Shown here in pieces: positions 1-64,000 of a stretch of 64,000 bases of DNA. The DNA lies in assembly GCF_021325795.1 (NCBI RefSeq), contig NZ_JAHPZX010000003.1, positions 434,001-498,000 on the forward strand, written 5' to 3'. Every line of letters starts with the position of its first letter. The stretch's first letter is position 1. This stretch comes from Bordetella sp. LUAb4 (GTDB lineage Bacteria > Pseudomonadota > Gammaproteobacteria > Burkholderiales > Burkholderiaceae_B). The position numbers and the translations under genes are program-made. The notes beneath the pieces are model-generated. The model did no database searches. It saw nothing but the letters and a program-made list of their open reading frames with translations, and was not told the DNA's origin.

Positions 1-62
1 GCGCTCGCGAGCAGCGCGCCGATCAGCCAGGCCGAAAGAGTGAAGGGTCGGATTTGGGTCAT
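1..62 (-). CDS. lptA: LptA, LPS periplasmic bridge protein (N-terminal fragment)
   Basis: Only the first 20 or so codons are inside the window. They read MTQIRPFTLSAWLIGALLAS, a Sec signal peptide with a hydrophobic core and small residues near the expected cleavage site. The ATG overlaps the lptC stop codon in an ATGA arrangement (59-62), which is translational coupling. Identification as LptA, the periplasmic filament protein that carries LPS from LptC to LptDE, comes from its position directly behind lptC and from the signal peptide. The domain itself is outside the window. Confidence 0.72.
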   Translation of the reverse strand, partial: MTQIRPFTLSAWLIGALLAS

Positions 63-700
63 GGTTTTTTTTGTTGCGAAGCGGATTCGGTATTGGGAGA
101 CGGGCTCTTGGACGAGCGCGACTGCGTGTCGTTATTGTTGATCTCGACGTTGCTCGCCGAAAAGACTTCCAGTTGGGACGTCTTGTTGTTGTACTTCATG
201 CCGACGCCGTGCATGCGCGACTGTCCACGGATGACCAGCGCCGGCAAATCCGTGTACATCACGTCGTCATCCGGCAGGATGATCAGCTTTTCGCTGTGTA
301 CGTCCATGGGTGGCGTTTTTTCGTCCGGCTTGCGGTGCAGATGGGCGTCCTTTTCCATGACGATGCGCTTGCCGCCTTCGTACATGGTGCCGGTCTGCGA
401 CGTGCCGATGGTGACCGGCGTGCCGGGCCGCAAGCCCACCGCGCGCGGCATCGTGACCACGTAGGAGTCGTCATCCGGATAGTGCTCGCCGTAGTCGCCC
501 TCCAGCCGGTTGATGGGCTTGCCATCCACGTCCGTGCGCACCATGGTGAAGTTGCGCGACCAGGAATCCATTTCGTGGGTATAGCGGCGCGGCGGGTCGT
601 TCTGCACCGCGCGTTGCGTGTAGTCGGCCGCCCACCACGTGCCGACCACCAGGGACAGCAAGAGGAACAGCGCGATGAGCGAAGGAAAACGTTCTTTCAT
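59..700 (-). CDS. lptC: LptC, inner-membrane LPS export protein
   Basis: 213 residues. A single N-terminal membrane anchor (about residues 8-25) is followed by a soluble beta-rich domain with the LptC-type pattern of repeated short strands (RLEGDYGEHY, GTMYEGGKRIVMEKDAHLHR, SEKLIILPDDD). LptC receives LPS from the LptBFG ABC transporter and passes it to LptA. The Asn/Ser/Lys-rich tail after about residue 185 is a poorly conserved extension. The gene lies 12 bp behind kdsC and overlaps lptA by 4 bp, so kdsD-kdsC-lptC-lptA is read as one operon joining Kdo supply to LPS export. Confidence 0.9.
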   Translation of the reverse strand: MKERFPSLIALFLLLSLVVGTWWAADYTQRAVQNDPPRRYTHEMDSWSRNFTMVRTDVDGKPINRLEGDYGEHYPDDDSYVVTMPRAVGLRPGTPVTIGTSQTGTMYEGGKRIVMEKDAHLHRKPDEKTPPMDVHSEKLIILPDDDVMYTDLPALVIRGQSRMHGVGMKYNNKTSQLEVFSASNVEINNNDTQSRSSKSPSPNTESASQQKKP

Positions 701-712
701 TCCTGCCTGTCT

Positions 713-1324
713 TTATTGAATGACACCGGGGCCCAGCAGGCCCGGGTTCGATAGCAGCGCCCCCAGGCGCCCCTGTGCCGCCAGCAACAGGTCGCAGCAT
801 TCGCGCACCGCGCCGCTGCCGCCCAGCTGGTTGGACACCCAGTGCGCCCCTTGGGAAACATACACGGGCGCATTGGGCACGCTGGCGGCGAAGCCGGCGC
901 GCTGCATGGCGGGCAGATCGATGATGTCATCGCCCATGAAGCCCGATTGGTCCAGCGGCACGCCGTGGCGCTGGGCCAGTTCGGCCAGGGCCTTGCCCTT
1001 GTCGCGCACGCCTTGCATGACGTCGGCGATACCCAGTTCGGCCGCGCGCCGGTCGACGATGGGGCCGGACCGCCCTGTAACCAGGGCCACGCCGATACCG
1101 CCTTCGGCCAGCAGGCGCAGGCCGTGCCCGTCCAGGGCATGGAAGCGCTTGAACATCTCGCCGTTTTCGCCGTAGTAGAGGCTGCCGTCGGTCAGCACGC
1201 CATCGACATCGAACACCATCAGGCGCACGGCCGCCGCGCGTTCCTTCACCAGGGGCGCCACGCGCGCCAGGATCAAGGCTTCGGCCGGATGCGGCAGGGT
1301 CGTTGCAGTCGCCATCATGTTCAT
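713..1324 (-). CDS. kdsC: KdsC, 3-deoxy-D-manno-octulosonate 8-phosphate phosphatase
   Basis: 203 residues, a C0-type HAD phosphatase. Motif I is DVDGVLTDG, with the nucleophile and acid/base aspartates at residues 39 and 41. Motif II is TGRSG at 83-87, and motif IV is GDDIIDLP at 131-138, where the aspartates bind Mg2+. It removes phosphate from Kdo-8-P to give Kdo for the LPS inner core. The start overlaps the kdsD stop by 4 bp (ATGA). The first 30 residues are an extension relative to the shortest family members. Confidence 0.94.
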   Translation of the reverse strand: MNMMATATTLPHPAEALILARVAPLVKERAAAVRLMVFDVDGVLTDGSLYYGENGEMFKRFHALDGHGLRLLAEGGIGVALVTGRSGPIVDRRAAELGIADVMQGVRDKGKALAELAQRHGVPLDQSGFMGDDIIDLPAMQRAGFAASVPNAPVYVSQGAHWVSNQLGGSGAVRECCDLLLAAQGRLGALLSNPGLLGPGVIQ

Positions 1325-2310
1325 ACCACCTTCGCAGCCATCAGGTCATGCATGTGTAGAGCGCCCAGCAGAGCGCCGCTTTCGTCGAGGACCAGCATCT
1401 GGTTCAGACGCAGGGTATCCATTTGTTCCGCCGCCACCACCGCCAGGGCATCGGGCCGCACGGTGCGCGGCGAGCGCGTCATGCCCTCGATAACGGTCAG
1501 ACCACGGATGTCCCCCCGGCGTTCAATCAGCCGGCGCAGATCACCGTCGGTGAAGATGCCGACGGGATGACGATTTTCGTCGATCACCACCGTCATGCCC
1601 ATCCCCTTGGCCGACATTTCTTCCAGCGCGCGCGACAGGGTGGCGTCCCGGCTCACCGTGGGCAGCGCATCGCCTTGGCGCATCACGTCGCGCACGTGCG
1701 TAAGCAGGCGCCGTCCCAGCGCTCCGCCGGGATGCGAGCGGGCGAAGTCTTCCGGTCCGAAACCACGGGCTTCCAGGCAGGCGACCGCCAGCGCATCGCC
1801 CATGGCCAAGGCCGCGGTCGTGCTGGCGGTGGGCGCGAGGTTCATCGGGCAGGCTTCCTGAGCCACGCTGACGTCCAGGTGGATATCGGCCAGTTTCGCC
1901 AGTTCTGACGTTGCCTTGCCGGTCATGGCAATGACGCGGGCGCCCAGGCGGCGCGCCACGGGCGCGATGGTCAGCAGTTCGGAGCCCGAGCCCGAGTACG
2001 AGATGGCCAGCATGACGTCGTCGGCGGTGAGCATGCCCAGATCGCCGTGCGCTGCCTCGCCGGCATGCATGAAGAAAGCCGGGGTGCCGGTCGACGCCAG
2101 GGTGGCGGCCACTTTGCTGGCCACGTGGCCGGTCTTGCCGATGCCTGTGACGACGACACGGCCGCGACACTGCAGCAGCATGTCGACCGCTTGTACAAAG
2201 GTGTCATCCAGGCGCGCTTCGAGGTCGAGCAAGGCTTGCGCCTCGACGGCGAGGGTGCGGCGTGCCGAGGCCAGTGTCGCCTCAGGGGTCGTTACGGGAA
2301 GTGCGTTCAT
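1321..2310 (-). CDS. kdsD: KdsD, D-arabinose 5-phosphate isomerase
   Basis: 329 residues. An N-terminal SIS sugar-isomerase domain (about 35-185) carries TGIGKTGHVASKVAATLAS and HAGEAAHGDLG. Two CBS domains follow (about 205-325). This is the KpsF/GutQ/KdsD architecture, and the enzyme converts ribulose 5-P to arabinose 5-P, the first committed Kdo precursor. It is the first gene of the minus-strand operon and is divergent from purT across 194 bp. A kpsF-type capsule role cannot be excluded by sequence, but the kdsC-lptC context favours KdsD. Confidence 0.92.
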   Translation of the reverse strand: MNALPVTTPEATLASARRTLAVEAQALLDLEARLDDTFVQAVDMLLQCRGRVVVTGIGKTGHVASKVAATLASTGTPAFFMHAGEAAHGDLGMLTADDVMLAISYSGSGSELLTIAPVARRLGARVIAMTGKATSELAKLADIHLDVSVAQEACPMNLAPTASTTAALAMGDALAVACLEARGFGPEDFARSHPGGALGRRLLTHVRDVMRQGDALPTVSRDATLSRALEEMSAKGMGMTVVIDENRHPVGIFTDGDLRRLIERRGDIRGLTVIEGMTRSPRTVRPDALAVVAAEQMDTLRLNQMLVLDESGALLGALHMHDLMAAKVV

Positions 2311-2504
2311 CGGGCGATTTTAATCGCAGCGGAGCATTTGCTCCCAAGGGGGCGGCTATGGCATTCTGGCGGCTCGTTTTACTTGCGCTCTGCCCCATTT
2401 TTACGTACAGCCTTTACGTATTAGTGGCGCCCCGGGGCGGACGCCGGCCTGCCAGGCCTTGAAGGCGCCGCCCTCTATTCCCTTACATTTCATCAGGTTT
2501 ATCC
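2311..2504. promoter_or_regulatory. Divergent intergenic region between kdsD and purT
   Basis: This 194-bp gap must hold the promoters of both divergent units. Near the kdsD start there is a short dyad (GCGATTTTAATCGC at about 2317-2330), and the AT-rich block TTTTACGTACAGCCTTTACGTATTA (split by a G/C stretch) lies about 2399-2424 on the purT side. No clean -35/-10 pair is obvious by eye, so the region is recorded without assigning boxes. Confidence 0.4.
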
Positions 2505-3725
2505 ATGTCATCGATTCCGGCGCCCATCCTGGGCACGCCCCTGTCCTCTGCCGCCACCCGTGTCATGCTGCTGGGGGCCGGCGAGCTGGGCAAGGAAGTC
2601 GTCATCGCCCTGCAACGCCTGGGCGTGGAGGTCATCGCCGTCGACCGCTATGCCGACGCGCCGGGCCAGCAGGTGGCCCACCGTGCCCATGTCGTCTCCA
2701 TGACCGACCGCGCTGCCTTGCGTGCCATCATCGAGCAGGAGAAGCCGGACGTCATCGTGCCTGAAATCGAGGCGATCGCCACCGACCTGCTGGTCGAGCT
2801 GGAGGCCGCCGGCGCCGTGCGCGTCACGCCGACGGCGCGCGCCGCCCAGTTGACCATGAACCGCGAGGGCATCCGCCGCCTGGCTGCCGAAACGCTGGGC
2901 CTGCCCACGTCGCCCTACCGTTTCATCGATACCGAGGACGAATTGCGGGCGGCGATCGAGGGGGGCATCGGCTATCCCTGCGTGATCAAGCCGGTGATGT
3001 CTTCGTCGGGCAAGGGCCAGTCGGTGCTCAAGGGGCCGGACGACGTCGCCTCGGCGTGGCGCTATGCCCAGGAAGGCGGGCGCGTGGGTGCTGGGCGCGC
3101 CATCGTCGAGGGTTTCATCCGTTTCGACTATGAAATCACCCTGCTGACCGTACGTTCGCTGGCTGCGTCGGGTGAAATCGTGACCGGCTTCTGCGCGCCC
3201 ATCGGGCACAAACAGGTGGATGGCGACTACGTGGAAAGCTGGCAGCCGCATCCCATGTCCACCAAGGCGCTGGAAAGCGCGCGCGACATTGCCCTGAAAG
3301 TGACGGGCGAGCTGGGCGGCCTGGGTATTTTCGGCGTCGAGCTGTTCGTGGCCGGCGACCAGGTATGGTTCTCCGAAGTCAGCCCGCGTCCGCATGACAC
3401 CGGCATGGTGACCATGATCACCCAGGCGCAGAACGAATTCGAACTGCATGCCCGTGCCTTGCTGGGCCTGCCGGTCGATCCTTCGCTGCGCCAGCCGGGT
3501 GCCAGCAGCGTGATCTATGGGGGTGTCGACGCCCGCGCCGTCACCTTCCATGGCGTGGCCGATGCCCTGGCCGAGCCGGGGACCGACCTGCGCCTGTTCG
3601 GTAAGCCCGAATCCTTCGTCAAGCGCCGCATGGGCGTGGCCCTGGCCACGGCCGACGACGTCGATGCCGCGCGCGCCAAGGCGCTGCGGGTGTCCGGCAA
3701 GGTCAGCGTGCAGGTCCACAAATAG
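2505..3725 (+). CDS. purT: PurT, formate-dependent GAR transformylase
   Basis: 406 residues, the full family length. It begins with the preATP-grasp nucleotide fold ([12 protein letters not shown], about 25-36). The ATP-grasp core has [13 protein letters not shown] (about 165) and the metal-binding end [16 protein letters not shown] (about 290). PurT ligates formate to glycinamide ribonucleotide with ATP, the folate-independent third step of purine synthesis. It is followed after 6 bp by the next gene on the same strand, which suggests co-transcription. Confidence 0.95.
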
Positions 3726-3731
3726 GCTTTT

Positions 3732-4700
3732 TTGCTGCCCTCCCTCTTGTGGTCCTCCCTTTCACGGCGCGGCCGGCGCTGGGCCGCCGGCCTGGCGGTG
3801 GTATGCCTGCTTGCCGCGGCCGCGTGGTGGAGCTGGCACACGCGCTGGCTGGCGCGCCAGGAGTTCCTGCTGCGGCGTGAGATCGCTCAGGCGCGGTCCG
3901 GGCCGGCGGCAGCCGATTCCGTGCCGAACCTGAGCCTGGAACGCTATGTCGCCGACATCCAGGCGCTGCGCGTGGGCGACGAAGCCAATATGTCCTCGGT
4001 GACGTATGACGCGCAACGGCATCTTCTGGTCAGTATCACCAACCGCGATCCCCATCTGCTGGAGTTGTCCCTGGAGGGAAGGCTGCAGCGGCGTATTCCG
4101 CTAGCTGGCTTCGGCGATCCCGAAGCCGTGGAGTACCTGTTCCCTGGCCGCTACATGATCGCCGAAGAAAGACGCCGGCGCGTCACCGAAGTCGCGCTGG
4201 ACGCGGGTACCGAGCGGGTGGCGTTCGAGACCGCGGCTCAGCGCCATCTCACCCTTGGCCCCCCGGACGACGACAACCGCGGTTTCGAGGCGCTGGCCTA
4301 TGATCCAGGCCGGCAGCGCCTGTACGTCGCCAAGGAAAACGATCCCGTCCGTATCTTCGAGGTCGATGGATTGTTCGCGCCGACGGGCCAGCCGCTGAAC
4401 CTGGGCGTGCACGTGGATCCGGCGCGGGACCGGCGCCTGTTCCTCACCGATATCTCCGGCATGGTCTACGACAGCCGAACGGGCCATCTGCTCGTCCTGT
4501 CCGACGAGTCCAAGCTGGTTATAGAAGTGAACGCGGTGGGGCAGCCTGTGGGCATGATGAGTTTGCGCGCCGGCCAGCATGGATTGCACGAAGACATTCC
4601 GCAGGCCGAAGGCATCGCGCTGGACGGCGAGGGCAATCTCTACATCGTCAGCGAGCCCAACCTGTTCTATCGCTTCCGGCAAGAAAAAGCCTCCCGCTAG
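3732..4700 (+). CDS. SdiA-regulated-domain (YjiK-like) membrane-anchored protein
   Basis: 322 residues from a TTG start. There is one N-terminal membrane anchor (about residues 15-32) with a positive-rich cytoplasmic flank. The rest is a beta-propeller-like domain of the SdiA-regulated/YjiK family, with recurring strands such as GFEALAYDPGRQRLYVAKE, ISGMVYDSRTGHLLVLSDES and AEGIALDGEGNLYIVSEPN. The family is periplasmic and its function is not settled. A later start is possible because TTG is weak, but the membrane anchor supports keeping it. It sits 6 bp after purT, and a metabolic link is not evident. Confidence 0.8.
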   Translation: MLPSLLWSSLSRRGRRWAAGLAVVCLLAAAAWWSWHTRWLARQEFLLRREIAQARSGPAAADSVPNLSLERYVADIQALRVGDEANMSSVTYDAQRHLLVSITNRDPHLLELSLEGRLQRRIPLAGFGDPEAVEYLFPGRYMIAEERRRRVTEVALDAGTERVAFETAAQRHLTLGPPDDDNRGFEALAYDPGRQRLYVAKENDPVRIFEVDGLFAPTGQPLNLGVHVDPARDRRLFLTDISGMVYDSRTGHLLVLSDESKLVIEVNAVGQPVGMMSLRAGQHGLHEDIPQAEGIALDGEGNLYIVSEPNLFYRFRQEKASR

Positions 4701-4717
4701 CTCGCTGTAACGCTGGG

Positions 4718-4760
4718 ATCGGCGGTAGACCGCCCGCTATGCGGGACCGGCGCCGCCGAT
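4718..4760. terminator. Stem-loop between convergent genes
   Basis: Outer arms ATCGGCGG (4718-4725) and CCGCCGAT (4753-4760) enclose an inner hairpin CCCGC-TAT-GCGGG (4733-4745). It lies between the convergent SdiA-regulated-type gene and the ABC binding-protein gene, where a bidirectional stop is expected. There is no strong T-run on either side, so intrinsic termination is likely but not certain. Confidence 0.45.
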
Positions 4761-4847
4761 GTCGGCGTTTCTTGGGCTTGGGAGGCTTCAGGTTGGTGCC
4801 CTATCTTCGGCGCGGCCCACGTGGCGCCGCGCCGGGGCACCGGGACT

Positions 4848-6464
4848 TTACTTGGCGGGCTTGACCGACGTGGCCAGGGTGAACTGGTCGCGGCGGCCTT
4901 CGTACGTGACGCCCTTGCGGAAGGCCCAGATCGAGCTTTCGAAGTGCAGGGGGATCAGCGCCAGATCGTCCAGGGCGATCTTGGTGGCCTGTTCATACAG
5001 GGCACGGCGCTTCTCGGGATCCACCGTCACCGAGCCGGGGATGTAGAGCTTGTCGAAAGCCGGGTTGGAGTAGCCGCCATAGTTGCTGGTGCCGAAGGAC
5101 TTGGGCGCGTCCAGCGAGACCACCCACAGCTGGAACAGCGCCGACGCTTCACCCACTTCCGACGGCCAGCCGCCCAGCGAGAAGCTGAACTCGCGCTTGG
5201 CGCGCTTGGGGAAGTAGATGGAGGCGGTCATCGCGTCCACATTGGTCTTGATGCCGACGCGCGACAGGTATTGCGCCACCGCTTGCATGATCTGGCCGTC
5301 GTTGATGTAACGGTCATTGGTGCCGGAGACGGTCAGTTCGAAGCCGTTGGGATAGCCGGCTTCGGCCAGCAGTTTCTTGGCGCCTTCGGGGTCGTACTTG
5401 ATTTCCTGGGCCTTGGCCAGGCCGCCGAACATGCCGTCGGGCATGAACTGGTAGGCCGGCGTGGCCAGGCCGTCCATGATGCGGGCGTCGATGGTCTTGC
5501 GGTCGATGGCCATGGAGATTGCGCGGCGCACGCGCACGTCTTGCAGCGGGTTCTTGCCTTCCGCGGCCTTGACGAAGGGGCTGGGCGAGCGCGCCACGTC
5601 GGGCTGGAAGAACACCAGGCGGGTCGACGGCGTGGCGACGTAGCCGAACTTGGGATTGTCCTTCAGGCGCTGCAGGTCACGCGCCGCCGGGTTTTCGATC
5701 ACGTCGAAGTCCCCCGACAGCAGGCCGGTCAGGCGCGGGCCGGCGTTGGGCACCGGCACCATCTTGACTTCTTTCCAGGCCGGCTTGGGGCCCCAGTAGT
5801 TTTCGTTGCGTTCCAGCTCGACGCCGGTGCCCTTGGTCCAGGACTTTTGGGTATAGGGGCCGGTGCCGATGGCGTCCTTGCCATTGTTGAAGTCGGCGTT
5901 GGTGGGCCAGGGGCCGGTGACGCCGCAGCCATTGGCCGGATCGAACGTCATCTTGCCGTGGGGCAGGATGCCGCTCCAGATGATCGACAGCGAGCGGGCC
6001 AGTTCCTGCGGCATGACGGGCAGCGGCTCGCGGGTCTTGATGATGACCGTGAGCGGGTCAGGCGTCTGCACATCCGCGAACAGCTTGGTGAACGTGGCGT
6101 AGGAGTCGGAGATGTTGGTCTTGTTGTTCAGCGTGCGGCAGATGGAGAAAAGCACATCTTCCGACGTGAAGGGCTTGCCGTTGGAGAACTTCACGCCGTC
6201 GCGCAGCTTGATTTCCCAAGTCAGGTCGTCGGTGTTCTTCCACGAGGTCGCCAGCCGCGGGATCAGGTTCATGTTGGCGTCACGCCCGATCAACATATCG
6301 TACACATGCGCCGCCAGGGCTTCGTTGGCGGTGTTCTTGTGATAGTGAGGATCGGCTGAAGTGGCTTCCGCCGAGACGGCGATCTTCAGCGACTGGGCCT
6401 GCGCGGGGAGCGTCGCGGCGATGCCGGCGGCGGCGAGCAGCCCCAGGGTAAGACGAGACAGCAT
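4848..6464 (-). CDS. Peptide-type ABC transporter substrate-binding protein (SBP family 5)
   Basis: 538 residues. A signal peptide MLSRLTLGLLAAAGIAATL ends at AQAQS, and a mature SBP_bac_5 protein follows (start ADPHYHKNTANEAL; middle RLATSWK and LRDGVKFSNGKPFTSEDV). The family binds di/oligopeptides, glutathione or nickel in the periplasm; the ligand cannot be read here. The chosen ATG has CGGAG 8 nt upstream. The reading frame stays open far upstream, but that part is low-complexity and precedes the signal peptide, so it is not counted. No permease or ATPase gene is adjacent, so this is an orphan receptor. Confidence 0.88.
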   Translation of the reverse strand: MLSRLTLGLLAAAGIAATLPAQAQSLKIAVSAEATSADPHYHKNTANEALAAHVYDMLIGRDANMNLIPRLATSWKNTDDLTWEIKLRDGVKFSNGKPFTSEDVLFSICRTLNNKTNISDSYATFTKLFADVQTPDPLTVIIKTREPLPVMPQELARSLSIIWSGILPHGKMTFDPANGCGVTGPWPTNADFNNGKDAIGTGPYTQKSWTKGTGVELERNENYWGPKPAWKEVKMVPVPNAGPRLTGLLSGDFDVIENPAARDLQRLKDNPKFGYVATPSTRLVFFQPDVARSPSPFVKAAEGKNPLQDVRVRRAISMAIDRKTIDARIMDGLATPAYQFMPDGMFGGLAKAQEIKYDPEGAKKLLAEAGYPNGFELTVSGTNDRYINDGQIMQAVAQYLSRVGIKTNVDAMTASIYFPKRAKREFSFSLGGWPSEVGEASALFQLWVVSLDAPKSFGTSNYGGYSNPAFDKLYIPGSVTVDPEKRRALYEQATKIALDDLALIPLHFESSIWAFRKGVTYEGRRDQFTLATSVKPAK

Positions 6465-7107
6465 AGAAACTCCGGAAAGAGCGTGCGGCCATGGCAACGT
6501 AAGCCACGGCCAAGCACCGTTAGGACGGGGCCGATTATCCGGATGGGGGGGAAATGCTGTCAATTCGCTGTTACCCGCAGCAGTGACCAAAAGGACATGG
6601 GGGTAGCGCGAACGGAAGGAAGGGGAGGAAGTCGGCGGCCGGGGCGGTTCGCGCTGCACGTCCGAGAGGACGGGGCGAACCGCGGCGGTCGCTGGCTTTT
6701 TACTTCGTACTGCTGACATCTTCCAGCGAATTCGCCAATACTGCCGCGAATTCGCCGGTGCTTGCGAGACTGCTGGTGCTTCAACATCAGATGCTGCGAC
6801 TGCTGTACTGCGTACTGCGACTGCGTTCACTGCAACGGCTACATCAAAACTTCTGCTGCTACTGCTACAACTACTGCTACTACTACTACTGCTACTACTA
6901 CGCGCTGCTACTACAGGTACTGCAAACACCGCTACTACTGCGTGCTGCTACTCAGGTAACGCAAACTGCTATTGCTGCGTGCTACTGCTACAGGTATTGC
7001 AAGACTGCTGATACTGCGTGCTGCTACTACAAGTGCTGCTACTACAAGTGCTGCTACTACAAGTGCTGCTACTACAAGTGCTGCTACTGCGACTTGCTAC
7101 CGCTTGC
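6465..7107. other. Gene-free, CTA/CTG-rich low-complexity tract
   Basis: About 640 bp without a credible gene. The part nearest 6465 should hold the promoter of the binding-protein gene. From about 6690 to 7107 the plus strand is dominated by CTA, CTG, ACTGC and GCTACT runs, including CTACTACTACTACTG near 6881 and the 15-bp tandem array listed separately. Some frames stay open only because the sequence is built from a few triplets. Translations are Leu-, Thr/Ala/Ser- or Cys/Tyr-rich and show no domain. Confidence 0.7.
7021..7080. repeat. 15-bp tandem repeat, four exact copies
   Basis: The unit CTGCTACTACAAGTG occurs four times without mismatch (7021-7035, 7036-7050, 7051-7065, 7066-7080), with a partial fifth copy at 7081-7088. 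Fifteen is a multiple of three, so copy-number change would not shift a frame, yet no gene clearly uses it. It lies just beyond the stop codon of the 69-residue gene at 7108-7317. Exact copies suggest recent slippage. Confidence 0.95.
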
Positions 7108-7317
7108 TTACCACTGCGAACCGGAGAAGCGGCTGCTGGTGGCACGTGCTTGGTTCATGGTTTCTTGCACTTCGTCGATGAAGTCGAAGAAGGCACCAAC
7201 GGCGCGCTTGATGGCGGCGAAGGGGTGGGCAACGGATTGTGAGTTCATGCTGGCTTCCAGAATGTCGCGTTCGAGGGCGTCGGTCAGGCGGGCGTGGTTC
7301 AGGGCAATGTTCGTCAT
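7108..7317 (-). CDS. Small unrecognised protein, 69 residues
   Basis: The ATG at 7317 has GGAG 8 nt upstream. The protein is helix-friendly: MTNIALNHARLTDALERDI near the start, then AIKRAVGAFFDFIDEVQETM, an amphipathic helix. I do not recognise a family. It has no signal peptide. It is downstream of two AGGG/CCCT dyads (7368-7383 and 7403-7417), which look like operator sites and imply regulated expression. A few residues upstream of the chosen start are also in frame but lack a ribosome-binding site. Confidence 0.62.
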   Translation of the reverse strand: MTNIALNHARLTDALERDILEASMNSQSVAHPFAAIKRAVGAFFDFIDEVQETMNQARATSSRFSGSQW

Positions 7318-7367
7318 GGTGTTTCTCCAGGGGTGCTGCTTCGTTTGCTGCATCAGTGAAAACGATT

Positions 7368-7383
7368 ATAGGGAATACCCTAT
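7368..7383. promoter_or_regulatory. Perfect dyad, operator-like
   Basis: ATAGGGAATACCCTAT is a perfect 16-bp palindrome, 51 bp upstream of the start codon of the 69-residue gene. A second, similar element follows about 34 bp further upstream. Paired dyads at this position fit a dimeric regulator such as LysR or a small helix-turn-helix protein; the regulator is not identified. Confidence 0.6.
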
Positions 7384-7402
7384 GTGCAGCGCAACATCAA
7401 TT

Positions 7403-7417
7403 TAGGGGTAAACCCTA
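7403..7417. promoter_or_regulatory. Second AGGG/CCCT dyad
   Basis: TAGGGGTAAACCCTA has TAGGG/CCCTA arms around a 5-bp centre, against 4 bp in the partner dyad at 7368-7383. Centre-to-centre distance is about 34 bp, near three helical turns. The arrangement suggests cooperative binding upstream of the small minus-strand gene. Confidence 0.55.
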
Positions 7418-7568
7418 GATATGTTGTAAACAGGCATAACAAGCCGCGTTTGACAATGAGAATCCCCGAGGAGATGGCTTGGCGCCGGGTGGCGCATGAA
7501 CGTTAATTTCACGGTTTTGCCCGTGGGTCCACGAGCTGGCCCGGTTTGCCCCCGCCCCCGCCCCAGCC

Positions 7569-7592
7569 CCAGGCCCAGGCCCAGGCCCAGGC
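7569..7592. repeat. Hexanucleotide repeat CCAGGC, four copies
   Basis: Four uninterrupted copies of CCAGGC inside a block made almost only of G and C between 7545 and 7670. It is a likely slippage site. No gene is disrupted by it. Confidence 0.85.
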
Positions 7593-7696
7593 CGGGCCAG
7601 CCCTGACATGGGCCTGGACCGGGTCTGGGGCCAGTCCAGGTCGGAGCGGAGTGGGGCGGCCGGGGCAAGCTGGCAAGGTTGCTTAATCGCGCAAAA

Positions 7697-7728
7697 TAAT
7701 TATTTACCGTCAGGTCGGTAAATAATTA
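7697..7728. promoter_or_regulatory. TetR-type operator, perfect inverted repeat
   Basis: The left arm TAATTATTTACCG (7697-7709) and right arm CGGTAAATAATTA (7716-7728) match perfectly across a 6-bp spacer (TCAGGT). It ends 2 bp before the first ATG of the TetR gene, so bound repressor would block its transcription start. The AT-rich arms inside GC-rich DNA also supply the promoter-like sequence. Autoregulation is inferred from position. Confidence 0.85.
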
Positions 7729-7730
7729 GA

Positions 7731-8594
7731 ATGCGGCTCATGAATACGATATCTCCGTCGCAGCGCGCAGCAGCCAAGACATCCAGTGAGGCGCTAGCCG
7801 GTTCGGCCGCACCAGCCGCTACGGCCGCTACAGCTGCGCCGGCTGGCGGTCGGCCGCGTTCGCGTGCGGGCCGACCGCCTTCCATGCCGGCGCCACGGGA
7901 CAGCATCCTGGCCGAGGCGGCCCGTTTGTTCGCGGACAGCGGCTATGAGAACAGCGCCATGGCCGACGTGGCGGCCCGCTTGGGGATGTCGAAGGCGGCC
8001 ATCTATCACTACTTCCGCACCAAGCAGGACATCTACGACGCCATCATCATCGAGACGCTGAGCGCGCTGGGGCAGGCCGTGGCGGATGCCGTGGCAGCCG
8101 CGGAGGGGCCGGCCGCACGCCTGCGTGCTTTCATGCTGGCCCACGCCCGCTACCTCGAAGCCCATCACGACAAATTCGTTGCGATGCTGATCGGCTATTC
8201 CGGCATGAGCCCCGCCTATCGAGACGACGCGGCTCGCCTGCGCGACGGCTATGAACAACTGCTGCGGAGCTTGATCGCCGAGGGCGTCGAACAGGGCGTC
8301 TTCCGTGACCTGGACCAGGCAGCGACCGGGCGCGCCATCTTGTCCATGCTGAATTGGATGGCACGCTGGTACAAGCCAGGACAAGGCCAGACCGCTGAAG
8401 CCGTGGCGGACGGCTACTACGATTTGCTGCTCGGCGGGCTGCGCCAGCCAGCGGCGCAGGCCGGAACATCCGCGCCCGCCAACGTTTCGACAGTGCCCGC
8501 CGGCACATCGGCAGCGTCCGCCGGCACATCGGCAGCGTCCGCCGGTGCATCGGCAGCGTCCTCCGCTGCATCGGCATCACCCACGCATCCGTGA
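7731..8594 (+). CDS. TetR-family transcriptional regulator
   Basis: 287 residues. The helix-turn-helix is at about 57-105 (ILAEAARLFADSGYENSAM, DVAARLGMSKAAIYHYFRT), followed by a TetR_C-like ligand/dimer domain to about 235. The 50-residue Ala/Ser/Arg-rich N-terminal extension and the Ala/Ser/Thr tail are low-complexity, and the tail is coded by a 21-bp repeat. Starts at 7731, 7740 or even 7884 are possible, since none has a clear ribosome-binding site and the operator ends 2 bp before 7731. It probably controls itself and the acyl-CoA genes that follow. Confidence 0.9.
   Translation: MRLMNTISPSQRAAAKTSSEALAGSAAPAATAATAAPAGGRPRSRAGRPPSMPAPRDSILAEAARLFADSGYENSAMADVAARLGMSKAAIYHYFRTKQDIYDAIIIETLSALGQAVADAVAAAEGPAARLRAFMLAHARYLEAHHDKFVAMLIGYSGMSPAYRDDAARLRDGYEQLLRSLIAEGVEQGVFRDLDQAATGRAILSMLNWMARWYKPGQGQTAEAVADGYYDLLLGGLRQPAAQAGTSAPANVSTVPAGTSAASAGTSAASAGASAASSAASASPTHP
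8499..8561 (+). repeat. 21-bp in-frame repeat, three copies, in the TetR tail
   Basis: Copies at 8499-8519, 8520-8540 and 8541-8561; the first two are identical and the third has one or two changes. Each codes for AGTSAAS or AGASAAS. The surrounding codons read as degenerate earlier copies. It extends a disordered C-terminus and is not part of the TetR fold. Confidence 0.85.
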
Positions 8595-8676
8595 CTTGAA
8601 CGCCTGGGCCTACAGCTGAAAAGCCGCCCAGCCCCCGACATACCTACACGCATCGAAAACCCCAGGAGACCTCACC

Positions 8677-9828
8677 ATGGCCCTCGACCAAGAAACCCTG
8701 AACCTCTTGCTGGACGCAGTGCGCCGCTTCGTCGACGAACGGCTGATCCCCGCCGAGCAGGAAGTCGCCGAGACCGGCGAGATCCCCGCCGCCATCGTGC
8801 AGGAAATGCGTGAACTGGGGCTGTTCGGCCTGTCCATCGCCCCTAAATACGGCGGCCTGGGCCTGAATATGGAAGAGGAAGTCCTGGTCGCCATGGCGCT
8901 GGGCCATACCTCGCCCGCCTTCCGGTCCCTGGCCGGCACCAATATCGGCATCGGCTCGCAATCCATCGTCATGGCCGGCAGTGACGAACAGCGCAACCAC
9001 TATCTGCCCAAGCTGGCCAGCGGCGAGATCATCGGTTCTTTCGCCTTGACCGAACCCGAGGCCGGTTCCGACGCCATGTCCCTGCGCACCTCAGCGAAGC
9101 GCGACGGCGATCACTACATCCTCAACGGCACCAAGCGTTTCATCACAAATGCCCCCATCGCTGGCCTGTTTTCCGTGATGGCGCGCACCAGCCCGGAGCG
9201 CAAGTCCGACGCCATTTCCTGCTTCCTGGTGGAAGCCGGCACGCCGGGCCTGACGCTGGGCAAGCCCGACAAGAAAATGGGACAGGCCGGTGCGTTGACC
9301 TGCGACGTGATCTTAGACAACTGCCGCGTGCCCGCCACGGCGCTGTTGGGCGGCCAGGAAGGCACCGGTTTCCGCACCGCCATGCGCGTGCTGGACAAAG
9401 GCCGTCTGCACATCTCGGCCCTCAGTGTCGGCACGGCCCAGCGCCTGATCGCCGACGCGGTGCGCTACGCGGCCGAGCGCAAGCAGTTCGGCAAGCCCAT
9501 TGCCGAATTCCAGCTCATCCAGGCCATGATCGCGGACAGCCAGGCGGAAGCCTATGCAGCCCGCTGCATGGTCATGGACGCGGCGCGCAAGCGCGACCGG
9601 GGCGAGAACACCACGCTGGAGGCGTCCTGCTGCAAGCTGTACGCCACCGAAATGGTCGGCCGGGTGGCGGACCGCGCGGTGCAGATCCATGGTGGCGCAG
9701 GCTATGTGTCGGAATACGCTGTCGAACGGTTCTATCGCGACGTGCGCCTGTTCCGCCTCTACGAAGGCACCACCCAGATCCAGCAGTTGGTGATCGCGCG
9801 CGAAACCATGAAGGCACACGGCTATTGA
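8677..9828 (+). CDS. Acyl-CoA dehydrogenase
   Basis: 383 residues, the standard ACAD length. N-terminal helical domain, then FALTEPEAGSDA (FAD/substrate, about 122-133). The C-terminal helical domain has YAAERKQFGKPIAEFQ, QIHGGAGYVSEY and LYEGTTQIQ, where Glu363 is in the position of the catalytic base of short/medium-chain enzymes. It introduces the alpha,beta double bond and passes electrons to ETF. An AGGAGA ribosome-binding site lies about 10 bp upstream. It is the first structural gene after the TetR regulator; substrate chain length is not readable. Confidence 0.93.
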   Translation: MALDQETLNLLLDAVRRFVDERLIPAEQEVAETGEIPAAIVQEMRELGLFGLSIAPKYGGLGLNMEEEVLVAMALGHTSPAFRSLAGTNIGIGSQSIVMAGSDEQRNHYLPKLASGEIIGSFALTEPEAGSDAMSLRTSAKRDGDHYILNGTKRFITNAPIAGLFSVMARTSPERKSDAISCFLVEAGTPGLTLGKPDKKMGQAGALTCDVILDNCRVPATALLGGQEGTGFRTAMRVLDKGRLHISALSVGTAQRLIADAVRYAAERKQFGKPIAEFQLIQAMIADSQAEAYAARCMVMDAARKRDRGENTTLEASCCKLYATEMVGRVADRAVQIHGGAGYVSEYAVERFYRDVRLFRLYEGTTQIQQLVIARETMKAHGY

Positions 9829-9999
9829 CCACCGCTAGCGACCAAGCGCACGGCGTTGAGCGGCGTCAGTCCATGACGCCAGGGCAGCAGGGTCGGATGC
9901 GATGATCGCGCATCCCCTTCTGATCAATCGCCGGCGGCCGCGCCCCCCGCGTTTGTGGGGCAAAATAGCCCACTCCCTCAACCGCTCACTCTCGGTTTT

Positions 10000-11226
10000 A
10001 TGTCCACTCGTCCTGCTCCCCTGACCGGTATTCGCGTTCTCGACCTGACCCGCGTGCTCGCGGGCCCCTGGTGCACTCAAAACCTGGCTGACCTTGGCGC
10101 GGAGGTCGTCAAGATCGAACGTCCCGGAGCGGGCGACGACACGCGTGCCTGGGGACCTCCTTATCTGAAGGACCAGGACGGCAATGACACGACCGAGGCG
10201 GCCTATTACCTGTCCGCCAACCGCAACAAGAAATCCGTTGCGCTGGACATCGCCACGCCCCGCGGTGCGGAACTGGTGCGCGAACTGGCGCGCCAGAGCG
10301 ACATCCTGGTGGAAAATTTCAAGGTGGGCGGCTTGCGTAAGTACGGCCTGGACTATGAGAGCTTGAGCAAGGAAAATCCCGGCCTCATCTACTGCTCCAT
10401 CACGGGTTTCGGCCAGACGGGACCGTATGCCTCGCGTCCCGGCTATGACTTCATGATCCAGGGCATGGGTGGCTTGATGAGCATCACCGGCGAACGCGAC
10501 GACGCGCCCGGCGGCGGCCCGCAGAAGGCCGGCGTGGCGGTGGCGGACCTGATGACCGGCATGTATTCGACGGTCGGCATCCTGGCGGCGTTGCACGAAC
10601 GTGGCCGCAGCGGCCTGGGCCAGCATATCGACATGGCCTTGCTGGATTGCCAGGTCGCCATGATGGCCAACCAGAATCTCAACTACATGACCTCCGGCAA
10701 GGCGCCGCGGCGTGCCGGCAACGCGCACCAGAACCTGGTGCCTTACCAGGTCTTCGCCGTCAGCGACGGCCACATGATCGTGGCGGTGGGTAACGACAGC
10801 CAGTTCCGCGCCTATTGCCGCGTCATCGGCATGCCCGAGCTGTCCGAGGATGCACGCTTCAATACCAATCCCAAGCGCGTGCTGAATCGCGAGGAATTGG
10901 TGCCGCTGCTGGTCGAGCGCATGGCGCAAGGTGAACGCGACCATTGGCTGGCCGAGCTGGAACGCGCGGGCGTGCCCGCCGGCCCCATCAATACCCTGGA
11001 CCAGGTGTACGAGGACCCGCAGGTGGTGTTCCGCCAGATGAAGCGGGAATTGCCCCATCCGGTGGCCGGCACGGTGCCGATCGCGGGCAGCCCGCTGCGT
11101 CTGTCGGGCAGTCCGGTGGAATACCGGCACGCGCCTCCCATGTTGGGCGAGCACACCGCGCAAGTACTGCGCGACCGTCTGGGTTTGTCCGACGCCGATA
11201 TCGAAGCGCTGACGTCGGGTCATTGA
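10000..11226 (+). CDS. Class III (CaiB/BaiF) CoA-transferase
   Basis: 408 residues from ATG at 10000 (MSTRPAPLTGIRVLDLTRVL). Family signatures are LAGPWCTQNLADLGAEVVKIERP, NRNKKSVALDI and the catalytic aspartate region QHIDMALLDCQVAM. These enzymes move CoA between carboxylic acids, so this one could activate the acid that the neighbouring dehydrogenases degrade. An upstream in-frame start at 9955 would add 15 residues that do not resemble the family, so it was rejected. Confidence 0.92.
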   Translation: MSTRPAPLTGIRVLDLTRVLAGPWCTQNLADLGAEVVKIERPGAGDDTRAWGPPYLKDQDGNDTTEAAYYLSANRNKKSVALDIATPRGAELVRELARQSDILVENFKVGGLRKYGLDYESLSKENPGLIYCSITGFGQTGPYASRPGYDFMIQGMGGLMSITGERDDAPGGGPQKAGVAVADLMTGMYSTVGILAALHERGRSGLGQHIDMALLDCQVAMMANQNLNYMTSGKAPRRAGNAHQNLVPYQVFAVSDGHMIVAVGNDSQFRAYCRVIGMPELSEDARFNTNPKRVLNREELVPLLVERMAQGERDHWLAELERAGVPAGPINTLDQVYEDPQVVFRQMKRELPHPVAGTVPIAGSPLRLSGSPVEYRHAPPMLGEHTAQVLRDRLGLSDADIEALTSGH

Positions 11227-11295
11227 ACCGTCGTGGCGGCGGCGCACCATCGTGGGCGCCGGTCCGGATTCCGTAGCAAAGCAGGAGACAGAAGA

Positions 11296-12840
11296 ATGAA
11301 GCCGATCGAAACCGTGGGCATCGTGGGCGCTGGAGCGATGGGGCGTGGCATCGCGCAGATCGCCGCGCAGGCGGGCCTGCGTGTCAAGCTGTTCGATACC
11401 AGCGCCGACGCCGTGCAGGCAGCGCGCGTCAGCTTGCAGCAGACGTGGGACAAGCTGGTGCAGAAGGGCAAGCTGGATGCCGCCGCGGCCGACGCCGCCT
11501 TGCAGCAGGTGTTCGCCTGCGCCGCGCTGAAGGATCTGGCGGATTGCCAACTGGTCGTCGAGGCCATCGTCGAGCGCCTGGACGTCAAGCGCGAAGTCTT
11601 CGGCAAGCTGGAAGCGGTGGTGGCCGACGATTGCATCCTCGCGTCCAATACCTCGTCCCTGTCGATTACCGCGATTGCCGCGGGCTGCCGCCTGCCGGGC
11701 CGGGTGGCTGGTTTCCATTTCTTCAACCCGGTGCCCTTGATGAAGGTGGTCGAGGTCATCGACGGCCTGCGCGGCGATCGTGAGGCCGGCGACGCCTTGA
11801 TGGCGCTGGCGCGCCGCATGGGCCATACGCCGGTGCGGGCGCGCGACATGCCGGGTTTCATCGTCAATCATGCGGGCCGCGGTTTGAACACCGAAGGCTT
11901 GCGCATCGCACAGGAGTCGGTGGCGACTTTCGACCAGGTCGATGCCATCATGCGTGAACAGGCTGGTTTTCGCATGGGCCCCTTCGAGCTGCTGGACCTG
12001 ACCGCGCTGGATGTGTCGCATCCCGTGATGGAATCGATCTACCGGCAATTCTTCGACGAGGCGCGCTTCCGGCCGTCGCCCTTGACCACCGTGCGTCTGG
12101 CGGGCGGTCTGCTTGGCCGCAAGGCGGGCGAAGGCTTCTATCGCTATGTCGACGGCCAGAAGCAGCTGCCCTCGGAGACGCCCGCGCCGGCCTTGCCGAG
12201 CGGACTGAAAGTGTGGGTGAGCCACGTGCATCCGCAAGGGCATGACTGCGCGCAGGACTTGCTGAAGCAGTTGCGATCGGGCGCCTTGCAGCTGGGCATC
12301 GAACTATCCACGGCCAGCGAGGCGCCCGACGATGCCTTGATCGTCGTCACGCCTTATGGCGAGGATGTTTCCACGGCGGTCTATACGCAGGGATTGGATC
12401 CGGCGCGCACGGTGGGCATCGACACGCTCAATGGCCTGAAGGCCGGCCAGCGCCGCACCTTGATGGTGTCGCCCGCCACCGAACCGCGTTGGCGCGATGC
12501 GGCGCATGCGCTGTTCGCGGCGGATGGCGCGGCCGTCAGTGTGGTGCAGGATTCGCCGGGCTTCGTGGCGCAGCGCATCGTTGCCTGCATCGTCAACATC
12601 GCCGCGGATATCGCGCAGCAGCGCATTGCCACGCCGGAGGATATCGACCAGGCGGTGCGCCTGGGCCTTGGTTATCCCATGGGTCCCTTGGCGCTGGGCG
12701 ATGCGCTGGGCGCGGCGCGCATCCTGGAGATCTTGCGCAATATGCAGCGCGTCACCGGCGACCCGCGTTATCGCCCCAGCCTGTGGCTGCAGCGGCGGGT
12801 GCAACTGGGGATGTCCTTGCAGGCGGATAGCCTGGCTTGA
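11296..12840 (+). CDS. 3-hydroxyacyl-CoA dehydrogenase
   Basis: 514 residues. NAD-binding Rossmann domain VGIVGAGAMGRGIAQIAAQ at the N-terminus, the catalytic region FHFFNPVPLMKVVEVI, then a 3HCDH C-terminal domain (about 185-280). A second copy near 405-500 (GFVAQRIVACIVN, GLGYPMGPLALGD) gives the long PaaH/HbdA-like form. It oxidises 3-hydroxyacyl-CoA to 3-ketoacyl-CoA. The ATG at 11296 has CAGGAGA 9 nt upstream. With the two genes before it, it forms a beta-oxidation-like operon; an enoyl-CoA hydratase and a thiolase are not in this window. Confidence 0.92.
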   Translation: MKPIETVGIVGAGAMGRGIAQIAAQAGLRVKLFDTSADAVQAARVSLQQTWDKLVQKGKLDAAAADAALQQVFACAALKDLADCQLVVEAIVERLDVKREVFGKLEAVVADDCILASNTSSLSITAIAAGCRLPGRVAGFHFFNPVPLMKVVEVIDGLRGDREAGDALMALARRMGHTPVRARDMPGFIVNHAGRGLNTEGLRIAQESVATFDQVDAIMREQAGFRMGPFELLDLTALDVSHPVMESIYRQFFDEARFRPSPLTTVRLAGGLLGRKAGEGFYRYVDGQKQLPSETPAPALPSGLKVWVSHVHPQGHDCAQDLLKQLRSGALQLGIELSTASEAPDDALIVVTPYGEDVSTAVYTQGLDPARTVGIDTLNGLKAGQRRTLMVSPATEPRWRDAAHALFAADGAAVSVVQDSPGFVAQRIVACIVNIAADIAQQRIATPEDIDQAVRLGLGYPMGPLALGDALGAARILEILRNMQRVTGDPRYRPSLWLQRRVQLGMSLQADSLA

Positions 12841-12864
12841 TGCCAGACGGCTCTGGCGGCCGCG

Positions 12865-14013
12865 TCAAAGCACCACGAGATTGTCCCGGTGCACCAGTTC
12901 CGGGTCGGTCATGCTGCCCAGGATGGCCGCAATCTGTGCGGACGGTTGGCGCATGATGCGGCGCGCTTCGGCCGAGGAATAGTTGACCAGCCCACGCGCG
13001 CATTCGCGTCCGTCCTGGCCGATGCAGGCGATCACGTCGCCCCGTTCGAAATCCCCTTGCACTTCGACGACGCCGATCGGCAGCAGGCTTTTGCCTTCAT
13101 TCATCAGCGCGTGCACGGCGCCGTCATCCAGCACCACGTGACCGCGCAGGCGCAGATGGTCCGCCATCCATTGCTTGCGGGCCGACCACACCGGCAACAC
13201 CGCGCGCAGTTCGCTGCCTATGCATTCGCCCTGGGACAGGCGCACCAGCACGTCACGCTCGCGCCCGGAAGCGATGACCGTGTGCGCACCGCTGTGGGCC
13301 GCGCGCTTGGCCGCCAGGATCTTGGTCAGCATCCCGCCGGTGCCGATGCCGCTGCCGGCGCCGCCGGCCATGGCTTCCAGTTCCAGGTCGCCGGCCTGGG
13401 CATGCGCCACGAAGCGTGCATCGGGATTCTTGCGCGGATCGGATTCGTACAGGCCGCGCTGGTCCGTGAGGATGATCAGCGAATCGGCTTCGATCAGATT
13501 GGTGACCAGCGCGCCCAGCGTATCGTTATCGCCAAAGCGGATTTCGTCCGTGACGACCGTGTCGTTCTCGTTGACGATGGGCACCACGCCCAGCCGCAGC
13601 AGGGCAAAAAGCGTGGAACGGGCATTCAGATAGCGGCGGCGGTCCGCCAGGTCTTCGTGCGTCAGCAGCACCTGCGCCGTGCGCAAGCCATGCTCGGCGA
13701 ATGCGGCTTCATAGGCTTGCGCCAGGCCCATCTGTCCGACGGCGGCGGCGGCCTGCAGTTCATGCATGACCGACGGCCGCTTGCGCCAGCCCAGCCGCGC
13801 CATGCCTTCGGCGATGGCGCCGCTGGACACCAGCACGATCTGCTTGCCCTGCTGGCGCAACGAAGCGATCTGCGCGGCCCAGTGCGCCACCGCGGCGCGG
13901 TCCAGGCCGCGGCCTTCATTGGTGACGAGCGATGAGCCCACCTTGGCCACCAGCCGATTGGCGGCGGCGATGACGGAAACGGAATTTTGAACGGATTGAA
14001 AGGCAGCGGTCAT
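12865..14013 (-). CDS. proB: Glutamate 5-kinase (proline biosynthesis)
   Basis: 382 residues. Amino-acid kinase domain with [16 protein letters not shown] (about 24), [23 protein letters not shown] and [13 protein letters not shown]-terminal PUA domain (about 285-375) contains [16 protein letters not shown]. It phosphorylates glutamate in the first step of proline synthesis. The gene lies behind obg on the same strand, the usual rplU-rpmA-obg-proB order of Betaproteobacteria. Confidence 0.95.
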
Positions 14014-14124
14014 GGCGCGGGCCGGGGCAATAGCGGATACGAAGCCCGGAGGTGGCGGCCTGGATTCGGCGGCATGAATGCGGCGCTAGCCTATGCCTGG
14101 TCCTGCGCTGCCTGGCGGGCGGAA

Positions 14125-14145
14125 GCCTGGGGGCTGGCCCCAGGC
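14125..14145. terminator. Hairpin between obg and proB
   Basis: GCCTGGGG (14125-14132) pairs with CCCCAGGC (14138-14145) around a 5-nt loop. It lies 24 bp beyond the obg stop on the minus strand. The T-run is poor, so it may attenuate rather than stop transcription into proB. Confidence 0.4.
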
Positions 14146-14168
14146 ACGGTGACGGACGGAATTATGGC

Positions 14169-15798
<1,630 letters not shown>

Positions 15799-15841
15799 TT
15801 TTTTAGCTCCTGCTAAATAAAGGGTTTACCGGATGCCTGCA

Positions 15842-16153
15842 TCACGCCGTGATGGCGTCGACGCGGATCTCGGTATAGTTTTGACGGTGGCCCTGATGCT
15901 TTTGATAATGCTTACGACGACGCATCTTGAAGATCGTGACCTTGTCGTGCCGGCCATGCGCAAGAACGGTGACCTTGACCAGAGCGCCCGCAACGAGGGG
16001 CGTGCCAACTTTCAGTTGGTCGCCTTCGCCGATGGACAGCACTTGATCCAGGTTGATTTCTTGCCCAATGTCAGCAGGTATCTGTTCTACCTTGAGTTTT
16101 TGGCCGGCGGCAACACGATACTGCTTGCCACCGGTTTTTATGACCGCGTACAT
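15842..16153 (-). CDS. rplU: 50S ribosomal protein bL21
   Basis: 103 residues. It starts [19 protein letters not shown] and ends with the basic stretch [20 protein letters not shown], the rRNA-binding signature of L21. It is the first gene of the rplU-rpmA operon, with a strong promoter at 16260-16288. Confidence 0.98.
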
Positions 16154-16259
16154 GGGTTAATTCCTTGGATGAGGTTCTGTAAAGAACGAGAAAACTTTCG
16201 GCTGAACATTCAGTACCGGTGGACGCAATGCGCCCTACGCACGGACAGCCGAATCGAGG

Positions 16260-16288
16260 ATTCTAGCCCGTCGGCCAGGCAAAGTCAA
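16260..16288 (-). promoter_or_regulatory. Sigma-70 promoter of rplU
   Basis: On the minus strand TTGACT (16283-16288) and TAGAAT (16260-16265) are separated by exactly 17 bp. Both boxes are one mismatch from consensus. The position, about 107 bp upstream of the rplU start, suits a ribosomal-protein leader. Confidence 0.82.
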
Positions 16289-16401
16289 AAAAGCTGCGCT
16301 GGCTCAACGGGTTACGTGTCTCCGGCAGGCAACGGCGGTGCTGGTCCGGGGTGGATGTCGCGGGAAGATCTACCTCCCCCTTTCATCCCCGCTCAAGCCC
16401 G

Positions 16402-16407
16402 TATAAT
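16402..16407 (+). promoter_or_regulatory. Consensus -10 box upstream of ispB
   Basis: A perfect TATAAT about 80 bp upstream of the ispB start. The matching -35 region is weak (TTTCAT near 16381 at short spacing). The 335-bp gap between rplU and ispB (16154-16488) thus holds two divergent promoters and no gene. Confidence 0.6.
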
Positions 16408-16488
16408 CCCCGCATTCCCTGGGGCGGACACCCCGCCCGGGGCACAAGTTACACGGGCCATCGGCTCGCCCAGACTGCCGGAAACGTC

Positions 16489-17454
16489 TTGAATCTCCCC
16501 GATCTTATCGCTCCCATCGCCGATGACATGAAGTCGGTTGATGCCGTCATTCGCGACCGCCTGGACTCCGAAGTCGTGCTGATACGCACGATAGGCGACT
16601 ACATCATAGGTGCCGGCGGCAAGCGCATGCGGCCGGCCCTGCTGTTGATGATCGCCCGCGCCCTGGGTTACGAGGGCACGCATCATCACACCCTGGCCGC
16701 CGTGGTCGAATTCATCCACACCGCCACGCTGCTGCATGACGATGTGGTCGATGAGTCCGATCTGCGCCGTGGCCGCCAGACCGCCAATGCGGTGTTCGGC
16801 AATGCCGCCAGCGTGCTGGTGGGCGACTATCTGTATTCGCGCGCCTTCGAAATGATGGTGGATGTCGACTCGATGCGCGTCATGGCCATCCTGTCGCAGG
16901 CCACTACCGTCATCGCCGAAGGCGAAGTGCTGCAATTGCTCAACGTGCATGACCCGGACGTCTCGCAGGAGCGCTATCTGCAGGTCGTGCGCTACAAGAC
17001 CGCCAAGCTGTTCGAGGCCGCCGCCCAGGTTGGCGCCGTGCTGGCCGGCGCCACGCCGGAGCAGGAAGAGGCCGCCGCGGCGTATGGCCGCCACATCGGC
17101 ACCGCCTTCCAGCTGGTGGACGACGTACTGGACTACAGCGGCGATGCGCAGGCCTTGGGCAAGAACGTCGGCGACGACCTGCGTGAAGGCAAGCCCACGC
17201 TGCCGCTGATCCGCGTGATGGAAGTGGGCACGTCCGAGCAGCGTGAACTGATCCGCAAAGCCATTGAAACCGGCGATGCCGACTTCGCCGCCGTGGCCGC
17301 CGCCATCAACGGCACCGATGCGCTGGCGCATGCGCGGGAAGCCGCGCGTGCCGAAGCGGACAAGGCGCGAAATGCGTTGGCCGATTATCCCGTTTCCACT
17401 TATCGCAAAAGTCTGTTAGACTTCTGCGCTTTCGCGGTAAACAGAGATCGATAG
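16489..17454 (+). CDS. ispB: Polyprenyl (octaprenyl) diphosphate synthase
   Basis: 321 residues from a TTG start (LNLPDLIAPIADDMK). The start is chosen because the conserved family N-terminus begins here and earlier in-frame sequence runs through the promoter region. First aspartate-rich motif LLHDDVVDESDLRRG (about 84-98) and second QLVDDVLDYSGD (about 207-218). The enzyme makes the side chain of ubiquinone. Divergent position from rplU is the usual betaproteobacterial arrangement. Confidence 0.93.
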   Translation: MNLPDLIAPIADDMKSVDAVIRDRLDSEVVLIRTIGDYIIGAGGKRMRPALLLMIARALGYEGTHHHTLAAVVEFIHTATLLHDDVVDESDLRRGRQTANAVFGNAASVLVGDYLYSRAFEMMVDVDSMRVMAILSQATTVIAEGEVLQLLNVHDPDVSQERYLQVVRYKTAKLFEAAAQVGAVLAGATPEQEEAAAAYGRHIGTAFQLVDDVLDYSGDAQALGKNVGDDLREGKPTLPLIRVMEVGTSEQRELIRKAIETGDADFAAVAAAINGTDALAHAREAARAEADKARNALADYPVSTYRKSLLDFCAFAVNRDR

Positions 17455-17497
17455 CGATTTCGGTGCACCAGTTGTAGCGAAAACAAAGTAGCAAGCA

Positions 17498-17574
<77 letters not shown>

Positions 17575-17611
17575 TTGATTTGGTCAAATTCCCTTGTACC
17601 GGCAAGGACTC

Positions 17612-17644
17612 AAACGCACAGCAAATTGATTGCTGTGCGTTTTT
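17612..17644 (+). terminator. Rho-independent terminator after tRNA-Pro
   Basis: AAACGCACAGCA (17612-17623) pairs with TGCTGTGCGTTT (17631-17642) and is followed by further T residues. Position 38 bp after the tRNA end fits termination of its transcript. Confidence 0.88.
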
Positions 17645-17705
17645 GTTTGCGCGTCGCTTGCGCGTCGGCTGTGCGTGAATCCCGCGTTGCTTAGGCGTGG
17701 GTCAA

Positions 17706-17728
17706 GCGCCGGCCTCAGCGGCCGGCGC
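17706..17728 (-). terminator. Hairpin after the last giant repeat gene
   Basis: GCGCCGGCC (17706-17714) and GGCCGGCGC (17720-17728) form a 9-bp perfect stem with a 5-nt loop, 15 bp beyond the stop codon of the gene ending at 17744. It has no T-run, so intrinsic termination is uncertain, but it marks the end of the minus-strand unit. Confidence 0.5.
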
Positions 17729-17743
17729 ACCCGCCTTCCCTCG

Positions 17744-20700
17744 TCAGCTTCCCACCTTGACGTTGACGCTGCATCCCTGGCCGACATTCGTGTTGCTGGC
17801 GGTCAGTGTGGCATTGCCGCTGCCGGCGTTGGCATAGACATCCTGATAGACCCCGCCCAGGCTGTCGGTCGTGCACGTCACGGACGTCTTGCCGGCGTTG
17901 CCCTGCTCGAAACTCACCTGGGTCCCGTGATTGGCGAGACTCAAGGTCACGGTCTGTCCGGCAATCGCGACGCGGGTGTCCTGGTCGAACAGGTAGAAGC
18001 TCATGCGCCGTTTGTCCTGCGCCGTCATGGTCAGCGAAGGTGCGCCCGGCACGATGCCGTAGCTCAACTGCGCGGGCGCAACGACCGTCAGCCCGAAAGT
18101 AGCGCCGTTATCGATATTCCCTTGGGCTTTTACCCGGAACGCGGCCGCCGTGTTGCCGGCGAGGATGCGCGGGGCCGTGGCATAACCGTCGGCGTCGGAG
18201 CGCACCAGAACCGACGTGGCGTCACCCGAGACGATGTTGACGCGCGGATCGGGATCATCCAGGTCGAATGTGTTCGTGGTGGTGCTTATGGTGAACTTCA
18301 CCAGGTATCCGTCGAGATACTCCGTGTCGTAGTTGGCACGGGTCACCAGACGGTCGCTGAACCATTCTCCCGGGCGCGCCTGGCCGCCGTCGCCCGCGGT
18401 CTTCAGAAGCGCTATCGAAGAGAAAGGACCCCATGAGCGCTCGCTGAATTGCGCGGTCCGGCTCGGTGGGTCCGTGGCGGGATCGAAGGGATCGGGATAG
18501 GCGATGACCTTGGTGACGAGATATTCCCAGGGCGCGATATATGCGTTGGCCGACGACAGGAGCGGCGCCGTGGCCACACCGTTCTTGACGGGCACCGTGG
18601 CATGGTCGGGGGTACTGCCCGCGAACGTGGCGCCGGTGTCGTCGTCCGCGGCGATCCTGAAGGTGACGGTCCCTGTATTGCAGGGACGCCCATGGACGTC
18701 CTGCACCGACACCGACAGCGGGATCGGGAACTGATAGCCCACGGACTCGTCCTGCAGGTCTCCACCCGCCACCTGCACGAAATAAGGCGCGGTGGAAGCA
18801 TCCAGTACCGTCAGCTTGAAATGGTCGGGCGGATTGGCGGTCACATTGCCCATCACCGATACCTGGATTTCTCCCGGCGTATCGCCGGCCAGGATGCGGG
18901 GCGCGGTGGCGTTGCCGGAAGCATCGGCGCGGACGACGACCGAGCGTGCCGTGCCCGAAACCAGCTGCACATCCCGATTGTTGTCCGTCAGGTCGAAAGC
19001 GCCGCTGCCGGTGATGATCGCGAAGGTCATCAGATATCCGGGCACGGGCGTGCTGCCGTTGACGGCCTGGACCTGCAGCCTGGCGAAGTAGCTGCCGACG
19101 ATGGCAGATTGCGAGTCACCCGCCGTCTTCTTTATCGTGACCGAGCTGTTGGCCGACCAGACGCGTTCGCTGAAGTGAGCGGTCTGGTTCGACGTGTCGG
19201 CATGCGGATCGCCCCCGGTGTAGGTCTTGGGATAGGCGACCACGTCGACGACATAAGCGCTGTTGCTGTTGGCCGCGTGTCCAGCGACCAGCAGCGGCGC
19301 GATCGCAGCGCCGGAGACGACATCGACGCTGGCTTCATTCTGTCGCGTGCCACCGACCTCGAAGTAGCCATCGATGGTGTTCTTGAATATCTTGAAGGTG
19401 ACCTGGCCCGTCAAGGCTGGCCTGCCTTGTGCGTCGGTCACCGACACCGACAGCGGTGTGGGATACGACGCGTCCATGTAGATGTCCTGGCCATCCCCCT
19501 TGTCTACCGCCACGAAGCGCGCCTGGGTGGTCGTGTCCTTGACCGTCAGGGCGAATGTGGGTTTGGTCGTGGACGCGGAGCCGGAGGCCGTGATCGTGAC
19601 GCTGCCGGCGGCATTGGCGGCCTTGACGAGGGGCGCCGTGGCGGTGCCGTCAGCGTTGGATCGAACGACAACGGTCTGTTCATCGCCGTCGACGATTTCG
19701 ACGGCTGAATCGTCCAGGGCGAATGTGGCGCTGCCCGCGGGTGAAATGGTGAAAGTCACCAGGTATTGGCCGAGCGGGGAGTTGGCCACGCGCGCGTTGC
19801 TGACGCTGACCGCCGGCCGCAGCGGGAAATTCTGGCCCATCGGGGTCGACTGGGACTGGCCCTGGGTGGCGGCGATGCTCACGTAGCTGCCCGACCAGAC
19901 CCGTTCGGTGAAGTGCGCCGTACGCCCGCTCGTATCGCTCTTGGGATCTCCCTGGAACGATGACGTTGGATAAGCAATGACCTGCACCTCGCCGTAGTTG
20001 AAGGACGCGGTGGTGGCCACCGCGACCAGGGACGGCACGTATGCCTTGCCGCCGCTTACCTTGGCGGTGTAAGACATGCCCGAGGCGTTGGCGAAGCGTG
20101 CCGATCCGGTGCCTGGAACGATCAGGAAGGTGACGCTGGTGCCGTCGGCCGCCGGCGTATTCTGCGCCGTCGTCACCGCCACCACCAGGCTTTCGACGAA
20201 AGGTTGCTGGTTGACCTGATCCTGCATGTCTCCCTGCTGCTTGGAGACATAGTACGCGTCGGTCGAGGGCGATAGCACCTTCAACGCGAACGGCAATGTC
20301 GCGGCTGCCACGGTGACAGACGCGGTGATGGTGACGTCGCTGGCCTTATCGCCTGCCTGAACAGGCGGCGCGGTTGCCTGGCCATCAGAGTTCGTGCGCA
20401 CGACAGCGCTGGTGTCGGACAGGCTCACATAGGCGGATTTCTGCGATCCCGTCACGAATTTCGCCGACCCGTCCAGCGTGAAGGTGACCAGTATGTCCGC
20501 GACAGGCGCCGTGCCGTCCTGGACGGCTACGATCAGGGGAACGGAAAACAGCTCACCTGGCAGGGCGCTTTGATTGTTGCCTTGAATTCGCGTCAGGACG
20601 GCGGACTTGGCGTACCAGCCACGTTGTTTGAATACGGCCGTGCGGCCATCCGCCGCGCCATGCTGGGTGTTATCGGAGGTATAGGCCAGCACATTGAAGA

Positions 20701-22558
20701 CGACGTAAGGCGTACTGTCCGTGCTCTTGCGAACGGCAGTCAACAGCGGAGAAACGGCGCCTCCTTCTTCGACGGCCACCGTTGCCGTCGCTTGTCCATT
20801 GAATTGGCCCGTGATCGCGGCATTGACTGCCTCGAACACAACGTTCCCGTCCTTGACGGGCGCCCCGTTCGGGTCCACCACCTTGACCGTCAGCGGCATT
20901 TCAAAATTCTGGCCGATGACCTGATCCTGCCAATCGCCTTCATTGACGGCGCATGAATCCCCGTGGTCTAGCGGTGGCAGCACTGACAGATGGAAATCGA
21001 CGTCTTGGGTACTGTCGGTGACCGTGCTGCTGGCGGTGACGATGAAGTCGCAGGTGCCCGCGGTGCCGGCCTGGATGAGTGGCGTCTTGGCGCGCCCGTC
21101 GCTGCCCGCGCGCACCAGCACCTTGGTCGGCGTGAACGTCACGGTGGGGGCTTCGGTATCGTGCTGGTCGAACTGCGCGCACCACGCGGGACCCTTGATC
21201 TCGAAAGTGACCAGCATATTTGGAACCGAATTGCCCAACTCGTCCTTGACCGCCACCACGAGCCGGTCACTGAAGTCCAATCCTTGGTTGGCTTTCTGGT
21301 TGTCGCCGGCGATATTGCTCATGGTCGCCGTATTCGCCCGCCAAACGCGCTCGCTGTAGCGAGCCACCCGACCGGAGGTGTCGCTGCCGGGGTCACCGGT
21401 ATACGAGCGCGGATAAGCAAGGACGGAAGCCGTCCCGTATCCCGACCGTCCGTACGTGCTGTTGCCGTCCGGTTGCAGCGGTGTGGTCGTGGCGGCGGCG
21501 CCGTCGTTCACGTCCGCGGTCACCGACAAGGCGTCGCCGAACATCACGCGCGCTGCGGCAATCTGGGGCTGGAAAACGATGGTGCCGGCGTCCGCGGCCA
21601 GTCCGTCTTTTGTATAGGCCTTGACGGAAAGCGGCAGAACATAATTCGAACCAGGTACCTGGTCCTGGAAGTCGCCCTGATCCACCGTGACGCTCCAGGC
21701 GTCACCAGTACCGTCCGCGGCGCGGATGGAGAGCGAGAAATAGACTTGCGAGGTGGAAAAATCACTGGTCGCTATGATGCGAACGGCGCCGGCCTGGCTT
21801 CCTGCCACCAGGCGGGGCGCGATGGCAACACCATTCTGGCAAAGCACGATAGCCTCGCGGCCATCGTCCGAGATCGATACCTGGCCCTGGTTGGTGCCGG
21901 CGCGATCCCAGCTGGCGGCGTTGCCGTCGCTGGAGATGCGGAAGCGCACCTGCATGCCCTGCGTGGCGCGTTCGGAGTGCCAGCTGTCCGTGACGCGGAC
22001 AGCCAGGGATTTATCGAATTGGCGGCCCGGCGCCGCCGACTGGCCGTCGGTATCGCTGACCAGGCTCATCACGGCGGATCTGGCACCCCAGATACGGACT
22101 TCGAACAGCGCAATGGCGGGCGCCGCGGAGAGGGCGAAGGGGGGGCCTTGTACCGACGGATCATGGGCGACGATATAGCCCTTGCCGTAATCCGGCGATT
22201 CGTCGCAGCGCTGGCCTTGCTGTGCCTGGAAAGTGCCTGTCGCGATACCGGTGATGCCGCCGTCCAGGCCCGTATAGAGGTCCTGCGTCGCCGGTGCGAT
22301 GACCACGGTGGAAGCGGGGTAGCCGCTGTCTTCGAAGACTTCCGCGGCGTAGGTATAGCGGATCGGTTGATTCCCTTGTATGAGTCCCGCCCCTTGAGCG
22401 CTCTCATACAATGCCGCCGTCAGCGTGAAGGGCTGGGAACCCAGACTGTGCACGATACGCGGATGGCCGAGGCCGTCACTGGCCCCCAATGCCGAGCGGA
22501 CGCTCCGCTGCTGGCTGGAGGTAGTGGCGCTCACTGAGGTCGATGTATGCATTTTCAT
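17744..22558 (-). CDS. Giant tandem Ig-like repeat protein (A), 1604 residues
   Basis: A head of about 130 residues contains CDESPDYGKGYIVAHD. About eleven Ig-like modules follow, alternating two kinds. Kind a opens with GDxQDQ...F..PL.V.V (GDWQDQVIGQNFEMPLTVKV, GDMQDQ, GDLQDE) and ends with a YTGDP..DTSGR.A.F.ERVW block. Kind b opens with GDNQxA..G..F...L.V.V and ends with VVRS.ADG.ATAP...AG. A cap domain of about 100 residues closes the chain. This resembles Big_1/invasin-type adhesin stalks, but there is no Sec signal, membrane anchor or beta-barrel. Start ATG at 22558, or GTG at 22567, which has a better AGGA site. It is the last gene of the D-C-B-A unit. Function unknown; adhesin or secreted effector is inference. 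Confidence 0.8.
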   Translation of the reverse strand: MKMHTSTSVSATTSSQQRSVRSALGASDGLGHPRIVHSLGSQPFTLTAALYESAQGAGLIQGNQPIRYTYAAEVFEDSGYPASTVVIAPATQDLYTGLDGGITGIATGTFQAQQGQRCDESPDYGKGYIVAHDPSVQGPPFALSAAPAIALFEVRIWGARSAVMSLVSDTDGQSAAPGRQFDKSLAVRVTDSWHSERATQGMQVRFRISSDGNAASWDRAGTNQGQVSISDDGREAIVLCQNGVAIAPRLVAGSQAGAVRIIATSDFSTSQVYFSLSIRAADGTGDAWSVTVDQGDFQDQVPGSNYVLPLSVKAYTKDGLAADAGTIVFQPQIAAARVMFGDALSVTADVNDGAAATTTPLQPDGNSTYGRSGYGTASVLAYPRSYTGDPGSDTSGRVARYSERVWRANTATMSNIAGDNQKANQGLDFSDRLVVAVKDELGNSVPNMLVTFEIKGPAWCAQFDQHDTEAPTVTFTPTKVLVRAGSDGRAKTPLIQAGTAGTCDFIVTASSTVTDSTQDVDFHLSVLPPLDHGDSCAVNEGDWQDQVIGQNFEMPLTVKVVDPNGAPVKDGNVVFEAVNAAITGQFNGQATATVAVEEGGAVSPLLTAVRKSTDSTPYVVFNVLAYTSDNTQHGAADGRTAVFKQRGWYAKSAVLTRIQGNNQSALPGELFSVPLIVAVQDGTAPVADILVTFTLDGSAKFVTGSQKSAYVSLSDTSAVVRTNSDGQATAPPVQAGDKASDVTITASVTVAAATLPFALKVLSPSTDAYYVSKQQGDMQDQVNQQPFVESLVVAVTTAQNTPAADGTSVTFLIVPGTGSARFANASGMSYTAKVSGGKAYVPSLVAVATTASFNYGEVQVIAYPTSSFQGDPKSDTSGRTAHFTERVWSGSYVSIAATQGQSQSTPMGQNFPLRPAVSVSNARVANSPLGQYLVTFTISPAGSATFALDDSAVEIVDGDEQTVVVRSNADGTATAPLVKAANAAGSVTITASGSASTTKPTFALTVKDTTTQARFVAVDKGDGQDIYMDASYPTPLSVSVTDAQGRPALTGQVTFKIFKNTIDGYFEVGGTRQNEASVDVVSGAAIAPLLVAGHAANSNSAYVVDVVAYPKTYTGGDPHADTSNQTAHFSERVWSANSSVTIKKTAGDSQSAIVGSYFARLQVQAVNGSTPVPGYLMTFAIITGSGAFDLTDNNRDVQLVSGTARSVVVRADASGNATAPRILAGDTPGEIQVSVMGNVTANPPDHFKLTVLDASTAPYFVQVAGGDLQDESVGYQFPIPLSVSVQDVHGRPCNTGTVTFRIAADDDTGATFAGSTPDHATVPVKNGVATAPLLSSANAYIAPWEYLVTKVIAYPDPFDPATDPPSRTAQFSERSWGPFSSIALLKTAGDGGQARPGEWFSDRLVTRANYDTEYLDGYLVKFTISTTTNTFDLDDPDPRVNIVSGDATSVLVRSDADGYATAPRILAGNTAAAFRVKAQGNIDNGATFGLTVVAPAQLSYGIVPGAPSLTMTAQDKRRMSFYLFDQDTRVAIAGQTVTLSLANHGTQVSFEQGNAGKTSVTCTTDSLGGVYQDVYANAGSGNATLTASNTNVGQGCSVNVKVGS

Positions 22559-22586
22559 GGGGCTCACGCAGCGGTCCTGACGACCT

Positions 22587-23429
22587 TCAGACAACGTTGA
22601 TATAAAAAACCACGCGCACATCCGAGAATCGGGATGTAGCGACCACCGTGACGGTGCCCTTCGTGAAGCCAGCCCTGATGGGCGGCGCCATGGCGGGACC
22701 GCCCTGGGACAGCACCCAGGCTGTCGTCGGCGTGATCGTCTGATAGCGATCGGAGTCGCTCTCCGTATCGAAGCGGGCATCGCCGTCGGCGATCTCGAAT
22801 TGCACCGCCATGCCGTCCGTCGCACGCGCGGAGCCGACACTGTCCGTGACCATGACGCAGAGCGACTCGCCAAAGTAGCGATTGGCCTCGGTGGATTGCT
22901 GGTTGCCCCCGCAGGGTTCGAGCTGCGCACTGGCGCGTTTCCAGACGCGCACCGTGAAGCTCGCGGCCCAGGGCAGATCAGCGGGGGTAAGCGTCGCGAT
23001 CGTGGTTGGAGGCGCGTAGGCAAGGACGCGGGCGATGCCATAATCCGGAGAGATGGCGCTGGATGCCGCGACGCCGGCGGCCACGAATTGGGTGGCGGTC
23101 GTGCGCCCCTTGCTATCGACTGGATTGGTGAGCGTTGCCGGTGTCAGGGTGGCGGACGATACGGCGCCGAAGTCCAAGCCTGCGCCAAATGGCGCGAAAG
23201 TCACGTTGGCGTTGGCAGTGACGGGATTCACGCCTTGCAGCCCTTGCTGCACGGTCACGGACAGGGGGTCGATGGTGTCGCCGACGAAGACATCCCTGAC
23301 GGATGGGTGGACGGCGCTGAACGCATCGGTCTGAGTCTTCACGCAGAGCCTGCCGTTGTTGGCGTCTGCCTCGGCGGGAACACGGATCCGTGGCGCCGGA
23401 ATGGAGTGCAAAAACGAGGAATTATTCAT
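22587..23429 (-). CDS. Short head-plus-one-module Ig-like protein (B), 280 residues
   Basis: Same plan as the first part of its giant neighbours. A head carries SPDYGIARVLAYAPP and FTVRVWKRASAQ, then one kind-b module (GGNQQSTEANRYFGESLCVMV through VLSQGGPAMAPPIRAGFTKG). It ends at the module boundary, with no stalk or cap. It has no signal peptide and starts with MNNSSFLHSIPAPRIRV. It lies 24 bp after the RCC1 gene and 28 bp before the giant gene A. Related short genes are at 32542-33480 and 40639-41580, each directly before a giant gene. It is a partner or decoy of the giant protein by inference only. Confidence 0.7.
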   Translation of the reverse strand: MNNSSFLHSIPAPRIRVPAEADANNGRLCVKTQTDAFSAVHPSVRDVFVGDTIDPLSVTVQQGLQGVNPVTANANVTFAPFGAGLDFGAVSSATLTPATLTNPVDSKGRTTATQFVAAGVAASSAISPDYGIARVLAYAPPTTIATLTPADLPWAASFTVRVWKRASAQLEPCGGNQQSTEANRYFGESLCVMVTDSVGSARATDGMAVQFEIADGDARFDTESDSDRYQTITPTTAWVLSQGGPAMAPPIRAGFTKGTVTVVATSRFSDVRVVFYINVV

Positions 23430-23453
23430 AGTGGACCGTTCTGTGAGAGCGGC

Positions 23454-24581
23454 TCAGTTGGGAGCCAGCGCCGTGCTGAAGAAGTAGCCGGGTTGCAGTG
23501 CGAACCACTTGCTCAAGGATGAGGCATTGCTCGGTATGGTCGGGGTGGTGGCATAGAGCACATTGCCCTGCATCGAGGCAGTGGCCTCTCCGTACCCATT
23601 GCTGCCCCAGACGTACAGCTTCCTGCTACCGTCGCTCATCTCCAGGATGATCCCGGAATTCAAAGCGTTGGCTTCCAACGCGATGCAGGATTTGATGAGC
23701 GATGCGTCGGGCAGCTGCAATATCTTTTGCGGGGTGCCCTGCACCCATGTCTGGTCGTCGCCCAGGCCCAGCTGGCCGACCTTGCCGCGCCCCCATGCGT
23801 AGACCTGGCGATTGGCATCCATCGCGATGCCGTGCGTCGCGCCGACGGCGACATGCAGCCATTTGCCTTGGTTGAAGTTGGCCTGCCGCGGAGTGTTCAC
23901 CGGTTTGCCGTTGGTATCGACGCCGGTGATCGCCGTGATCTGGTTCTCTCTGTTGTCGCCCCAGACGTACAAGCGTCCTTCGCTGTCGATGGCGGCGGCC
24001 ATGTCGACCCCGGCACTGACCTGCACGATGTTCCGGCTTGCCGCGAAAATTCGCATGGGCTTGTCGATGATGGCATCCGTCGTCCCGCACCCTACCGCGC
24101 CAAGATCATTCTTGCCCCAGGCCCACCAGGATCCGTCCTCGAGCTTGCCGATGGACAGGTCTCGCTTGCTGTATATCGCGGTCCACTTCCCCTGCGTATT
24201 GGCCAGGTCGATCCGCTGCAATGCGTACAAGGGACCGCTCTTGCCCTGTTCGCCGCCGCCCAGTGCGCCAAACGTATTCTGTCCTGCTCCCCAGATATCG
24301 CCGTCGCCGTTGATCAGCAAGGTATGGCGCGTACCCGTGGCAACACTGGTCACCTTGGAAACCACGCCAATACGCTTGGGACTCGTGTACTTGGACGAGT
24401 TCTGGTCGTCCAGGCCCAGTTGTCCGCTTTGGTTCATGCCCCAGGTCCAGGGGTAGCCATCGCTGTCGATAGCGACGGCATGTTGGAAGTTGGCGCTCAA
24501 GGCCGTCCAGTTGGTCTGGTTGAACGGCGAATTGATGGCGTCATTGCTTGGGCCCGACGGCGGGCTGACGGTTTGGTTCAT
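23454..24581 (-). CDS. RCC1-repeat beta-propeller protein (C), 375 residues
   Basis: Six RCC1-type blades with the W-G-x-N/G...GQLG signature are visible: TWGMNQSGQLG, IWGAGQNTFGALGG, AWGKNDLGAVGCG, VWGDNRENQ, AWGRGKVGQLGLGD and VWGSNGYGEA. Each is preceded by an HAVAID-like strand. RCC1 propellers usually have seven blades. The gene before it ends in an isolated WGWG..GVLG motif, so a blade may have been separated. The ATG has AGGA about 10 nt upstream. No signal peptide. RCC1 proteins in bacteria include secreted effectors, but the role here is unknown. Confidence 0.85.
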   Translation of the reverse strand: MNQTVSPPSGPSNDAINSPFNQTNWTALSANFQHAVAIDSDGYPWTWGMNQSGQLGLDDQNSSKYTSPKRIGVVSKVTSVATGTRHTLLINGDGDIWGAGQNTFGALGGGEQGKSGPLYALQRIDLANTQGKWTAIYSKRDLSIGKLEDGSWWAWGKNDLGAVGCGTTDAIIDKPMRIFAASRNIVQVSAGVDMAAAIDSEGRLYVWGDNRENQITAITGVDTNGKPVNTPRQANFNQGKWLHVAVGATHGIAMDANRQVYAWGRGKVGQLGLGDDQTWVQGTPQKILQLPDASLIKSCIALEANALNSGIILEMSDGSRKLYVWGSNGYGEATASMQGNVLYATTPTIPSNASSLSKWFALQPGYFFSTALAPN

Positions 24582-24668
24582 CTGGATTCCTGTCTCGCTG
24601 AGGTGTGTTCGGCATATGCGGACGGTAGGGTCCGCGGTCAGCTTGCCCGCGTTGAATCAGGCTGTGTG

Positions 24669-25769
24669 CTATCCGAGGACGCCGCTATCCGTCGAGCCCC
24701 AACCCCACAGGGATCCGGTTTGGCCGGGCGCAGGCCCGCTGACGTTCTTGATCTGCACCGCGGTTGGAGGCGAGTCCTCGTTGCCGTCGACGGTGTATTG
24801 GGCGAAGTAATGGCCCTGATCCGGCACGGCGTTGACCCTGTCGCGCGGGATGGGTGTGCCGGTGTATGGCGTCGCCACGATGCTGGTGATGGGCGCGGAC
24901 TGCCAGTTGGCCGCTGCAATGGCTTTGCCTTCCTGATCCGTGCCCCAGCCGTGGATCTGGACCACTGAGGTGCTGGTGATGACGGCGGTGGAAGGAATCT
25001 TCAGGCCGACGTCCTGACCAGCCGGAAGCGTGATGAGGTTGAGCACGCCATTCTGCGCATCCGTGAAGACAGGCGCGGGCAATTCCTTCGGTGTCGGGGG
25101 ATACCATTCAGAACCGAACTGTTGCTTCGTGGCCGACAGGAATGCCTGGTAGCGCCGCGGCTGCGGACCCTGGCCGCTGGCCGTCTTCTCGAGATGGAAA
25201 TAGGTGATGATCCCCTGGCTGGCACTGGGCGAGGGCGTTACGCCGTGCATCGTCATGCTGTCTCCCCCGGATTCGACAGGGTAGTTGTGGGTTGCCGTGC
25301 GGATCAAGCGCCAGCCCGGCTTCGTGATCTCATAGAGTTCGATGGTGAGCTTGATGTTATCGCCGGCCACCAACTTCAAGGAGGGATTGAAAGCGACCTT
25401 TACCGAGACAGTGACCTCCATTCCCTCGGCGGGCGTGCTGCCGGAGGGAGCGAGCGTCGGTGCGGGAAGAAAGTGGGAGGTATCCTGCGTGTTGACGCTG
25501 GCGACGGCCGAATAGCTGGTGTTGCCGATGGCGTCGCCGCCGAGGTACCACACCTCGACGGTGCCATTGCAGACCTGAGGCGAAGGAATGGCGATAGGAT
25601 CGTTGGGCTTGCCCACCGTGCTTGAAATGGGCTCAAAACATCCCCAATGCATGGAGGTGACATCGTTAGCGCCCTGGTCGTGCACTTGAGCCGTTGCAGT
25701 CACTCCGTCATAGGTTTCCAGCACCCCATAGGGAGTGACCGGCGAGATGGTGGGTGCAGCGAGGGGCAT
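24669..25769 (-). CDS. Beta-domain protein ending in an RCC1 signature (D), 366 residues
   Basis: First gene of the D-C-B-A unit, with the shared promoter arrangement at 25823-25867. Three beta-rich segments are seen: residues 1-100 (MPLAAPTISPVTPYGVLETY), 105-220 (VSVKVAFNPSLKLVAGDNIKLTIELY) and 235-345 (LPAPVFTDAQNGVLNLITLP). The last looks like the repeated LPAP...G.L.. domain that I recall in large Pseudomonas proteins (memory, not searched). The final residues SLWGWGSTDSGVLG match an RCC1 blade motif and then stop. The stop is followed in frame by another stop after three codons. Function unknown. Confidence 0.72.
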   Translation of the reverse strand: MPLAAPTISPVTPYGVLETYDGVTATAQVHDQGANDVTSMHWGCFEPISSTVGKPNDPIAIPSPQVCNGTVEVWYLGGDAIGNTSYSAVASVNTQDTSHFLPAPTLAPSGSTPAEGMEVTVSVKVAFNPSLKLVAGDNIKLTIELYEITKPGWRLIRTATHNYPVESGGDSMTMHGVTPSPSASQGIITYFHLEKTASGQGPQPRRYQAFLSATKQQFGSEWYPPTPKELPAPVFTDAQNGVLNLITLPAGQDVGLKIPSTAVITSTSVVQIHGWGTDQEGKAIAAANWQSAPITSIVATPYTGTPIPRDRVNAVPDQGHYFAQYTVDGNEDSPPTAVQIKNVSGPAPGQTGSLWGWGSTDSGVLG

Positions 25770-25822
25770 GGGATCAACCTTCGTGTAATGAAGCTACGCA
25801 ACTGCTGGGGGCGGGGTGTCCT

Positions 25823-25867
25823 ATTCTTTCGTAAAGCGACAGCGCGGCGGAAGTAATTACTCGTAAC
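25823..25867 (-). promoter_or_regulatory. Shared promoter-like element, copy before gene D
   Basis: On the minus strand GTTAC-N5-ATTACT is followed by GAAAGAAT after 21 bp (total span 45 bp), 54 nt upstream of the start codon at 25769. The same arrangement with identical spacing is found at 37043-37087 and 41622-41666. TTAC repeats 10 bp apart look like a direct-repeat activator site, and AAGAAT could serve as a -10 box. This copy shares little else with the other two upstream regions. Confidence 0.68.
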
Positions 25868-25943
25868 GTGGGGTTATCTCCAGTCGTTCGACGCATCACG
25901 CGCGCGAGCACAAGAAAACGCGAGCAGCGTGATCCCCGGATCG

Positions 25944-28900
25944 TCACGGAAACTCGGCCGCTGCTGTCGGTCCTGGCTCACGGGCGACGACGGTGAGGTG
26001 GTTGTACGACGCATGATTGTTCAAGGCGTCGCTCACGACTACCATGACCGCGCCTGCCTCCGTGCCCGCATGCAATGCCGGCGCCGTCGCGATGCCCATG
26101 AAGTTGCTGCGTACGACTGTCGTCTTGTTGTCCGGCGTCATCGACACATAATCCGCATCGGGGTCGTACGGATCGAAGGTGGCGGGTCCGTTGGTAATCC
26201 TGAAAGTCACCAGGTAGTCCGTAACCGGTGCGCCGGCCAGATGATTGTTCTGGATGGTGACTGTCAGTGGTTCGTTGAAGTCCTCGTTTATGGAAGCCTG
26301 TTGATTACCCGAAGCGGGGGCGAGACCGATGAAGGTTCCAGCCCACACCCTCAAGGTGAATGCGCTGACCTGACCGTTGATGTCGTCGTCTTGCGGCTTG
26401 CCGGTGTAGGACGTGGGGTAGGTATAGACCGTCAGTGTCCCGTGATCGTCGTCCGCCGTAGCACCCGCGACGATGGTGGGTGAGGTCGCCACGCCGTTGA
26501 CCACGTGGGTCGTGGTTTTCAATCCGCTTACCCCGGCAAAGGAAGCCGTTGCGGTGCCTGGCACGATTTCCCAATAGACATTCCCCGTGGTGGCCGTCTG
26601 GCCGGCTGTGGTTTTTGCCGAGACGACGAGCGGCAGCAAAAACGAGCCGCCGGGCAACTGGTCCTGTATGTCCCCGCTCTGCGGGTAGGTATAGTTGGGT
26701 GCTGTCGCGGCTTCCAGGACCTCCAGCTGGAACTCCACCGGCTTGACCGCCACGGTGGCGTCCGCGGTAATGATGACGGTACCGGTGGTGTCACCGGCGA
26801 TGATTTGCGGCGAGGTGGCCAGGCCGTTTCTGGTGTACACCATGGCGGCCATGTCGGTGCCCTGGTGACCACTCAGTTCGTCGTAGTCGAAGGTGGCGGA
26901 CCCGTCGATGGTGAACGTCACCAGCAGGTCATTGACGATATTGCCGCTGGGATCGGTGACGAGCACGGTGACCGGCGACTTGAAGGGAAAGCCCTCGAGG
27001 GCCTGATTGTCCGCCGGGTTGCTATCGCCTTGCGCTGTCAGCACCGCATTCTTGTTGCGCCAGACTCTTTGAGTGAACGTCGTGGAACGATCCGAATAGG
27101 GCGTGGTGGCTTTCACCGTGAAGGACCCATAGCTCTCTTTTGCGTTCGAGACGCTCTTTGCCATCAGTGCGTCCGGGGTGACGGCAAAGCCGTCGCTGAC
27201 GTCGGCGCTGGAGATCTGGCTTTGCTGAGTCGTATCCTTGTTAATGAATGCTCCTGATGCGCCACCGGCCACACTGGTGAAGATGACTTCGCCGGTTTGA
27301 GCGGGGCCGTCTTTCGCGAAGGCCAGGACAGACAGCGGAAAGGGGAAGAGCTCGTTGATGTGCTGGTCCTGCAGGTCGCCATTTTCTTTTTGCAGGTCGA
27401 CCGCCGCGTCCGAGGGGATGACTGAAGAGAGGGAAAAATTCTGGCTGTTGGACACTGCCGAACTCGCCGTAACGGAGATCGAGCCGAGCGTATTGGTGGT
27501 GGCGCGTATCCGCGGCGCCGTCGCGTAGCCTCTGTCGTCCGTGGCGACCACCACCGAGGTTGGCGTCCAGCTCAGGAGCGGGACGGTATCTCCCTGGATG
27601 AATTCAGCCGGACCGTTTATCAAGGCGAAGGTGACCCATAAATTGGCCACGGCGGAGTTGTCCTTGCCCAGGACCTTGACCTTGAGCCGCTGATCGAACG
27701 CCAGTCCGGCGGCCTGTTGTTGCTTGTCGCCTTGTTCGATGGTCATGGCCGCGACCCTGTCGCTCCACACGCGCAGCGTGAACGTCGCGATCCTGCCCGA
27801 GGTGTCGTTGCGGGGATCTTGCGTTTGATAAGTGCTGGGATAGGCACAGACATTGCCGACGGCGTAACCGGCTGGTCCACATTGGCTGATGTTGCTGCTC
27901 ATGGCGGGAGCGGTGGCGGTACCCCCTCCATCAGTATCCACCTGGACGACGGCCTCCCGATAGTTGCCGAAGGAGGTGTTGGCCGTTTCTCCCTGTACCG
28001 CATCCGTGTAGATCTTGAACTTCACTTGCCCCGTCGTGGCGGGCAGGTTGGTTTTGGTCTGTACCATGGCGACGAATCTGTCTGGAAACGGATAGCCGTT
28101 AACGGTGTCTTGATGGTCATTGCGCCCTGTGGCGCAGGACCAGGGCGCTGACGCGCCGTCGCCGTCTTTATCGACATGCAAGACGAACAGATACGAGTTC
28201 GGACTGGCCAAATTGCAGCTTGCCGTGACCTTGACGTCGCCAATGCTTTTGCTTTGGATGCGAGGGGCCGTGGCAATGCCGTTCTTGCACCAGACACCCA
28301 CGCTGTTCCTGGACGTTTTCTTTATATACCGCTGGTTGTCACCACTGAAGTCGAACTGGGCCTGATCTGGTGTCAGGATCGAAAACTCCACCAGCATATT
28401 GTTTGTGGCCTCCATGGATCCCTGCGAGTCGGTGATTTTCACCGATAAGGGTATCGAGAACACATCGTTGATCCGCGCCGACTGGCCGTCACCCCGATAA
28501 GCGGTAATCAGGGCTGATTGCCGAGGCCAATAACGATACTCAAAGGTGGTAACCCTACGCTGATCTTCCCGAACGAGAGTGCCTCTATAGTCCCCAGGCA
28601 GCACTTGTACATAGCCTGCCGAGTAGTCTGGCGATTGCGATACGTTGGCGGTTGGAGGAGCGGCGCTGACCACCGCATATTCCATCCATAGCGCATCCGG
28701 GGAGTTCGGGTCTGCACGACGCAATACCAGTTCCGAAGTGGGATAGCTGCAGTCGGAATAGACTGCGCCGGAGGTAGTCGTGGGGGCGAAGGTCACGCTG
28801 CCGCTCCGAGTCTGATTGCCGAAGGTGCTGTCGTACAGTTTGACCTGGAAAACGGGGCCGGTGGATTGCGAATGAGATACCGATGGCGTGTTCACTATGC

Positions 28901-29021
28901 TTGCCGAGCTGCCATTCCAGTCGACCCGAACGGAAGACAGAGAGCTACCGTCGTCGCGCTGGATTACTGCGTCCACGAATGACTCGGAAACGGGGGCGAT
29001 CTTCTCGTCGATTTTTGCCAT
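25944..29021 (-). CDS. Giant Ig-like repeat protein (E), 1025 residues, cap domain missing
   Basis: Head of about 165 residues (SQSPDYSAGYVQVLP, FEYRYWPRQSALITAY) followed by seven Ig-like modules (GDGQSARINDVFSIPLSVKI; NDHQDTVNGYPFPDRFVAMV; GDKQQQAAGLAFDQRLKVKV; GDLQDQHINELFPFPLSVLA; DNQALEGFPFKSPVTVLV; GDIQDQLPGGSFLLPLVVSA; GNQQASINEDFNEPLTVTI). The relatives at 29127, 33598 and 37235 continue with a cap of about 100 residues that ends in IFSN or VFSN. This protein stops after LTVVAREPGPTAAAEFP, so the cap is lost. Its leader holds a strong hairpin (29035-29061). No signal peptide. Confidence 0.8.
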   Translation of the reverse strand: MAKIDEKIAPVSESFVDAVIQRDDGSSLSSVRVDWNGSSASIVNTPSVSHSQSTGPVFQVKLYDSTFGNQTRSGSVTFAPTTTSGAVYSDCSYPTSELVLRRADPNSPDALWMEYAVVSAAPPTANVSQSPDYSAGYVQVLPGDYRGTLVREDQRRVTTFEYRYWPRQSALITAYRGDGQSARINDVFSIPLSVKITDSQGSMEATNNMLVEFSILTPDQAQFDFSGDNQRYIKKTSRNSVGVWCKNGIATAPRIQSKSIGDVKVTASCNLASPNSYLFVLHVDKDGDGASAPWSCATGRNDHQDTVNGYPFPDRFVAMVQTKTNLPATTGQVKFKIYTDAVQGETANTSFGNYREAVVQVDTDGGGTATAPAMSSNISQCGPAGYAVGNVCAYPSTYQTQDPRNDTSGRIATFTLRVWSDRVAAMTIEQGDKQQQAAGLAFDQRLKVKVLGKDNSAVANLWVTFALINGPAEFIQGDTVPLLSWTPTSVVVATDDRGYATAPRIRATTNTLGSISVTASSAVSNSQNFSLSSVIPSDAAVDLQKENGDLQDQHINELFPFPLSVLAFAKDGPAQTGEVIFTSVAGGASGAFINKDTTQQSQISSADVSDGFAVTPDALMAKSVSNAKESYGSFTVKATTPYSDRSTTFTQRVWRNKNAVLTAQGDSNPADNQALEGFPFKSPVTVLVTDPSGNIVNDLLVTFTIDGSATFDYDELSGHQGTDMAAMVYTRNGLATSPQIIAGDTTGTVIITADATVAVKPVEFQLEVLEAATAPNYTYPQSGDIQDQLPGGSFLLPLVVSAKTTAGQTATTGNVYWEIVPGTATASFAGVSGLKTTTHVVNGVATSPTIVAGATADDDHGTLTVYTYPTSYTGKPQDDDINGQVSAFTLRVWAGTFIGLAPASGNQQASINEDFNEPLTVTIQNNHLAGAPVTDYLVTFRITNGPATFDPYDPDADYVSMTPDNKTTVVRSNFMGIATAPALHAGTEAGAVMVVVSDALNNHASYNHLTVVAREPGPTAAAEFP

Positions 29022-29034
29022 GGTTATGCGTTTT

Positions 29035-29061
29035 GCCGCGAGCAGAAAATCCGCTCGCGGC
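29035..29061 (-). terminator. GCCGCGAGC hairpin without T-run, in the leader of gene E
   Basis: Arms GCCGCGAGC (29035-29043) and GCTCGCGGC (29053-29061). It is homologous to the terminators at 37163-37190 and 41743-41772, but on the minus strand it is followed by AAAACG instead of a T-run. It lies 14 nt upstream of the start codon at 29021. It probably allows read-through from gene F and could instead affect translation of E. Confidence 0.55.
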
Positions 29062-29126
29062 TCCGGGGTAAAGCGAGATACGCTTTCGGTTGAAGAGTTC
29101 CTGCTGAAAACCCGATCGCTAAAGAC

Positions 29127-30900
29127 CTAGTTGCTGAAGATCTGCACGGCGACAGGAATGGTTGCGTCAGGATTGGCTTGCTCCTGCGAGGCATACAGTA
29201 AAGCGTTCCCGGCAATGCCCATACCATAGATCTTTACGGTAACCAGGCCGCCGCCGTCGGTTACGTGGCTGGTTGCCGTCTCCGGTGCGGAAGGCGAGAA
29301 GCTGGCCTGACTACGCGAGTCATTTTTCAGCATAAAGGTGATGCTCTTCCCCGCTACCGAGGCGCCCGAGCCGTTGAGCTGCTTGAGCTGGAAGCTCGCA
29401 TTGTTCGAGCTGTTTACAGGGATTGACAAGGTCGTCGTCAGTGCCGTTAGGACGTACACCTTGGGCAACGGGTCGATGACGGTCAGGTCGCTGTATGACG
29501 CGTGATTGCCCAGGGGGTCGCTCACGACTACCGTCACCGTGCCTGCCTCCATGCCCGCCTGCAATGGCGGGGCAGTGGCGATGCCTATGAAGTTGCTGCG
29601 CACGACGGCCGTCTTGTTGTCTGACGTCATGGACACATAATCCGCATTGGGATCATCCGGGTCGAAAGTGGCGGGTCCATTCGTGATTTTGAAAGTCACC
29701 AGGTAGTCCGTGACTGGAGCGCCGGCCAGATGGGTATCCTGGACGGTAACTGTCAGCGGGTCGGCAAAGTCTTCGCCTTTGTTGGCCTTTTGATGATCAG
29801 ACCCGGGAACCAGATGGATGAAGTCTTCTGGCCACACCCTCAAGGTGAATGCGGTGACCTGTTCCTTGATGGTGTCGTTCTTAGGATCCCCGGTGTAGGA
29901 AGTTGGGTAGGCATAGACCGTCAGCGTCCCGTGATCGTCGTCGTACGATTTTCCCGCGACGATGGGGGGCGAGGTCGCCACGCCGTTGGCCACTTTAGTC
30001 GTGGTCTTCAATCCGCTTACTCCGGCGAAGGAAGCCGTGGCCGTGTCCGGCGCGATTTCCCAGTAGACATCGCCCGTGGTGGCCGCTTGTCCGTCGATGG
30101 TTTTCGTCGAGACGACGAGCGGAAAGGCGAAGGATCCGCCAGGCAGCTGGTCCTGTTTGTCCCCGCTCAGCGGGTAGGTGTAGTTGGGTGCCGTCGCGGC
30201 CTCCAGGACCTCCAGCTGGAAGTCCACGGGCTTGACGGCCACGGTGGCGTCCGCGGTGATGGTGACGGTACCCGCCTTGGCGCCGGCGATGATGTCCGGC
30301 GAGGTGGCCAGGCCGTCCCTGGTGTACACCATGGCGGCCATGTCGGTACCTTGATGACCGCTCAAGTCGTCGTAGCGGAAGGTGGCGGACCCGTCGATGG
30401 TGAAGGTCACCAGCAGGTCATTGACGATATTGCCGCTGGGATCGGTGACGCGTACCGTGACCGGCGACTTGAAGGGAAAGCCCTCCAGGGCCTGATTGTC
30501 CGCCGGATTGCCGTCGCCTTGCGCTGTCAGCAATGCATTCTTGTTGCGCCAGACTCGTTGCGAGAACGTCGCCGGAAGCGTCGAATAAGGCGCGGTGGCC
30601 TTGACCGTAAAGGACCCATAGCTCTGTTTTGCATTCGAGACGCTCGTTGCCATCAGTGCGTCCGGGGTAACGGCGGATCCGTCGCTGACGTCGGCGACGG
30701 AGGTCGGTTTTTGCTGATTCGTGCCCTTGGTGATGAATGCCCCCGACGCGCCATCGGCCACGCTGGTGAAGGTGATCTGGCCGCTTTGGGCGGGGCCGTC
30801 TTTCGCGGCGGCCAGGACCGACAACGGAAAGGGGAAGAGTTCGTTGATGTGCTGGTCCTGCTGGTCGCCGTTTTCCTTCTGCAGACCTACCGCCGCGCCC
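29127..30900. repeat. Duplicated body segment of gene F (partner 33598-35370)
   Basis: Side-by-side reading shows long runs of identical sequence, for example GCGAGGCATACAGTAAAGCG near 29188 and 33658. Differences are scattered single bases. The boundary near 30900 is approximate. It is the 3' half of two giant genes, coding modules four to seven and the cap. Confidence 0.75.
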
Positions 30901-32513
30901 TCGGGGATGACCGAAGTCAAGGTAAAACTCTGGGTGTAGGACACCGCCGAATTCGCCGCAACGAAGATTTGGCCGGTCGTGTTGGCCGTGGCGCGTATAT
31001 GTGGCGCCGTGGCGATGCCGTCCGCATCCGTGGCGACCATCACCGAGGTGGGCGTCCAGCTCAGAAGGGAGACATTATCGTACTGGATGAATTCACCCGG
31101 CCCCCCCAAGTCGAAGGTGACCCGTAGATTGGCCACACTGGAGCCGTCCTTGCCCACGACCTTGACCTTGAGCCGCTGGTCGAATGTCAGTCCCGCGGCC
31201 TGTTGTTGCCCGTCGCCCTGCACGGCGCTCATGACCGCGACCCTGCCGCTCCATACGCGCAGCGTGAACTTCGCGATCCTGCCCGAGGTGTCGGTGCGGG
31301 GGTCTTGTGTTCGATAGGTGCTGGGAGAGGCGAAGACATTGCCGACGGCATAACCGGCTGGCCCATACTCGCTGGTCTTGGTGACCATGGCGGGAGCGGT
31401 GGCGGTGCCTCCTCCATCATCGTCCACCTCGACGATGGCCTCCTGGCCGCTGGCGAAAGAGATGTTGGCTGTTTCGTCCTCTACCGGACCCTCGTAGATA
31501 TCAAACTTCACCTTCCCCGTCGTGGCGGGCAGGTGGCTTTTCGTTCCAGCCTCGGCGACGATCCTGTCAGGAAACGGGTTGCCGGCAATGGTGTCTTGAT
31601 GGTCAGCGCGCCCTGTTTCGCAGGACCAAGGCGCCGATTCGGGGTCGCCGTCTTCGTCGACGTGCAGGACGAACATATAGTCGTCTACATAACCGTAAAT
31701 GCAGCTTGCCCAGATCGTGACGTCTCCGGCAGCCTTGCTTTTGATACGAGGAGCCGTTGCGATGCCGTTCTTGCACCAGACGTTCACCCAGGTGCAGGGA
31801 GTGTCGGGATCTCTTCTGACGTACCGCTGGTTGTCTCCACTGAGATCGAACTCGGCCTGGTCCGGCGTGTCGATTCTGAACTCTACCCGCATATTGTGTG
31901 TGGCCTCCATGGATCCCTGAGAGTCGGTGACTTTCACCGACAAGGGCATCGAGAACACATCATTGGTCTTTGCCGACTGGCCGTCGCCCCGATGAGCGCT
32001 GATCCGTGCTGCACGGATAGGCCAGCGACGTACTTCGAAGGTGACCATCCTATCCAGATGTCCTGCATTCCTGTTGTACATATCGTCGGGTACCACATTT
32101 ATATACCCTGACGAATAATCTGGCGAACTCGTTACGTTGGGAGCCGGAGGAACGATTTTGTCTGGCCTGAAGGCGCGCCTTGGATCAAGTTCAGTGGTCT
32201 GGTCAGAAGGATCCCATGTCACTGCCGAAGTCGGCCACGCGAGGTCACCATAGACTTGATCGCCAGCGTTGGCAGGCCAAAACTGGACGTCGCCGCCCAT
32301 GACCTCATTGCCATGGCTGCTTTTATACCGTCTGACCGTGTACCATGAGTTTCCAAAAACATAATGGGAGATCGTTGGAACGGTTGAATACGGATCGCCG
32401 GCTCCGTCCCAGTAGACTCGAACGGAAGACCGCGGAATCAAGTCGTCTTGCTGAGTAATAGTCTCCGCGCTGGACTCGGAAACAGGGTCGATATTCTTGT
32501 CGGATGTTGTCAT
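29127..32513 (-). CDS. Giant Ig-like repeat protein (F), 1128 residues
   Basis: Head (about 1-165) with TSSPDYSSGYINVVPDDMYN, seven Ig-like modules of about 120 residues, and a cap domain (last 100 residues, ending VAVQIFSN). The start ATG at 32513 is preceded by GGAA, as in its relatives; a TTG 15 bp upstream is not needed. From about 29127 to 30900 the DNA is nearly identical to 33598-35370 of gene H, and the module at about 31250-31620 is nearly identical to 35735-36110, while heads differ. One module (about residues 440-560) is distinct. No signal peptide. Probably co-transcribed with G (28 bp upstream). Confidence 0.8.
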   Translation of the reverse strand: MTTSDKNIDPVSESSAETITQQDDLIPRSSVRVYWDGAGDPYSTVPTISHYVFGNSWYTVRRYKSSHGNEVMGGDVQFWPANAGDQVYGDLAWPTSAVTWDPSDQTTELDPRRAFRPDKIVPPAPNVTSSPDYSSGYINVVPDDMYNRNAGHLDRMVTFEVRRWPIRAARISAHRGDGQSAKTNDVFSMPLSVKVTDSQGSMEATHNMRVEFRIDTPDQAEFDLSGDNQRYVRRDPDTPCTWVNVWCKNGIATAPRIKSKAAGDVTIWASCIYGYVDDYMFVLHVDEDGDPESAPWSCETGRADHQDTIAGNPFPDRIVAEAGTKSHLPATTGKVKFDIYEGPVEDETANISFASGQEAIVEVDDDGGGTATAPAMVTKTSEYGPAGYAVGNVFASPSTYRTQDPRTDTSGRIAKFTLRVWSGRVAVMSAVQGDGQQQAAGLTFDQRLKVKVVGKDGSSVANLRVTFDLGGPGEFIQYDNVSLLSWTPTSVMVATDADGIATAPHIRATANTTGQIFVAANSAVSYTQSFTLTSVIPEGAAVGLQKENGDQQDQHINELFPFPLSVLAAAKDGPAQSGQITFTSVADGASGAFITKGTNQQKPTSVADVSDGSAVTPDALMATSVSNAKQSYGSFTVKATAPYSTLPATFSQRVWRNKNALLTAQGDGNPADNQALEGFPFKSPVTVRVTDPSGNIVNDLLVTFTIDGSATFRYDDLSGHQGTDMAAMVYTRDGLATSPDIIAGAKAGTVTITADATVAVKPVDFQLEVLEAATAPNYTYPLSGDKQDQLPGGSFAFPLVVSTKTIDGQAATTGDVYWEIAPDTATASFAGVSGLKTTTKVANGVATSPPIVAGKSYDDDHGTLTVYAYPTSYTGDPKNDTIKEQVTAFTLRVWPEDFIHLVPGSDHQKANKGEDFADPLTVTVQDTHLAGAPVTDYLVTFKITNGPATFDPDDPNADYVSMTSDNKTAVVRSNFIGIATAPPLQAGMEAGTVTVVVSDPLGNHASYSDLTVIDPLPKVYVLTALTTTLSIPVNSSNNASFQLKQLNGSGASVAGKSITFMLKNDSRSQASFSPSAPETATSHVTDGGGLVTVKIYGMGIAGNALLYASQEQANPDATIPVAVQIFSN

Positions 32514-32541
32514 GGCTATGCGTTCCAATTTGAATCGCGCA

Positions 32542-33480
32542 TCAGGTCACATTGGCGGAGAAATACGCCTTGGGGCCGCCGGCCAGCGGCGTTGTCACTT
32601 CGATCTTGCACGCCCCGGGGTTTGCACCCGCCAGCAGAGAGGGCGCGATGGCGTAGCCATCTTCGACGGTGACCGCCGCGACCTTGCCGTTCTTGCTGAT
32701 ACGGCTGTAGCGCGCGGTGTTGCCTGACTCTGAAAAGGTGATATCGCCGCTGATGATGGAGAAGGTGATCACCATGTTCTCCACCGCGCGGGGGGAACCC
32801 GTGCTGTCAACGGCGAGGGCCGTCAGCGGGGCGGGGAAGAAATTGCCGCGATAGACGGACTGCCCGCTCCCGCTCTGAGCGGCCGTAATAGGCGTGGCGC
32901 CGAACCAGGTCCGTACCGCGAACACCGCGCACCTGGCCAGGTCAGTGTCGGCGGTGGGACCCGAGGGCATTGTTCCAGTCTCGTAGGCCAGGAAGTAGCC
33001 GATACCGTAATCGGGCGAGAAGCCGCTTGGACCCGTGGGCTTCTGCATGACGATGCCATAGGCCGTGGCTAGGACGTCGTCGCCGGTGGTGACGAAGCCT
33101 TTGATGGACGATTGGTTAGGCGCGGCGGTCGAGACAAAACCAAACCACTTCTGCTTCCAGACGAACATGACGTCGCCACCGGGGACGGCAGGCTTGCGCC
33201 CCCAGGTCGTGTCCTGGCAGCGCGCGATCAGAGGCGCGACCAACTGGCCAGGCAGCACATCCTTGACCTCTGGATGGTCGTCGGAGAACTCGTCCCAATG
33301 TATGCGCGTCGCGATATTTTTCGACGCGGCATCGCGCTGCTCCTTGCCCGCTTGATCTGGCGATGCCTGCGAGGGATTTCGAGCTTGGGCGAAGTGCTGC
33401 GTCAGCGTCATCCGCCGTGGACGATCGCCCAGCGCATTGGTGCTGGATGCTTGCATCTGGACATCGGTTTTGTCGTTCAT
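32542..33480 (-). CDS. Short head-plus-one-module Ig-like protein (G), 312 residues
   Basis: The start at 33480 (MNDKTDVQMQASSTNA) has AGGAA 8 nt upstream; an in-frame ATG 33 bp earlier lacks a site. The head includes IHWDEFSDDHPEVKDVLPGQ, GFSPDYGIGYFLAYETG and AVFAVRTWF, then one kind-b module (GSGQSVYRGNFF through GYAIAPSLLAGANPG). It closely resembles the protein at 40639-41580. The N-terminal 65 residues are polar and Ser/Gln/Arg-rich, with no Sec signal. The upstream region keeps a degenerate form of the shared promoter (GGAAAAAATGG without the TTAC repeats), so it probably depends on read-through from H. Confidence 0.72.
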   Translation of the reverse strand: MNDKTDVQMQASSTNALGDRPRRMTLTQHFAQARNPSQASPDQAGKEQRDAASKNIATRIHWDEFSDDHPEVKDVLPGQLVAPLIARCQDTTWGRKPAVPGGDVMFVWKQKWFGFVSTAAPNQSSIKGFVTTGDDVLATAYGIVMQKPTGPSGFSPDYGIGYFLAYETGTMPSGPTADTDLARCAVFAVRTWFGATPITAAQSGSGQSVYRGNFFPAPLTALAVDSTGSPRAVENMVITFSIISGDITFSESGNTARYSRISKNGKVAAVTVEDGYAIAPSLLAGANPGACKIEVTTPLAGGPKAYFSANVT

Positions 33481-33549
33481 GAGTTTCTGTTCCTTGTCGA
33501 AATCCCGTGGCATCAGGTCCCATTTTTTCCTGGGGCCGAGGGAGGGAGC

Positions 33550-33575
33550 GCACGCAGAAGAATCTGCTTGCGCTT
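33550..33575 (-). terminator. Degenerate copy of the repeated hairpin, after gene H
   Basis: GCGCACGCAGA (33550-33560) and TCTGCTTGCGC (33565-33575) pair at 10 of 11 positions. It occupies the same place behind gene H as the intact hairpin behind gene I, and the flanking TTCGTGGTAAAGCGGGG matches the flank of the other copies. There is no T-run on the minus strand, so read-through into gene G is likely. Confidence 0.5.
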
Positions 33576-33597
33576 CGTGGTAAAGCGGGGCGACCTC

Positions 33598-35370
33598 TTA
33601 GTTGCTGAAGACCTGAACCGCGACAGGAATGGTTGGGTCAGGGTTGGCTTGCTCCTGCGAGGCATACAGTAAAGCGTTCCCGGGGATGTCCATTCCCCAG
33701 ATCTTTACGGTAACCAGGCCGCCGCCATCGGTTACGTGGCTGGTCTCGGTCTCGAGTGCGGCAGGCGAGAAGCTGGCCTGACTACGCGTGTCATTTTTCA
33801 GCGTAAAGGTGATGTTCTTCCCCGCTACCGAGGCGCCCGAGCCATTGAGCTGCTTGAGCTGGAAGCTCGCATTGTTCGAGCTGTTTACAGGGATTGACAA
33901 GGTCGTCGTCAGTGCCGTTAGGATGTACACCTTGGGCAACGGGTCGATGACGGTCAGGTCGCTGTATGACGCGTGATTGCTCAGGGGGTCGCTCACGACT
34001 ACCGTCACCGTGCCTGCCTCCATGCCCGCCTGCAATGTCGGGGCAGTGGCGATGCCAATGAAGTTGCTGCGCACGACGGCCGTCTTATTGTCTGACGTCA
34101 TGGACACATAATCCGCATTGGGGTCGTCCGGGTCGAAGGTGGCGGGTCCATTCGTGATTTTGAAAGTCACCAGGTAGTCCGTGACCGGTGCGCCGGCCAG
34201 ATGGGTATCCTGGACGGTAACTGTCAGCGGGTCGGCAAAGTCTTCGCCTTTATTCGCCTTTTGATGATCAGACCCGGGAACCAGATGGATGAAGTCTTCT
34301 GGCCACACCCTCAAGGTGAATGCGGTGACCTGTTCCTTGATGGTGTCGTTCTTAGGATCCCCGGTGTAGGAGGTGGGGTAGGCATAGACCGTCAGCGTCC
34401 CGTGATCGTCGTCGTATGATTTTCCCGCGACGATGGGGGGTGAGGTCGCCACGCCGTTGACCACTTTGGTCGTGGTCTTCAATCCGCTTACCCCGGCGAA
34501 GGATGCCGTGGCCGTGTCCGGCGCGATTTCCCAATAGACGTCGCCCGTGGTGGCCGCTTGGCCGTCGATGGTTTTCGTCGAGACGACGAGCGGAAAGGCG
34601 AAGGATCCGCCTGGCAGCTGGTCCTGTTTGTCCCCGCTGAGCGGGTAGGTGAAGTTGGGTGCCGTCGCGGCCTCCAGGACCTCCAGCTGGAACTCCACCG
34701 GCTTGACGGCCACGGTGGCGTCCGCGGTGATGGTGACGGTGCCTGCCTTGGCGCCGGCGATGATGTCCGGCGAGGTGGCCAGGCCGTCCCTGGTATACAC
34801 CATGGCGGCCATGTCGGTACCCTGATGACCGCTCAAGTCGTCGTAGCGGAAGGTGGCGGACCCATCGATGGTGAACGTCACCAGCAGGTCATTGACGATA
34901 TTGCCGCTGGGATCGGTGACGCGTACCGTGACTGGCGACTTGAAGGGAAAGCCCTCCAGGGCTTGATTGTCCGCCGGATTGCCGTCGCCTTGCGGCGTCA
35001 GCACCGCATTCTTGTTGCGCCAGACTCTTTGCGAGAACGTCGTCGGAAGCGTGGAATAAGGCGCGGTGGCCTTGACCGTGAAGGACCCATAGCTTTGTTT
35101 TGCATTCGAGACGCTTATTGCCATCAGTGCGTCCGGGGTAACGGCGGATCCGTCGCTGACGTTGGCGACGGAGGTCGGGCTTTGCTGACTCGTGCCCTTG
35201 GCAATGAATGCCCCCGACGCGCCATCAGCCACACTGGTGAAGGTGATCTGGCCGGTTTGGGCGGGGCCGTCTTTCGCAGAGGCCAGGACCGACAACGGAA
35301 ACGGGAAGAGTTCGTTGATGTGCTGGTCCTGCTGGTCGCCGTTTTCTTTCTGCAGGCCGACCGCCGCGCC
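33598..35370. repeat. Duplicated body segment of gene H (partner 29127-30900)
   Basis: Nearly identical to the matching part of gene F. The two copies lie in direct orientation about 4.5 kb apart, so recombination between them would delete or duplicate genes G and part of F/H. Boundaries are approximate. Confidence 0.75.
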
Positions 35371-37005
35371 CTGGGGGATGACCGACGTCAGGGAAAAATT
35401 CTGAGTATTGGGGGTTACCGCCGAACTTGCCGCAACGAAGATCGAGCCGACCTTGTTGGCGGTGGTGCGTATCAGCGGCGCCGTGGCGTAGCCGTCCCCA
35501 TCGGTGGCGACCACCACCGAGGTGGGCGTCCAGCTCAGGAGCGGGACGGTATCTCCCTGGATGAATTCAGCTGGACTGTTTATCAAGGCGAAGGTGACAG
35601 CTAGATTGGCCACGGCGGAGCTGTCCTTGCCCAGGACCTTGACCTTGAGCCGCTGGTCGAACGTCAGTCCGGCGGCCTGCTGTTGCTTGTCGCCTTGCGC
35701 GATGGTCATGGCCGCGACCTTACCGCTCCATACGCGCAGCGTGAACTTCGCGATCCTGCCCGACGTGTCGGTGCGGGGGTCTTGGGTTCGATAGGTGCTG
35801 GGAGAGGCGAAGACATTGCCGACGGCGTAACCGGCTGGTCCATACTCACTGGTCTTGGTGACCATGGCGGGAGCGGTGGCGGTGCCTCCTCCATCATCGT
35901 CCACCTCGACGATGGCCTCCTGGCCGCTGGCGAAAGAGATGTTGGCTGTTTCGTCCTCTACCGGACCCTCGTAGATATCAAACTTCACCTTTCCCGTCGT
36001 GGCGGGCAGATGGCTTTTCGTTATGGCCTTGGCGACGATCCTGTCAGGAAACGGGTTGCCGGCAATGGTGTCTTGATGGTCAGCGCGTCCTGTATCGCAG
36101 TACCAAGGCGCCGATTCGGGGGCTCCGTCTTCGTCGACATGCAAGACGAACAGATACTCTTCTGAGCTGAAAACGCAGCCTGCGCTGATCTTGACGTCTC
36201 CGGCAGCCTTGCTTTTGATACGAGGGCACGTCGCAATGCCGTTCTTGCACCAGACGTACACCCAGCCGCAGGGAATGGCGTCATTTTTTCCTAAGTACCG
36301 CTGGTTATCCCCGCTGAAATCGAACTCGGCCTGGTCTGGTGTGTCGAGCGAGAACCACACCAGCATATTGTGTGTGGCCTCCATGGATCCCTGGGAGTCG
36401 GTGACTTTCACCGACAAAGGCGTCGAGAACACATCATTGGTCTTTGCCGTCTGGCCGTCACCTCGATAAGCGGTGATCAGTGCTGAGTCCTCACGCCAAC
36501 AGCGATATTCGAAGGTGACATTCCTATGCTGATTTCCTGCGTTCCTGTTGTTGTACATATCGTCGGGCGTCACATTTATATACCCTGACGAATAATCCGG
36601 CGAACTCGTTACGTTGGGAGCCGGAGGGGAGATCTGGCCCGGCGCATAGACGGCCCTTTGATCACTTGTAAGGCTCTGCGCAGAAGGATTCCAAGTCACT
36701 GCCGAAGTCGGATACTTGAGGTCGTCATAGACTTGCTCGCCAGCATTGACAGGAAAGAAAGCGACGTTGCCGCTCACGATCTCATTGCCATAGCTGCTGC
36801 TATACCGTTTGACCGTGAACCATGCGATTCCACCATTAAGGTATTGGGCGATCGTTGGAACGGATCTATACCAAACGTCGCTGCCGTTCCAGTAGACTCG
36901 AACGGAGGACTGCGAGTTCCGGTCGTCTCGCTGAGTAACAGCGTCGACGGTTGACTCGGAGGCGGACGCTGAAATGGACTCGGTACTCTTGCGGAGTTCT
37001 GTCAT
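33598..37005 (-). CDS. Giant Ig-like repeat protein (H), 1135 residues
   Basis: First gene of its unit, with the shared promoter element at 37043-37087. The ATG at 37005 is chosen over an ATG 6 bp upstream because AGGAA then has normal spacing and the start aligns with genes F and I. Head with SVRVYWNGSDVWYRSVPTI and TSSPDYSSGYINVTPDDMY, seven Ig-like modules (GDGQTAKTNDVFSTPLSVKV onward) and a cap ending VAVQVFSN. The body is almost identical to gene F, but the first 165 residues differ at many positions. No signal peptide, membrane segment or cysteine-rich region. Function unknown. Confidence 0.8.
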   Translation of the reverse strand: MTELRKSTESISASASESTVDAVTQRDDRNSQSSVRVYWNGSDVWYRSVPTIAQYLNGGIAWFTVKRYSSSYGNEIVSGNVAFFPVNAGEQVYDDLKYPTSAVTWNPSAQSLTSDQRAVYAPGQISPPAPNVTSSPDYSSGYINVTPDDMYNNRNAGNQHRNVTFEYRCWREDSALITAYRGDGQTAKTNDVFSTPLSVKVTDSQGSMEATHNMLVWFSLDTPDQAEFDFSGDNQRYLGKNDAIPCGWVYVWCKNGIATCPRIKSKAAGDVKISAGCVFSSEEYLFVLHVDEDGAPESAPWYCDTGRADHQDTIAGNPFPDRIVAKAITKSHLPATTGKVKFDIYEGPVEDETANISFASGQEAIVEVDDDGGGTATAPAMVTKTSEYGPAGYAVGNVFASPSTYRTQDPRTDTSGRIAKFTLRVWSGKVAAMTIAQGDKQQQAAGLTFDQRLKVKVLGKDSSAVANLAVTFALINSPAEFIQGDTVPLLSWTPTSVVVATDGDGYATAPLIRTTANKVGSIFVAASSAVTPNTQNFSLTSVIPQGAAVGLQKENGDQQDQHINELFPFPLSVLASAKDGPAQTGQITFTSVADGASGAFIAKGTSQQSPTSVANVSDGSAVTPDALMAISVSNAKQSYGSFTVKATAPYSTLPTTFSQRVWRNKNAVLTPQGDGNPADNQALEGFPFKSPVTVRVTDPSGNIVNDLLVTFTIDGSATFRYDDLSGHQGTDMAAMVYTRDGLATSPDIIAGAKAGTVTITADATVAVKPVEFQLEVLEAATAPNFTYPLSGDKQDQLPGGSFAFPLVVSTKTIDGQAATTGDVYWEIAPDTATASFAGVSGLKTTTKVVNGVATSPPIVAGKSYDDDHGTLTVYAYPTSYTGDPKNDTIKEQVTAFTLRVWPEDFIHLVPGSDHQKANKGEDFADPLTVTVQDTHLAGAPVTDYLVTFKITNGPATFDPDDPNADYVSMTSDNKTAVVRSNFIGIATAPTLQAGMEAGTVTVVVSDPLSNHASYSDLTVIDPLPKVYILTALTTTLSIPVNSSNNASFQLKQLNGSGASVAGKNITFTLKNDTRSQASFSPAALETETSHVTDGGGLVTVKIWGMDIPGNALLYASQEQANPDPTIPVAVQVFSN

Positions 37006-37042
37006 GGCCATGCTTTCCTATTCGAATGGGGCATCAGCCCAC

Positions 37043-37087
37043 ATTCTTTCTTGGTGCGAGGACCGGGGTAGAGTAATTTTCGGTAAC
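37043..37087 (-). promoter_or_regulatory. Shared promoter-like element, copy before gene H
   Basis: Minus strand: GTTAC-CGAAA-ATTACT, 21 bp, then GAAAGAAT, with the same 45-bp span as the copies before genes D and J. The distal end is 38 nt from the start codon at 37005. The upstream terminator of gene I (37157-37190) isolates it from the previous unit. Confidence 0.7.
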
Positions 37088-37156
37088 CCCGATTGATTTG
37101 AGTCATCTCGCCGCTGAAATCTTGATGATGTGGTCGTCATTCGCAGCGGACAAAAG

Positions 37157-37211
37157 AAAAAAGCCGCGAGCAAAATAATCTGCTCGCGGCTCGCGGCTCG
37201 CGGCTCGCGGC
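37157..37211 (-). terminator. Terminator after gene I with 7-bp stem repeats
   Basis: Arms GCCGCGAGCA (37163-37172) and TGCTCGCGGC (37181-37190), followed on the minus strand by six T (plus-strand A-run 37157-37162). The right arm is extended by tandem TCGCGGC units (37184-37190, 37191-37197, 37198-37204, 37205-37211), so several alternative stems can form. It closes the J-I unit. Confidence 0.8.
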
Positions 37212-37234
37212 TCCGCGGTAAGGCGGGGGATGCT

Positions 37235-40200
37235 TTAGTTGCTGAAGACCTGCACGGAGACAGGGATGGTGCCGTCGGGGTTGGCTTGCTCCTGCGAGGC
37301 ATACAGGGAGGCGTTCCCGGGCTGGTCCATGCCCCAGATCTTTATGGAAGCCACGCCATTGGGATCGGTCGTGCCGTTGGTTTCGGTCTGGGGTGCGAAT
37401 GGCGAGAAGCTGGCCTGGCAATGCGTGTCGTTCTTCAGGGTGAACGTGATGTTTTTTCCCGCTACCGAGGCGCCCGAGTTATCAAGTTGTTTGAGCTGGA
37501 AGCTTGCGCTGTTCGAGCCATTCATCGGTATGGACACGGATGTCGATAGCGCTGACAGGATGTACACCTTGGGTGCCGGGTCGACGACGGTCAGACTCTT
37601 GTACGACGCATGATTGCCCAGGGGGTCGCTGACGACTACCGTGACGGCACCCCCCTCCATGCCCGCTCGCAATGCGGGAGCAGTGGCGATGCCCATGAAA
37701 TTGCTGCGCACGACTGTCGTCTTGTTGTCCGGCGTCATCGACACATAATCCGCATCGGGGTCGTCCGGGTCGAAGGTGGCGGGGCCGTTGGTAATCCTGA
37801 ACGTCACCAGATAGTCCGTCACCGGCCCGTTGTCCAGATGGCTGTCCTGGATGGCGACAGTCAGTGGATCGGGAAAATTCTCGCCCTTGGAGGCCTTCTG
37901 ATTATCCGAACCGGGGACCAGATTGATGAAGTTTTTCGCCCATACCCTCAAGGTAAATGCGCTGACCTGACCGTTGATGTCGTCGTCTTGCGGCTTGCCG
38001 GTGTAGGAGGTGGGGTAGGCATAGACCGTCAATATCCCGTGATCGTCGTCCGCCGTAGCGCCCGCGACGATGGAGGGTGAGGTCGCCACGCCGTTGACCA
38101 CTTGGGTCGTGGTCTTCAACCCGCTCACCCCGGCGAAGGAAGCCGTTGCGGTTCCTGGCACGATTTCCCAGAAGACATCGCCCGTGGTGGCTGTCTCGCC
38201 TTCGATGGTTTTCGTCGAGACGACGAGTGGCATGGAGAACGAGCCACCGGGCAACTGGTCCTGTTTGTCTCCGCTCTGCGGATACGTGAAGTTGGGTGCT
38301 GTCGCGGACTCCAGGACTTCCAGCTGGAACTCCACCGGCTTGACCGCCACGGTGGCGTCCGCGGTGATGGTGACGGTACCGGCGCTGTCGCCAGCGATGA
38401 TTTCCGGCGAGGTGGCCAGGCCGTTTCTGGTGTACACCATGGCGGCCATGTCGGTGCCCTGATGACCGCTCAAGTCGTCGTAGCGGAAGGTGGCGGACCC
38501 ATCGATGGTGAAGGTCACCAGCAGGTCATTGACGATATTGCCGCTGGGATCGGTGACGAGTACGGTCACCGGCGAGCGGAAGGGAAAGCCCTCGAGGGCC
38601 TGGTTGTCCTCCGGCTTGCTATCATCTTGCGCTGTCAGCACCGCATTCTTGTTGCGCCAGACTCTTTGAGTGAACGTCGTCGGAAGATTGGAATAGGGCG
38701 CGGAGGCCTTCACCGTGAAGGACCCATAGCTTTGTTTTGCATTCGAGACGCTTATTGCCATCAGTGCGTCCGGGGTAACGGCGGAGCCGTCGCTGACGTT
38801 GGCGACGGAGGTCGGTTTTTGCTGATTCGTGCCGTTGGTAATGAATGCCCCCGACGCGCCATCAGCCACGCTGGTGAAGGTGATCTGGCCGGTTTGGGCG
38901 GGGCCGTCTTTCGCGAAGGCCAGGACCGACAGCGGAAACGGGAAGAGTTCGTTGATGTGTTGGTCCTGCAGATCGCCGCTTTCCTTTTGCAGGCCGACTG
39001 CCGCTCCCAAGGGGATGACCGAGGACAGGGAAAAATTCTGAGTACTGGACACCGCCGAACTCGCCGCAACGAAGATCGAGCCGATCTTGTTGGCGGTGGC
39101 GCGTATCAGCGGCGCCGTGGCGTAGCCATCGTTATCCGTGGCGACCACCACCGAGGTGGGCGTCCAGCTCAGAAGCGGGACAGTATCTCCCTGGATGAAT
39201 TCAGCTGGACTGTTTATCAAGGCGAAGGTGACAGTTAGATTGGCCACGGCGGAGCCGTCCTTGCCCAGGACCTTGACCTTGAGCCGCTGGTCGAACGTTA
39301 GTCCGGCGTGCTGCTGTTGCTTGTCGCCCTGCGCGATGGTCATGGCCGCGATCCTGCCGCTCCATACGCGCAGCGTGAACGTCGCGATCCTGCCCGACGT
39401 GTCGGTGCGAGGATCTTGTGTTCGATAGGTGCTGGGATAGGCGAAGACACTGCCGACGGCGTAACCGGCCGGTCCATATTCGCTGGTCTTGGTGACCATG
39501 GCGGGAGCGGTGGCGGTGCCCCCGCCGTCTGGGTCCACCCGTACGATGGCCTCCGGGCTATCGCCGAAAGAGATGTTGGCCATTTCGCCCTGGACAGGAT
39601 CCGTATAGATATCAAACTTTACCTTTCCCGTTGTAGCGGGCAGGTGGGTTTGCGTCTGTACCTTGGCGACGAGGTCCTGTGGAAACGAGGTGCCGACAAT
39701 AGTGTCTTGATGGTCATTGCGCAATGGCGTGCAGAACCACGGCGCCGATGAGGTATCCCCGTCATCGTCGACGTGCAAGACGAACATGTACGAGTTCGGG
39801 TTGGCCAGGACGCAGCTTGCGAAGACCTTGACGGTTCCGGCGGTCTTGCTTTTGATGCGAGGGGCCGTTGCAACACCATTCTTGCACCAGACCTGCACGT
39901 TGTATCCGTCCTGAATCGTCGAGTACCGCTGGTTATCCCCGAGGAAATCGAATTCGGCCTGGTCCTTGGTCTGGATCTCGAACCACACCGGCATATTGTG
40001 TGCGGCCTCCATGGATCCCTGGGAGTCAGTGACCTTCACCGACAACGGTGTCGAGAACACATCATTCGTCTCTGCCGACTGTCCATCACCCTTATAAGCA
40101 GTCAGCCGTGCTGTGTGCTGTAGCCAATAGCGGTATTCAAATTGGGTAAACCTATCCAGAGAGGCCCGGCTGGTAGTCGAAAACTGTGCCGGCACAACGT

Positions 40201-40612
40201 TTATGTAGCCGGCGCAGTAGTCTGGGGAAGCCGATACGTTGGGAGTTGGCTGCGCGTAACTGTCCACCATAAATGCTTGCCGTCCCCTTTCCACGTCCAT
40301 TAGGCCGTCCGTCCAATTCACTTCCGAAATAGGGAATGCGCAGTCGTAGTACGCTGGATTGGGATAATCGACAGGCTGGAAAACCGGGTAGTCAACCATC
40401 TGCTGACTGCCGTAGTTGCTCGTGTACGTCAGAGTCCAGAAGTTAGGCATCACGTACAGTGAGTGGGAGATCGCTTGAGAGCCGAGAAAGCCTAGACTGC
40501 TGTTCCAGTGGATTCGGACGCTTTCCTGGGAGGTGTCGTCGCGCTGAGTAACAGCATCCACGGACGCTGCGGAAACGGACTCGGAATCGGTATTCTTGCT
40601 GAGTTTGGTCAT
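37235..40612 (-). CDS. Giant Ig-like repeat protein (I), 1125 residues
   Basis: Second gene of the J-I unit, 26 bp after gene J; GGAA lies 7-10 nt upstream of the ATG. Head 1-165 is the most divergent of the four (SASPDYCAGYINVVP at about 127-141; FEYRYWLQHTARL at 158-170). Seven modules start near residues 170 onward with GDGQSAETNDVFSTPLSVKV, NDHQDTIVGTSFPQDLVAKV, GDKQQQHAGLTFDQRLKVKV, GDLQDQHINELFPFPLSVLA, DNQALEGFPFRSPVTVLV, GDKQDQLPGGSFSMPLVVST and DNQKASKGENFPDPLTVAI. The cap ends VSVQVFSN. No Sec signal. Followed by a strong terminator. Confidence 0.8.
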   Translation of the reverse strand: MTKLSKNTDSESVSAASVDAVTQRDDTSQESVRIHWNSSLGFLGSQAISHSLYVMPNFWTLTYTSNYGSQQMVDYPVFQPVDYPNPAYYDCAFPISEVNWTDGLMDVERGRQAFMVDSYAQPTPNVSASPDYCAGYINVVPAQFSTTSRASLDRFTQFEYRYWLQHTARLTAYKGDGQSAETNDVFSTPLSVKVTDSQGSMEAAHNMPVWFEIQTKDQAEFDFLGDNQRYSTIQDGYNVQVWCKNGVATAPRIKSKTAGTVKVFASCVLANPNSYMFVLHVDDDGDTSSAPWFCTPLRNDHQDTIVGTSFPQDLVAKVQTQTHLPATTGKVKFDIYTDPVQGEMANISFGDSPEAIVRVDPDGGGTATAPAMVTKTSEYGPAGYAVGSVFAYPSTYRTQDPRTDTSGRIATFTLRVWSGRIAAMTIAQGDKQQQHAGLTFDQRLKVKVLGKDGSAVANLTVTFALINSPAEFIQGDTVPLLSWTPTSVVVATDNDGYATAPLIRATANKIGSIFVAASSAVSSTQNFSLSSVIPLGAAVGLQKESGDLQDQHINELFPFPLSVLAFAKDGPAQTGQITFTSVADGASGAFITNGTNQQKPTSVANVSDGSAVTPDALMAISVSNAKQSYGSFTVKASAPYSNLPTTFTQRVWRNKNAVLTAQDDSKPEDNQALEGFPFRSPVTVLVTDPSGNIVNDLLVTFTIDGSATFRYDDLSGHQGTDMAAMVYTRNGLATSPEIIAGDSAGTVTITADATVAVKPVEFQLEVLESATAPNFTYPQSGDKQDQLPGGSFSMPLVVSTKTIEGETATTGDVFWEIVPGTATASFAGVSGLKTTTQVVNGVATSPSIVAGATADDDHGILTVYAYPTSYTGKPQDDDINGQVSAFTLRVWAKNFINLVPGSDNQKASKGENFPDPLTVAIQDSHLDNGPVTDYLVTFRITNGPATFDPDDPDADYVSMTPDNKTTVVRSNFMGIATAPALRAGMEGGAVTVVVSDPLGNHASYKSLTVVDPAPKVYILSALSTSVSIPMNGSNSASFQLKQLDNSGASVAGKNITFTLKNDTHCQASFSPFAPQTETNGTTDPNGVASIKIWGMDQPGNASLYASQEQANPDGTIPVSVQVFSN

Positions 40613-40638
40613 GGCTATGTTCCAGTTTGAACCGTGGT

Positions 40639-41580
40639 TCAGGTCACATTCACGTTGAACGTCAGCGTGGCGCCGCCGGCCAATGGGGTTGACGCGCGGA
40701 TCTGGCACGCGCCGGATTTCGATCCCGCTAGGAGACCAGGCGCGATAGCGTAAGCACCCTCGACGGCGACCGCCGCGACCTTGCCGTTGTTGCTGATGCG
40801 GCTGTAGCGAGCGGTGTTTCCTGACTGAGCAAAGGTCACATCACCGCTGATGATGGAGAAAGTGATCACCATGTGTTCCGCGGCCCGTAGGGAACCCGTG
40901 CTGTCAGCGACAAGCGCGGTCAGCGGAGCGAAGAAGTTGCCACGATAGACGGACTGCCCGTCGCCGCTCTCGGTGGCGAGCTTTACGGTGGGTGCGAACC
41001 ATGTCCGTACCGCGAACACCGCGCACCTGGCGAGATCAGTGTCGGCTGTTGGACCCAGAGGAAGCGTTCCGGTCTCGTAGGCCATGAAGTAGCCAATGCC
41101 GTAATCCGGTGAGAAGCCGCTCGGCCCTGTGGGCTTTTGCATGACAATGCCATAGGCCGTGGCCAATACGTCATCGCCGGTAGTGACGAATCCTTTGATG
41201 GTCGAAGTGTTGGGCGCCGCTGTCGAAACCAGGCCAAGCCCAAACCAGTTCTGCCGCCAGACGAATTTGACGTTGCCGCCGGGGACGGCAGGCGTGCGCC
41301 CCCAGGTCGTGTCCTGGCAGCGCGCGATCAGGGGCGCTACCAACTGGCCCGGCAGCACATCCTTGACTTCCGGATGGTCGTCGGAGAACTCGTCCCAATG
41401 TATGCGCATGGCGATGTTCTTCGATGCGGCATCGCGCTGCTCCTCGCCTGCCTGCTTCAACGATTCCTGGGAGAAATTTCGGGCTTGCGCGAAGTGCTGC
41501 GTCAGCGTCGTCCGCCGAGGACGATAGTCCGGTGCAGTGGGGCTGGAGGCTTGCGTGTGGACCGCTGCTTCATCGTTCAT
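40639..41580 (-). CDS. Short head-plus-one-module Ig-like protein (J), 313 residues
   Basis: First gene of the J-I unit, with the shared promoter at 41622-41666. The ATG at 41580 (MNDEAAVHTQASSPTAPDY) follows AAGGAACGAAAGCCC. Close relative of the protein at 32542-33480: IHWDEFSDDHPEVKDVLPGQ, TTGDDVLATAYGIVMQKPTG and GFSPDYGIGYFMAYETG are shared, then one kind-b module (GDGQSVYRGNFFAPLTALV through GAYAIAPGLLAGSKSG). The polar N-terminus has no signal peptide. Role unknown; it always precedes a giant gene. Confidence 0.74.
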   Translation of the reverse strand: MNDEAAVHTQASSPTAPDYRPRRTTLTQHFAQARNFSQESLKQAGEEQRDAASKNIAMRIHWDEFSDDHPEVKDVLPGQLVAPLIARCQDTTWGRTPAVPGGNVKFVWRQNWFGLGLVSTAAPNTSTIKGFVTTGDDVLATAYGIVMQKPTGPSGFSPDYGIGYFMAYETGTLPLGPTADTDLARCAVFAVRTWFAPTVKLATESGDGQSVYRGNFFAPLTALVADSTGSLRAAEHMVITFSIISGDVTFAQSGNTARYSRISNNGKVAAVAVEGAYAIAPGLLAGSKSGACQIRASTPLAGGATLTFNVNVT

Positions 41581-41621
41581 GGGCTTTCGTTCCTTGTCGA
41601 AATCGTGTGGCATAGGGTCAC

Positions 41622-41666
41622 ATTCTTTCCTGGTACGGGAACCTGGATGGAGTAATCTTCAGTAAC
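41622..41666 (-). promoter_or_regulatory. Shared promoter-like element, copy before gene J
   Basis: Minus strand: GTTAC-TGAAG-ATTACT, 21 bp, then GAAAGAAT. Here both half-elements read TTACT exactly, 10 bp apart (one helical turn). The distal end is 42 nt from the start codon at 41580. It lies in a 357-bp gap (41581-41937) that also holds the porin terminator. Confidence 0.7.
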
Positions 41667-41736
41667 TTCCCGTTGATTCGAATTGTCTTGGTGCTGGCTT
41701 TTCCATGACGTAGCCGTCATTCACGAAACTGCAAAT

Positions 41737-41774
41737 AAAAAAGCCGCGAGCAGAAAAAAATCTGCTCGCGGCTT
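41737..41774 (-). terminator. Terminator of the first porin gene
   Basis: AAGCCGCGAGCAGA (41741-41754) and TCTGCTCGCGGCTT (41761-41774) form a 14-bp perfect stem with a short A/T loop, followed on the minus strand by a T-run. It belongs to the same hairpin family as the copies at 29035, 33550, 37157 and 44717. Confidence 0.88.
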
Positions 41775-41937
41775 CGCGGTAAGGCAGGAAATAGCGCTTT
41801 GCTGGAGACGCCGGTCCCTGTCCGGCTACCGCTGTAACCCGTGCCGCGCGCGACCTGCGGGGCTGGTTGTCACTCTCCGGACCGAACGGAACAAATGGTC
41901 CGGACTGGCTGGCCGCGCGGTGGCACTGGGGCGCTGC

Positions 41938-43053
41938 TTAGAAGCGGTGGCGAATACCCGTGGCGACGACCGTGTCGGTGACGCCGTCACGGAACGCGTA
42001 GTTGTCGGCGTACGAGGCATACGCGTAGAGATTGGTGCGCTTGGACAGGTTGTAGGTGATGCCCGCGGCATAGACGTTGAAGGTTTTGTCGTCGCCCGTC
42101 AGCTTGCTGTTGTTGGGATCGGCACGCTGCCAGGATCCAAACACCGAGGTGACGGCGCCGATCGGCACGGTCGCGCCCAACAGGGTGGAAGTGGCGGTGA
42201 AGCCGTTGGCGCTGTGGTAGTTGCCGAAATTCTGGAAGTCGCTGCTGGGTGATATGGCCAGCGACTGGCCGACGAACCAGCCGTCGCGCGTCTGGCTGAC
42301 GGCAGCCGCCACCTTGACCACTTCGAAGTCGTAATAGCCGCCCAGCGCATATTGCGTAGGCCGCGCCGAATTCTTGCCGCCGACCGCGGCATCGGTGGGA
42401 TTCAGGCGGTCGTAGGAGGCGGCCAGGAACAAGGGGCCGTTGCTGTACGAAAGACCGGTGGTGATTTCGCGGTTGTTGCCGCCGGTGTTGAACTTGCCGG
42501 AACCATCGTTCAGCGTGTCGTCCGCGTTGAAGGAATAACCCAGGCCAAATTTGAAGCCGTTGATGGTGGGGGTCTGGTACAGCACCAGGTTGTCCACGCG
42601 CATGGTGTTCATGGCGCTGAACGTGGTACCCATATTGGCGGAGTTATAGCTGATGGCGAACGGGTCGATCTGCCCGAACAGCTTGGAGGCCATATTGGTC
42701 TGACGGCCGAATTCGAGGCGGCCCCAGGACTTGGAGTCCAGGCCCAGCGTGGCTTGGCGGCCGAACAGGCGGCTGTTCTGCGCCATCTTGCCGTTGTTGG
42801 CGGTGAAGCCGTTTTCCAGGGTGAAGACCGCCGACAGGCCGTCGCCCAGGTCTTCGACACCGCGCAGGCCCCAGCGCGAACCACTGGACGTGCCGGACAT
42901 TTCGCTGAAGCGCGAAGCATGGAAGCCGTCACCGCGGACGCGCTCGTAGCCCACGCCAAGATCGATGAGGCCGTACAGGGTAACGGCGGTTTCCGCGTGC
43001 GCGACACCGGCGCATGCCGCCGTAAGGGATACGGCGAGTAGGGTCTTTTTCAT
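41938..43053 (-). CDS. Gram-negative general porin (copy 1)
   Basis: 371 residues from ATG at 43053. Signal peptide MKKTLLAVSLTAACAGVAHA, then ETAVTLYGLIDLGVGYERV, the start of the 16-strand betaproteobacterial porin (Porin_4). The protein ends TGIRHRF with the C-terminal Phe needed for outer-membrane insertion. It is a passive trimeric channel for small solutes. An in-frame extension upstream would place residues before the signal peptide and is rejected. The sequence is closely related to the porin at 44957-46072, and both share an upstream 16-bp block. Confidence 0.95.
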   Translation of the reverse strand: MKKTLLAVSLTAACAGVAHAETAVTLYGLIDLGVGYERVRGDGFHASRFSEMSGTSSGSRWGLRGVEDLGDGLSAVFTLENGFTANNGKMAQNSRLFGRQATLGLDSKSWGRLEFGRQTNMASKLFGQIDPFAISYNSANMGTTFSAMNTMRVDNLVLYQTPTINGFKFGLGYSFNADDTLNDGSGKFNTGGNNREITTGLSYSNGPLFLAASYDRLNPTDAAVGGKNSARPTQYALGGYYDFEVVKVAAAVSQTRDGWFVGQSLAISPSSDFQNFGNYHSANGFTATSTLLGATVPIGAVTSVFGSWQRADPNNSKLTGDDKTFNVYAAGITYNLSKRTNLYAYASYADNYAFRDGVTDTVVATGIRHRF

Positions 43054-43112
43054 GCTTTTCTCAAATCGGAAAGAGGGGAACGAGGCTTCGATCCGGGACG
43101 AACCGAACACGA

Positions 43113-43128
43113 GCGCAAGTTTCAATTC
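43113..43128 (-). promoter_or_regulatory. Conserved 16-bp block upstream of porin copy 1
   Basis: GCGCAAGTTTCAATTC lies 60 bp upstream of the porin start and is identical to 46138-46153, which is 66 bp upstream of the second porin. Sequence around it is less conserved. On the minus strand it contains TTGAAA, a possible -35 box. Confidence 0.55.
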
Positions 43129-43305
43129 TTTTCGATGATGGAAAAAGCGTAAATGTGGCGAACTGCATCCCGCTGGTGATTGGATCAATGGCTTGGGCCT
43201 TTGGCCCTTCGCCGCTGTATGGCGTTGCCTTGGCCCTTCTACGCTGCGTGCGTCTTTGATCTACGCGAGAGGAATTCAGTTCGACGCAGGCAGCGGCTGA
43301 TAGCG

Positions 43306-43581
43306 TCAGTTCCGCTTCGGCGGGTAGTCCAGTTCGCCGAACGTGTACTGGCCGGTGGCCTTGGCTTCGGCTATTTCCTGCTCGACTTGTGCGCGGGTCT
43401 TGGCGACCGCGGGCGTGCGCGACGCCGATACCTGCTGCGCCGACGCTTCCTGCGCCTTCGCGGGGGCGAGCGGAACGATTTGCGCGGGCGCGTCGGGATC
43501 CTGCGGCGGGGTGAATGCGAAAGCAGTCGAGGCGCTCATCAGCAGGGCGCCGGCGGCCAGGGCCAAAGGGGCAATCTTCAT
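43306..43581 (-). CDS. DUF4148 small exported protein
   Basis: 91 residues from ATG at 43581. Signal peptide MKIAPLALAAGALLMSAST followed by AFA, then a Pro/Ala-rich linker and the C-terminal signature KTRAQVEQEIAEAKATGQYTFGELDYPP of DUF4148 proteins, which are common in Burkholderiales. The ribosome-binding site AGGAAA is directly upstream. Function unknown; periplasmic. The longer frame upstream adds 33 residues ahead of the signal peptide and was not used. Confidence 0.85.
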   Translation of the reverse strand: MKIAPLALAAGALLMSASTAFAFTPPQDPDAPAQIVPLAPAKAQEASAQQVSASRTPAVAKTRAQVEQEIAEAKATGQYTFGELDYPPKRN

Positions 43582-43803
43582 TTTCTTTTCCTGATTCGGG
43601 CGCTGGCCGAGGTGGTTCGTCGACAGCGCATCAAACCGGTTCATCACGAATCGGTGCCGAATTATGGATTTTCTGGTCATAAGTAAAAACCCGTATTACG
43701 GCGAACACATTCTCATGAGTGCATGCAATAAAGCGCCGGGCCGGGCCTAAAATTTTGCATGAGATTGATAAGTCGGTCCCCCGCCCGACAAGAGAAGAGC
43801 ATC

Positions 43804-44808
43804 ATGGATTTGCATTTGAACGACATCGCGCTGTACGTCGAAGTGGCGCGGCGCAAGAACTTCAGCCGCGCGGCCGAAGTATTGAATATGCCGGCCTCGA
43901 CCCTGTCGCGCCGGGTCGGGGAATTGGAAAAGCACGTGGGCATGCGTCTGCTCAATCGCAGCACGCGCCGCATCGACCTTACCGAAGCGGGCCAGATCTA
44001 TTACGAACGCTGCCGCCATCTGGTGGAACGCGCCCGTGTGGCGCACGAACAGTTGACCGATATGGCCAGCGCCCCCAAAGGCATGTTGCGCGTCTCCATG
44101 CAAAGCAGCCTGGCGCATCTGTTCCTGCCGGTGGCGATGGCCGAGTTCACGCGCGCGTATCCCAATATCGAATGCGAATTCGATGTGAGCTCGGCGCCTA
44201 TCGATCCGATCAGCAATCCCTACGATGTCGTGCTGCGCTTCGGCAAGCAACCGGACTCGGGGCTGATCGCGCGCCAGCTATTGAGCATGAGCTGTGAGAT
44301 GTATGCGATGCCCGCTTACCTGGAGCAACATGGCGTGCCGCGCACGCCGCAGGATCTGACGGGACATGAGTGCCTGCGCTCCCTCATCGATGAGCGGCAC
44401 TCGACGTGGGAACTGCGCCGCGGCAAGGAGGTGGAGGTGGTGCAGGTGTCCGGCCATATGTCGGCGAATCAATCCAGCCTGCTATACCGTCTGGCCGTGT
44501 CCGGGCTGGGCATCGTGGCGCTGCCGGTATTCGACCGGCTCCGCCAAGCCGTCCGCGAAAGTGGTTTGGTGCGCGTGCTGCCGGAATGGCAACTGGCGCC
44601 GTTGCCGCTGTATGCGCTGCTGCCGTCGCGCGTATTGCCGGCCAAGACCCAGGCCTTCCTGAGTTTCATCGAACCGCGTTTGAACCTGGGGCTGTCCCTG
44701 GCGGCGGATCCTGATGAAAAAAGCCGCGAGCAGGATGTGCTCGCGGCCCGCGGTAATGAAGGAAGTAACGCTTTGCTGGAGACGCTGATCCCCGTCGATC
44801 ACCGCTAG
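43804..44808 (+). CDS. LysR-family regulator (copy 1) with a terminator-coded C-terminus
   Basis: 334 residues from ATG at 43804. Helix-turn-helix at about 17-37 (NFSRAAEVLNMPASTLSRRV) and effector domain to about 300 (LRVSMQSSLAHLFLP, GLGIVALPVFD). Its sister at 46573-47478 ends near LQAGLHAAH. This protein instead continues about 30 residues (DEKSREQDVLAARGNEGSN onward) across the porin-2 terminator. The first 55 bp of the gene are almost identical to the sister gene. Probably a regulator of the neighbouring porins, by inference. Confidence 0.9.
   Translation: MDLHLNDIALYVEVARRKNFSRAAEVLNMPASTLSRRVGELEKHVGMRLLNRSTRRIDLTEAGQIYYERCRHLVERARVAHEQLTDMASAPKGMLRVSMQSSLAHLFLPVAMAEFTRAYPNIECEFDVSSAPIDPISNPYDVVLRFGKQPDSGLIARQLLSMSCEMYAMPAYLEQHGVPRTPQDLTGHECLRSLIDERHSTWELRRGKEVEVVQVSGHMSANQSSLLYRLAVSGLGIVALPVFDRLRQAVRESGLVRVLPEWQLAPLPLYALLPSRVLPAKTQAFLSFIEPRLNLGLSLAADPDEKSREQDVLAARGNEGSNALLETLIPVDHR
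44717..44747 (-). terminator. Terminator of porin copy 2, inside the LysR coding end
   Basis: GCCGCGAGCA (44723-44732) pairs with TGCTCGCGGC (44738-44747). On the minus strand it runs into six T (44717-44722). It is about 210 bp beyond the porin stop codon at 44957 and lies within the last 30 codons of the convergent LysR gene. Confidence 0.8.
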
Positions 44809-44956
44809 CTCACCGCAACACCGCCATCGACGACGCCGATCACCATATTGCTGTGGGCTGGCCCCCACCGTGCGCGACCAGCGGGGCTGGTTGTCACTCT
44901 CCGGATCGAACGGAAACGATACGGATAGCCTGGCCGCGCGACGGTCGGGGTCCTGC

Positions 44957-46072
44957 TTAAAACGTGTGGCGCAGGCCGATGGCCACCGCCGTGTCGGTCA
45001 CGCCGTCGTGGAAGGCATAGTTGTCGCCGTAGGACGCGTAGGCATACACGTTGGTGCGCTTGGAGAAGGCATAGGTGGCGCCCAGGCCGTAGACGTTGAA
45101 CGTCTTGTCGTCGCCGGTCAGCTTGTCGTTGTCAGGCTTGGCGCGCTGCCACGAACCGAACACCGCGGTGGACGAACCGACCGGCACCGTGAAGCCCAAC
45201 ATCGTCGAGGTGGCCTTGAAGCCATCGGCCAGCTTGTAGCTGCCCAGATCGCTGTAGTCGCCACCCGGCGAGGTAGCCAAGGCCTGGCCGATGAACCAGC
45301 CGTCGCGGGTCTGGCTGACGGCGGCGTGGATCTTCAGCACTTCGAAGTCGTAGTAGCCGCCCAAAGCCCATTGCGATAGCTTGGCTTCGTTCTGGCCGCC
45401 GACGGCGGCGTCGGTGGGATTCATGCGGTCATACGACGCGGCCAGGTAGACGGGACCGTTGGCATACGACAAGCCGGTGGTGATGGACCGGTTGTTGTCC
45501 GACGTGTTGAAGCGGCCCGAGTTGTCGGTGCGCGTGTCGTCGGCGTTGAAGGAATAGCCCACGCCCAGCTTGAAGCCGCCCAGGTTGGGGGTTTGATACA
45601 GCACCAGGTTGTCCAGGCGCATGGTGTTCAACGCGCCGAACGTGGTGCCCATATTGGCCGAGTTGAAGTTGGTGGCGAAGGGGTCGACCGGCGTGAACAC
45701 CTTCGTCGCCATATTGGTCTGGCGGCCGAATTCGATGCGGCCCCAGCTCTTGGAATCCAGGCCCAGCGTGGCCTGGCGGCCGAACAGGCGGCTGCCTTGC
45801 TGCAGGCGGCCATCGGTGGGACCGAAGCCGTTTTCCAGGACGAATACCGCCGACAGGCCGTCGCCCAGGTCTTCCGTGCCCTTCAGACCGAAGCGCGAAC
45901 CGTTCTGGGTGTTCTGCACTTCGGAGAAGCGAGTGGCGTGGAAGCCATCACCCTTGATGCGTTCGTAGCCGACGCCGACGTCGATCAGGCCGTACAGGGT
46001 CACGTTGGTTTCCGCATGAGCCACGCCGGCACATGCCGCCGTCAGGGCCACGGCGAGAAGTTTCTTGTTCAT
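44957..46072 (-). CDS. Gram-negative general porin (copy 2)
   Basis: 371 residues from ATG at 46072, the same length as copy 1. Signal peptide MNKKLLAVALTAACAGVAHA, then ETNVTLYGLIDVGVGYERI; C-terminus GLRHTF. The two porins differ mainly in surface-loop-like stretches (for example MSGTSSGSRWG against VQNTQNGSRFG). The region behind the stop (44800-44956) is homologous to that behind copy 1 (41800-41937), so the duplication included the 3' flank. Confidence 0.95.
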   Translation of the reverse strand: MNKKLLAVALTAACAGVAHAETNVTLYGLIDVGVGYERIKGDGFHATRFSEVQNTQNGSRFGLKGTEDLGDGLSAVFVLENGFGPTDGRLQQGSRLFGRQATLGLDSKSWGRIEFGRQTNMATKVFTPVDPFATNFNSANMGTTFGALNTMRLDNLVLYQTPNLGGFKLGVGYSFNADDTRTDNSGRFNTSDNNRSITTGLSYANGPVYLAASYDRMNPTDAAVGGQNEAKLSQWALGGYYDFEVLKIHAAVSQTRDGWFIGQALATSPGGDYSDLGSYKLADGFKATSTMLGFTVPVGSSTAVFGSWQRAKPDNDKLTGDDKTFNVYGLGATYAFSKRTNVYAYASYGDNYAFHDGVTDTAVAIGLRHTF

Positions 46073-46572
46073 GGATTTCCCAAGATTCTGATTTGAAGAA
46101 AACGCCTCGATAGCTGTGTCGGGAGACACGAGGACGGGCGCAAGTTTCAATTCATTTCCGCAGGGGATAAACGCGGAATTCGGTGAGTCGCGTTTCATGA
46201 GTGGGGAACGTTTGTCATCTTTCTGCCATCTGCGTCGGGCGCGCCGCGATGCGATGCATGGAGCGCCAGAGGGAAGGGGGCCTTGTCAGGCATGCGGGCG
46301 CGACGGTGCAATCCGTTGTGGGCTGGACCATTGCTAAGACGTCGCGCCTTTGCGGGGCTCACGCATCGTTGCTCCGCGACAACGGCTTTTATCTTCTGGC
46401 GTTCAGTCCAGGCTTTCAACCCGCTTAAACGCATGCGTTCGTTCGTACGGAAATGGGCATGAGCCGTCGCCTGAGACAAAACCTTCACATGCATACGGCA
46501 TCATTGCGGCTAGAAGAAAAGCGCCTATGAATGCGCTCGAGGGTGGATTTCCCTCACTAGATTTCGAGCATC
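46073..46572. other. Gap between porin 2 and the second LysR gene
   Basis: 500 bp without a credible gene. It holds the conserved 16-bp block (46138-46153) and so the porin promoter, and at the other end the leader of the LysR gene. The open frames inside show no domain, signal peptide or ribosome-binding site. Confidence 0.6.
46138..46153 (-). promoter_or_regulatory. Conserved 16-bp block upstream of porin copy 2
   Basis: GCGCAAGTTTCAATTC, identical to 43113-43128 and at a similar distance from the porin start. Conservation at this point suggests a promoter element or regulator site shared by both porins. Confidence 0.55.
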
Positions 46573-47478
46573 ATGGATTTGCATTTGAACGACATCGCGC
46601 TGTATGTCGAAGTGGCGCGGCGTGGCAATATCAGTCGCGCCGCCAGGGTCCTTAACATGCCCGCGTCGACGCTGACGCGACGAGTCGATGAACTGGAGCG
46701 GCAACTGGGCATGCGCCTGTTGAGCCGCAGCAGACAGGGCGTGGCCCTTACCGAGGCGGGCCAGATGTACTACGAGCGCTGCCAGCCCCTGATCGAACGC
46801 GCACGCATGGCGCACGTGTCCTTGCAGGACACGGTGGAGATTCCGCGCGGCAAGCTGCGCATCTCGCTGCATGGCAGTCTGGCCGATCTGTTCCTGCCAG
46901 CGGTGATGGATGAATTCATCCGCACGTATCCGCTGATCGAGTGCGAGTTCGATGTCAGCGCTGCCGTGATCGATCCCGCCCGCGATCCTTGCGACCTGGC
47001 CTTGCGTTTGGGCAAGCAACCGGATTCCAGCCTGATCGCGCGCAAGTTGGGCGAGATGAGTTGGGACTTGTATGCCGCGCCTGCCTATCTGGCTCGGCAT
47101 GGCGAGCCGGCGTCGCCGCAAGATCTGGTCGATCACGAATGCCTGCGTAGCCTGCTCGAAGAGCAGAACCCCACCTGGGAGTTGCGCTGTGGGCCGGATA
47201 CGCAGCGAGTCGAGGTCGCGGGCCGCCTGACCGCCAATCAGGCCGAGCTGCTATTCAGGCTGGCGGCGGCGGGATTGGGCATTGCAGCCCTGCCCGCGTG
47301 CGAGCAGGTGCGCGGATGGATAGAGGGCAGTGGGCTGCTGCGGGTGCTGCCCGCATGGCGTTTGGCGCCGGTACCCCTGTATGCCTTGACGCCAACGCGG
47401 GTGCCGTCGGCCAGGGTGCGGGCGTTTCTCGATTTCATCGAGCCGCGGCTGCAAGCCGGCCTGCACGCCGCGCACTGA
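46573..47478 (+). CDS. LysR-family regulator (copy 2)
   Basis: 301 residues, the usual LysR length. Helix-turn-helix NISRAARVLNMPASTLTRRV (about 18-37) and effector domain with LRISLHGSLADLFLP and GLGIAALPACEQV. Paralogue of the gene at 43804-44808. The leader and first 55 bp are almost identical (GAGCATC before the ATG, then only one change), although the rest has diverged clearly. Divergent from porin 2. Confidence 0.92.
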   Translation: MDLHLNDIALYVEVARRGNISRAARVLNMPASTLTRRVDELERQLGMRLLSRSRQGVALTEAGQMYYERCQPLIERARMAHVSLQDTVEIPRGKLRISLHGSLADLFLPAVMDEFIRTYPLIECEFDVSAAVIDPARDPCDLALRLGKQPDSSLIARKLGEMSWDLYAAPAYLARHGEPASPQDLVDHECLRSLLEEQNPTWELRCGPDTQRVEVAGRLTANQAELLFRLAAAGLGIAALPACEQVRGWIEGSGLLRVLPAWRLAPVPLYALTPTRVPSARVRAFLDFIEPRLQAGLHAAH

Positions 47479-47491
47479 GCTCCCTGTCCGC

Positions 47492-48685
47492 TCAAGCCGC
47501 GGCAGTGGCGTGCTCGCGCAGCACATCCATGGCCGCGACGACGCCACCCGCCTGGTGCGGGACACCAGCCAGCGCCAGGCCCATTTCTACCCCGGCCAGG
47601 GTACCCATCAGGCTCAGGTCGTTGAAGTCGCCCAGGTGGCCGATGCGGAAAACCTTGCCGCTCAATTTACCCAAGCCCTGGCCCAGCGACATGTCGAAGC
47701 GGTCCAGGACGATCGCGCGGAAAGCATCGGCGTCGTGGCCTTCGGGCATGCGCACGGTGGTCAGCACCGGGCTGTATTCGGCCGGATCCACGCAATTGTT
47801 TTCCAGACCCCAGGCGGCGACGGCGGCGCGGGCAGCGGCGCCGTGGCGCACGTGACGCGCATGGACCTGCGCCAGGCCGGCCTCGCGCAACATATCGCAA
47901 GCTTCCGACAAGCCATACAGCAGGTTGGTGGCCGGCGTATAAGGCCAACTGCCTTTCTGATTCGCCTGGATGATGTCCTGCCAGTTCCAGTAGCTGCGCG
48001 GCATGCCGCCGCTGGCGGAGGCGGCCAGGGCCTTGGCGCTGACGGCATTGAAGGACAGGCCGGCCGGCAGCATCATGCCTTTCTGCGAGCCGGAAATCGT
48101 CACGTCCACGCCCCAGTCGTCATGGCGGTATTCGACCGCGCCCAGGGACGAAACGGTGTCGACCATCAACAGGGCCGGGTGGCCGGCCCGGTCCATGGCC
48201 TGCCGCACGGCGGGCACATTGGACAGCACGCCCGTGGATGTCTCGTTATGCACGATGCACACGGCCTTGATGCGATGCTCGCGGTCTTCGCGCAGCCGTT
48301 GCTCGATGACGGCGGCATCCACCCCATGGCGCCAGTCGCTGGGCAGGGTTTCCGTGACCAGGCCCAGCTTGCGCGCCAGGTTCTGCCACAAGGCGGCGAA
48401 CTGGCCGGTTTCGTACATCAGCACCTGATCGCCGGCAGCCAGGGTGTTGACCAGTGCCGCTTCCCAGGCGCCCGTGCCGGAAGCCGGATAGACCATCACG
48501 GGTTGCGTCGTGCCGAACAACTCGCCGAGATCCGCCAGGACCTTGCGCGCCAGCACCTGGAACTGGGGACCACGGTGATCGATGGTGGGATAGTCCATCG
48601 CACGCAGAATGCGGTCGGGAACATTGCTGGGGCCGGGGATCTGCAGGAAGTGTCTACCGCCGCGATAGGGGGCACGGAAAGTCAT
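47492..48685 (-). CDS. Class V PLP aminotransferase (serine/alanine-glyoxylate type)
   Basis: 397 residues from ATG at 48685, with AAGGA 9 nt upstream. GRHFLQIPGPSNVPDRILRA at the N-terminus, VMVYPASGTGAWEAALVN (phosphate-binding), MVDTVSSLGAVEY and ISGSQKGMMLPAGL, where Lys202 is the PLP lysine. The family moves an amino group from serine or alanine to glyoxylate. It is divergent from a FadR-type GntR regulator, which probably controls it. Exact substrate is not readable. Confidence 0.92.
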   Translation of the reverse strand: MTFRAPYRGGRHFLQIPGPSNVPDRILRAMDYPTIDHRGPQFQVLARKVLADLGELFGTTQPVMVYPASGTGAWEAALVNTLAAGDQVLMYETGQFAALWQNLARKLGLVTETLPSDWRHGVDAAVIEQRLREDREHRIKAVCIVHNETSTGVLSNVPAVRQAMDRAGHPALLMVDTVSSLGAVEYRHDDWGVDVTISGSQKGMMLPAGLSFNAVSAKALAASASGGMPRSYWNWQDIIQANQKGSWPYTPATNLLYGLSEACDMLREAGLAQVHARHVRHGAAARAAVAAWGLENNCVDPAEYSPVLTTVRMPEGHDADAFRAIVLDRFDMSLGQGLGKLSGKVFRIGHLGDFNDLSLMGTLAGVEMGLALAGVPHQAGGVVAAMDVLREHATAAA

Positions 48686-48860
48686 GGATGGCGTCCTTGT
48701 TTTTTGCATGCAATTTTGACGCAACGATGCTAATGGAATACCGGCTCAACGATATGCGGGTTTTCCCTAGCGTCAGGAATAGGGGCGGTCATGGGAAGAG
48801 GCGGTTCCGGTCCTCTTTTTCTCGGTAAAGTTCGATCTCTCCCCCTGTCCTGTGCACTTC

Positions 48861-49625
48861 ATGTCTTCCGACCTCGACCCGCCGCCGCTCGCCAGCCTGG
48901 ATCGTCCGCCGCTAGCCCCTGCGGTTTTGCACGACGCCGTCGTGGGACATTTGCGCGCGCTGATCGTCGAGGGGCGGCTGACGCCTGGACAGCGTTTGAA
49001 CGAACGCATTCTGTGCGAGCAGCTGAAAGTGTCGCGCACCCCCTTGCGCGAGGCCTATAAAGTGCTGGCCGCCGAGGGCCTGGTGCGCCTGCTGCCCAAT
49101 CGCGGCGCCGAGGTGCTACGCCTGACTGAAACCGAGGTCATCGAGCTGTTCGAATTGATTGGCGGCCTGGAAGCGCTGTCGGGCGAGCTGGCTTGCGCGC
49201 GCATCGACGCCGCGCAGTTGGCGGAAATCCGCGCGTTGCATTTCGAGATGCTGGCCTGTCATGCGCGCCATGATCTGGCGCCGTATTTCGATCTGAACCG
49301 CCGTATCCATGACGCAATCAGCGGCGCGGCCGGCAACAGCATGCTGGTGGAAACCTATAAGCGGGTGAACATGCGCTGCCAGTCCCTGCGCTATCGCTCG
49401 AATTTCGATCAGGAAAAATGGGATGCCGCGGTGGCCGACCACGCCGCCATGCTGGAAGCGCTGGAACAGCGTGACGGCGTTCGCATGCGGGCCTTGATGA
49501 CCGCGCATCTGACGGCCAAGCGCGACGCTGTGCTCAAGGCCATGCGGGCCGAGGCACCGCGCAATCTGGCGCAGCGGCGCGCGGCGCGGTCATCGGCCAC
49601 CTTGGCCGCGGCGCTGGCCGACTGA
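48861..49625 (+). CDS. GntR-family (FadR/FCD) regulator
   Basis: 254 residues. Winged helix at about 25-88 (GQRLNERILCEQLKVSRTPL and REAYKVLAAEGLVRLLPNRG) and an FCD domain to about 230 with the metal/ligand histidines in DLNRRIHDAI and ADHAAMLEALE. It is divergent from the aminotransferase gene 175 bp away, which suggests local control. A GTG 9 bp upstream is also possible; neither start has a clear ribosome-binding site. The stop codon is inside the first copy of a 16-bp repeat. Confidence 0.9.
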   Translation: MSSDLDPPPLASLDRPPLAPAVLHDAVVGHLRALIVEGRLTPGQRLNERILCEQLKVSRTPLREAYKVLAAEGLVRLLPNRGAEVLRLTETEVIELFELIGGLEALSGELACARIDAAQLAEIRALHFEMLACHARHDLAPYFDLNRRIHDAISGAAGNSMLVETYKRVNMRCQSLRYRSNFDQEKWDAAVADHAAMLEALEQRDGVRMRALMTAHLTAKRDAVLKAMRAEAPRNLAQRRAARSSATLAAALAD

Positions 49626-49719
49626 GAGTGGCGTGATTCGAGAGTGACGTGATTTGAGAGTGACGTAATTCGAGAGTGATGTAATTCGAGGGTGGCGTAA
49701 TTCGAGGGTGGCGTACTAT
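49624..49719. repeat. 16-bp tandem repeat, six copies
   Basis: Unit like GAGAGTGACGTAATTC, at 49624, 49640, 49656, 49672, 49688 and 49704, each with one to three changes. The array begins on the gntR stop codon and fills half the gap to the next gene. No spacers, so it is not a CRISPR. The TGACGT core repeated every 16 bp could bind a protein, but that is speculation. Confidence 0.92.
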
Positions 49720-49832
49720 CACGCGTTACGTGTGTTTGGCTGCGTTTGATCCGCTACGTTCGCTTGGCGCCGCCGATCAGTTACCTTTGCTTTGCTCCCT
49801 GTTCAGCCATCCTGCCCCTTTACTTTGCCGCC

Positions 49833-50456
49833 ATGTCAGATATCCATTTCTACGAACCCAGCGCGGGCCACGGCCTGGCGCATGATCCCTTGAACTCCAT
49901 CGTCGCGCCGCGCCCCATCGGCTGGGTGTCGACGCAGGCAGCAGACGGGACGCTGAACCTGGCGCCCTACAGCTTCTTCAATCTGTTCAATTACAAGCCG
50001 CCCATCGTCGGCTTTTGCAGCCTGCGCCGCAAGGACTCGCTGTGCAACGTGGAAGCGCACGGAGAATTCGTCTGGAACCTGGCCACGCGGCCGCTGGCAG
50101 AGGCCATGAACCGCAGCAGCGCGCCGGCGCCGGCTGATGTCGACGAATTCAAGCTGGCCGGTTTGACGCCGGAACCGTCACGCCTCGTCAAGGTGCCCCG
50201 CGTGAAGGAAACGCCGGTCGCCTTCGAGTGCAAGGTGACGCAGATCGTGCGGCTCAAGGGCAAGGGCGGCGAGGACATCGATGCCTGGCTGGTCTTGGGC
50301 GAAGCGGTAGGCATCCACATCCGCCGCGACTTGATCGTGAACGGCGTGTACGACACGGCGGGCGGCGAGCCGATCTTGCGCGGTGGCGGCCCGACCTCGT
50401 ATTTCGGCATCACGCGCGACGACGAATTTCATCTGGACCGTCCGGCCTGGCCTTGA
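49833..50456 (+). CDS. Flavin reductase-like FMN-binding protein
   Basis: 207 residues from ATG at 49833. The split-barrel flavin-binding family signature is at the N-terminus: NSIVAPRPIGWVSTQAADGT and LAPYSFFNLFNYKPPIVGF. Members reduce or carry FMN, often for a partner monooxygenase. No partner is adjacent, so the role is open. The in-frame extension upstream (49746) is not supported by a ribosome-binding site. Confidence 0.9.
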   Translation: MSDIHFYEPSAGHGLAHDPLNSIVAPRPIGWVSTQAADGTLNLAPYSFFNLFNYKPPIVGFCSLRRKDSLCNVEAHGEFVWNLATRPLAEAMNRSSAPAPADVDEFKLAGLTPEPSRLVKVPRVKETPVAFECKVTQIVRLKGKGGEDIDAWLVLGEAVGIHIRRDLIVNGVYDTAGGEPILRGGGPTSYFGITRDDEFHLDRPAWP

Positions 50457-50579
50457 GCCAACGCCGAGCATCATTGAGGCTGCGTCAGCCCCGACGCGCT
50501 AGCCCCGGGTCGCCAGACCTCGGCGCTAGACTGCCGGCCTTCCCGGCTGCTACAAAGGCGGGAGCACGGGAGGCTGCGC

Positions 50580-51536
50580 ATGAAACTGGTTTGCTGGAAT
50601 ATCCAATGGGGACGTGGTTGCGACGGGCGGGTTGATCTGGCGCGGATCGTCAGCGAGGCTGAACGTGTCGCGGATTTCGATGTGCTATGCCTGCAAGAGG
50701 TAAGCCGGGGGTTCGATACGCGGCTTCCGACGGATGGGGGCGCGGAAGATGGCGCAGGCCTGCCCGGCCTTACAGGTTCAGATCGAAGCGATAGCGTCGG
50801 GCTGCCCGGTGGTACGGGATCGGATCAGTTCGCCGAACTGGCCAGCTTGCTGCCCGGCTATACCGTCCTGGACGGCGTTGCCGTGGATCTGCCGCCTGCC
50901 GTGGCCGGTGCGCCCCGCCGGCATTTCGGTAACGCCATCATCACCCGTCTACCCATACGCCAAGTGTGGCGGCATAGTCTGCCATGGCCGGCGGATCCCG
51001 CCGTGCCTTCCATGCCGCGCATCGCGCTGGAGGCAGTGATCGATAGCGGCAAGGGCCTGGTGCGCGTGATTACCACGCATCTGGAGTACTACTCGGAGCA
51101 GCAGCGCCTGGCGCAGGTGGAAGCCTTGCGCATCATGCACGCCGAAGCGTGCGCCCATGCGCGCAGGCCGGCGCCACTAGAGAAACCGGGCACGCCGTTC
51201 GCGGCCACGGACCGGCCCTCGGCCGCTATTCTTTGCGGTGATTTCAACAGCGCGGCTGGTGACAGCGCTTATCAACGCATGGTCGCGCCCATGCCGGCTA
51301 CGGCAGGTGCGCCGGACTTTTTCGACGCGTGGCTGCTGAAACATCCTGGTCCGGTGGCGGGTCCGCTGCGCGCGCCCACCACGGGCGTACATGACCACGA
51401 GCAATGGGCCGATGGGCCATTCCCTTGCGATTTCTTTTTCGTTTCCGCCGATCTGGCGGAGCGGGTGTCGCGTTGCGAGGTCGACTTGCAGAGCGATGCC
51501 TCGGATCACCAACCCATGCTGTTGGAATTGCACTGA
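50580..51536 (+). CDS. Endonuclease/exonuclease/phosphatase-family protein
   Basis: 318 residues. The metal-dependent fold is marked by LVCWNIQWGRGCDGR (N-terminal Asn), FDVLCLQEVSRG (catalytic Glu), TTHLEYYSEQQR, LCGDFNSAAGDSAY and the final SDHQPMLLEL (Asp-His). The substrate may be DNA, a phospholipid or an inositol phosphate. An Ala/Gly/Ser-rich insert after residue 60 is unusual. GGGAGG is 9-11 nt upstream. Its stop codon touches the start codon of the next gene, so the two are co-translated. Confidence 0.88.
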   Translation: MKLVCWNIQWGRGCDGRVDLARIVSEAERVADFDVLCLQEVSRGFDTRLPTDGGAEDGAGLPGLTGSDRSDSVGLPGGTGSDQFAELASLLPGYTVLDGVAVDLPPAVAGAPRRHFGNAIITRLPIRQVWRHSLPWPADPAVPSMPRIALEAVIDSGKGLVRVITTHLEYYSEQQRLAQVEALRIMHAEACAHARRPAPLEKPGTPFAATDRPSAAILCGDFNSAAGDSAYQRMVAPMPATAGAPDFFDAWLLKHPGPVAGPLRAPTTGVHDHEQWADGPFPCDFFFVSADLAERVSRCEVDLQSDASDHQPMLLELH

Positions 51537-54314
51537 ATGCGGGATGTGGAATCGGGCGCGTCGCGACGCGGCAAGTGGCGTCGGCGCATTCTGGGAACGT
51601 TGGCGACGATCGCGCTGTTGGGAGTGATCGTCGTATTGACGGGTTGGGGCTATCTGCGCGCCAGTCTGCCGCGGCTGGATGGCGCGGTCGCCGCAACCGG
51701 TCTGGCGGGCTCCGCGCGTATCGAACGCGACGCCGATGGCGTGGTGACGGTGACGGCGTCGAACCGGCTGGACCTGGCGTATGCCACCGGCTACGCCCAT
51801 GGCCAGGATCGGCTGTTCCAGATGGACCTGTTGCGCCGGGTCGCGGCGGGGGAGCTGTCGGCCCTGGTCGGTTCGGACGCTGTGCCGCTGGATCGTCGCA
51901 ATCGCCTGCACCGCTTCCGTGCCCGTGCCCAGGCCGCCTATGCCGCGCTGGCTGCTGACCAGCAGGCGCTGCTGCGTCGCTATGCGGATGGTGTCAACGC
52001 GGCAGCCCAGGCCAACCGCGCACGGCCCTTCGAATACACGCTATTACGTAGCAAGCCCGAACCCTGGCGGCCGGAGGATACCTTGCTGGTGGTCGATGCC
52101 ATGTATCTGGACTTGCAGTCCGGCGAGATATCGCGGGTGCTGGGGCGAGGCCTGCTGCGCGAGACCGTGCCGCAGGATTTGCTGACGTTCCTCACGCCTG
52201 GTAGCAGCGATATCGATGCCCCTCTAGACCAGAGAGCGATGACCGTGCCGCCGCTTAAGGTACCTGCCACGCGGCCGGATTGGCTGGACGCCCCCGTTAC
52301 TAGCAGCCGTGGCGGTGGCCTTGCGCCCACCGCGCCGGCGGTGGTACGGCGCACGGATGCGGTTGATTCAGGAACAAGTCCGATCGGCGATGTCGGCGCG
52401 CACGCCACGGGCAGAGTTTCCGGCAATGCCAATGGTGATGCCGGCATCGGCGCCGTCGCGTCGACCGCCGAGGCAAGCGATCCTGCCGGCATCGCCAACA
52501 GAGGGGCTGCGTCAACGTTCGGCGCCATGATCGCGCGGGCGATGCAGACCGGCCTGGAGGACAACGCCGCGGTCGGCAGCAACAGCTTCGCCGTGGACGG
52601 CGCGCATGGCACCGATGGGCGCGCCATGGTCGCCAACGATATGCATCTGGGCCTGGGCCTGCCCAACATCTGGTATCGCCTGACGTTGGTGTTGCAGGGC
52701 GCGGACGGTAAGCCGCAGCGGCGCATCAGCGGTGTCAGCCTGCCAGGTGCACCGCTGGTGGTTGCAGGCAGCAATGGCGACGTGGCTTGGGGCTATACCA
52801 ATAGCTACGGTCATTACGTCGATCTGGTCCGCGTCGAGCGCGACCCGGAGAACCCGCGGCGTTATCGCGGCGCCGATGGCGGCTGGCGGCTTGCCGAGGA
52901 ACATGTCGAGACCATCGCCGTGCGGGGCGGCGAGTCCGTGCGCCTGAACGTGCGCGAGACGCCCTGGGGACCTTTGTTCCGCAGCGGCGACGCGTCTTAT
53001 GCCATCCGTTGGGTCGCATACCTGCCCAGTGCGGCGGACCTTGGCCTGATGGCCATGGAACAGGCCCGCGACCTGCCGCAAGCGCTGGCGGTCGCACAGC
53101 GTGCCGGCGTCCCCACGCAGAATATCCTGGTCGCCGACCGCCACGGCCGCATAGGCTGGACCCTGGCCGGTCCGCTGCCGGCAGCCGTGCTAGACCCGCA
53201 AGGCTATCCCGTGCCGGCCTCCGAACTCGGCTCGCGAGAACGTCTCCAGGCTGGCGCTGGTGCTGGCGCTGCCGCCACGGTCGTTGCGGCCAATGAGCAA
53301 GAGCAAGGACGAAGGCACGGCGTGGCTGATGCATTGCGCCGTATGGCGCCGGTGGATTATCCGGTGATAGTTGATCCAGCGGTCGGCCGCCTGTGGACGG
53401 CCAATAGCACGCAATTGGGTGATGCCGCCATGCAGGCGCGCATCGGGGATGGGGGCGCGGATGTGGGCACGCGCAGCAGGCAGATCCGCGACGGCCTGCT
53501 TGCCCGGCCTGTCAGCCAGGAAAGCGATCTGCTGGCGATCCAGTTGGATGACCGCGCGCAGTGGATGCTGCCTTGGCGCGACCTGCTGCTAGCTACCCTC
53601 GACGCCGAGGCAATCGCGCAGCATCCCGAACGCGCCGAGATGGCACGCCTGGTGGCCGGCTGGAACGGCCGCGCGGACGTCGATGCGGTGGGCTACACGC
53701 TGGTGCGCGATTTCCGCGACGCTGTGTACCAAGCCTGGTTCGGCGGCCTGGAAATACGACTGGCGTCGCGCACCATCGTGGATCGCCAGGCCGGCCGGCT
53801 GGCTTGGCCGCTGACGCTCGGGCGCGCTTCATCGCGGTTGGAAGCCGTCATGCAGGCACTGGTGCGTGAGCACGCGTGGGTGCCGCGCCGCTACGCCGAC
53901 TGGCGGACATTCATGCTGGCGATGGCGGATGAGGTCATCGAGGGGGCTGCCCAGTCTGGCGGCTTGGCGCAAGCACGCTGGGGCGACCGCAATCGCCTGG
54001 CCCTGGCGCATCCTTTCGCTCGCCTGCTGCCGCCTGCGTTATCAGGCTGGCTGGCGGCGCCCGCCACGCCTATGCCGGGAGACCTGCATCTACCGCGCGT
54101 GCAGCGGCCCGCTTTCGGCGCCTCGGAACGTTTCGTGGTGTCGCCAGGACAGGAGCAATTCGGCATCCTCCACATGCCGGGCGGCGCCTCGGGTCATCCC
54201 CTGTCGCCTTACTACCTGGCTGGCAACGCCGCCTGGGTCGAAGGCGAAGCCACTCCCTTCCTGCCCGGCAAGGCAGCCCACCGGCTGGACCTCACGCCCA
54301 TGAAGCAGCCTTGA
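51537..54314 (+). CDS. Penicillin-acylase-family Ntn hydrolase
   Basis: 925 residues. An N-terminal membrane anchor or signal (about 17-38) is followed by the alpha-chain signature DGVVTVTASNRLDLAYATGY and HGQDRLFQMDLLRR. The beta chain starts at Gly-Ser348-Asn-Ser-Phe, with Ser348 the self-processing nucleophile, then ANDMHLGLGLPNIWY. A low-complexity Gly/Ala/Ser segment at about 225-335 is longer than the usual spacer peptide. The family cleaves amide bonds of penicillins or acyl-homoserine lactones; the substrate is not readable. Exported to the periplasm. Confidence 0.9.
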   Translation: MRDVESGASRRGKWRRRILGTLATIALLGVIVVLTGWGYLRASLPRLDGAVAATGLAGSARIERDADGVVTVTASNRLDLAYATGYAHGQDRLFQMDLLRRVAAGELSALVGSDAVPLDRRNRLHRFRARAQAAYAALAADQQALLRRYADGVNAAAQANRARPFEYTLLRSKPEPWRPEDTLLVVDAMYLDLQSGEISRVLGRGLLRETVPQDLLTFLTPGSSDIDAPLDQRAMTVPPLKVPATRPDWLDAPVTSSRGGGLAPTAPAVVRRTDAVDSGTSPIGDVGAHATGRVSGNANGDAGIGAVASTAEASDPAGIANRGAASTFGAMIARAMQTGLEDNAAVGSNSFAVDGAHGTDGRAMVANDMHLGLGLPNIWYRLTLVLQGADGKPQRRISGVSLPGAPLVVAGSNGDVAWGYTNSYGHYVDLVRVERDPENPRRYRGADGGWRLAEEHVETIAVRGGESVRLNVRETPWGPLFRSGDASYAIRWVAYLPSAADLGLMAMEQARDLPQALAVAQRAGVPTQNILVADRHGRIGWTLAGPLPAAVLDPQGYPVPASELGSRERLQAGAGAGAAATVVAANEQEQGRRHGVADALRRMAPVDYPVIVDPAVGRLWTANSTQLGDAAMQARIGDGGADVGTRSRQIRDGLLARPVSQESDLLAIQLDDRAQWMLPWRDLLLATLDAEAIAQHPERAEMARLVAGWNGRADVDAVGYTLVRDFRDAVYQAWFGGLEIRLASRTIVDRQAGRLAWPLTLGRASSRLEAVMQALVREHAWVPRRYADWRTFMLAMADEVIEGAAQSGGLAQARWGDRNRLALAHPFARLLPPALSGWLAAPATPMPGDLHLPRVQRPAFGASERFVVSPGQEQFGILHMPGGASGHPLSPYYLAGNAAWVEGEATPFLPGKAAHRLDLTPMKQP

Positions 54315-54333
54315 ATCCAAGTCGCGGTAACGC

Positions 54334-55623
54334 CTACATCCCCCCGTCCCGCATCCGATACCACGTCACCACCGCGTTGACGTAAAGCCGCCGCAACGCA
54401 TACAGCGGAAAGCCCTTGATCGGCGAAACCGGTACCGGCAGTTCTGCGTGATCCCCAGTGGCGACATAGGCCGCCATCGCCTTGCCCATGGCCGTTTGCA
54501 ATCCCACCCCGCGCCCCTGGCAGCCGATGTCGATCAGCAGCCCAGGCGCCGGTTCGTGCAGATGCGGCAAATAATCCCGCGTGATCGCCACCCGACCGCA
54601 CCAGCGGTATTCATAAGGCACGCCCGCCACCTGCGGGTACATCTTCACCATGACGCGTTCCAGGTGCGCCCAGTCGTCCTGCCCACGCGGCTCGCGGAAG
54701 GGACCCCGTCCACCCATCAACAACCGCCCCTGATGATCGAGCCGGAAGTACAGCAGCAGGTTGCGCGTGTCGGAACATACCTGCCCCTGCGGCAGGATGC
54801 TGGCGCGGATGGATTCCGGCAGCGGCTGTGTCGCCACCTGGAACGTATTGGCATCGATGATGCTGGGCTGCAGCCCGGGCCATAGATCGGCCCCATAGGC
54901 ATTGGTGCACATGACCACGCGCGCGGCGGTCACGGTGGCCCCGGCCGTGGTGGTGGCCACCCAGTCGGTGCCGCTGCGCTGCAACCGGTCCACCGGCGTA
55001 TCGGTATACACCGTGGCTCCCGCATCGATGGCCGCGCGTGCCAGGCCCCGCACATAGCTCAGCGGCTGGATGCTGCCGGCGCGCGGATCGAGCCAGCCGC
55101 CCAGATAGCGCTCGGTGCCCAGCAGGGCGGCCGCTTGCGCCTTGTCCAAGGTGCGCGCGGCGACCCCATGCCGGCGCCACTGCTCGGCGCGCTGTTGCGC
55201 CACCCTCAAAGCCTGCGGCGTATGCGCCCCCTGGATCCAACCCTGGCGCACGCGCGGCACATCCATCCCGTGACTATCGATCAGGTCGAACACCAGATCA
55301 GCGGTGCTACCGGCGAATCGAATCAGATTGGCGCCGCGTTCCTGACCATACATGCGCAGCAGATCATCGGGGTCGTGCTTGAGCCCGGGGATGACCTGCC
55401 CGCCATTGCGGCCCGATCCGCCGAAACCGATCTCGCGCGCTTCCAGCAGCACCACGTCGATGCCGCGCTGTGCCAGATGCAAGGCAGTGCTCAAGCCTGC
55501 GTAACCGCCGCCGATGACCAGCACGTCCGCCCGCCGCGATGCATCGATCGCGCTGGTGGGCGGTGGCGGTACGGCCGTGGCGGCCCACAGGGACGGAGAA
55601 AGCGGGAACATGTCATGCCGCAT
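54334..55623 (-). CDS. FAD-dependent amine/amino-acid oxidase (DAO family)
   Basis: 429 residues. FAD-binding VLVIGGGYAGLSTALHLAQ (about 34-52), EAREIGFGGSGRNGGQV, and the DAO C-terminal RVAITRDYLPHLHEPAPG. It resembles gamma-glutamylputrescine oxidase (PuuB) and related oxidases. The ATG at 55623 follows GAGGA, which overlaps the stop region of the ABC ATPase gene, so it is the last gene of the transporter operon and probably oxidises the imported compound. Confidence 0.88.
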   Translation of the reverse strand: MRHDMFPLSPSLWAATAVPPPPTSAIDASRRADVLVIGGGYAGLSTALHLAQRGIDVVLLEAREIGFGGSGRNGGQVIPGLKHDPDDLLRMYGQERGANLIRFAGSTADLVFDLIDSHGMDVPRVRQGWIQGAHTPQALRVAQQRAEQWRRHGVAARTLDKAQAAALLGTERYLGGWLDPRAGSIQPLSYVRGLARAAIDAGATVYTDTPVDRLQRSGTDWVATTTAGATVTAARVVMCTNAYGADLWPGLQPSIIDANTFQVATQPLPESIRASILPQGQVCSDTRNLLLYFRLDHQGRLLMGGRGPFREPRGQDDWAHLERVMVKMYPQVAGVPYEYRWCGRVAITRDYLPHLHEPAPGLLIDIGCQGRGVGLQTAMGKAMAAYVATGDHAELPVPVSPIKGFPLYALRRLYVNAVVTWYRMRDGGM

Positions 55624-55636
55624 GGCGTGGCGATCC

Positions 55637-56368
55637 TCACATGGGGTGCAGGACGCGGCGCAGGAAATCCTGCGTGCGTGGATGGCGAGGCTGGTTCAGG
55701 ACGTCGGCTGCCGGTCCCTCTTCGACGATGACCCCGCCGTCGATGAACAGCACGCGGTCGGCCACTTCCCGCGCGAAACTCATTTCGTGGGTAACGACCA
55801 CCATGGTCATGCCGGCTTCGGCCAGCTTGCGCATGACACTCAACACGTCGCCCACCAGTTCGGGATCGAGCGCGGAAGTGGGTTCGTCGAACAGGATGGC
55901 CTTGGGCTGCATCGCCAATGCCCGGGCGATGGCCACGCGCTGCTGCTGTCCGCCGGACAGTTGCGGGGGATGGGCGTTTTCCTTGTCGGCCAGGCCGACG
56001 CTGGCAAGCAAGGCGCGGCCGCGTTCGATGGCCGCCGCGCGCGGCTCATGCTTGACGTAGATCGGACCCTCGATGACGTTCTCCAGGGCCGTGCGGTGCG
56101 GGAACAGATTGAAGCGCTGGAACACCATGGCCACTTGCGTACGGATGGTCGCGATCGATGCCGCGCGTGTATCCACCAGTTGGCCGTCGATAGTGATGTT
56201 GCCTTCGTCGTAGCGTTCCAGGCCGTTGATGCAACGCAGGATGGTGGACTTGCCCGACCCCGACGGGCCGATCACGCACACCACTTCACCCTTGCTGATG
56301 TGGGCATCCACGCCCTTGAGCACTTCCAGTTCGCCGAAGCGCTTGCGTACGCCATGCAGCTGTATCAT
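55637..56368 (-). CDS. Polar amino-acid ABC transporter ATPase (GlnQ/HisP type)
   Basis: 243 residues from ATG at 56368 ([20 protein letters not shown]). Walker [10 protein letters not shown], signature [15 protein letters not shown] and Walker [15 protein letters not shown] are all intact. The start overlaps the permease stop by 4 bp. The longer open frame upstream lies within the permease gene. Confidence 0.94.
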
Positions 56369-57018
56369 CGCCGGCTGTTCCTTTTTTCCAGATGCCGCAC
56401 CAGCATGATCAGCGGCACGCACATGACCAGGTACATCAATGCCACCAGGGTGAACACCGTGGCGTTCTTGAAAGTGGCCGTCGCGATCAGCTTGCCTTGC
56501 AGCGCCAGCTCCGCCACCGTGATGGTGGATGCTTGCGATGAGTCCTTGAGCATCATGATCATGATGTTGCCGTAGGGCGGCAGGATGATGCGCACCGCCT
56601 GCGGCAGGATGACGCGCCGCATGGTCAGGCTCCAGCTCATGCCCATGGCCATGGCGGCTTCGATCTGGCCCTGGTCGATGGCCTGGATGCCGGCACGGAA
56701 ATTCTCCGCCTGGTAGGCCGAGTAGGCGATGCCCAGGCCGATGATGGCGGCCTGCATCGCCGTCAACGCGATGCCGACGTCCGGCATGACGAAGTAGATG
56801 TAGAACAGCAGGACGATGATGGGGATGCCGCGCAGCACGTTGATCATCAAGCCGCTGAAGCGCACCAGCACGGGGATGCCGGACACCCGCATCAAGGCCC
56901 AGACCATGCCCAGGACGGTGGAGAACGCCAAGGAGCCCAGCGCCACCAGGACGGTGAGCTTGGCGCCTTGCAGCAGGATGGGCAGGTACTCTCGGGCGTC
57001 GCTGAAAAATTCAAGCAT
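56365..57018 (-). CDS. Polar amino-acid ABC transporter permease (HisM/GlnP type)
   Basis: 217 residues with about five membrane segments. The EAA loop that contacts the ATPase is [20 protein letters not shown]. Only one permease gene is present, so a homodimeric channel is likely. It lies 4 bp after the binding-protein gene. Confidence 0.93.
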
Positions 57019-57022
57019 GATT

Positions 57023-57781
57023 TCAGCCGGCTCCCAACCCCCACTTCTTCAGGATCCGGTCGATGCTGCCGTCCGCCTTGAGCTTGGCCAGCGCGGTATT
57101 GATCTTGTTCAGCAGCTCGGTGTCGTTCTTGCGCGTGGCCAGGCCCAGGCTGCCGAGCACGGTGGGCTCATAGCTGGACACCATGTGCAGATTGGGGAAG
57201 GCACCCTGCGAAATCGTGTAGGCCGCGATGGGGAAGTCCATGAAGCCGCCCTGGATGCGGCCCGCGTTGGCGTCACGCATCATGTCCGGCGGATTGTCGT
57301 ACAGCTTCACTTCCTTGAACATGCCGCTCTTTTGCACCGGGTCGACGAAGGCGGTGCCGACCTGCACGCCCACCGTCATGCCTTTCATGTCGGCGAAGCT
57401 CTTGTAGGCCTTGGTGTCGCTCTTGGGCACCATCAAGCCTTCACCGTAGCGGTAGACGGGTTCGGAGAAACTCACCACCTGCTGGCGCTGCGGCGTGATG
57501 AACATGGCGGCCGAGATGATGTCGATGCGCTTGGACGTCAACGAGCCGATCAGGGCGGAGAAGGTCATGGGTTCGATCTGCACGTCGAATCCCGCTTCCT
57601 TGCCGACGGCCTTGACCACGTCCACCATCACGCCCTCGATGGTATTGGTCTTGGTGTCGAGGAAGGTGAAAGGGCTGCCGGTGGGCGTGGATCCCACCTT
57701 GACCACTTGTTGCGCGTGAGCGCTGGCGGCGGTCAGGGATAAAGCGGCGAACATCGAGACAAACAGCTTCCTGGCTTGCAT
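57023..57781 (-). CDS. Polar amino-acid ABC transporter binding protein
   Basis: 252 residues. Signal peptide MQARKLFVSMFAALSLTAA ending SAHAQ, then an SBP family 3 domain (KVGSTPTGSPFTFLDTKTNT, LIGSLTSKRIDIISAAM). The ATG at 57781 is chosen because AAGGA lies 9 nt upstream; two earlier in-frame ATGs lack good spacing. First gene of the transporter-oxidase operon. Ligand unknown. Confidence 0.92.
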   Translation of the reverse strand: MQARKLFVSMFAALSLTAASAHAQQVVKVGSTPTGSPFTFLDTKTNTIEGVMVDVVKAVGKEAGFDVQIEPMTFSALIGSLTSKRIDIISAAMFITPQRQQVVSFSEPVYRYGEGLMVPKSDTKAYKSFADMKGMTVGVQVGTAFVDPVQKSGMFKEVKLYDNPPDMMRDANAGRIQGGFMDFPIAAYTISQGAFPNLHMVSSYEPTVLGSLGLATRKNDTELLNKINTALAKLKADGSIDRILKKWGLGAG

Positions 57782-57884
57782 ATCCATGTCCTTTTTCATT
57801 GTGGGCCGTGCTGCGAACGCCGCTCAATGCTATGCGTGGGACTAAGCCGCGTACAACCTAGGGACTACCCGGCCAGTATCGCGC

Positions 57885-58217
57885 TTACTGCACTTTCACT
57901 TCGTAGGCAGTGAAGCGCGTGAACGGCTGCGTGGCCGTGGCGCGTATGCCCCAGTTGCCGCCGTTGGCCAGGTTGTAGGTAATGTCGGAAGCTTCGCCGA
58001 CCTTGTTGCCCTGGGCATCGAACAGCGTGAAGATGACGGCGGCGCTGTTCAGAAGACGGCCGGTGTCATTGTGCAGCGTGCCGGTGATCATGGTCTGACC
58101 GGTAGCGTTGTCGCGCGTGGCCTGCATGGCGTCGAGCGTGACGCCCTGCGGCAGCGATTGCGCGCCTGCCAGGCCGGCGGCGCAGGAAAGGAGAAGGGTG
58201 GCGAGCAGACGTTTCAT
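57885..58217 (-). CDS. FxLYD-type small exported protein
   Basis: 110 residues. Signal peptide MKRLLATLLLSCAAGLAGA, then an FxLYD-like beta domain (MITGTLHNDTGRLLNSAAVI and FTLFDAQGNKVGEASD). Such domains are extracytoplasmic and of unknown function. The longer open frame upstream adds residues before the signal peptide. Confidence 0.82.
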   Translation of the reverse strand: MKRLLATLLLSCAAGLAGAQSLPQGVTLDAMQATRDNATGQTMITGTLHNDTGRLLNSAAVIFTLFDAQGNKVGEASDITYNLANGGNWGIRATATQPFTRFTAYEVKVQ

Positions 58218-58469
58218 GGCGGCTTCCGGTTGCTTTGAATTCCGTGGCGCGGAATCCAGAAGGATCCGCGCCACGGTCCGGTGCCTTCCGGCGACCCGGA
58301 GGCCGCACGGTTGAGCACGTAGCGTGCCAAGTGTGCGCCAGACCGCACACAAGCGCCAGTACGCCGATATTCCTATGTGCCTATGGACGATCGCACCGAA
58401 GCGCCAGGACCAGTGCGGCAGTGCCCTGGTCCTGGCGCCTCGTTGCACGAATCCGTCTTGCCCGCGGTC

Positions 58470-59111
58470 TTATGCGAACTGCAAGGGCAGGCCGGTAATC
58501 TTGCGCAACTCGTCTTCGCTGATGCCGCCGAAGCGATCGATCACGTACACGCCATCGGCGCGCAGATCGAACACGGCCACATCGGTATACACGCGCGCCA
58601 CGCAGCGTACGCCGGTCAGCGGGTAGCTGCATTGCTCCACCAGCTTGCTGGCGCCTTCGCGCGTGGTCAGTTCCATCATGACGAAGACCTGCTTGGCGCC
58701 GATCGCCAGATCCATGGCGCCGCCCACGGCGGGAATGGCGTCCGGCGCGCCGGTGTGCCAGTTGGCCAGGTCGCCCTGCACCGACACCTGGAAGGCGCCC
58801 AGCACGCAGATATCCAGATGGCCGCCCCGCATCATGGCGAACGAGTCGGCGTGATGGAAGAAGGCGGTGCCCGGAACCTGGGTCACGGCCTGCTTGCCGG
58901 CATTGATCAGGTCATAGTCTTCTTCGCCCTTGGCGGGCGCCGGGCCCATGCCCAGCATGCCGTTTTCGGTGTGCAGGACAATTTCGCGATCGGCCGGCAG
59001 GTGATTGGCGACCAGGGTGGGCAAGCCGATGCCCAGGTTGACGTAGGCGCCTTCCGGAATGTCCTGGGCGACACGCGCGGCGATCTGGTCACGGGTCAGT
59101 TTGCTGCTCAT
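58470..59111 (-). CDS. pcaJ: 3-oxoacid CoA-transferase subunit B (PcaJ/ScoB type)
   Basis: 213 residues. NLGIGLPTLVANHLPAD and HTENGMLGMGPAP, where the Glu of ENG is the CoA-linked catalytic residue, then GGHLDICVLGAFQVS. It works with subunit A to transfer CoA from succinyl-CoA to 3-oxoadipate or acetoacetate. The start overlaps the subunit A stop by 4 bp. The PcaR-like regulator next door favours 3-oxoadipate. Confidence 0.88.
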   Translation of the reverse strand: MSSKLTRDQIAARVAQDIPEGAYVNLGIGLPTLVANHLPADREIVLHTENGMLGMGPAPAKGEEDYDLINAGKQAVTQVPGTAFFHHADSFAMMRGGHLDICVLGAFQVSVQGDLANWHTGAPDAIPAVGGAMDLAIGAKQVFVMMELTTREGASKLVEQCSYPLTGVRCVARVYTDVAVFDLRADGVYVIDRFGGISEDELRKITGLPLQFA

Positions 59112-59797
59112 GCTTGCTCCTTGCCGGCGGGCGCGGCATCGATCTCGACCACGCGCTGCACGAATATTCCGGGGGTGACGATGGCTTCCGGGTCCAGGCT
59201 GCCCAGTTCGACCACTTCATTGACCTGAGCCACGGCCACGCGGGCGGCGGTCGCCATGATGGGCCCGAAGTTGCGCGCCGTCTTGCGATAGACCAGGTTG
59301 CCCCAGCGGTCGGCCTGCAGCGCCTTGATCAGCGCGTAGTCGGCATGCAGCGGCGACTCCAGCACGTAATGGCGGCCATTGATCTCGCGCGTTTCCTTGC
59401 CTTCGGCCAGCGGCGTGCCGTAACCGGTGGGCGAGAAGAAGCCGCCAATGCCGGCGCCGGCGGCGCGGATGCGTTCGGCCAGGTTGCCCTGCGGCACCAG
59501 TTCCAGTTCGATCTTGCCGGCGCGGTACAGGCCGTCGAAGATCTGCGAATCGGTCTGGCGCGGGAAGGAGCAAATGATTTTGCGCACGCGGTTGGCGCCC
59601 AGCAGGGCGGCCAGGCCGGTGGTGCCGTTGCCGGCGTTGTTGTTGATGATGACCAGGTCCTTGGCGCCTTGCGCCAGGAGGGCATCGATCAATTCCATGG
59701 GCTGGCCGGCCGGGCCGAAGCCGCCGATCATGATGGTCGCGCCGTCCGGCACGCCGGCCACGGCGGCGGCCGCGCTATCAACGATTTTCGAGATCAT
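59108..59797 (-). CDS. pcaI: 3-oxoacid CoA-transferase subunit A (PcaI/ScoA type)
   Basis: 229 residues. The CoA-binding signature GGFGPAGQPMELIDALL at about 27-43 is followed by VIINNNAGNGTTGLAALL and FFSPTGYGTPLAEGKETR. It forms the transferase with subunit B. It is divergent from the IclR regulator, with two dyads in the gap at 59864-59878 and 59883-59897. Confidence 0.88.
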   Translation of the reverse strand: MISKIVDSAAAAVAGVPDGATIMIGGFGPAGQPMELIDALLAQGAKDLVIINNNAGNGTTGLAALLGANRVRKIICSFPRQTDSQIFDGLYRAGKIELELVPQGNLAERIRAAGAGIGGFFSPTGYGTPLAEGKETREINGRHYVLESPLHADYALIKALQADRWGNLVYRKTARNFGPIMATAARVAVAQVNEVVELGSLDPEAIVTPGIFVQRVVEIDAAPAGKEQA

Positions 59798-59863
59798 CGC
59801 TATCCTGCTTGTTCAGAGGAGAAATAAAGCTGTCGATCCGCGGGTCGCTATGGGTTTGGACTT

Positions 59864-59878
59864 GTTCTAATAGCGAAC
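59864..59878. promoter_or_regulatory. IclR/PcaR-type operator, site 1
   Basis: GTTC-N7-GAAC dyad (GTTCTAATAGCGAAC). With the second dyad 19 bp away it lies between the divergent pcaI and regulator genes, where PcaR/PobR-type proteins bind. Confidence 0.65.
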
Positions 59879-59882
59879 TTTG

Positions 59883-59897
59883 GTTCTATAATCGAAC
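59883..59897. promoter_or_regulatory. IclR/PcaR-type operator, site 2
   Basis: GTTCTATAATCGAAC, a GTTC-N7-GAAC dyad. From memory it closely resembles the 15-bp PcaR box of pseudomonads (GTTCGATAATCGCAC); this was not checked. Two sites at 19-bp spacing fit binding of an IclR tetramer. Confidence 0.7.
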
Positions 59898-59966
59898 ATC
59901 TTCCATGCCCGTCCACGCTGTGTCAAGAACGAGTGTCCTCAGCGTGAACACATTCTTCCCCCGCCC

Positions 59967-60752
59967 ATGACCGATCCGGACGTCCCGCAGCAGCCCAGCG
60001 ATTCCTACGTGCAATCCTTTGCCCGCGGCCTCGCGGTCATACGTGCGTTCGGACCTGAGACGCCGCAGATGACCCTGAGCGAAGTGGCGGCCCGCACCGG
60101 GCTGACCCGCGCGGGGGCACGTCGCATTCTGCTCACGCTGGCGCATCTTGGCTATGTGCGCATGGACGATCGCCGCTTTACGTTGACGCCGCGCATCCTG
60201 GACCTGGGCTATTCCTATTTGTCAGCCACGCCGCTGTGGAACCTGGCCTTGCCTTATATGGAGACCGTTGCCCAGGCCACGCGCGAATCGTGTTCGGTGG
60301 CGGTGCTGGATGGCGCGGACATCGTCTATATCCTGCGGCTGGCGGCGCACAAGGTGATGAGTATCAACCTGGCGGTGGGCAGCCGCTTGCCGGCTTGGGT
60401 GACCTCCATGGGACGCGTGCTGCTGGCAGGCCTGAGCGAAGCGGAGCTGGATCGGTTATTGGCGGATACCCCACGCGCAGCGTATACCGGCGAAACCGTC
60501 ACGGATGCCGGTGCCTTGAAGCGCGTGATCGCGCAGGTGCGCGAGCAGGGCTATGCCTGCGTCGAACGTGAGCTGGAGCCTGGCCTGCAATCGGTCGCCG
60601 TGCCGGTGATCGATCGTGCCGGCAAAGTCATCGCCGCCATGAATGTCAGTGGCCATGCCAGCCGCTACACGCGCGACGAAATGCTGGCCGTCTTCCTGCC
60701 GCCCCTGCGCGCGGCGGCGGAACAGATCAACCAGGCGCTGCGGCGACGGTAG
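59967..60752 (+). CDS. pcaR: IclR-family regulator of the PcaR/PcaU/PobR group
   Basis: 261 residues. Winged helix at about 12-70 (SFARGLAVIRAFGPETPQMT, EVAARTGLTRAGARRILLTL) and effector domain with SYLSATPLWNLALPYMETV and SMGRVLLAGLSEAEL. The pattern SFARGL.VI.AF is typical of the aromatic-pathway subgroup. Divergent from pcaIJ, which it probably activates in response to 3-oxoadipate or protocatechuate (family knowledge). The name pcaR rests on context. Confidence 0.82.
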   Translation: MTDPDVPQQPSDSYVQSFARGLAVIRAFGPETPQMTLSEVAARTGLTRAGARRILLTLAHLGYVRMDDRRFTLTPRILDLGYSYLSATPLWNLALPYMETVAQATRESCSVAVLDGADIVYILRLAAHKVMSINLAVGSRLPAWVTSMGRVLLAGLSEAELDRLLADTPRAAYTGETVTDAGALKRVIAQVREQGYACVERELEPGLQSVAVPVIDRAGKVIAAMNVSGHASRYTRDEMLAVFLPPLRAAAEQINQALRRR

Positions 60753-60830
60753 CCATCCCTGGCCGCTGGCGCCGGCGGTGCCGCAGGCGGTAAAGTGCCA
60801 GCTTCTCCCGCAATTCATCGCAGTGCTGCC

Positions 60831-61538
60831 ATGCTCAATCATCAACGTCGCGCCCTGGTTCTGTTTTCCGGCGGCCAGGATTCCACCACCTGCCTGGCCT
60901 GGGCCCTGGAGCGTTATGCGCACGTGGAGACGGTCGCGTTCGACTATGGCCAGCGCCATCGCATCGAGCTGGATGCCCGTCTGAACGTACTCGCGCAATT
61001 CCGCGCGCGCTTGCCACGGCTGGCCGCGCGGCTGGGCGAAGATCATCTGCTGGACCTGTCCGTGCTGGGCCAGGTGGCCGACACCGCGCTTACCAGCGAT
61101 CGCGCCATCGAAATGCAGGCCAACGGTTTGCCGAACACGTTCGTTCCGGGCCGCAACCTGTTGTTCCTGACGCTGGCGGCCGCGCTGGGCTACCGGCGCC
61201 AGTTGGACGTGCTGGTCGGCGGCATGTGCGAAACCGACTTCTCCGGCTACCCCGATTGCCGCGACGACACCATCAAGGCGCAGCAGGTGGCGCTGGGCTT
61301 GGGCCTGGGCACCCGCCTGACCATCGAGACCCCTTTGATGTGGCTGGACAAGGCCCAGACCTGGGATCTGGCGCAGCAGTTAGGCGGTGATGAACTGGTC
61401 GAAACCATCGTCGAACACAGCCACACCTGCTACCTGGGTGAGCGCGGCGCCCGCCACGGCTGGGGCTATGGTTGCGGCAGTTGCCCCGCCTGCGTCCTGC
61501 GCAAAGCAGGGTGGGAACGCTGGCAGGCCAGCCAGTAA
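60831..61538 (+). CDS. queC: QueC, 7-cyano-7-deazaguanine synthase
   Basis: 235 residues from ATG at 60831. PP-loop [19 protein letters not shown] at the N-terminus. The C-terminal zinc site is CYLGERG followed by CGSCPAC. It converts 7-carboxy-7-deazaguanine to preQ0 with ATP and ammonia in queuosine synthesis. It follows the IclR gene on the same strand by about 80 bp, but a functional link is unlikely. Confidence 0.95.
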
Positions 61539-61553
61539 GGGCCGCGGCCTGGC

Positions 61554-61660
61554 CTTCGAGGCGATGGTTTCGTCTCTGAGGCCCGCCTTCGTCTCCGAGG
61601 CCACGCCTTCGTCTCCGAGGCCACGGCCCGGTCTTTGAGGCTACGTCTTCGTCTTTGGCT
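61554..61660. repeat. About 20-bp imperfect tandem repeat, five copies
   Basis: Unit like CTCCGAGGCCACGCCTTCGT, with GAGGC at 61558, 61578, 61597, 61617 and 61637. It fills the gap between queC and the GNAT gene and runs into the GNAT 3' end, coding its Lys/Thr/Pro tail. Confidence 0.85.
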
Positions 61661-62201
61661 TGGGGGCTTCGGTATCGCCGGCGCCCAGCGCACGTTGCAT
61701 CAGCACCGTATCCCGCCACTCGCCATGCTTATGGCCCACCGACCGCAAGGTTCCGACCGGATGGAAACCGCAGCGCGCATGCAGCGCCAGCGACGCCGCG
61801 TTGGCGCTGTCACCGACCACCGCGAGCATCTGCCGCCATCCTCGCTCGGTGCAGCGTGAGATCAGCCGATTGAGCAGCTTGCCGCCGATGCCCCGTCCCG
61901 CCATGCCCGGCTGGATATACACCGAGTCCTCGCACGTATTGCCATACGCCGGCCGCGGCCGGTACAGCGTCGCGTAGGCATACCCCGCCACGGCCCCCTC
62001 CAGCTCCGCGACCAGATACGGCAACCCCGCCGCCATCACTGCAGCATGGCGCTGCAGCAACTCGTCCACCGTTGGGGGCGTCAACTCGAACGACGCCGTG
62101 CCGTGCAGCACGTGATGTTCATAGATGGCCTGGATAGTGGCGAAGTCGCTGGCGGCGGCGTCGCGGATCAGAAGGGGGGGAATGTGGACGGAGGAGGACA
62201 T
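61641..62201 (-). CDS. GNAT acetyltransferase (phosphinothricin/methionine sulfoximine type)
   Basis: 186 residues from ATG at 62201. IRDAAASDFATIQAIYEHHV, GTASFELTPPTVDEL, EDSVYIQPGMAGRGIGGKLL (acetyl-CoA loop GRGIGG) and VGHKHGEWRDTVLMQRAL match the PAT/MddA group. It probably acetylates a small amino-acid-like molecule. The last ten residues (APKPKTKT) are repeat-derived. Confidence 0.88.
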   Translation of the reverse strand: MSSSVHIPPLLIRDAAASDFATIQAIYEHHVLHGTASFELTPPTVDELLQRHAAVMAAGLPYLVAELEGAVAGYAYATLYRPRPAYGNTCEDSVYIQPGMAGRGIGGKLLNRLISRCTERGWRQMLAVVGDSANAASLALHARCGFHPVGTLRSVGHKHGEWRDTVLMQRALGAGDTEAPKPKTKT

Positions 62202-62408
62202 GATGCGGCGGCGTGAGGTATAGGGATCAGCTTGCCTGGGTCTGCTGACAGGCGCTAACAAACAGCCGCTAGTGTGCACGAAGGCCAGCCGGTGTTGAAG
62301 CCCACCGAGGGAAGTCTCTAGGTGAACGCCTACCGGAGCAACTCCATCGAGGTCATGCGAACGCTAAGCAATAACCTCGAATGGAGCCGGCGGGTTTGGC
62401 GCGGACGC

Positions 62409-63107
62409 CTAATACGTGTCCTTGTCCTGTCCGTACAGGCCGTGATAGGGACCGGCCGGCAGGCCGCTGCCCGCCGCGTACAACGCTTGATTATTCGCCT
62501 GCTGGGCCAGCGGCATATAGTCGGGGGCTGCCTTCTGGATCGCCGCCACGATCGCTTGCGCGATCAGGCCCGCGAGGCCTCCACCACTGTCATTGTTGTT
62601 CGGCGCGTATTGCACGGTCTGACGGCTGGACCACAATGTCTCGCCGCTGCGGCCGCTCTTGAGCACGTAGTTCAGGGATACCGTGACAGCGGTGGACAGC
62701 ACCACGTAACGTGCATCCCACCGTTCAATCGAGATATACATGACGCTGTCCGCGCCGAACAGGTCGGCCAGGCGCTGCGGTTCCTGTTCATGCACCATGT
62801 CGCTGTCCGACAGGCCGTCATCGGCCATGACCTGCTTGACCAGGTTGACGGGGAATACATAGTAGCCCCGCTCCGCAAGCGGTATGGAAATGCTGCTGAG
62901 AAAATAGTCGGGCGCGGTCACGTCGACGCTGCGATTCACCGCCGGTACGACCAGGATGGAATGCGGATCTTCGGCGCGAAACTTGGTGTAGTCATTGGAC
63001 CGCGCTGACCTCGTCGGGTCTCGGGGCCATTGAAACTGGTGCGTGCAGCCCGTCGTAATCAGCATGGCCAGGGCGGCGGCAGCGAGCCTGGGGAAGGAAA
63101 CCGTCAT
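62409..63107 (-). CDS. DUF799 lipoprotein (GNA1162-like)
   Basis: 232 residues from ATG at 63107. Lipobox LITTGC at about 16-21. The mature part has SILVVPAVNRSVDVTAPDYF, YYVFPVNLVKQVM and LFGADSVMYISIERW, typical of DUF799. Family members commonly sit in one operon with DUF4810 and CsgG-like lipoproteins. Overlaps the DUF4810 gene by 4 bp. Outer-membrane periphery by inference. Confidence 0.87.
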   Translation of the reverse strand: MTVSFPRLAAAALAMLITTGCTHQFQWPRDPTRSARSNDYTKFRAEDPHSILVVPAVNRSVDVTAPDYFLSSISIPLAERGYYVFPVNLVKQVMADDGLSDSDMVHEQEPQRLADLFGADSVMYISIERWDARYVVLSTAVTVSLNYVLKSGRSGETLWSSRQTVQYAPNNNDSGGGLAGLIAQAIVAAIQKAAPDYMPLAQQANNQALYAAGSGLPAGPYHGLYGQDKDTY

Positions 63108-63520
63108 GGCGCGGCTCCCGTTGGGGTTGCGGTCGAGACCATGTCGGAGGTGGTCGAAGACGCCACGGGGGTGGCCGCATTGGACGCCGTCTTCATCATG
63201 GCTTCCATGAAGCGGGCGGACTCGGGCCACGCCTGTTTTTCTTTCTCGAAATAGGTCACTGCTTGCGCGTTTTGCTTCTGCTGCATCAGCAGGTAGCCGT
63301 ACTCCGCGTAAAGACCGGGCGCGACCAGCTTCTGCGTACTCTCGGCACCCTGCATGGCGCTCTCGAGCGCTTTTTGATAATCCGCCGCGTTGCCATCGCT
63401 CTGGTAGTACGAGTAGAGCGCCTTGTCGTAATCGCCCCAGCTGTATTTCGTGGGGTGGGTGCAAGCGCTCAGCAGCAACGTGGCCGGCGCGGCGATCCAG
63501 CGTAAACGGGATGGTTTCAT
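63104..63520 (-). CDS. DUF4810 lipoprotein
   Basis: 138 residues. Lipobox LLLSAC at about 16-21, then a short TPR-like helical repeat (YSWGDYDKALYSYYQSD, LYAEYGYLLMQQKQNAQAVT). The tail is Thr/Ala/Ser-rich. Overlaps both neighbouring genes by 4 bp (DUF799 gene and the small lipoprotein gene), so the three are translationally coupled. Confidence 0.88.
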   Translation of the reverse strand: MKPSRLRWIAAPATLLLSACTHPTKYSWGDYDKALYSYYQSDGNAADYQKALESAMQGAESTQKLVAPGLYAEYGYLLMQQKQNAQAVTYFEKEKQAWPESARFMEAMMKTASNAATPVASSTTSDMVSTATPTGAAP

Positions 63521-63837
63521 GGCGCGGCAACTCCTGCTTCGACCACCATGCTTTCGTTGCTGCGAGCATGAATGACCTCGCTGTGAATGACGGCACCGTT
63601 CAATTGGATGCTGACACGGTGAGTCCCTTCTTCGATCTTGACGATGTTGTTGCGGCCGTCGTATCGGGTCGCGTCTCCGATGACGATGCCATCGACCAAC
63701 AGCGTCGACATGGCGGGCGCCCCGGTAATGGCCAGGGTCGGCCGTTCGCTCCCCGACGAGACGGAGGTCTTGGGCAGGGAGCAGGCGGTCAACGTCAGCG
63801 CTGCCGTGCCCACGGACAACAAATGAACAACGCGCAT
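63517..63837 (-). CDS. Small lipoprotein with PEGA-like domain
   Basis: 106 residues. Lipobox LTLTAC at about 14-19. The rest is a short beta domain (STLLVDGIVIGDATRYDG, IVKIEEGTHRVSIQLNG) resembling PEGA domains, which are surface carbohydrate-associated or structural. I do not recognise a named family. Coupled to the DUF4810 gene; follows the partial gene at 63841 by 3 bp. Confidence 0.75.
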   Translation of the reverse strand: MRVVHLLSVGTAALTLTACSLPKTSVSSGSERPTLAITGAPAMSTLLVDGIVIGDATRYDGRNNIVKIEEGTHRVSIQLNGAVIHSEVIHARSNESMVVEAGVAAP

Positions 63838-63840
63838 GGT

Positions 63841-64000
63841 TCAGTGCTCCGATTTGGACAGGAAGGTGTTCTTGATCGCCGTCGGAGCCACCGAGCCGGC
63901 CTGAAGGCGGACGACAGCGCCCTCGTTGGTGTCGCTGTCGCCGAACAGGGAAATGACGCGCGCCGTGCCGACCTGGGTCGGCGGCAGGTCGATGTTGAAG
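63841..64000 (-). CDS. C-terminal end of an unrecognised gene (operon upstream member)
   Basis: The last 52 codons are inside the window, ending in TGA (plus-strand TCA at 63841). The visible end is VISLFGDSDTNEGAVVRLQ to FLSKSEH. In related operons a CsgG-family secretion lipoprotein usually stands at this place, but the visible residues do not prove that, so no family is assigned. Confidence 0.65.
   Translation of the reverse strand, partial: FNIDLPPTQVGTARVISLFGDSDTNEGAVVRLQAGSVAPTAIKNTFLSKSEH

What the first reader, a model, noticed from the sequence alone, without database searches (positions are those of the whole stretch)
17744..41580. 24-kb cluster of ten genes for tandem Ig-like proteins, short head-only relatives and an RCC1 propeller
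Seen: four giant proteins (A, E, F/H/I type) built from alternating module kinds opening with GDxQDQ or GDxQxA, and three short proteins that stop after the first module. There is also one RCC1 protein and one beta-domain protein, all on one strand between tRNA-Pro and a porin gene. Known: Big_1/invasin-like modules form adhesin stalks, normally with a Sec signal and a beta-barrel or LPXTG-type anchor. Here none of those is visible. Inference: a coordinated secreted or surface system of unknown type, not explained by any classical adhesin scheme.
Basis: partly seen in the sequence, partly recalled or inferred. Interest (0 to 1): 0.85.

Follow-up and report, generated by a model that had tools for sequence, protein, structure and literature searches.

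The report
Ig-rod cluster with split RCC1 propeller
An Achromobacter-type bacterium carries ten neighbouring genes for long rod-like proteins with fast-changing tips and for a ring-shaped protein whose missing last strand seems to be encoded at the end of a neighbouring gene.

Summary
The cluster is real: ten same-strand genes at 17744-41613 (five long proteins, not four; three short; one RCC1; one beta protein) between tRNA-Pro and a porin. It recurs at the same site in 2 of 5 other genomes of the genus (Achromobacter aloeverae, Achromobacter sp. HZ34) and elsewhere in a third. The long proteins are chains of Ig-like sandwiches whose head domain evolves faster than the C-terminal stalk (pN/pS 1.12 against 0.12 in the youngest pair). 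None of 31 proteins has a Sec-like start; export and location are unknown.

The RCC1 chain has six of seven closing-strand motifs; the seventh is the C-terminal end of the beta protein in 4 of 4 genomes. The RCC1 model builds six blades and leaves the last half-blade unfolded, although confidence already falls in blade six. Elsewhere homologous modules and RCC1 form one chain; here they are cut at the strand, with rod genes between them in two genomes. Best reading: a propeller closed in trans (inferred, not shown), beside a repertoire of rods with changing heads. New variant of a known kind.

The parts
40639..41613 (-). P0010, short protein (N-terminal extension + Ig-like D0 + D1)
   Evidence: ORF, 80% identical to P0007, aligns to heads of long proteins
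37235..40612 (-). P0009, long rod protein; start corrected from the 40708 ORF start
   Evidence: 75% identical to P0008
33598..37011 (-). P0008, long rod protein, about nine beta-sandwich domains
   Evidence: AlphaFold2 model m9ca2f78b9db1, mean pLDDT 75.6, pTM 0.38; head and last domain weakly predicted
36493..36909 (-). fast-evolving head domain D0 of P0008 (residues 35-173)
   Evidence: pN/pS 1.12 against 0.12 in stalk D4-D7, P0008/P0006 pair, Fisher p 1.9e-10
32542..33513 (-). P0007, short protein
29127..32513 (-). P0006, long rod protein; 94-97% DNA identity with P0008 over about the second half
25944..29021 (-). P0005, long rod protein without the last domain
24669..25769 (-). P0004, beta protein: about three Ig-like modules (by reading) and a C-terminal RCC1 closing-strand motif
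   Evidence: third module similar to Ig-like modules of an Ig-RCC1 single-chain protein, hhalign probability 92.6
24672..24716 (-). closing-strand motif GSLWGWGSTDSGVLG at the very end of P0004
   Evidence: position-specific score 25.1, next best in the protein 1.0; ends at the last residue
23454..24581 (-). P0003, RCC1 propeller with six closing-strand motifs
   Evidence: Pfam RCC1 131.1 bits, model m6346e9bfc83c pTM 0.72, Foldseek best RPGR RCC1-like domain E 2.7e-21
23457..23582 (-). last half-blade of P0003 (residues 334-375), not folded in the model
   Evidence: block pLDDT 31-43; residues 271-330 47-69, residues 31-270 mostly 63-90 apart from 101-120
22587..23429 (-). P0002, short protein
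17744..22558 (-). P0001, longest rod protein (1604 aa); start corrected from 23041
17498..17574 (+). tRNA-Pro (CGG) at the conserved site; no exact repeat of its last 14 bases elsewhere in the window
41938..43188 (-). porin gene on the other side of the conserved site
   Evidence: Porin_4 182.6 bits

Best explanation
The cluster encodes (a) a repertoire of rod proteins, each a polar N-terminal extension, a fast-evolving Ig-like head and a string of Ig-like stalk domains kept alike by recombination, with short head-only forms; and (b) one two-chain hub in which the RCC1 protein (P0003) folds as an open seven-bladed propeller lacking the outer strand of its last blade, and the beta protein (P0004) supplies that strand with its C-terminal GSLWGWGSTDSGVLG, so that P0004's Ig-like modules become attached to the propeller. 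Rod heads most likely bind varied partners, and the hub most likely organises or caps the rods. Shown: gene content, the split at the strand motif in four genomes, conservation of the motif, the head/stalk rate contrast, absence of Sec-like starts. Inferred: strand donation in trans, surface or extracellular location, binding role of heads, any physical contact between hub and rods.
For: Seventh strand: the RCC1 chains of 4 of 4 genomes hold six motifs each (24 units). The four beta proteins have their best match 0-1 residues from the C-terminal end at 16.3-25.1 bits, next best at most 1.4. Of 1,659 ORF C-termini from the loci held, only these four proteins reach 16.3 (5 hits, one protein seen twice); 1 of 2,000 shuffled beta proteins reaches it anywhere. 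Tail identity exceeds that of the rest in 6 of 6 pairs. The P0003 model builds blades 1-6 and leaves the last half-blade at pLDDT 31-43. In one-chain proteins elsewhere a similar module precedes RCC1: Yersinia frederiksenii plasmid P0024 and P0021 of another Burkholderiales family (hhalign 92.6 and 97.2, control against the rods 0.3). Two separate chains: whole genes lie between the two parts in G001 and G003. Rods: head pN/pS 1.12, 0.72, 0.85 against stalk D4-D7 0.12, 0.28, 0.34 in 3 of 3 pairs against P0008, p at most 9.4e-6 (the pairs share P0008 and are not independent).
Against: No complex of P0003 and P0004 was modelled or measured. The P0003 model rests on three sequences; its confidence already falls in blade 6 (47-69 over residues 271-330) and residues 1-23 are low too, so the unfolded end may partly be a depth effect. 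In the one-chain relative P0021 the motif score does not find a seventh strand either, so cis closure there was judged by eye. Of the three head tests none is significantly above neutrality and one is significantly below (p 0.006), so relaxed constraint or import of heads by recombination fits as well. The head is not alone: D1 and D3 of the youngest pair are also only 73-74% identical with dN/dS about 0.6. Nothing links hub and rods physically, and the second array on C17 has rods without a hub.
Confidence: 0.45

Rival explanations
1. The P0004/P0003 boundary is a relic of an old gene split; the tail is a remnant without function and P0003 closes by itself or works open.
For: A split RCC1 gene is known in Legionella: pieG is split into lpg1975 and legG1 by one frameshift, which altered the effector's target (PMC7157520, passages). 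In G000 and G004 the two genes still lie in one frame, two stops and one stop apart.
Against: The tail is kept in 4 of 4 genomes whose beta proteins are 32-61% identical outside it, with tail identity higher in 6 of 6 pairs. Synonymous divergence of the beta and RCC1 genes in the two genome pairs measured (window/G004, G001/G004) is 0.80-1.35. The C-terminal half-blade of P0003 is kept too.
Confidence: 0.3
2. Ordinary surface adhesins: Big_1/invasin-like stalks exported and anchored by a system encoded elsewhere, for example the LssB-type type I exporter; the RCC1 pair is an incidental neighbour.
For: Paralogue P0015 passes the Pfam Big_1 cut-off (44.8 against 34.9); window rods match Big_1 below it. 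The genome has one LssB-type exporter over the cut-off, on C13. Foldseek finds generic tandem Ig-like and macroglobulin chains.
Against: No Sec-like start in 31 of 31, no RTX or LPXTG in 23 of 23, no barrel domain in the ten proteins, no export gene among the ten flank ORFs scanned. RCC1 and beta genes accompany the rods in 4 of 4 main clusters.
Confidence: 0.3
3. Proteins delivered into other cells by a contact-dependent system (type III or VI); RCC1 and Ig-like parts act on host or rival proteins.
For: Many N-termini are polar and low in hydrophobic residues (the link to type III signals is recalled). RCC1 proteins are injected effectors in Legionella (PMC7157520; that they lack a Sec signal is recalled). 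The genome has two FHIPEP and two VasE genes.
Against: Two FHIPEP genes occur in all 6 genomes of the genus, with or without the cluster, so their presence says nothing. No catalytic domain was matched and no linkage seen in the flank ORFs scanned.
Confidence: 0.13
4. Phage tail fibres, a tailocin or a defence island.
For: Ig-like domains are frequent on phage tails (recalled). P0003 matches three PHROG families named regulator of chromosome condensation (best 1.9e-27) and, weakly, one tail family (0.021), so RCC1 repeats do occur in phages. The cluster lies by a tRNA gene.
Against: Apart from P0003 no cluster protein has a PHROG match below 0.001 (nine scanned; best 0.0018 over 27 residues of P0009). 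No phage or plasmid match for P0008, no confirmed viral contig for rods or beta protein, no PADLOC match in 6 proteins, no exact repeat of the tRNA end.
Confidence: 0.04

Closest known systems
Single-chain Ig-like + RCC1 protein of a Yersinia frederiksenii plasmid (WP_241391687.1, P0024) and its Ig-only neighbour (P0023)
   Same: Similar Ig-like modules (hhalign 92.6 with the third module of the beta family), no Sec-like start by eye, RCC1 repeats at the C-terminus of P0024, both annotated hypothetical protein
   Different: Ig-like part and RCC1 in one chain; no rod array seen in the 16.8-kb stretch; lies near autotransporter genes on a mobilizable plasmid
Legionella RCC1-repeat effectors PieG / LegG1 + Lpg1975
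   Same: RCC1 gene split into two adjacent genes
   Different: Split by one frameshift in some strains; only LegG1 has a predicted RCC1 repeat; effectors of a type IV system (PMC7157520, passages read). Here stops plus, in two genomes, inserted genes, at the closing strand
Sec13/Nup145C and Seh1/Nup85 (domain invasion motif)
   Same: Incomplete propeller lacking one blade, bound by a segment of a partner protein (PMC8907234, passages)
   Different: WD40 family, a whole blade, eukaryotic; here RCC1 family, one strand, bacterial, and only inferred
Big_1 / invasin-type adhesin stalks
   Same: Tandem Ig-like sandwiches; a paralogue passes the Big_1 cut-off
   Different: No Sec-like start, no barrel or cell-wall anchor found

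Membership tests
Big_1 / invasin-type (inverse autotransporter) adhesins | Big_1 domain over Pfam cut-off | tested here: not met
   Ten window proteins: at most 26.8 bits against 34.9; met by paralogue P0015 only, 44.8
Big_1 / invasin-type (inverse autotransporter) adhesins | Sec signal peptide | tested here: not met
   0 of 31 proteins reach the porin control hydropathy in the first 70 residues; a simple hydropathy test, no signal-peptide predictor was on hand
Big_1 / invasin-type (inverse autotransporter) adhesins | beta-barrel anchor domain | tested here: not met
   No barrel family in Pfam or NCBIfam for the ten window proteins
RTX / LapA-type type I adhesins | RTX GGxGxD repeats | tested here: not met
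   0 of 23 proteins
RTX / LapA-type type I adhesins | Linked type I exporter genes | tested here: not met
   The only LssB-type gene over cut-off is on another contig, C13
RCC1 propeller family | RCC1 repeats over Pfam cut-off | tested here: met
   PF00415 131.1 bits against 21.7; Foldseek to RPGR and UVR8
RCC1 propeller family | Seven complete blades in one chain | tested here: not met
   Six closing-strand motifs; last half-blade unfolded in a model of modest confidence. The one-chain relative P0021 also shows only six by this score
Trans-completed propeller (Sec13/Nup145C kind) | Open propeller lacking a segment | tested here: inconclusive
   Sequence and model agree, but the model rests on three sequences and its confidence falls before the end
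Trans-completed propeller (Sec13/Nup145C kind) | Partner inserts the missing segment | tested here: inconclusive
   Motif present at the partner's C-terminus in 4 of 4; contact not tested
Legionella-type RCC1 effectors | Delivery into host cells | not testable with these tools
   FHIPEP copies uninformative, 2 in each of 6 genomes
Phage tail fibre / tailocin | Similarity or linkage to phage structural genes | tested here: not met
   Nine of ten proteins without a PHROG match below 0.001; P0003 matches phage RCC1 families, its only tail match is weak, 0.021; P0008 none in phages; none confirmed in viral contigs

The most novel reading that the evidence does not exclude
A bacterial propeller closed in trans: the outer strand of the last RCC1 blade is encoded as the C-terminal end of a separate Ig-like protein, so assembly of the propeller and attachment of the Ig-like part are one event, and this two-chain hub serves a set of signal-less Ig rods with exchangeable, fast-evolving heads exported by a route not yet described for them.
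Probability: 0.33. Interest if true: 0.78.

Novelty: new variant of a known kind. Interest (0 to 1): 0.6.

Why it matters
If the strand is donated in trans, this is a natural split RCC1 propeller in bacteria: a directly testable pair for how repeat propellers close, comparable to Sec13/Nup145C. The conserved cluster with changing heads and homogenised stalks also looks like a recognition repertoire whose export route is an open and testable question, because the usual signals were not found in any of the members examined.

Tried and rejected
Family libraries: Pfam, NCBIfam, PHROGs and PADLOC gave nothing for rods, shorts or beta protein beyond sub-threshold hits (PADLOC on 6 of 10 proteins). 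PDB sequence searches found no relative of the rods or the beta protein at a convincing E-value (best 0.32). Plasmids and phages: no match for P0008; no plasmid match for P0004. Plasmid matches of P0003, P0021, P0022 and P0024 are RCC1 repeats of many bacteria. Viral contigs: patterns matched but no relative confirmed. A type III link was tested through FHIPEP copies and is uninformative. A repeat of the tRNA end as an insertion mark was not found. The N-terminal part of the L079 protein found no match in 303 genomes, which without a positive control shows nothing. P0022 found 1 of 331 genomes, weakly. The phylum search gave one further genome, G652, read as a secreted protein of other make-up. 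The whole beta profile against P0021 gave no convincing alignment (68, probability 15.7); the single-module profiles did.

Limits: the scan of 84,980 named species genomes used two short peptide patterns and confirmed 2 loci, so distant relatives may be missed. RCC1 repeats as such are common: the RCC1 profile matched 44 of 399 genomes of the order, of which I read four loci from three genomes. Fold comparison of the rods gives TM at most 0.21 and identifies no specific relative (105). Pfam was run on ten flank ORFs and the synthetase ORF, not on all ORFs of the window.
Full report
What is there. The window is part of a 6.66-Mb genome (G000) of the same genus as Achromobacter aloeverae AVA-1 and Achromobacter sp. 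HZ34. Ten minus-strand genes lie at 17744-41613, in order of transcription short P0010, long P0009, long P0008, short P0007, long P0006, long P0005, beta P0004, RCC1 P0003, short P0002, long P0001. On one side are a polyprenyl synthetase gene and tRNA-Pro, on the other a porin.

Distribution. With P0008, 4 of 200 genomes matched, the own one included, all of one genus; with P0010, 4 of 6 genomes of the genus, own included. G001 and G004 are A. aloeverae AVA-1 and sp. HZ34. In G000, G001 and G004 the cluster sits between the same tRNA-Pro and a porin; in G003 it is elsewhere, with smaller rods and no tRNA in the 13-kb stretch. The beta profile matched 1 of 369 genomes of the class, the own one. 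The rod profile matched 2 of 349 genomes of the phylum, the own one and a weak hit in a protein of other make-up. No plasmid or phage record matched P0008, and no viral contig was confirmed. RCC1 repeats as such are common: 44 of 399 genomes of the order, and phage families too. The own genome has a second array of four tandem rods on contig C17, without RCC1 or beta genes.

Rods. The P0008 model (mean pLDDT 75.6, pTM 0.38) is a string of about nine beta sandwiches: a weakly predicted head (residues 34-172, block pLDDT mostly 37-71, 81 only in its last block or so), seven well-predicted domains, and a weak last one (about 48-53); the overall arrangement is not predicted. GDxQD openings recur every 235-247 residues in the window rods. 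Pfam sees Big_1 only below cut-off in the window, above it in paralogue P0015. Foldseek finds generic tandem Ig-like and macroglobulin chains with TM at most 0.21. DNA identity between copies is lowest at the N-terminal end and reaches 94-97% over about the second half for P0008/P0006. Against P0008, head pN/pS is 1.12, 0.72 and 0.85 for P0006, P0009 and P0005, stalk D4-D7 0.12, 0.28 and 0.34, Fisher p 1.9e-10, 3.6e-7 and 9.4e-6; the three pairs share P0008. None of the three heads is significantly above neutrality, and one is significantly below (p 0.006), so this shows fast evolution, not proven positive selection. D1 and D3 of the youngest pair are raised too (73-74% identity, dN/dS about 0.6), and synonymous divergence differs between segments, as exchange of segments would cause.

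Export. Of 31 proteins from four genomes and the C17 array, none reaches the porin control in the first 70 residues (best 1.81 against 1.98). RTX motifs and LPXTG are absent in 23 of 23. The genome has one LssB-type exporter over the cut-off, two FHIPEP and two VasE genes, all on other contigs or outside the window. FHIPEP is present twice in all six genomes of the genus, so it does not discriminate. Location is therefore unknown.

Split propeller. P0003 is a clear RCC1 protein (Foldseek RPGR E 2.7e-21). Reading the P0003 sequence gives seven blade halves of the kind VxxGxxHxxAx, but each of the four RCC1 chains has only six strands of the kind hhWGxNxxGQLG. A score built from the 24 strands finds its best site in each of the four beta proteins at the last residue or one before it: GSLWGWGSTDSGVLG in the window (25.1 bits), 22.7, 17.9 and 16.3 elsewhere; next best sites score at most 1.4. 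Among 1,659 ORF C-termini in the loci held, only these four proteins reach 16.3; one of 2,000 shuffled beta proteins reaches it anywhere. The tail is more alike than the rest in 6 of 6 pairs. In the AlphaFold2 model of P0003 (three sequences, mean pLDDT 67.4, pTM 0.72), strands are assigned for blades 1 to 6, at block pLDDT mostly 63-90 up to residue 270 and 47-69 for residues 271-330; residues 334-375, the last half-blade, are at 31-43. Confidence thus falls gradually before it drops. What the half-blade lacks in sequence is the strand that the beta tail resembles.

Why two chains. In G001 a long and a short gene, and in G003 a long gene, lie between the beta and RCC1 genes, so readthrough cannot join them there. 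In G000 two stops and in G004 one stop separate them in frame. In other bacteria the order is kept in one chain. The third module of the beta family is similar to Ig-like modules of the Yersinia frederiksenii plasmid proteins P0023 and P0024 (hhalign probability 92.6), and these to the N-terminal part of P0021 of another Burkholderiales family (97.2), while a control against the rods gives 0.3. P0024 and P0021 continue into RCC1 repeats. The split thus falls at the closing strand of an Ig-RCC1 chain. In P0021 the score does not find a seventh strand, so its closure in cis was judged by eye; the N-terminal start of P0021 is also uncertain.

Comparison with print. A split RCC1 gene is known in Legionella, by a frameshift (PMC7157520, passages). 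Propellers lacking a blade that a partner's motif invades are known for Sec13 and Seh1 (PMC8907234, passages). Searches for RCC1 with split, beta-propeller and bacteria (81, 10 listed), RCC1-like in bacterial genomes (82, 1), RCC1 with Achromobacter (45, 1), with Ig-like and secreted (52, 6), with effector and type III secretion (120, 12 of 101 listed), with adhesins in Pseudomonas (121, 0) and with operon and Burkholderi (127, 4), and for Achromobacter aloeverae (50, 2), listed no title or abstract start that describes this cluster. Apart from the passages named and one passage of PMC3482391 only listings were seen, and most subscription journals are not held.

Judgement. The gene cluster, the split at the strand motif and the rate contrast are results. 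Donation of the strand in trans is the best explanation of the split (I put it at about six in ten). That the rods display changing heads outside the cell is plausible but untested. Together they give 0.45 for the full statement. It is a new variant of known kinds (tandem Ig-like chains, RCC1 propellers, trans-completed propellers), not a new category.

Noticed in passing
own genome C17:176880-185930 (L009:6881-15931): Second array of four tandem signal-less Ig-like proteins, unlinked, no RCC1 or beta gene; copies 3 and 4 share 89-95% DNA identity in the C-terminal part and differ in the N-terminal part.
   Followed up: partly
L102 (NZ_MT039225.1 plasmid of Yersinia frederiksenii) 3444-8969: Two hypothetical proteins of similar Ig-like modules, one with RCC1 repeats, near autotransporter genes on a mobilizable plasmid.
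   Followed up: partly
L044:10844-12586 (minus strand): Extra RCC1-like protein (P0022) directly upstream of the beta gene in G003, with weaker RCC1 repeats (RCC1_2 29.4 bits).
   Followed up: partly
window 25944-41613: P0010-P0009-P0008 and P0007-P0006-P0005 look like a tandem duplication of a short-long-long unit, later mixed by gene conversion (P0008 is closest to P0006).
   Followed up: partly
window 43759-47478: A LysR gene, a second porin and another LysR gene follow the cluster-side porin; a LysR-like ORF (by eye) also follows the porin in A. aloeverae and HZ34.
   Followed up: no
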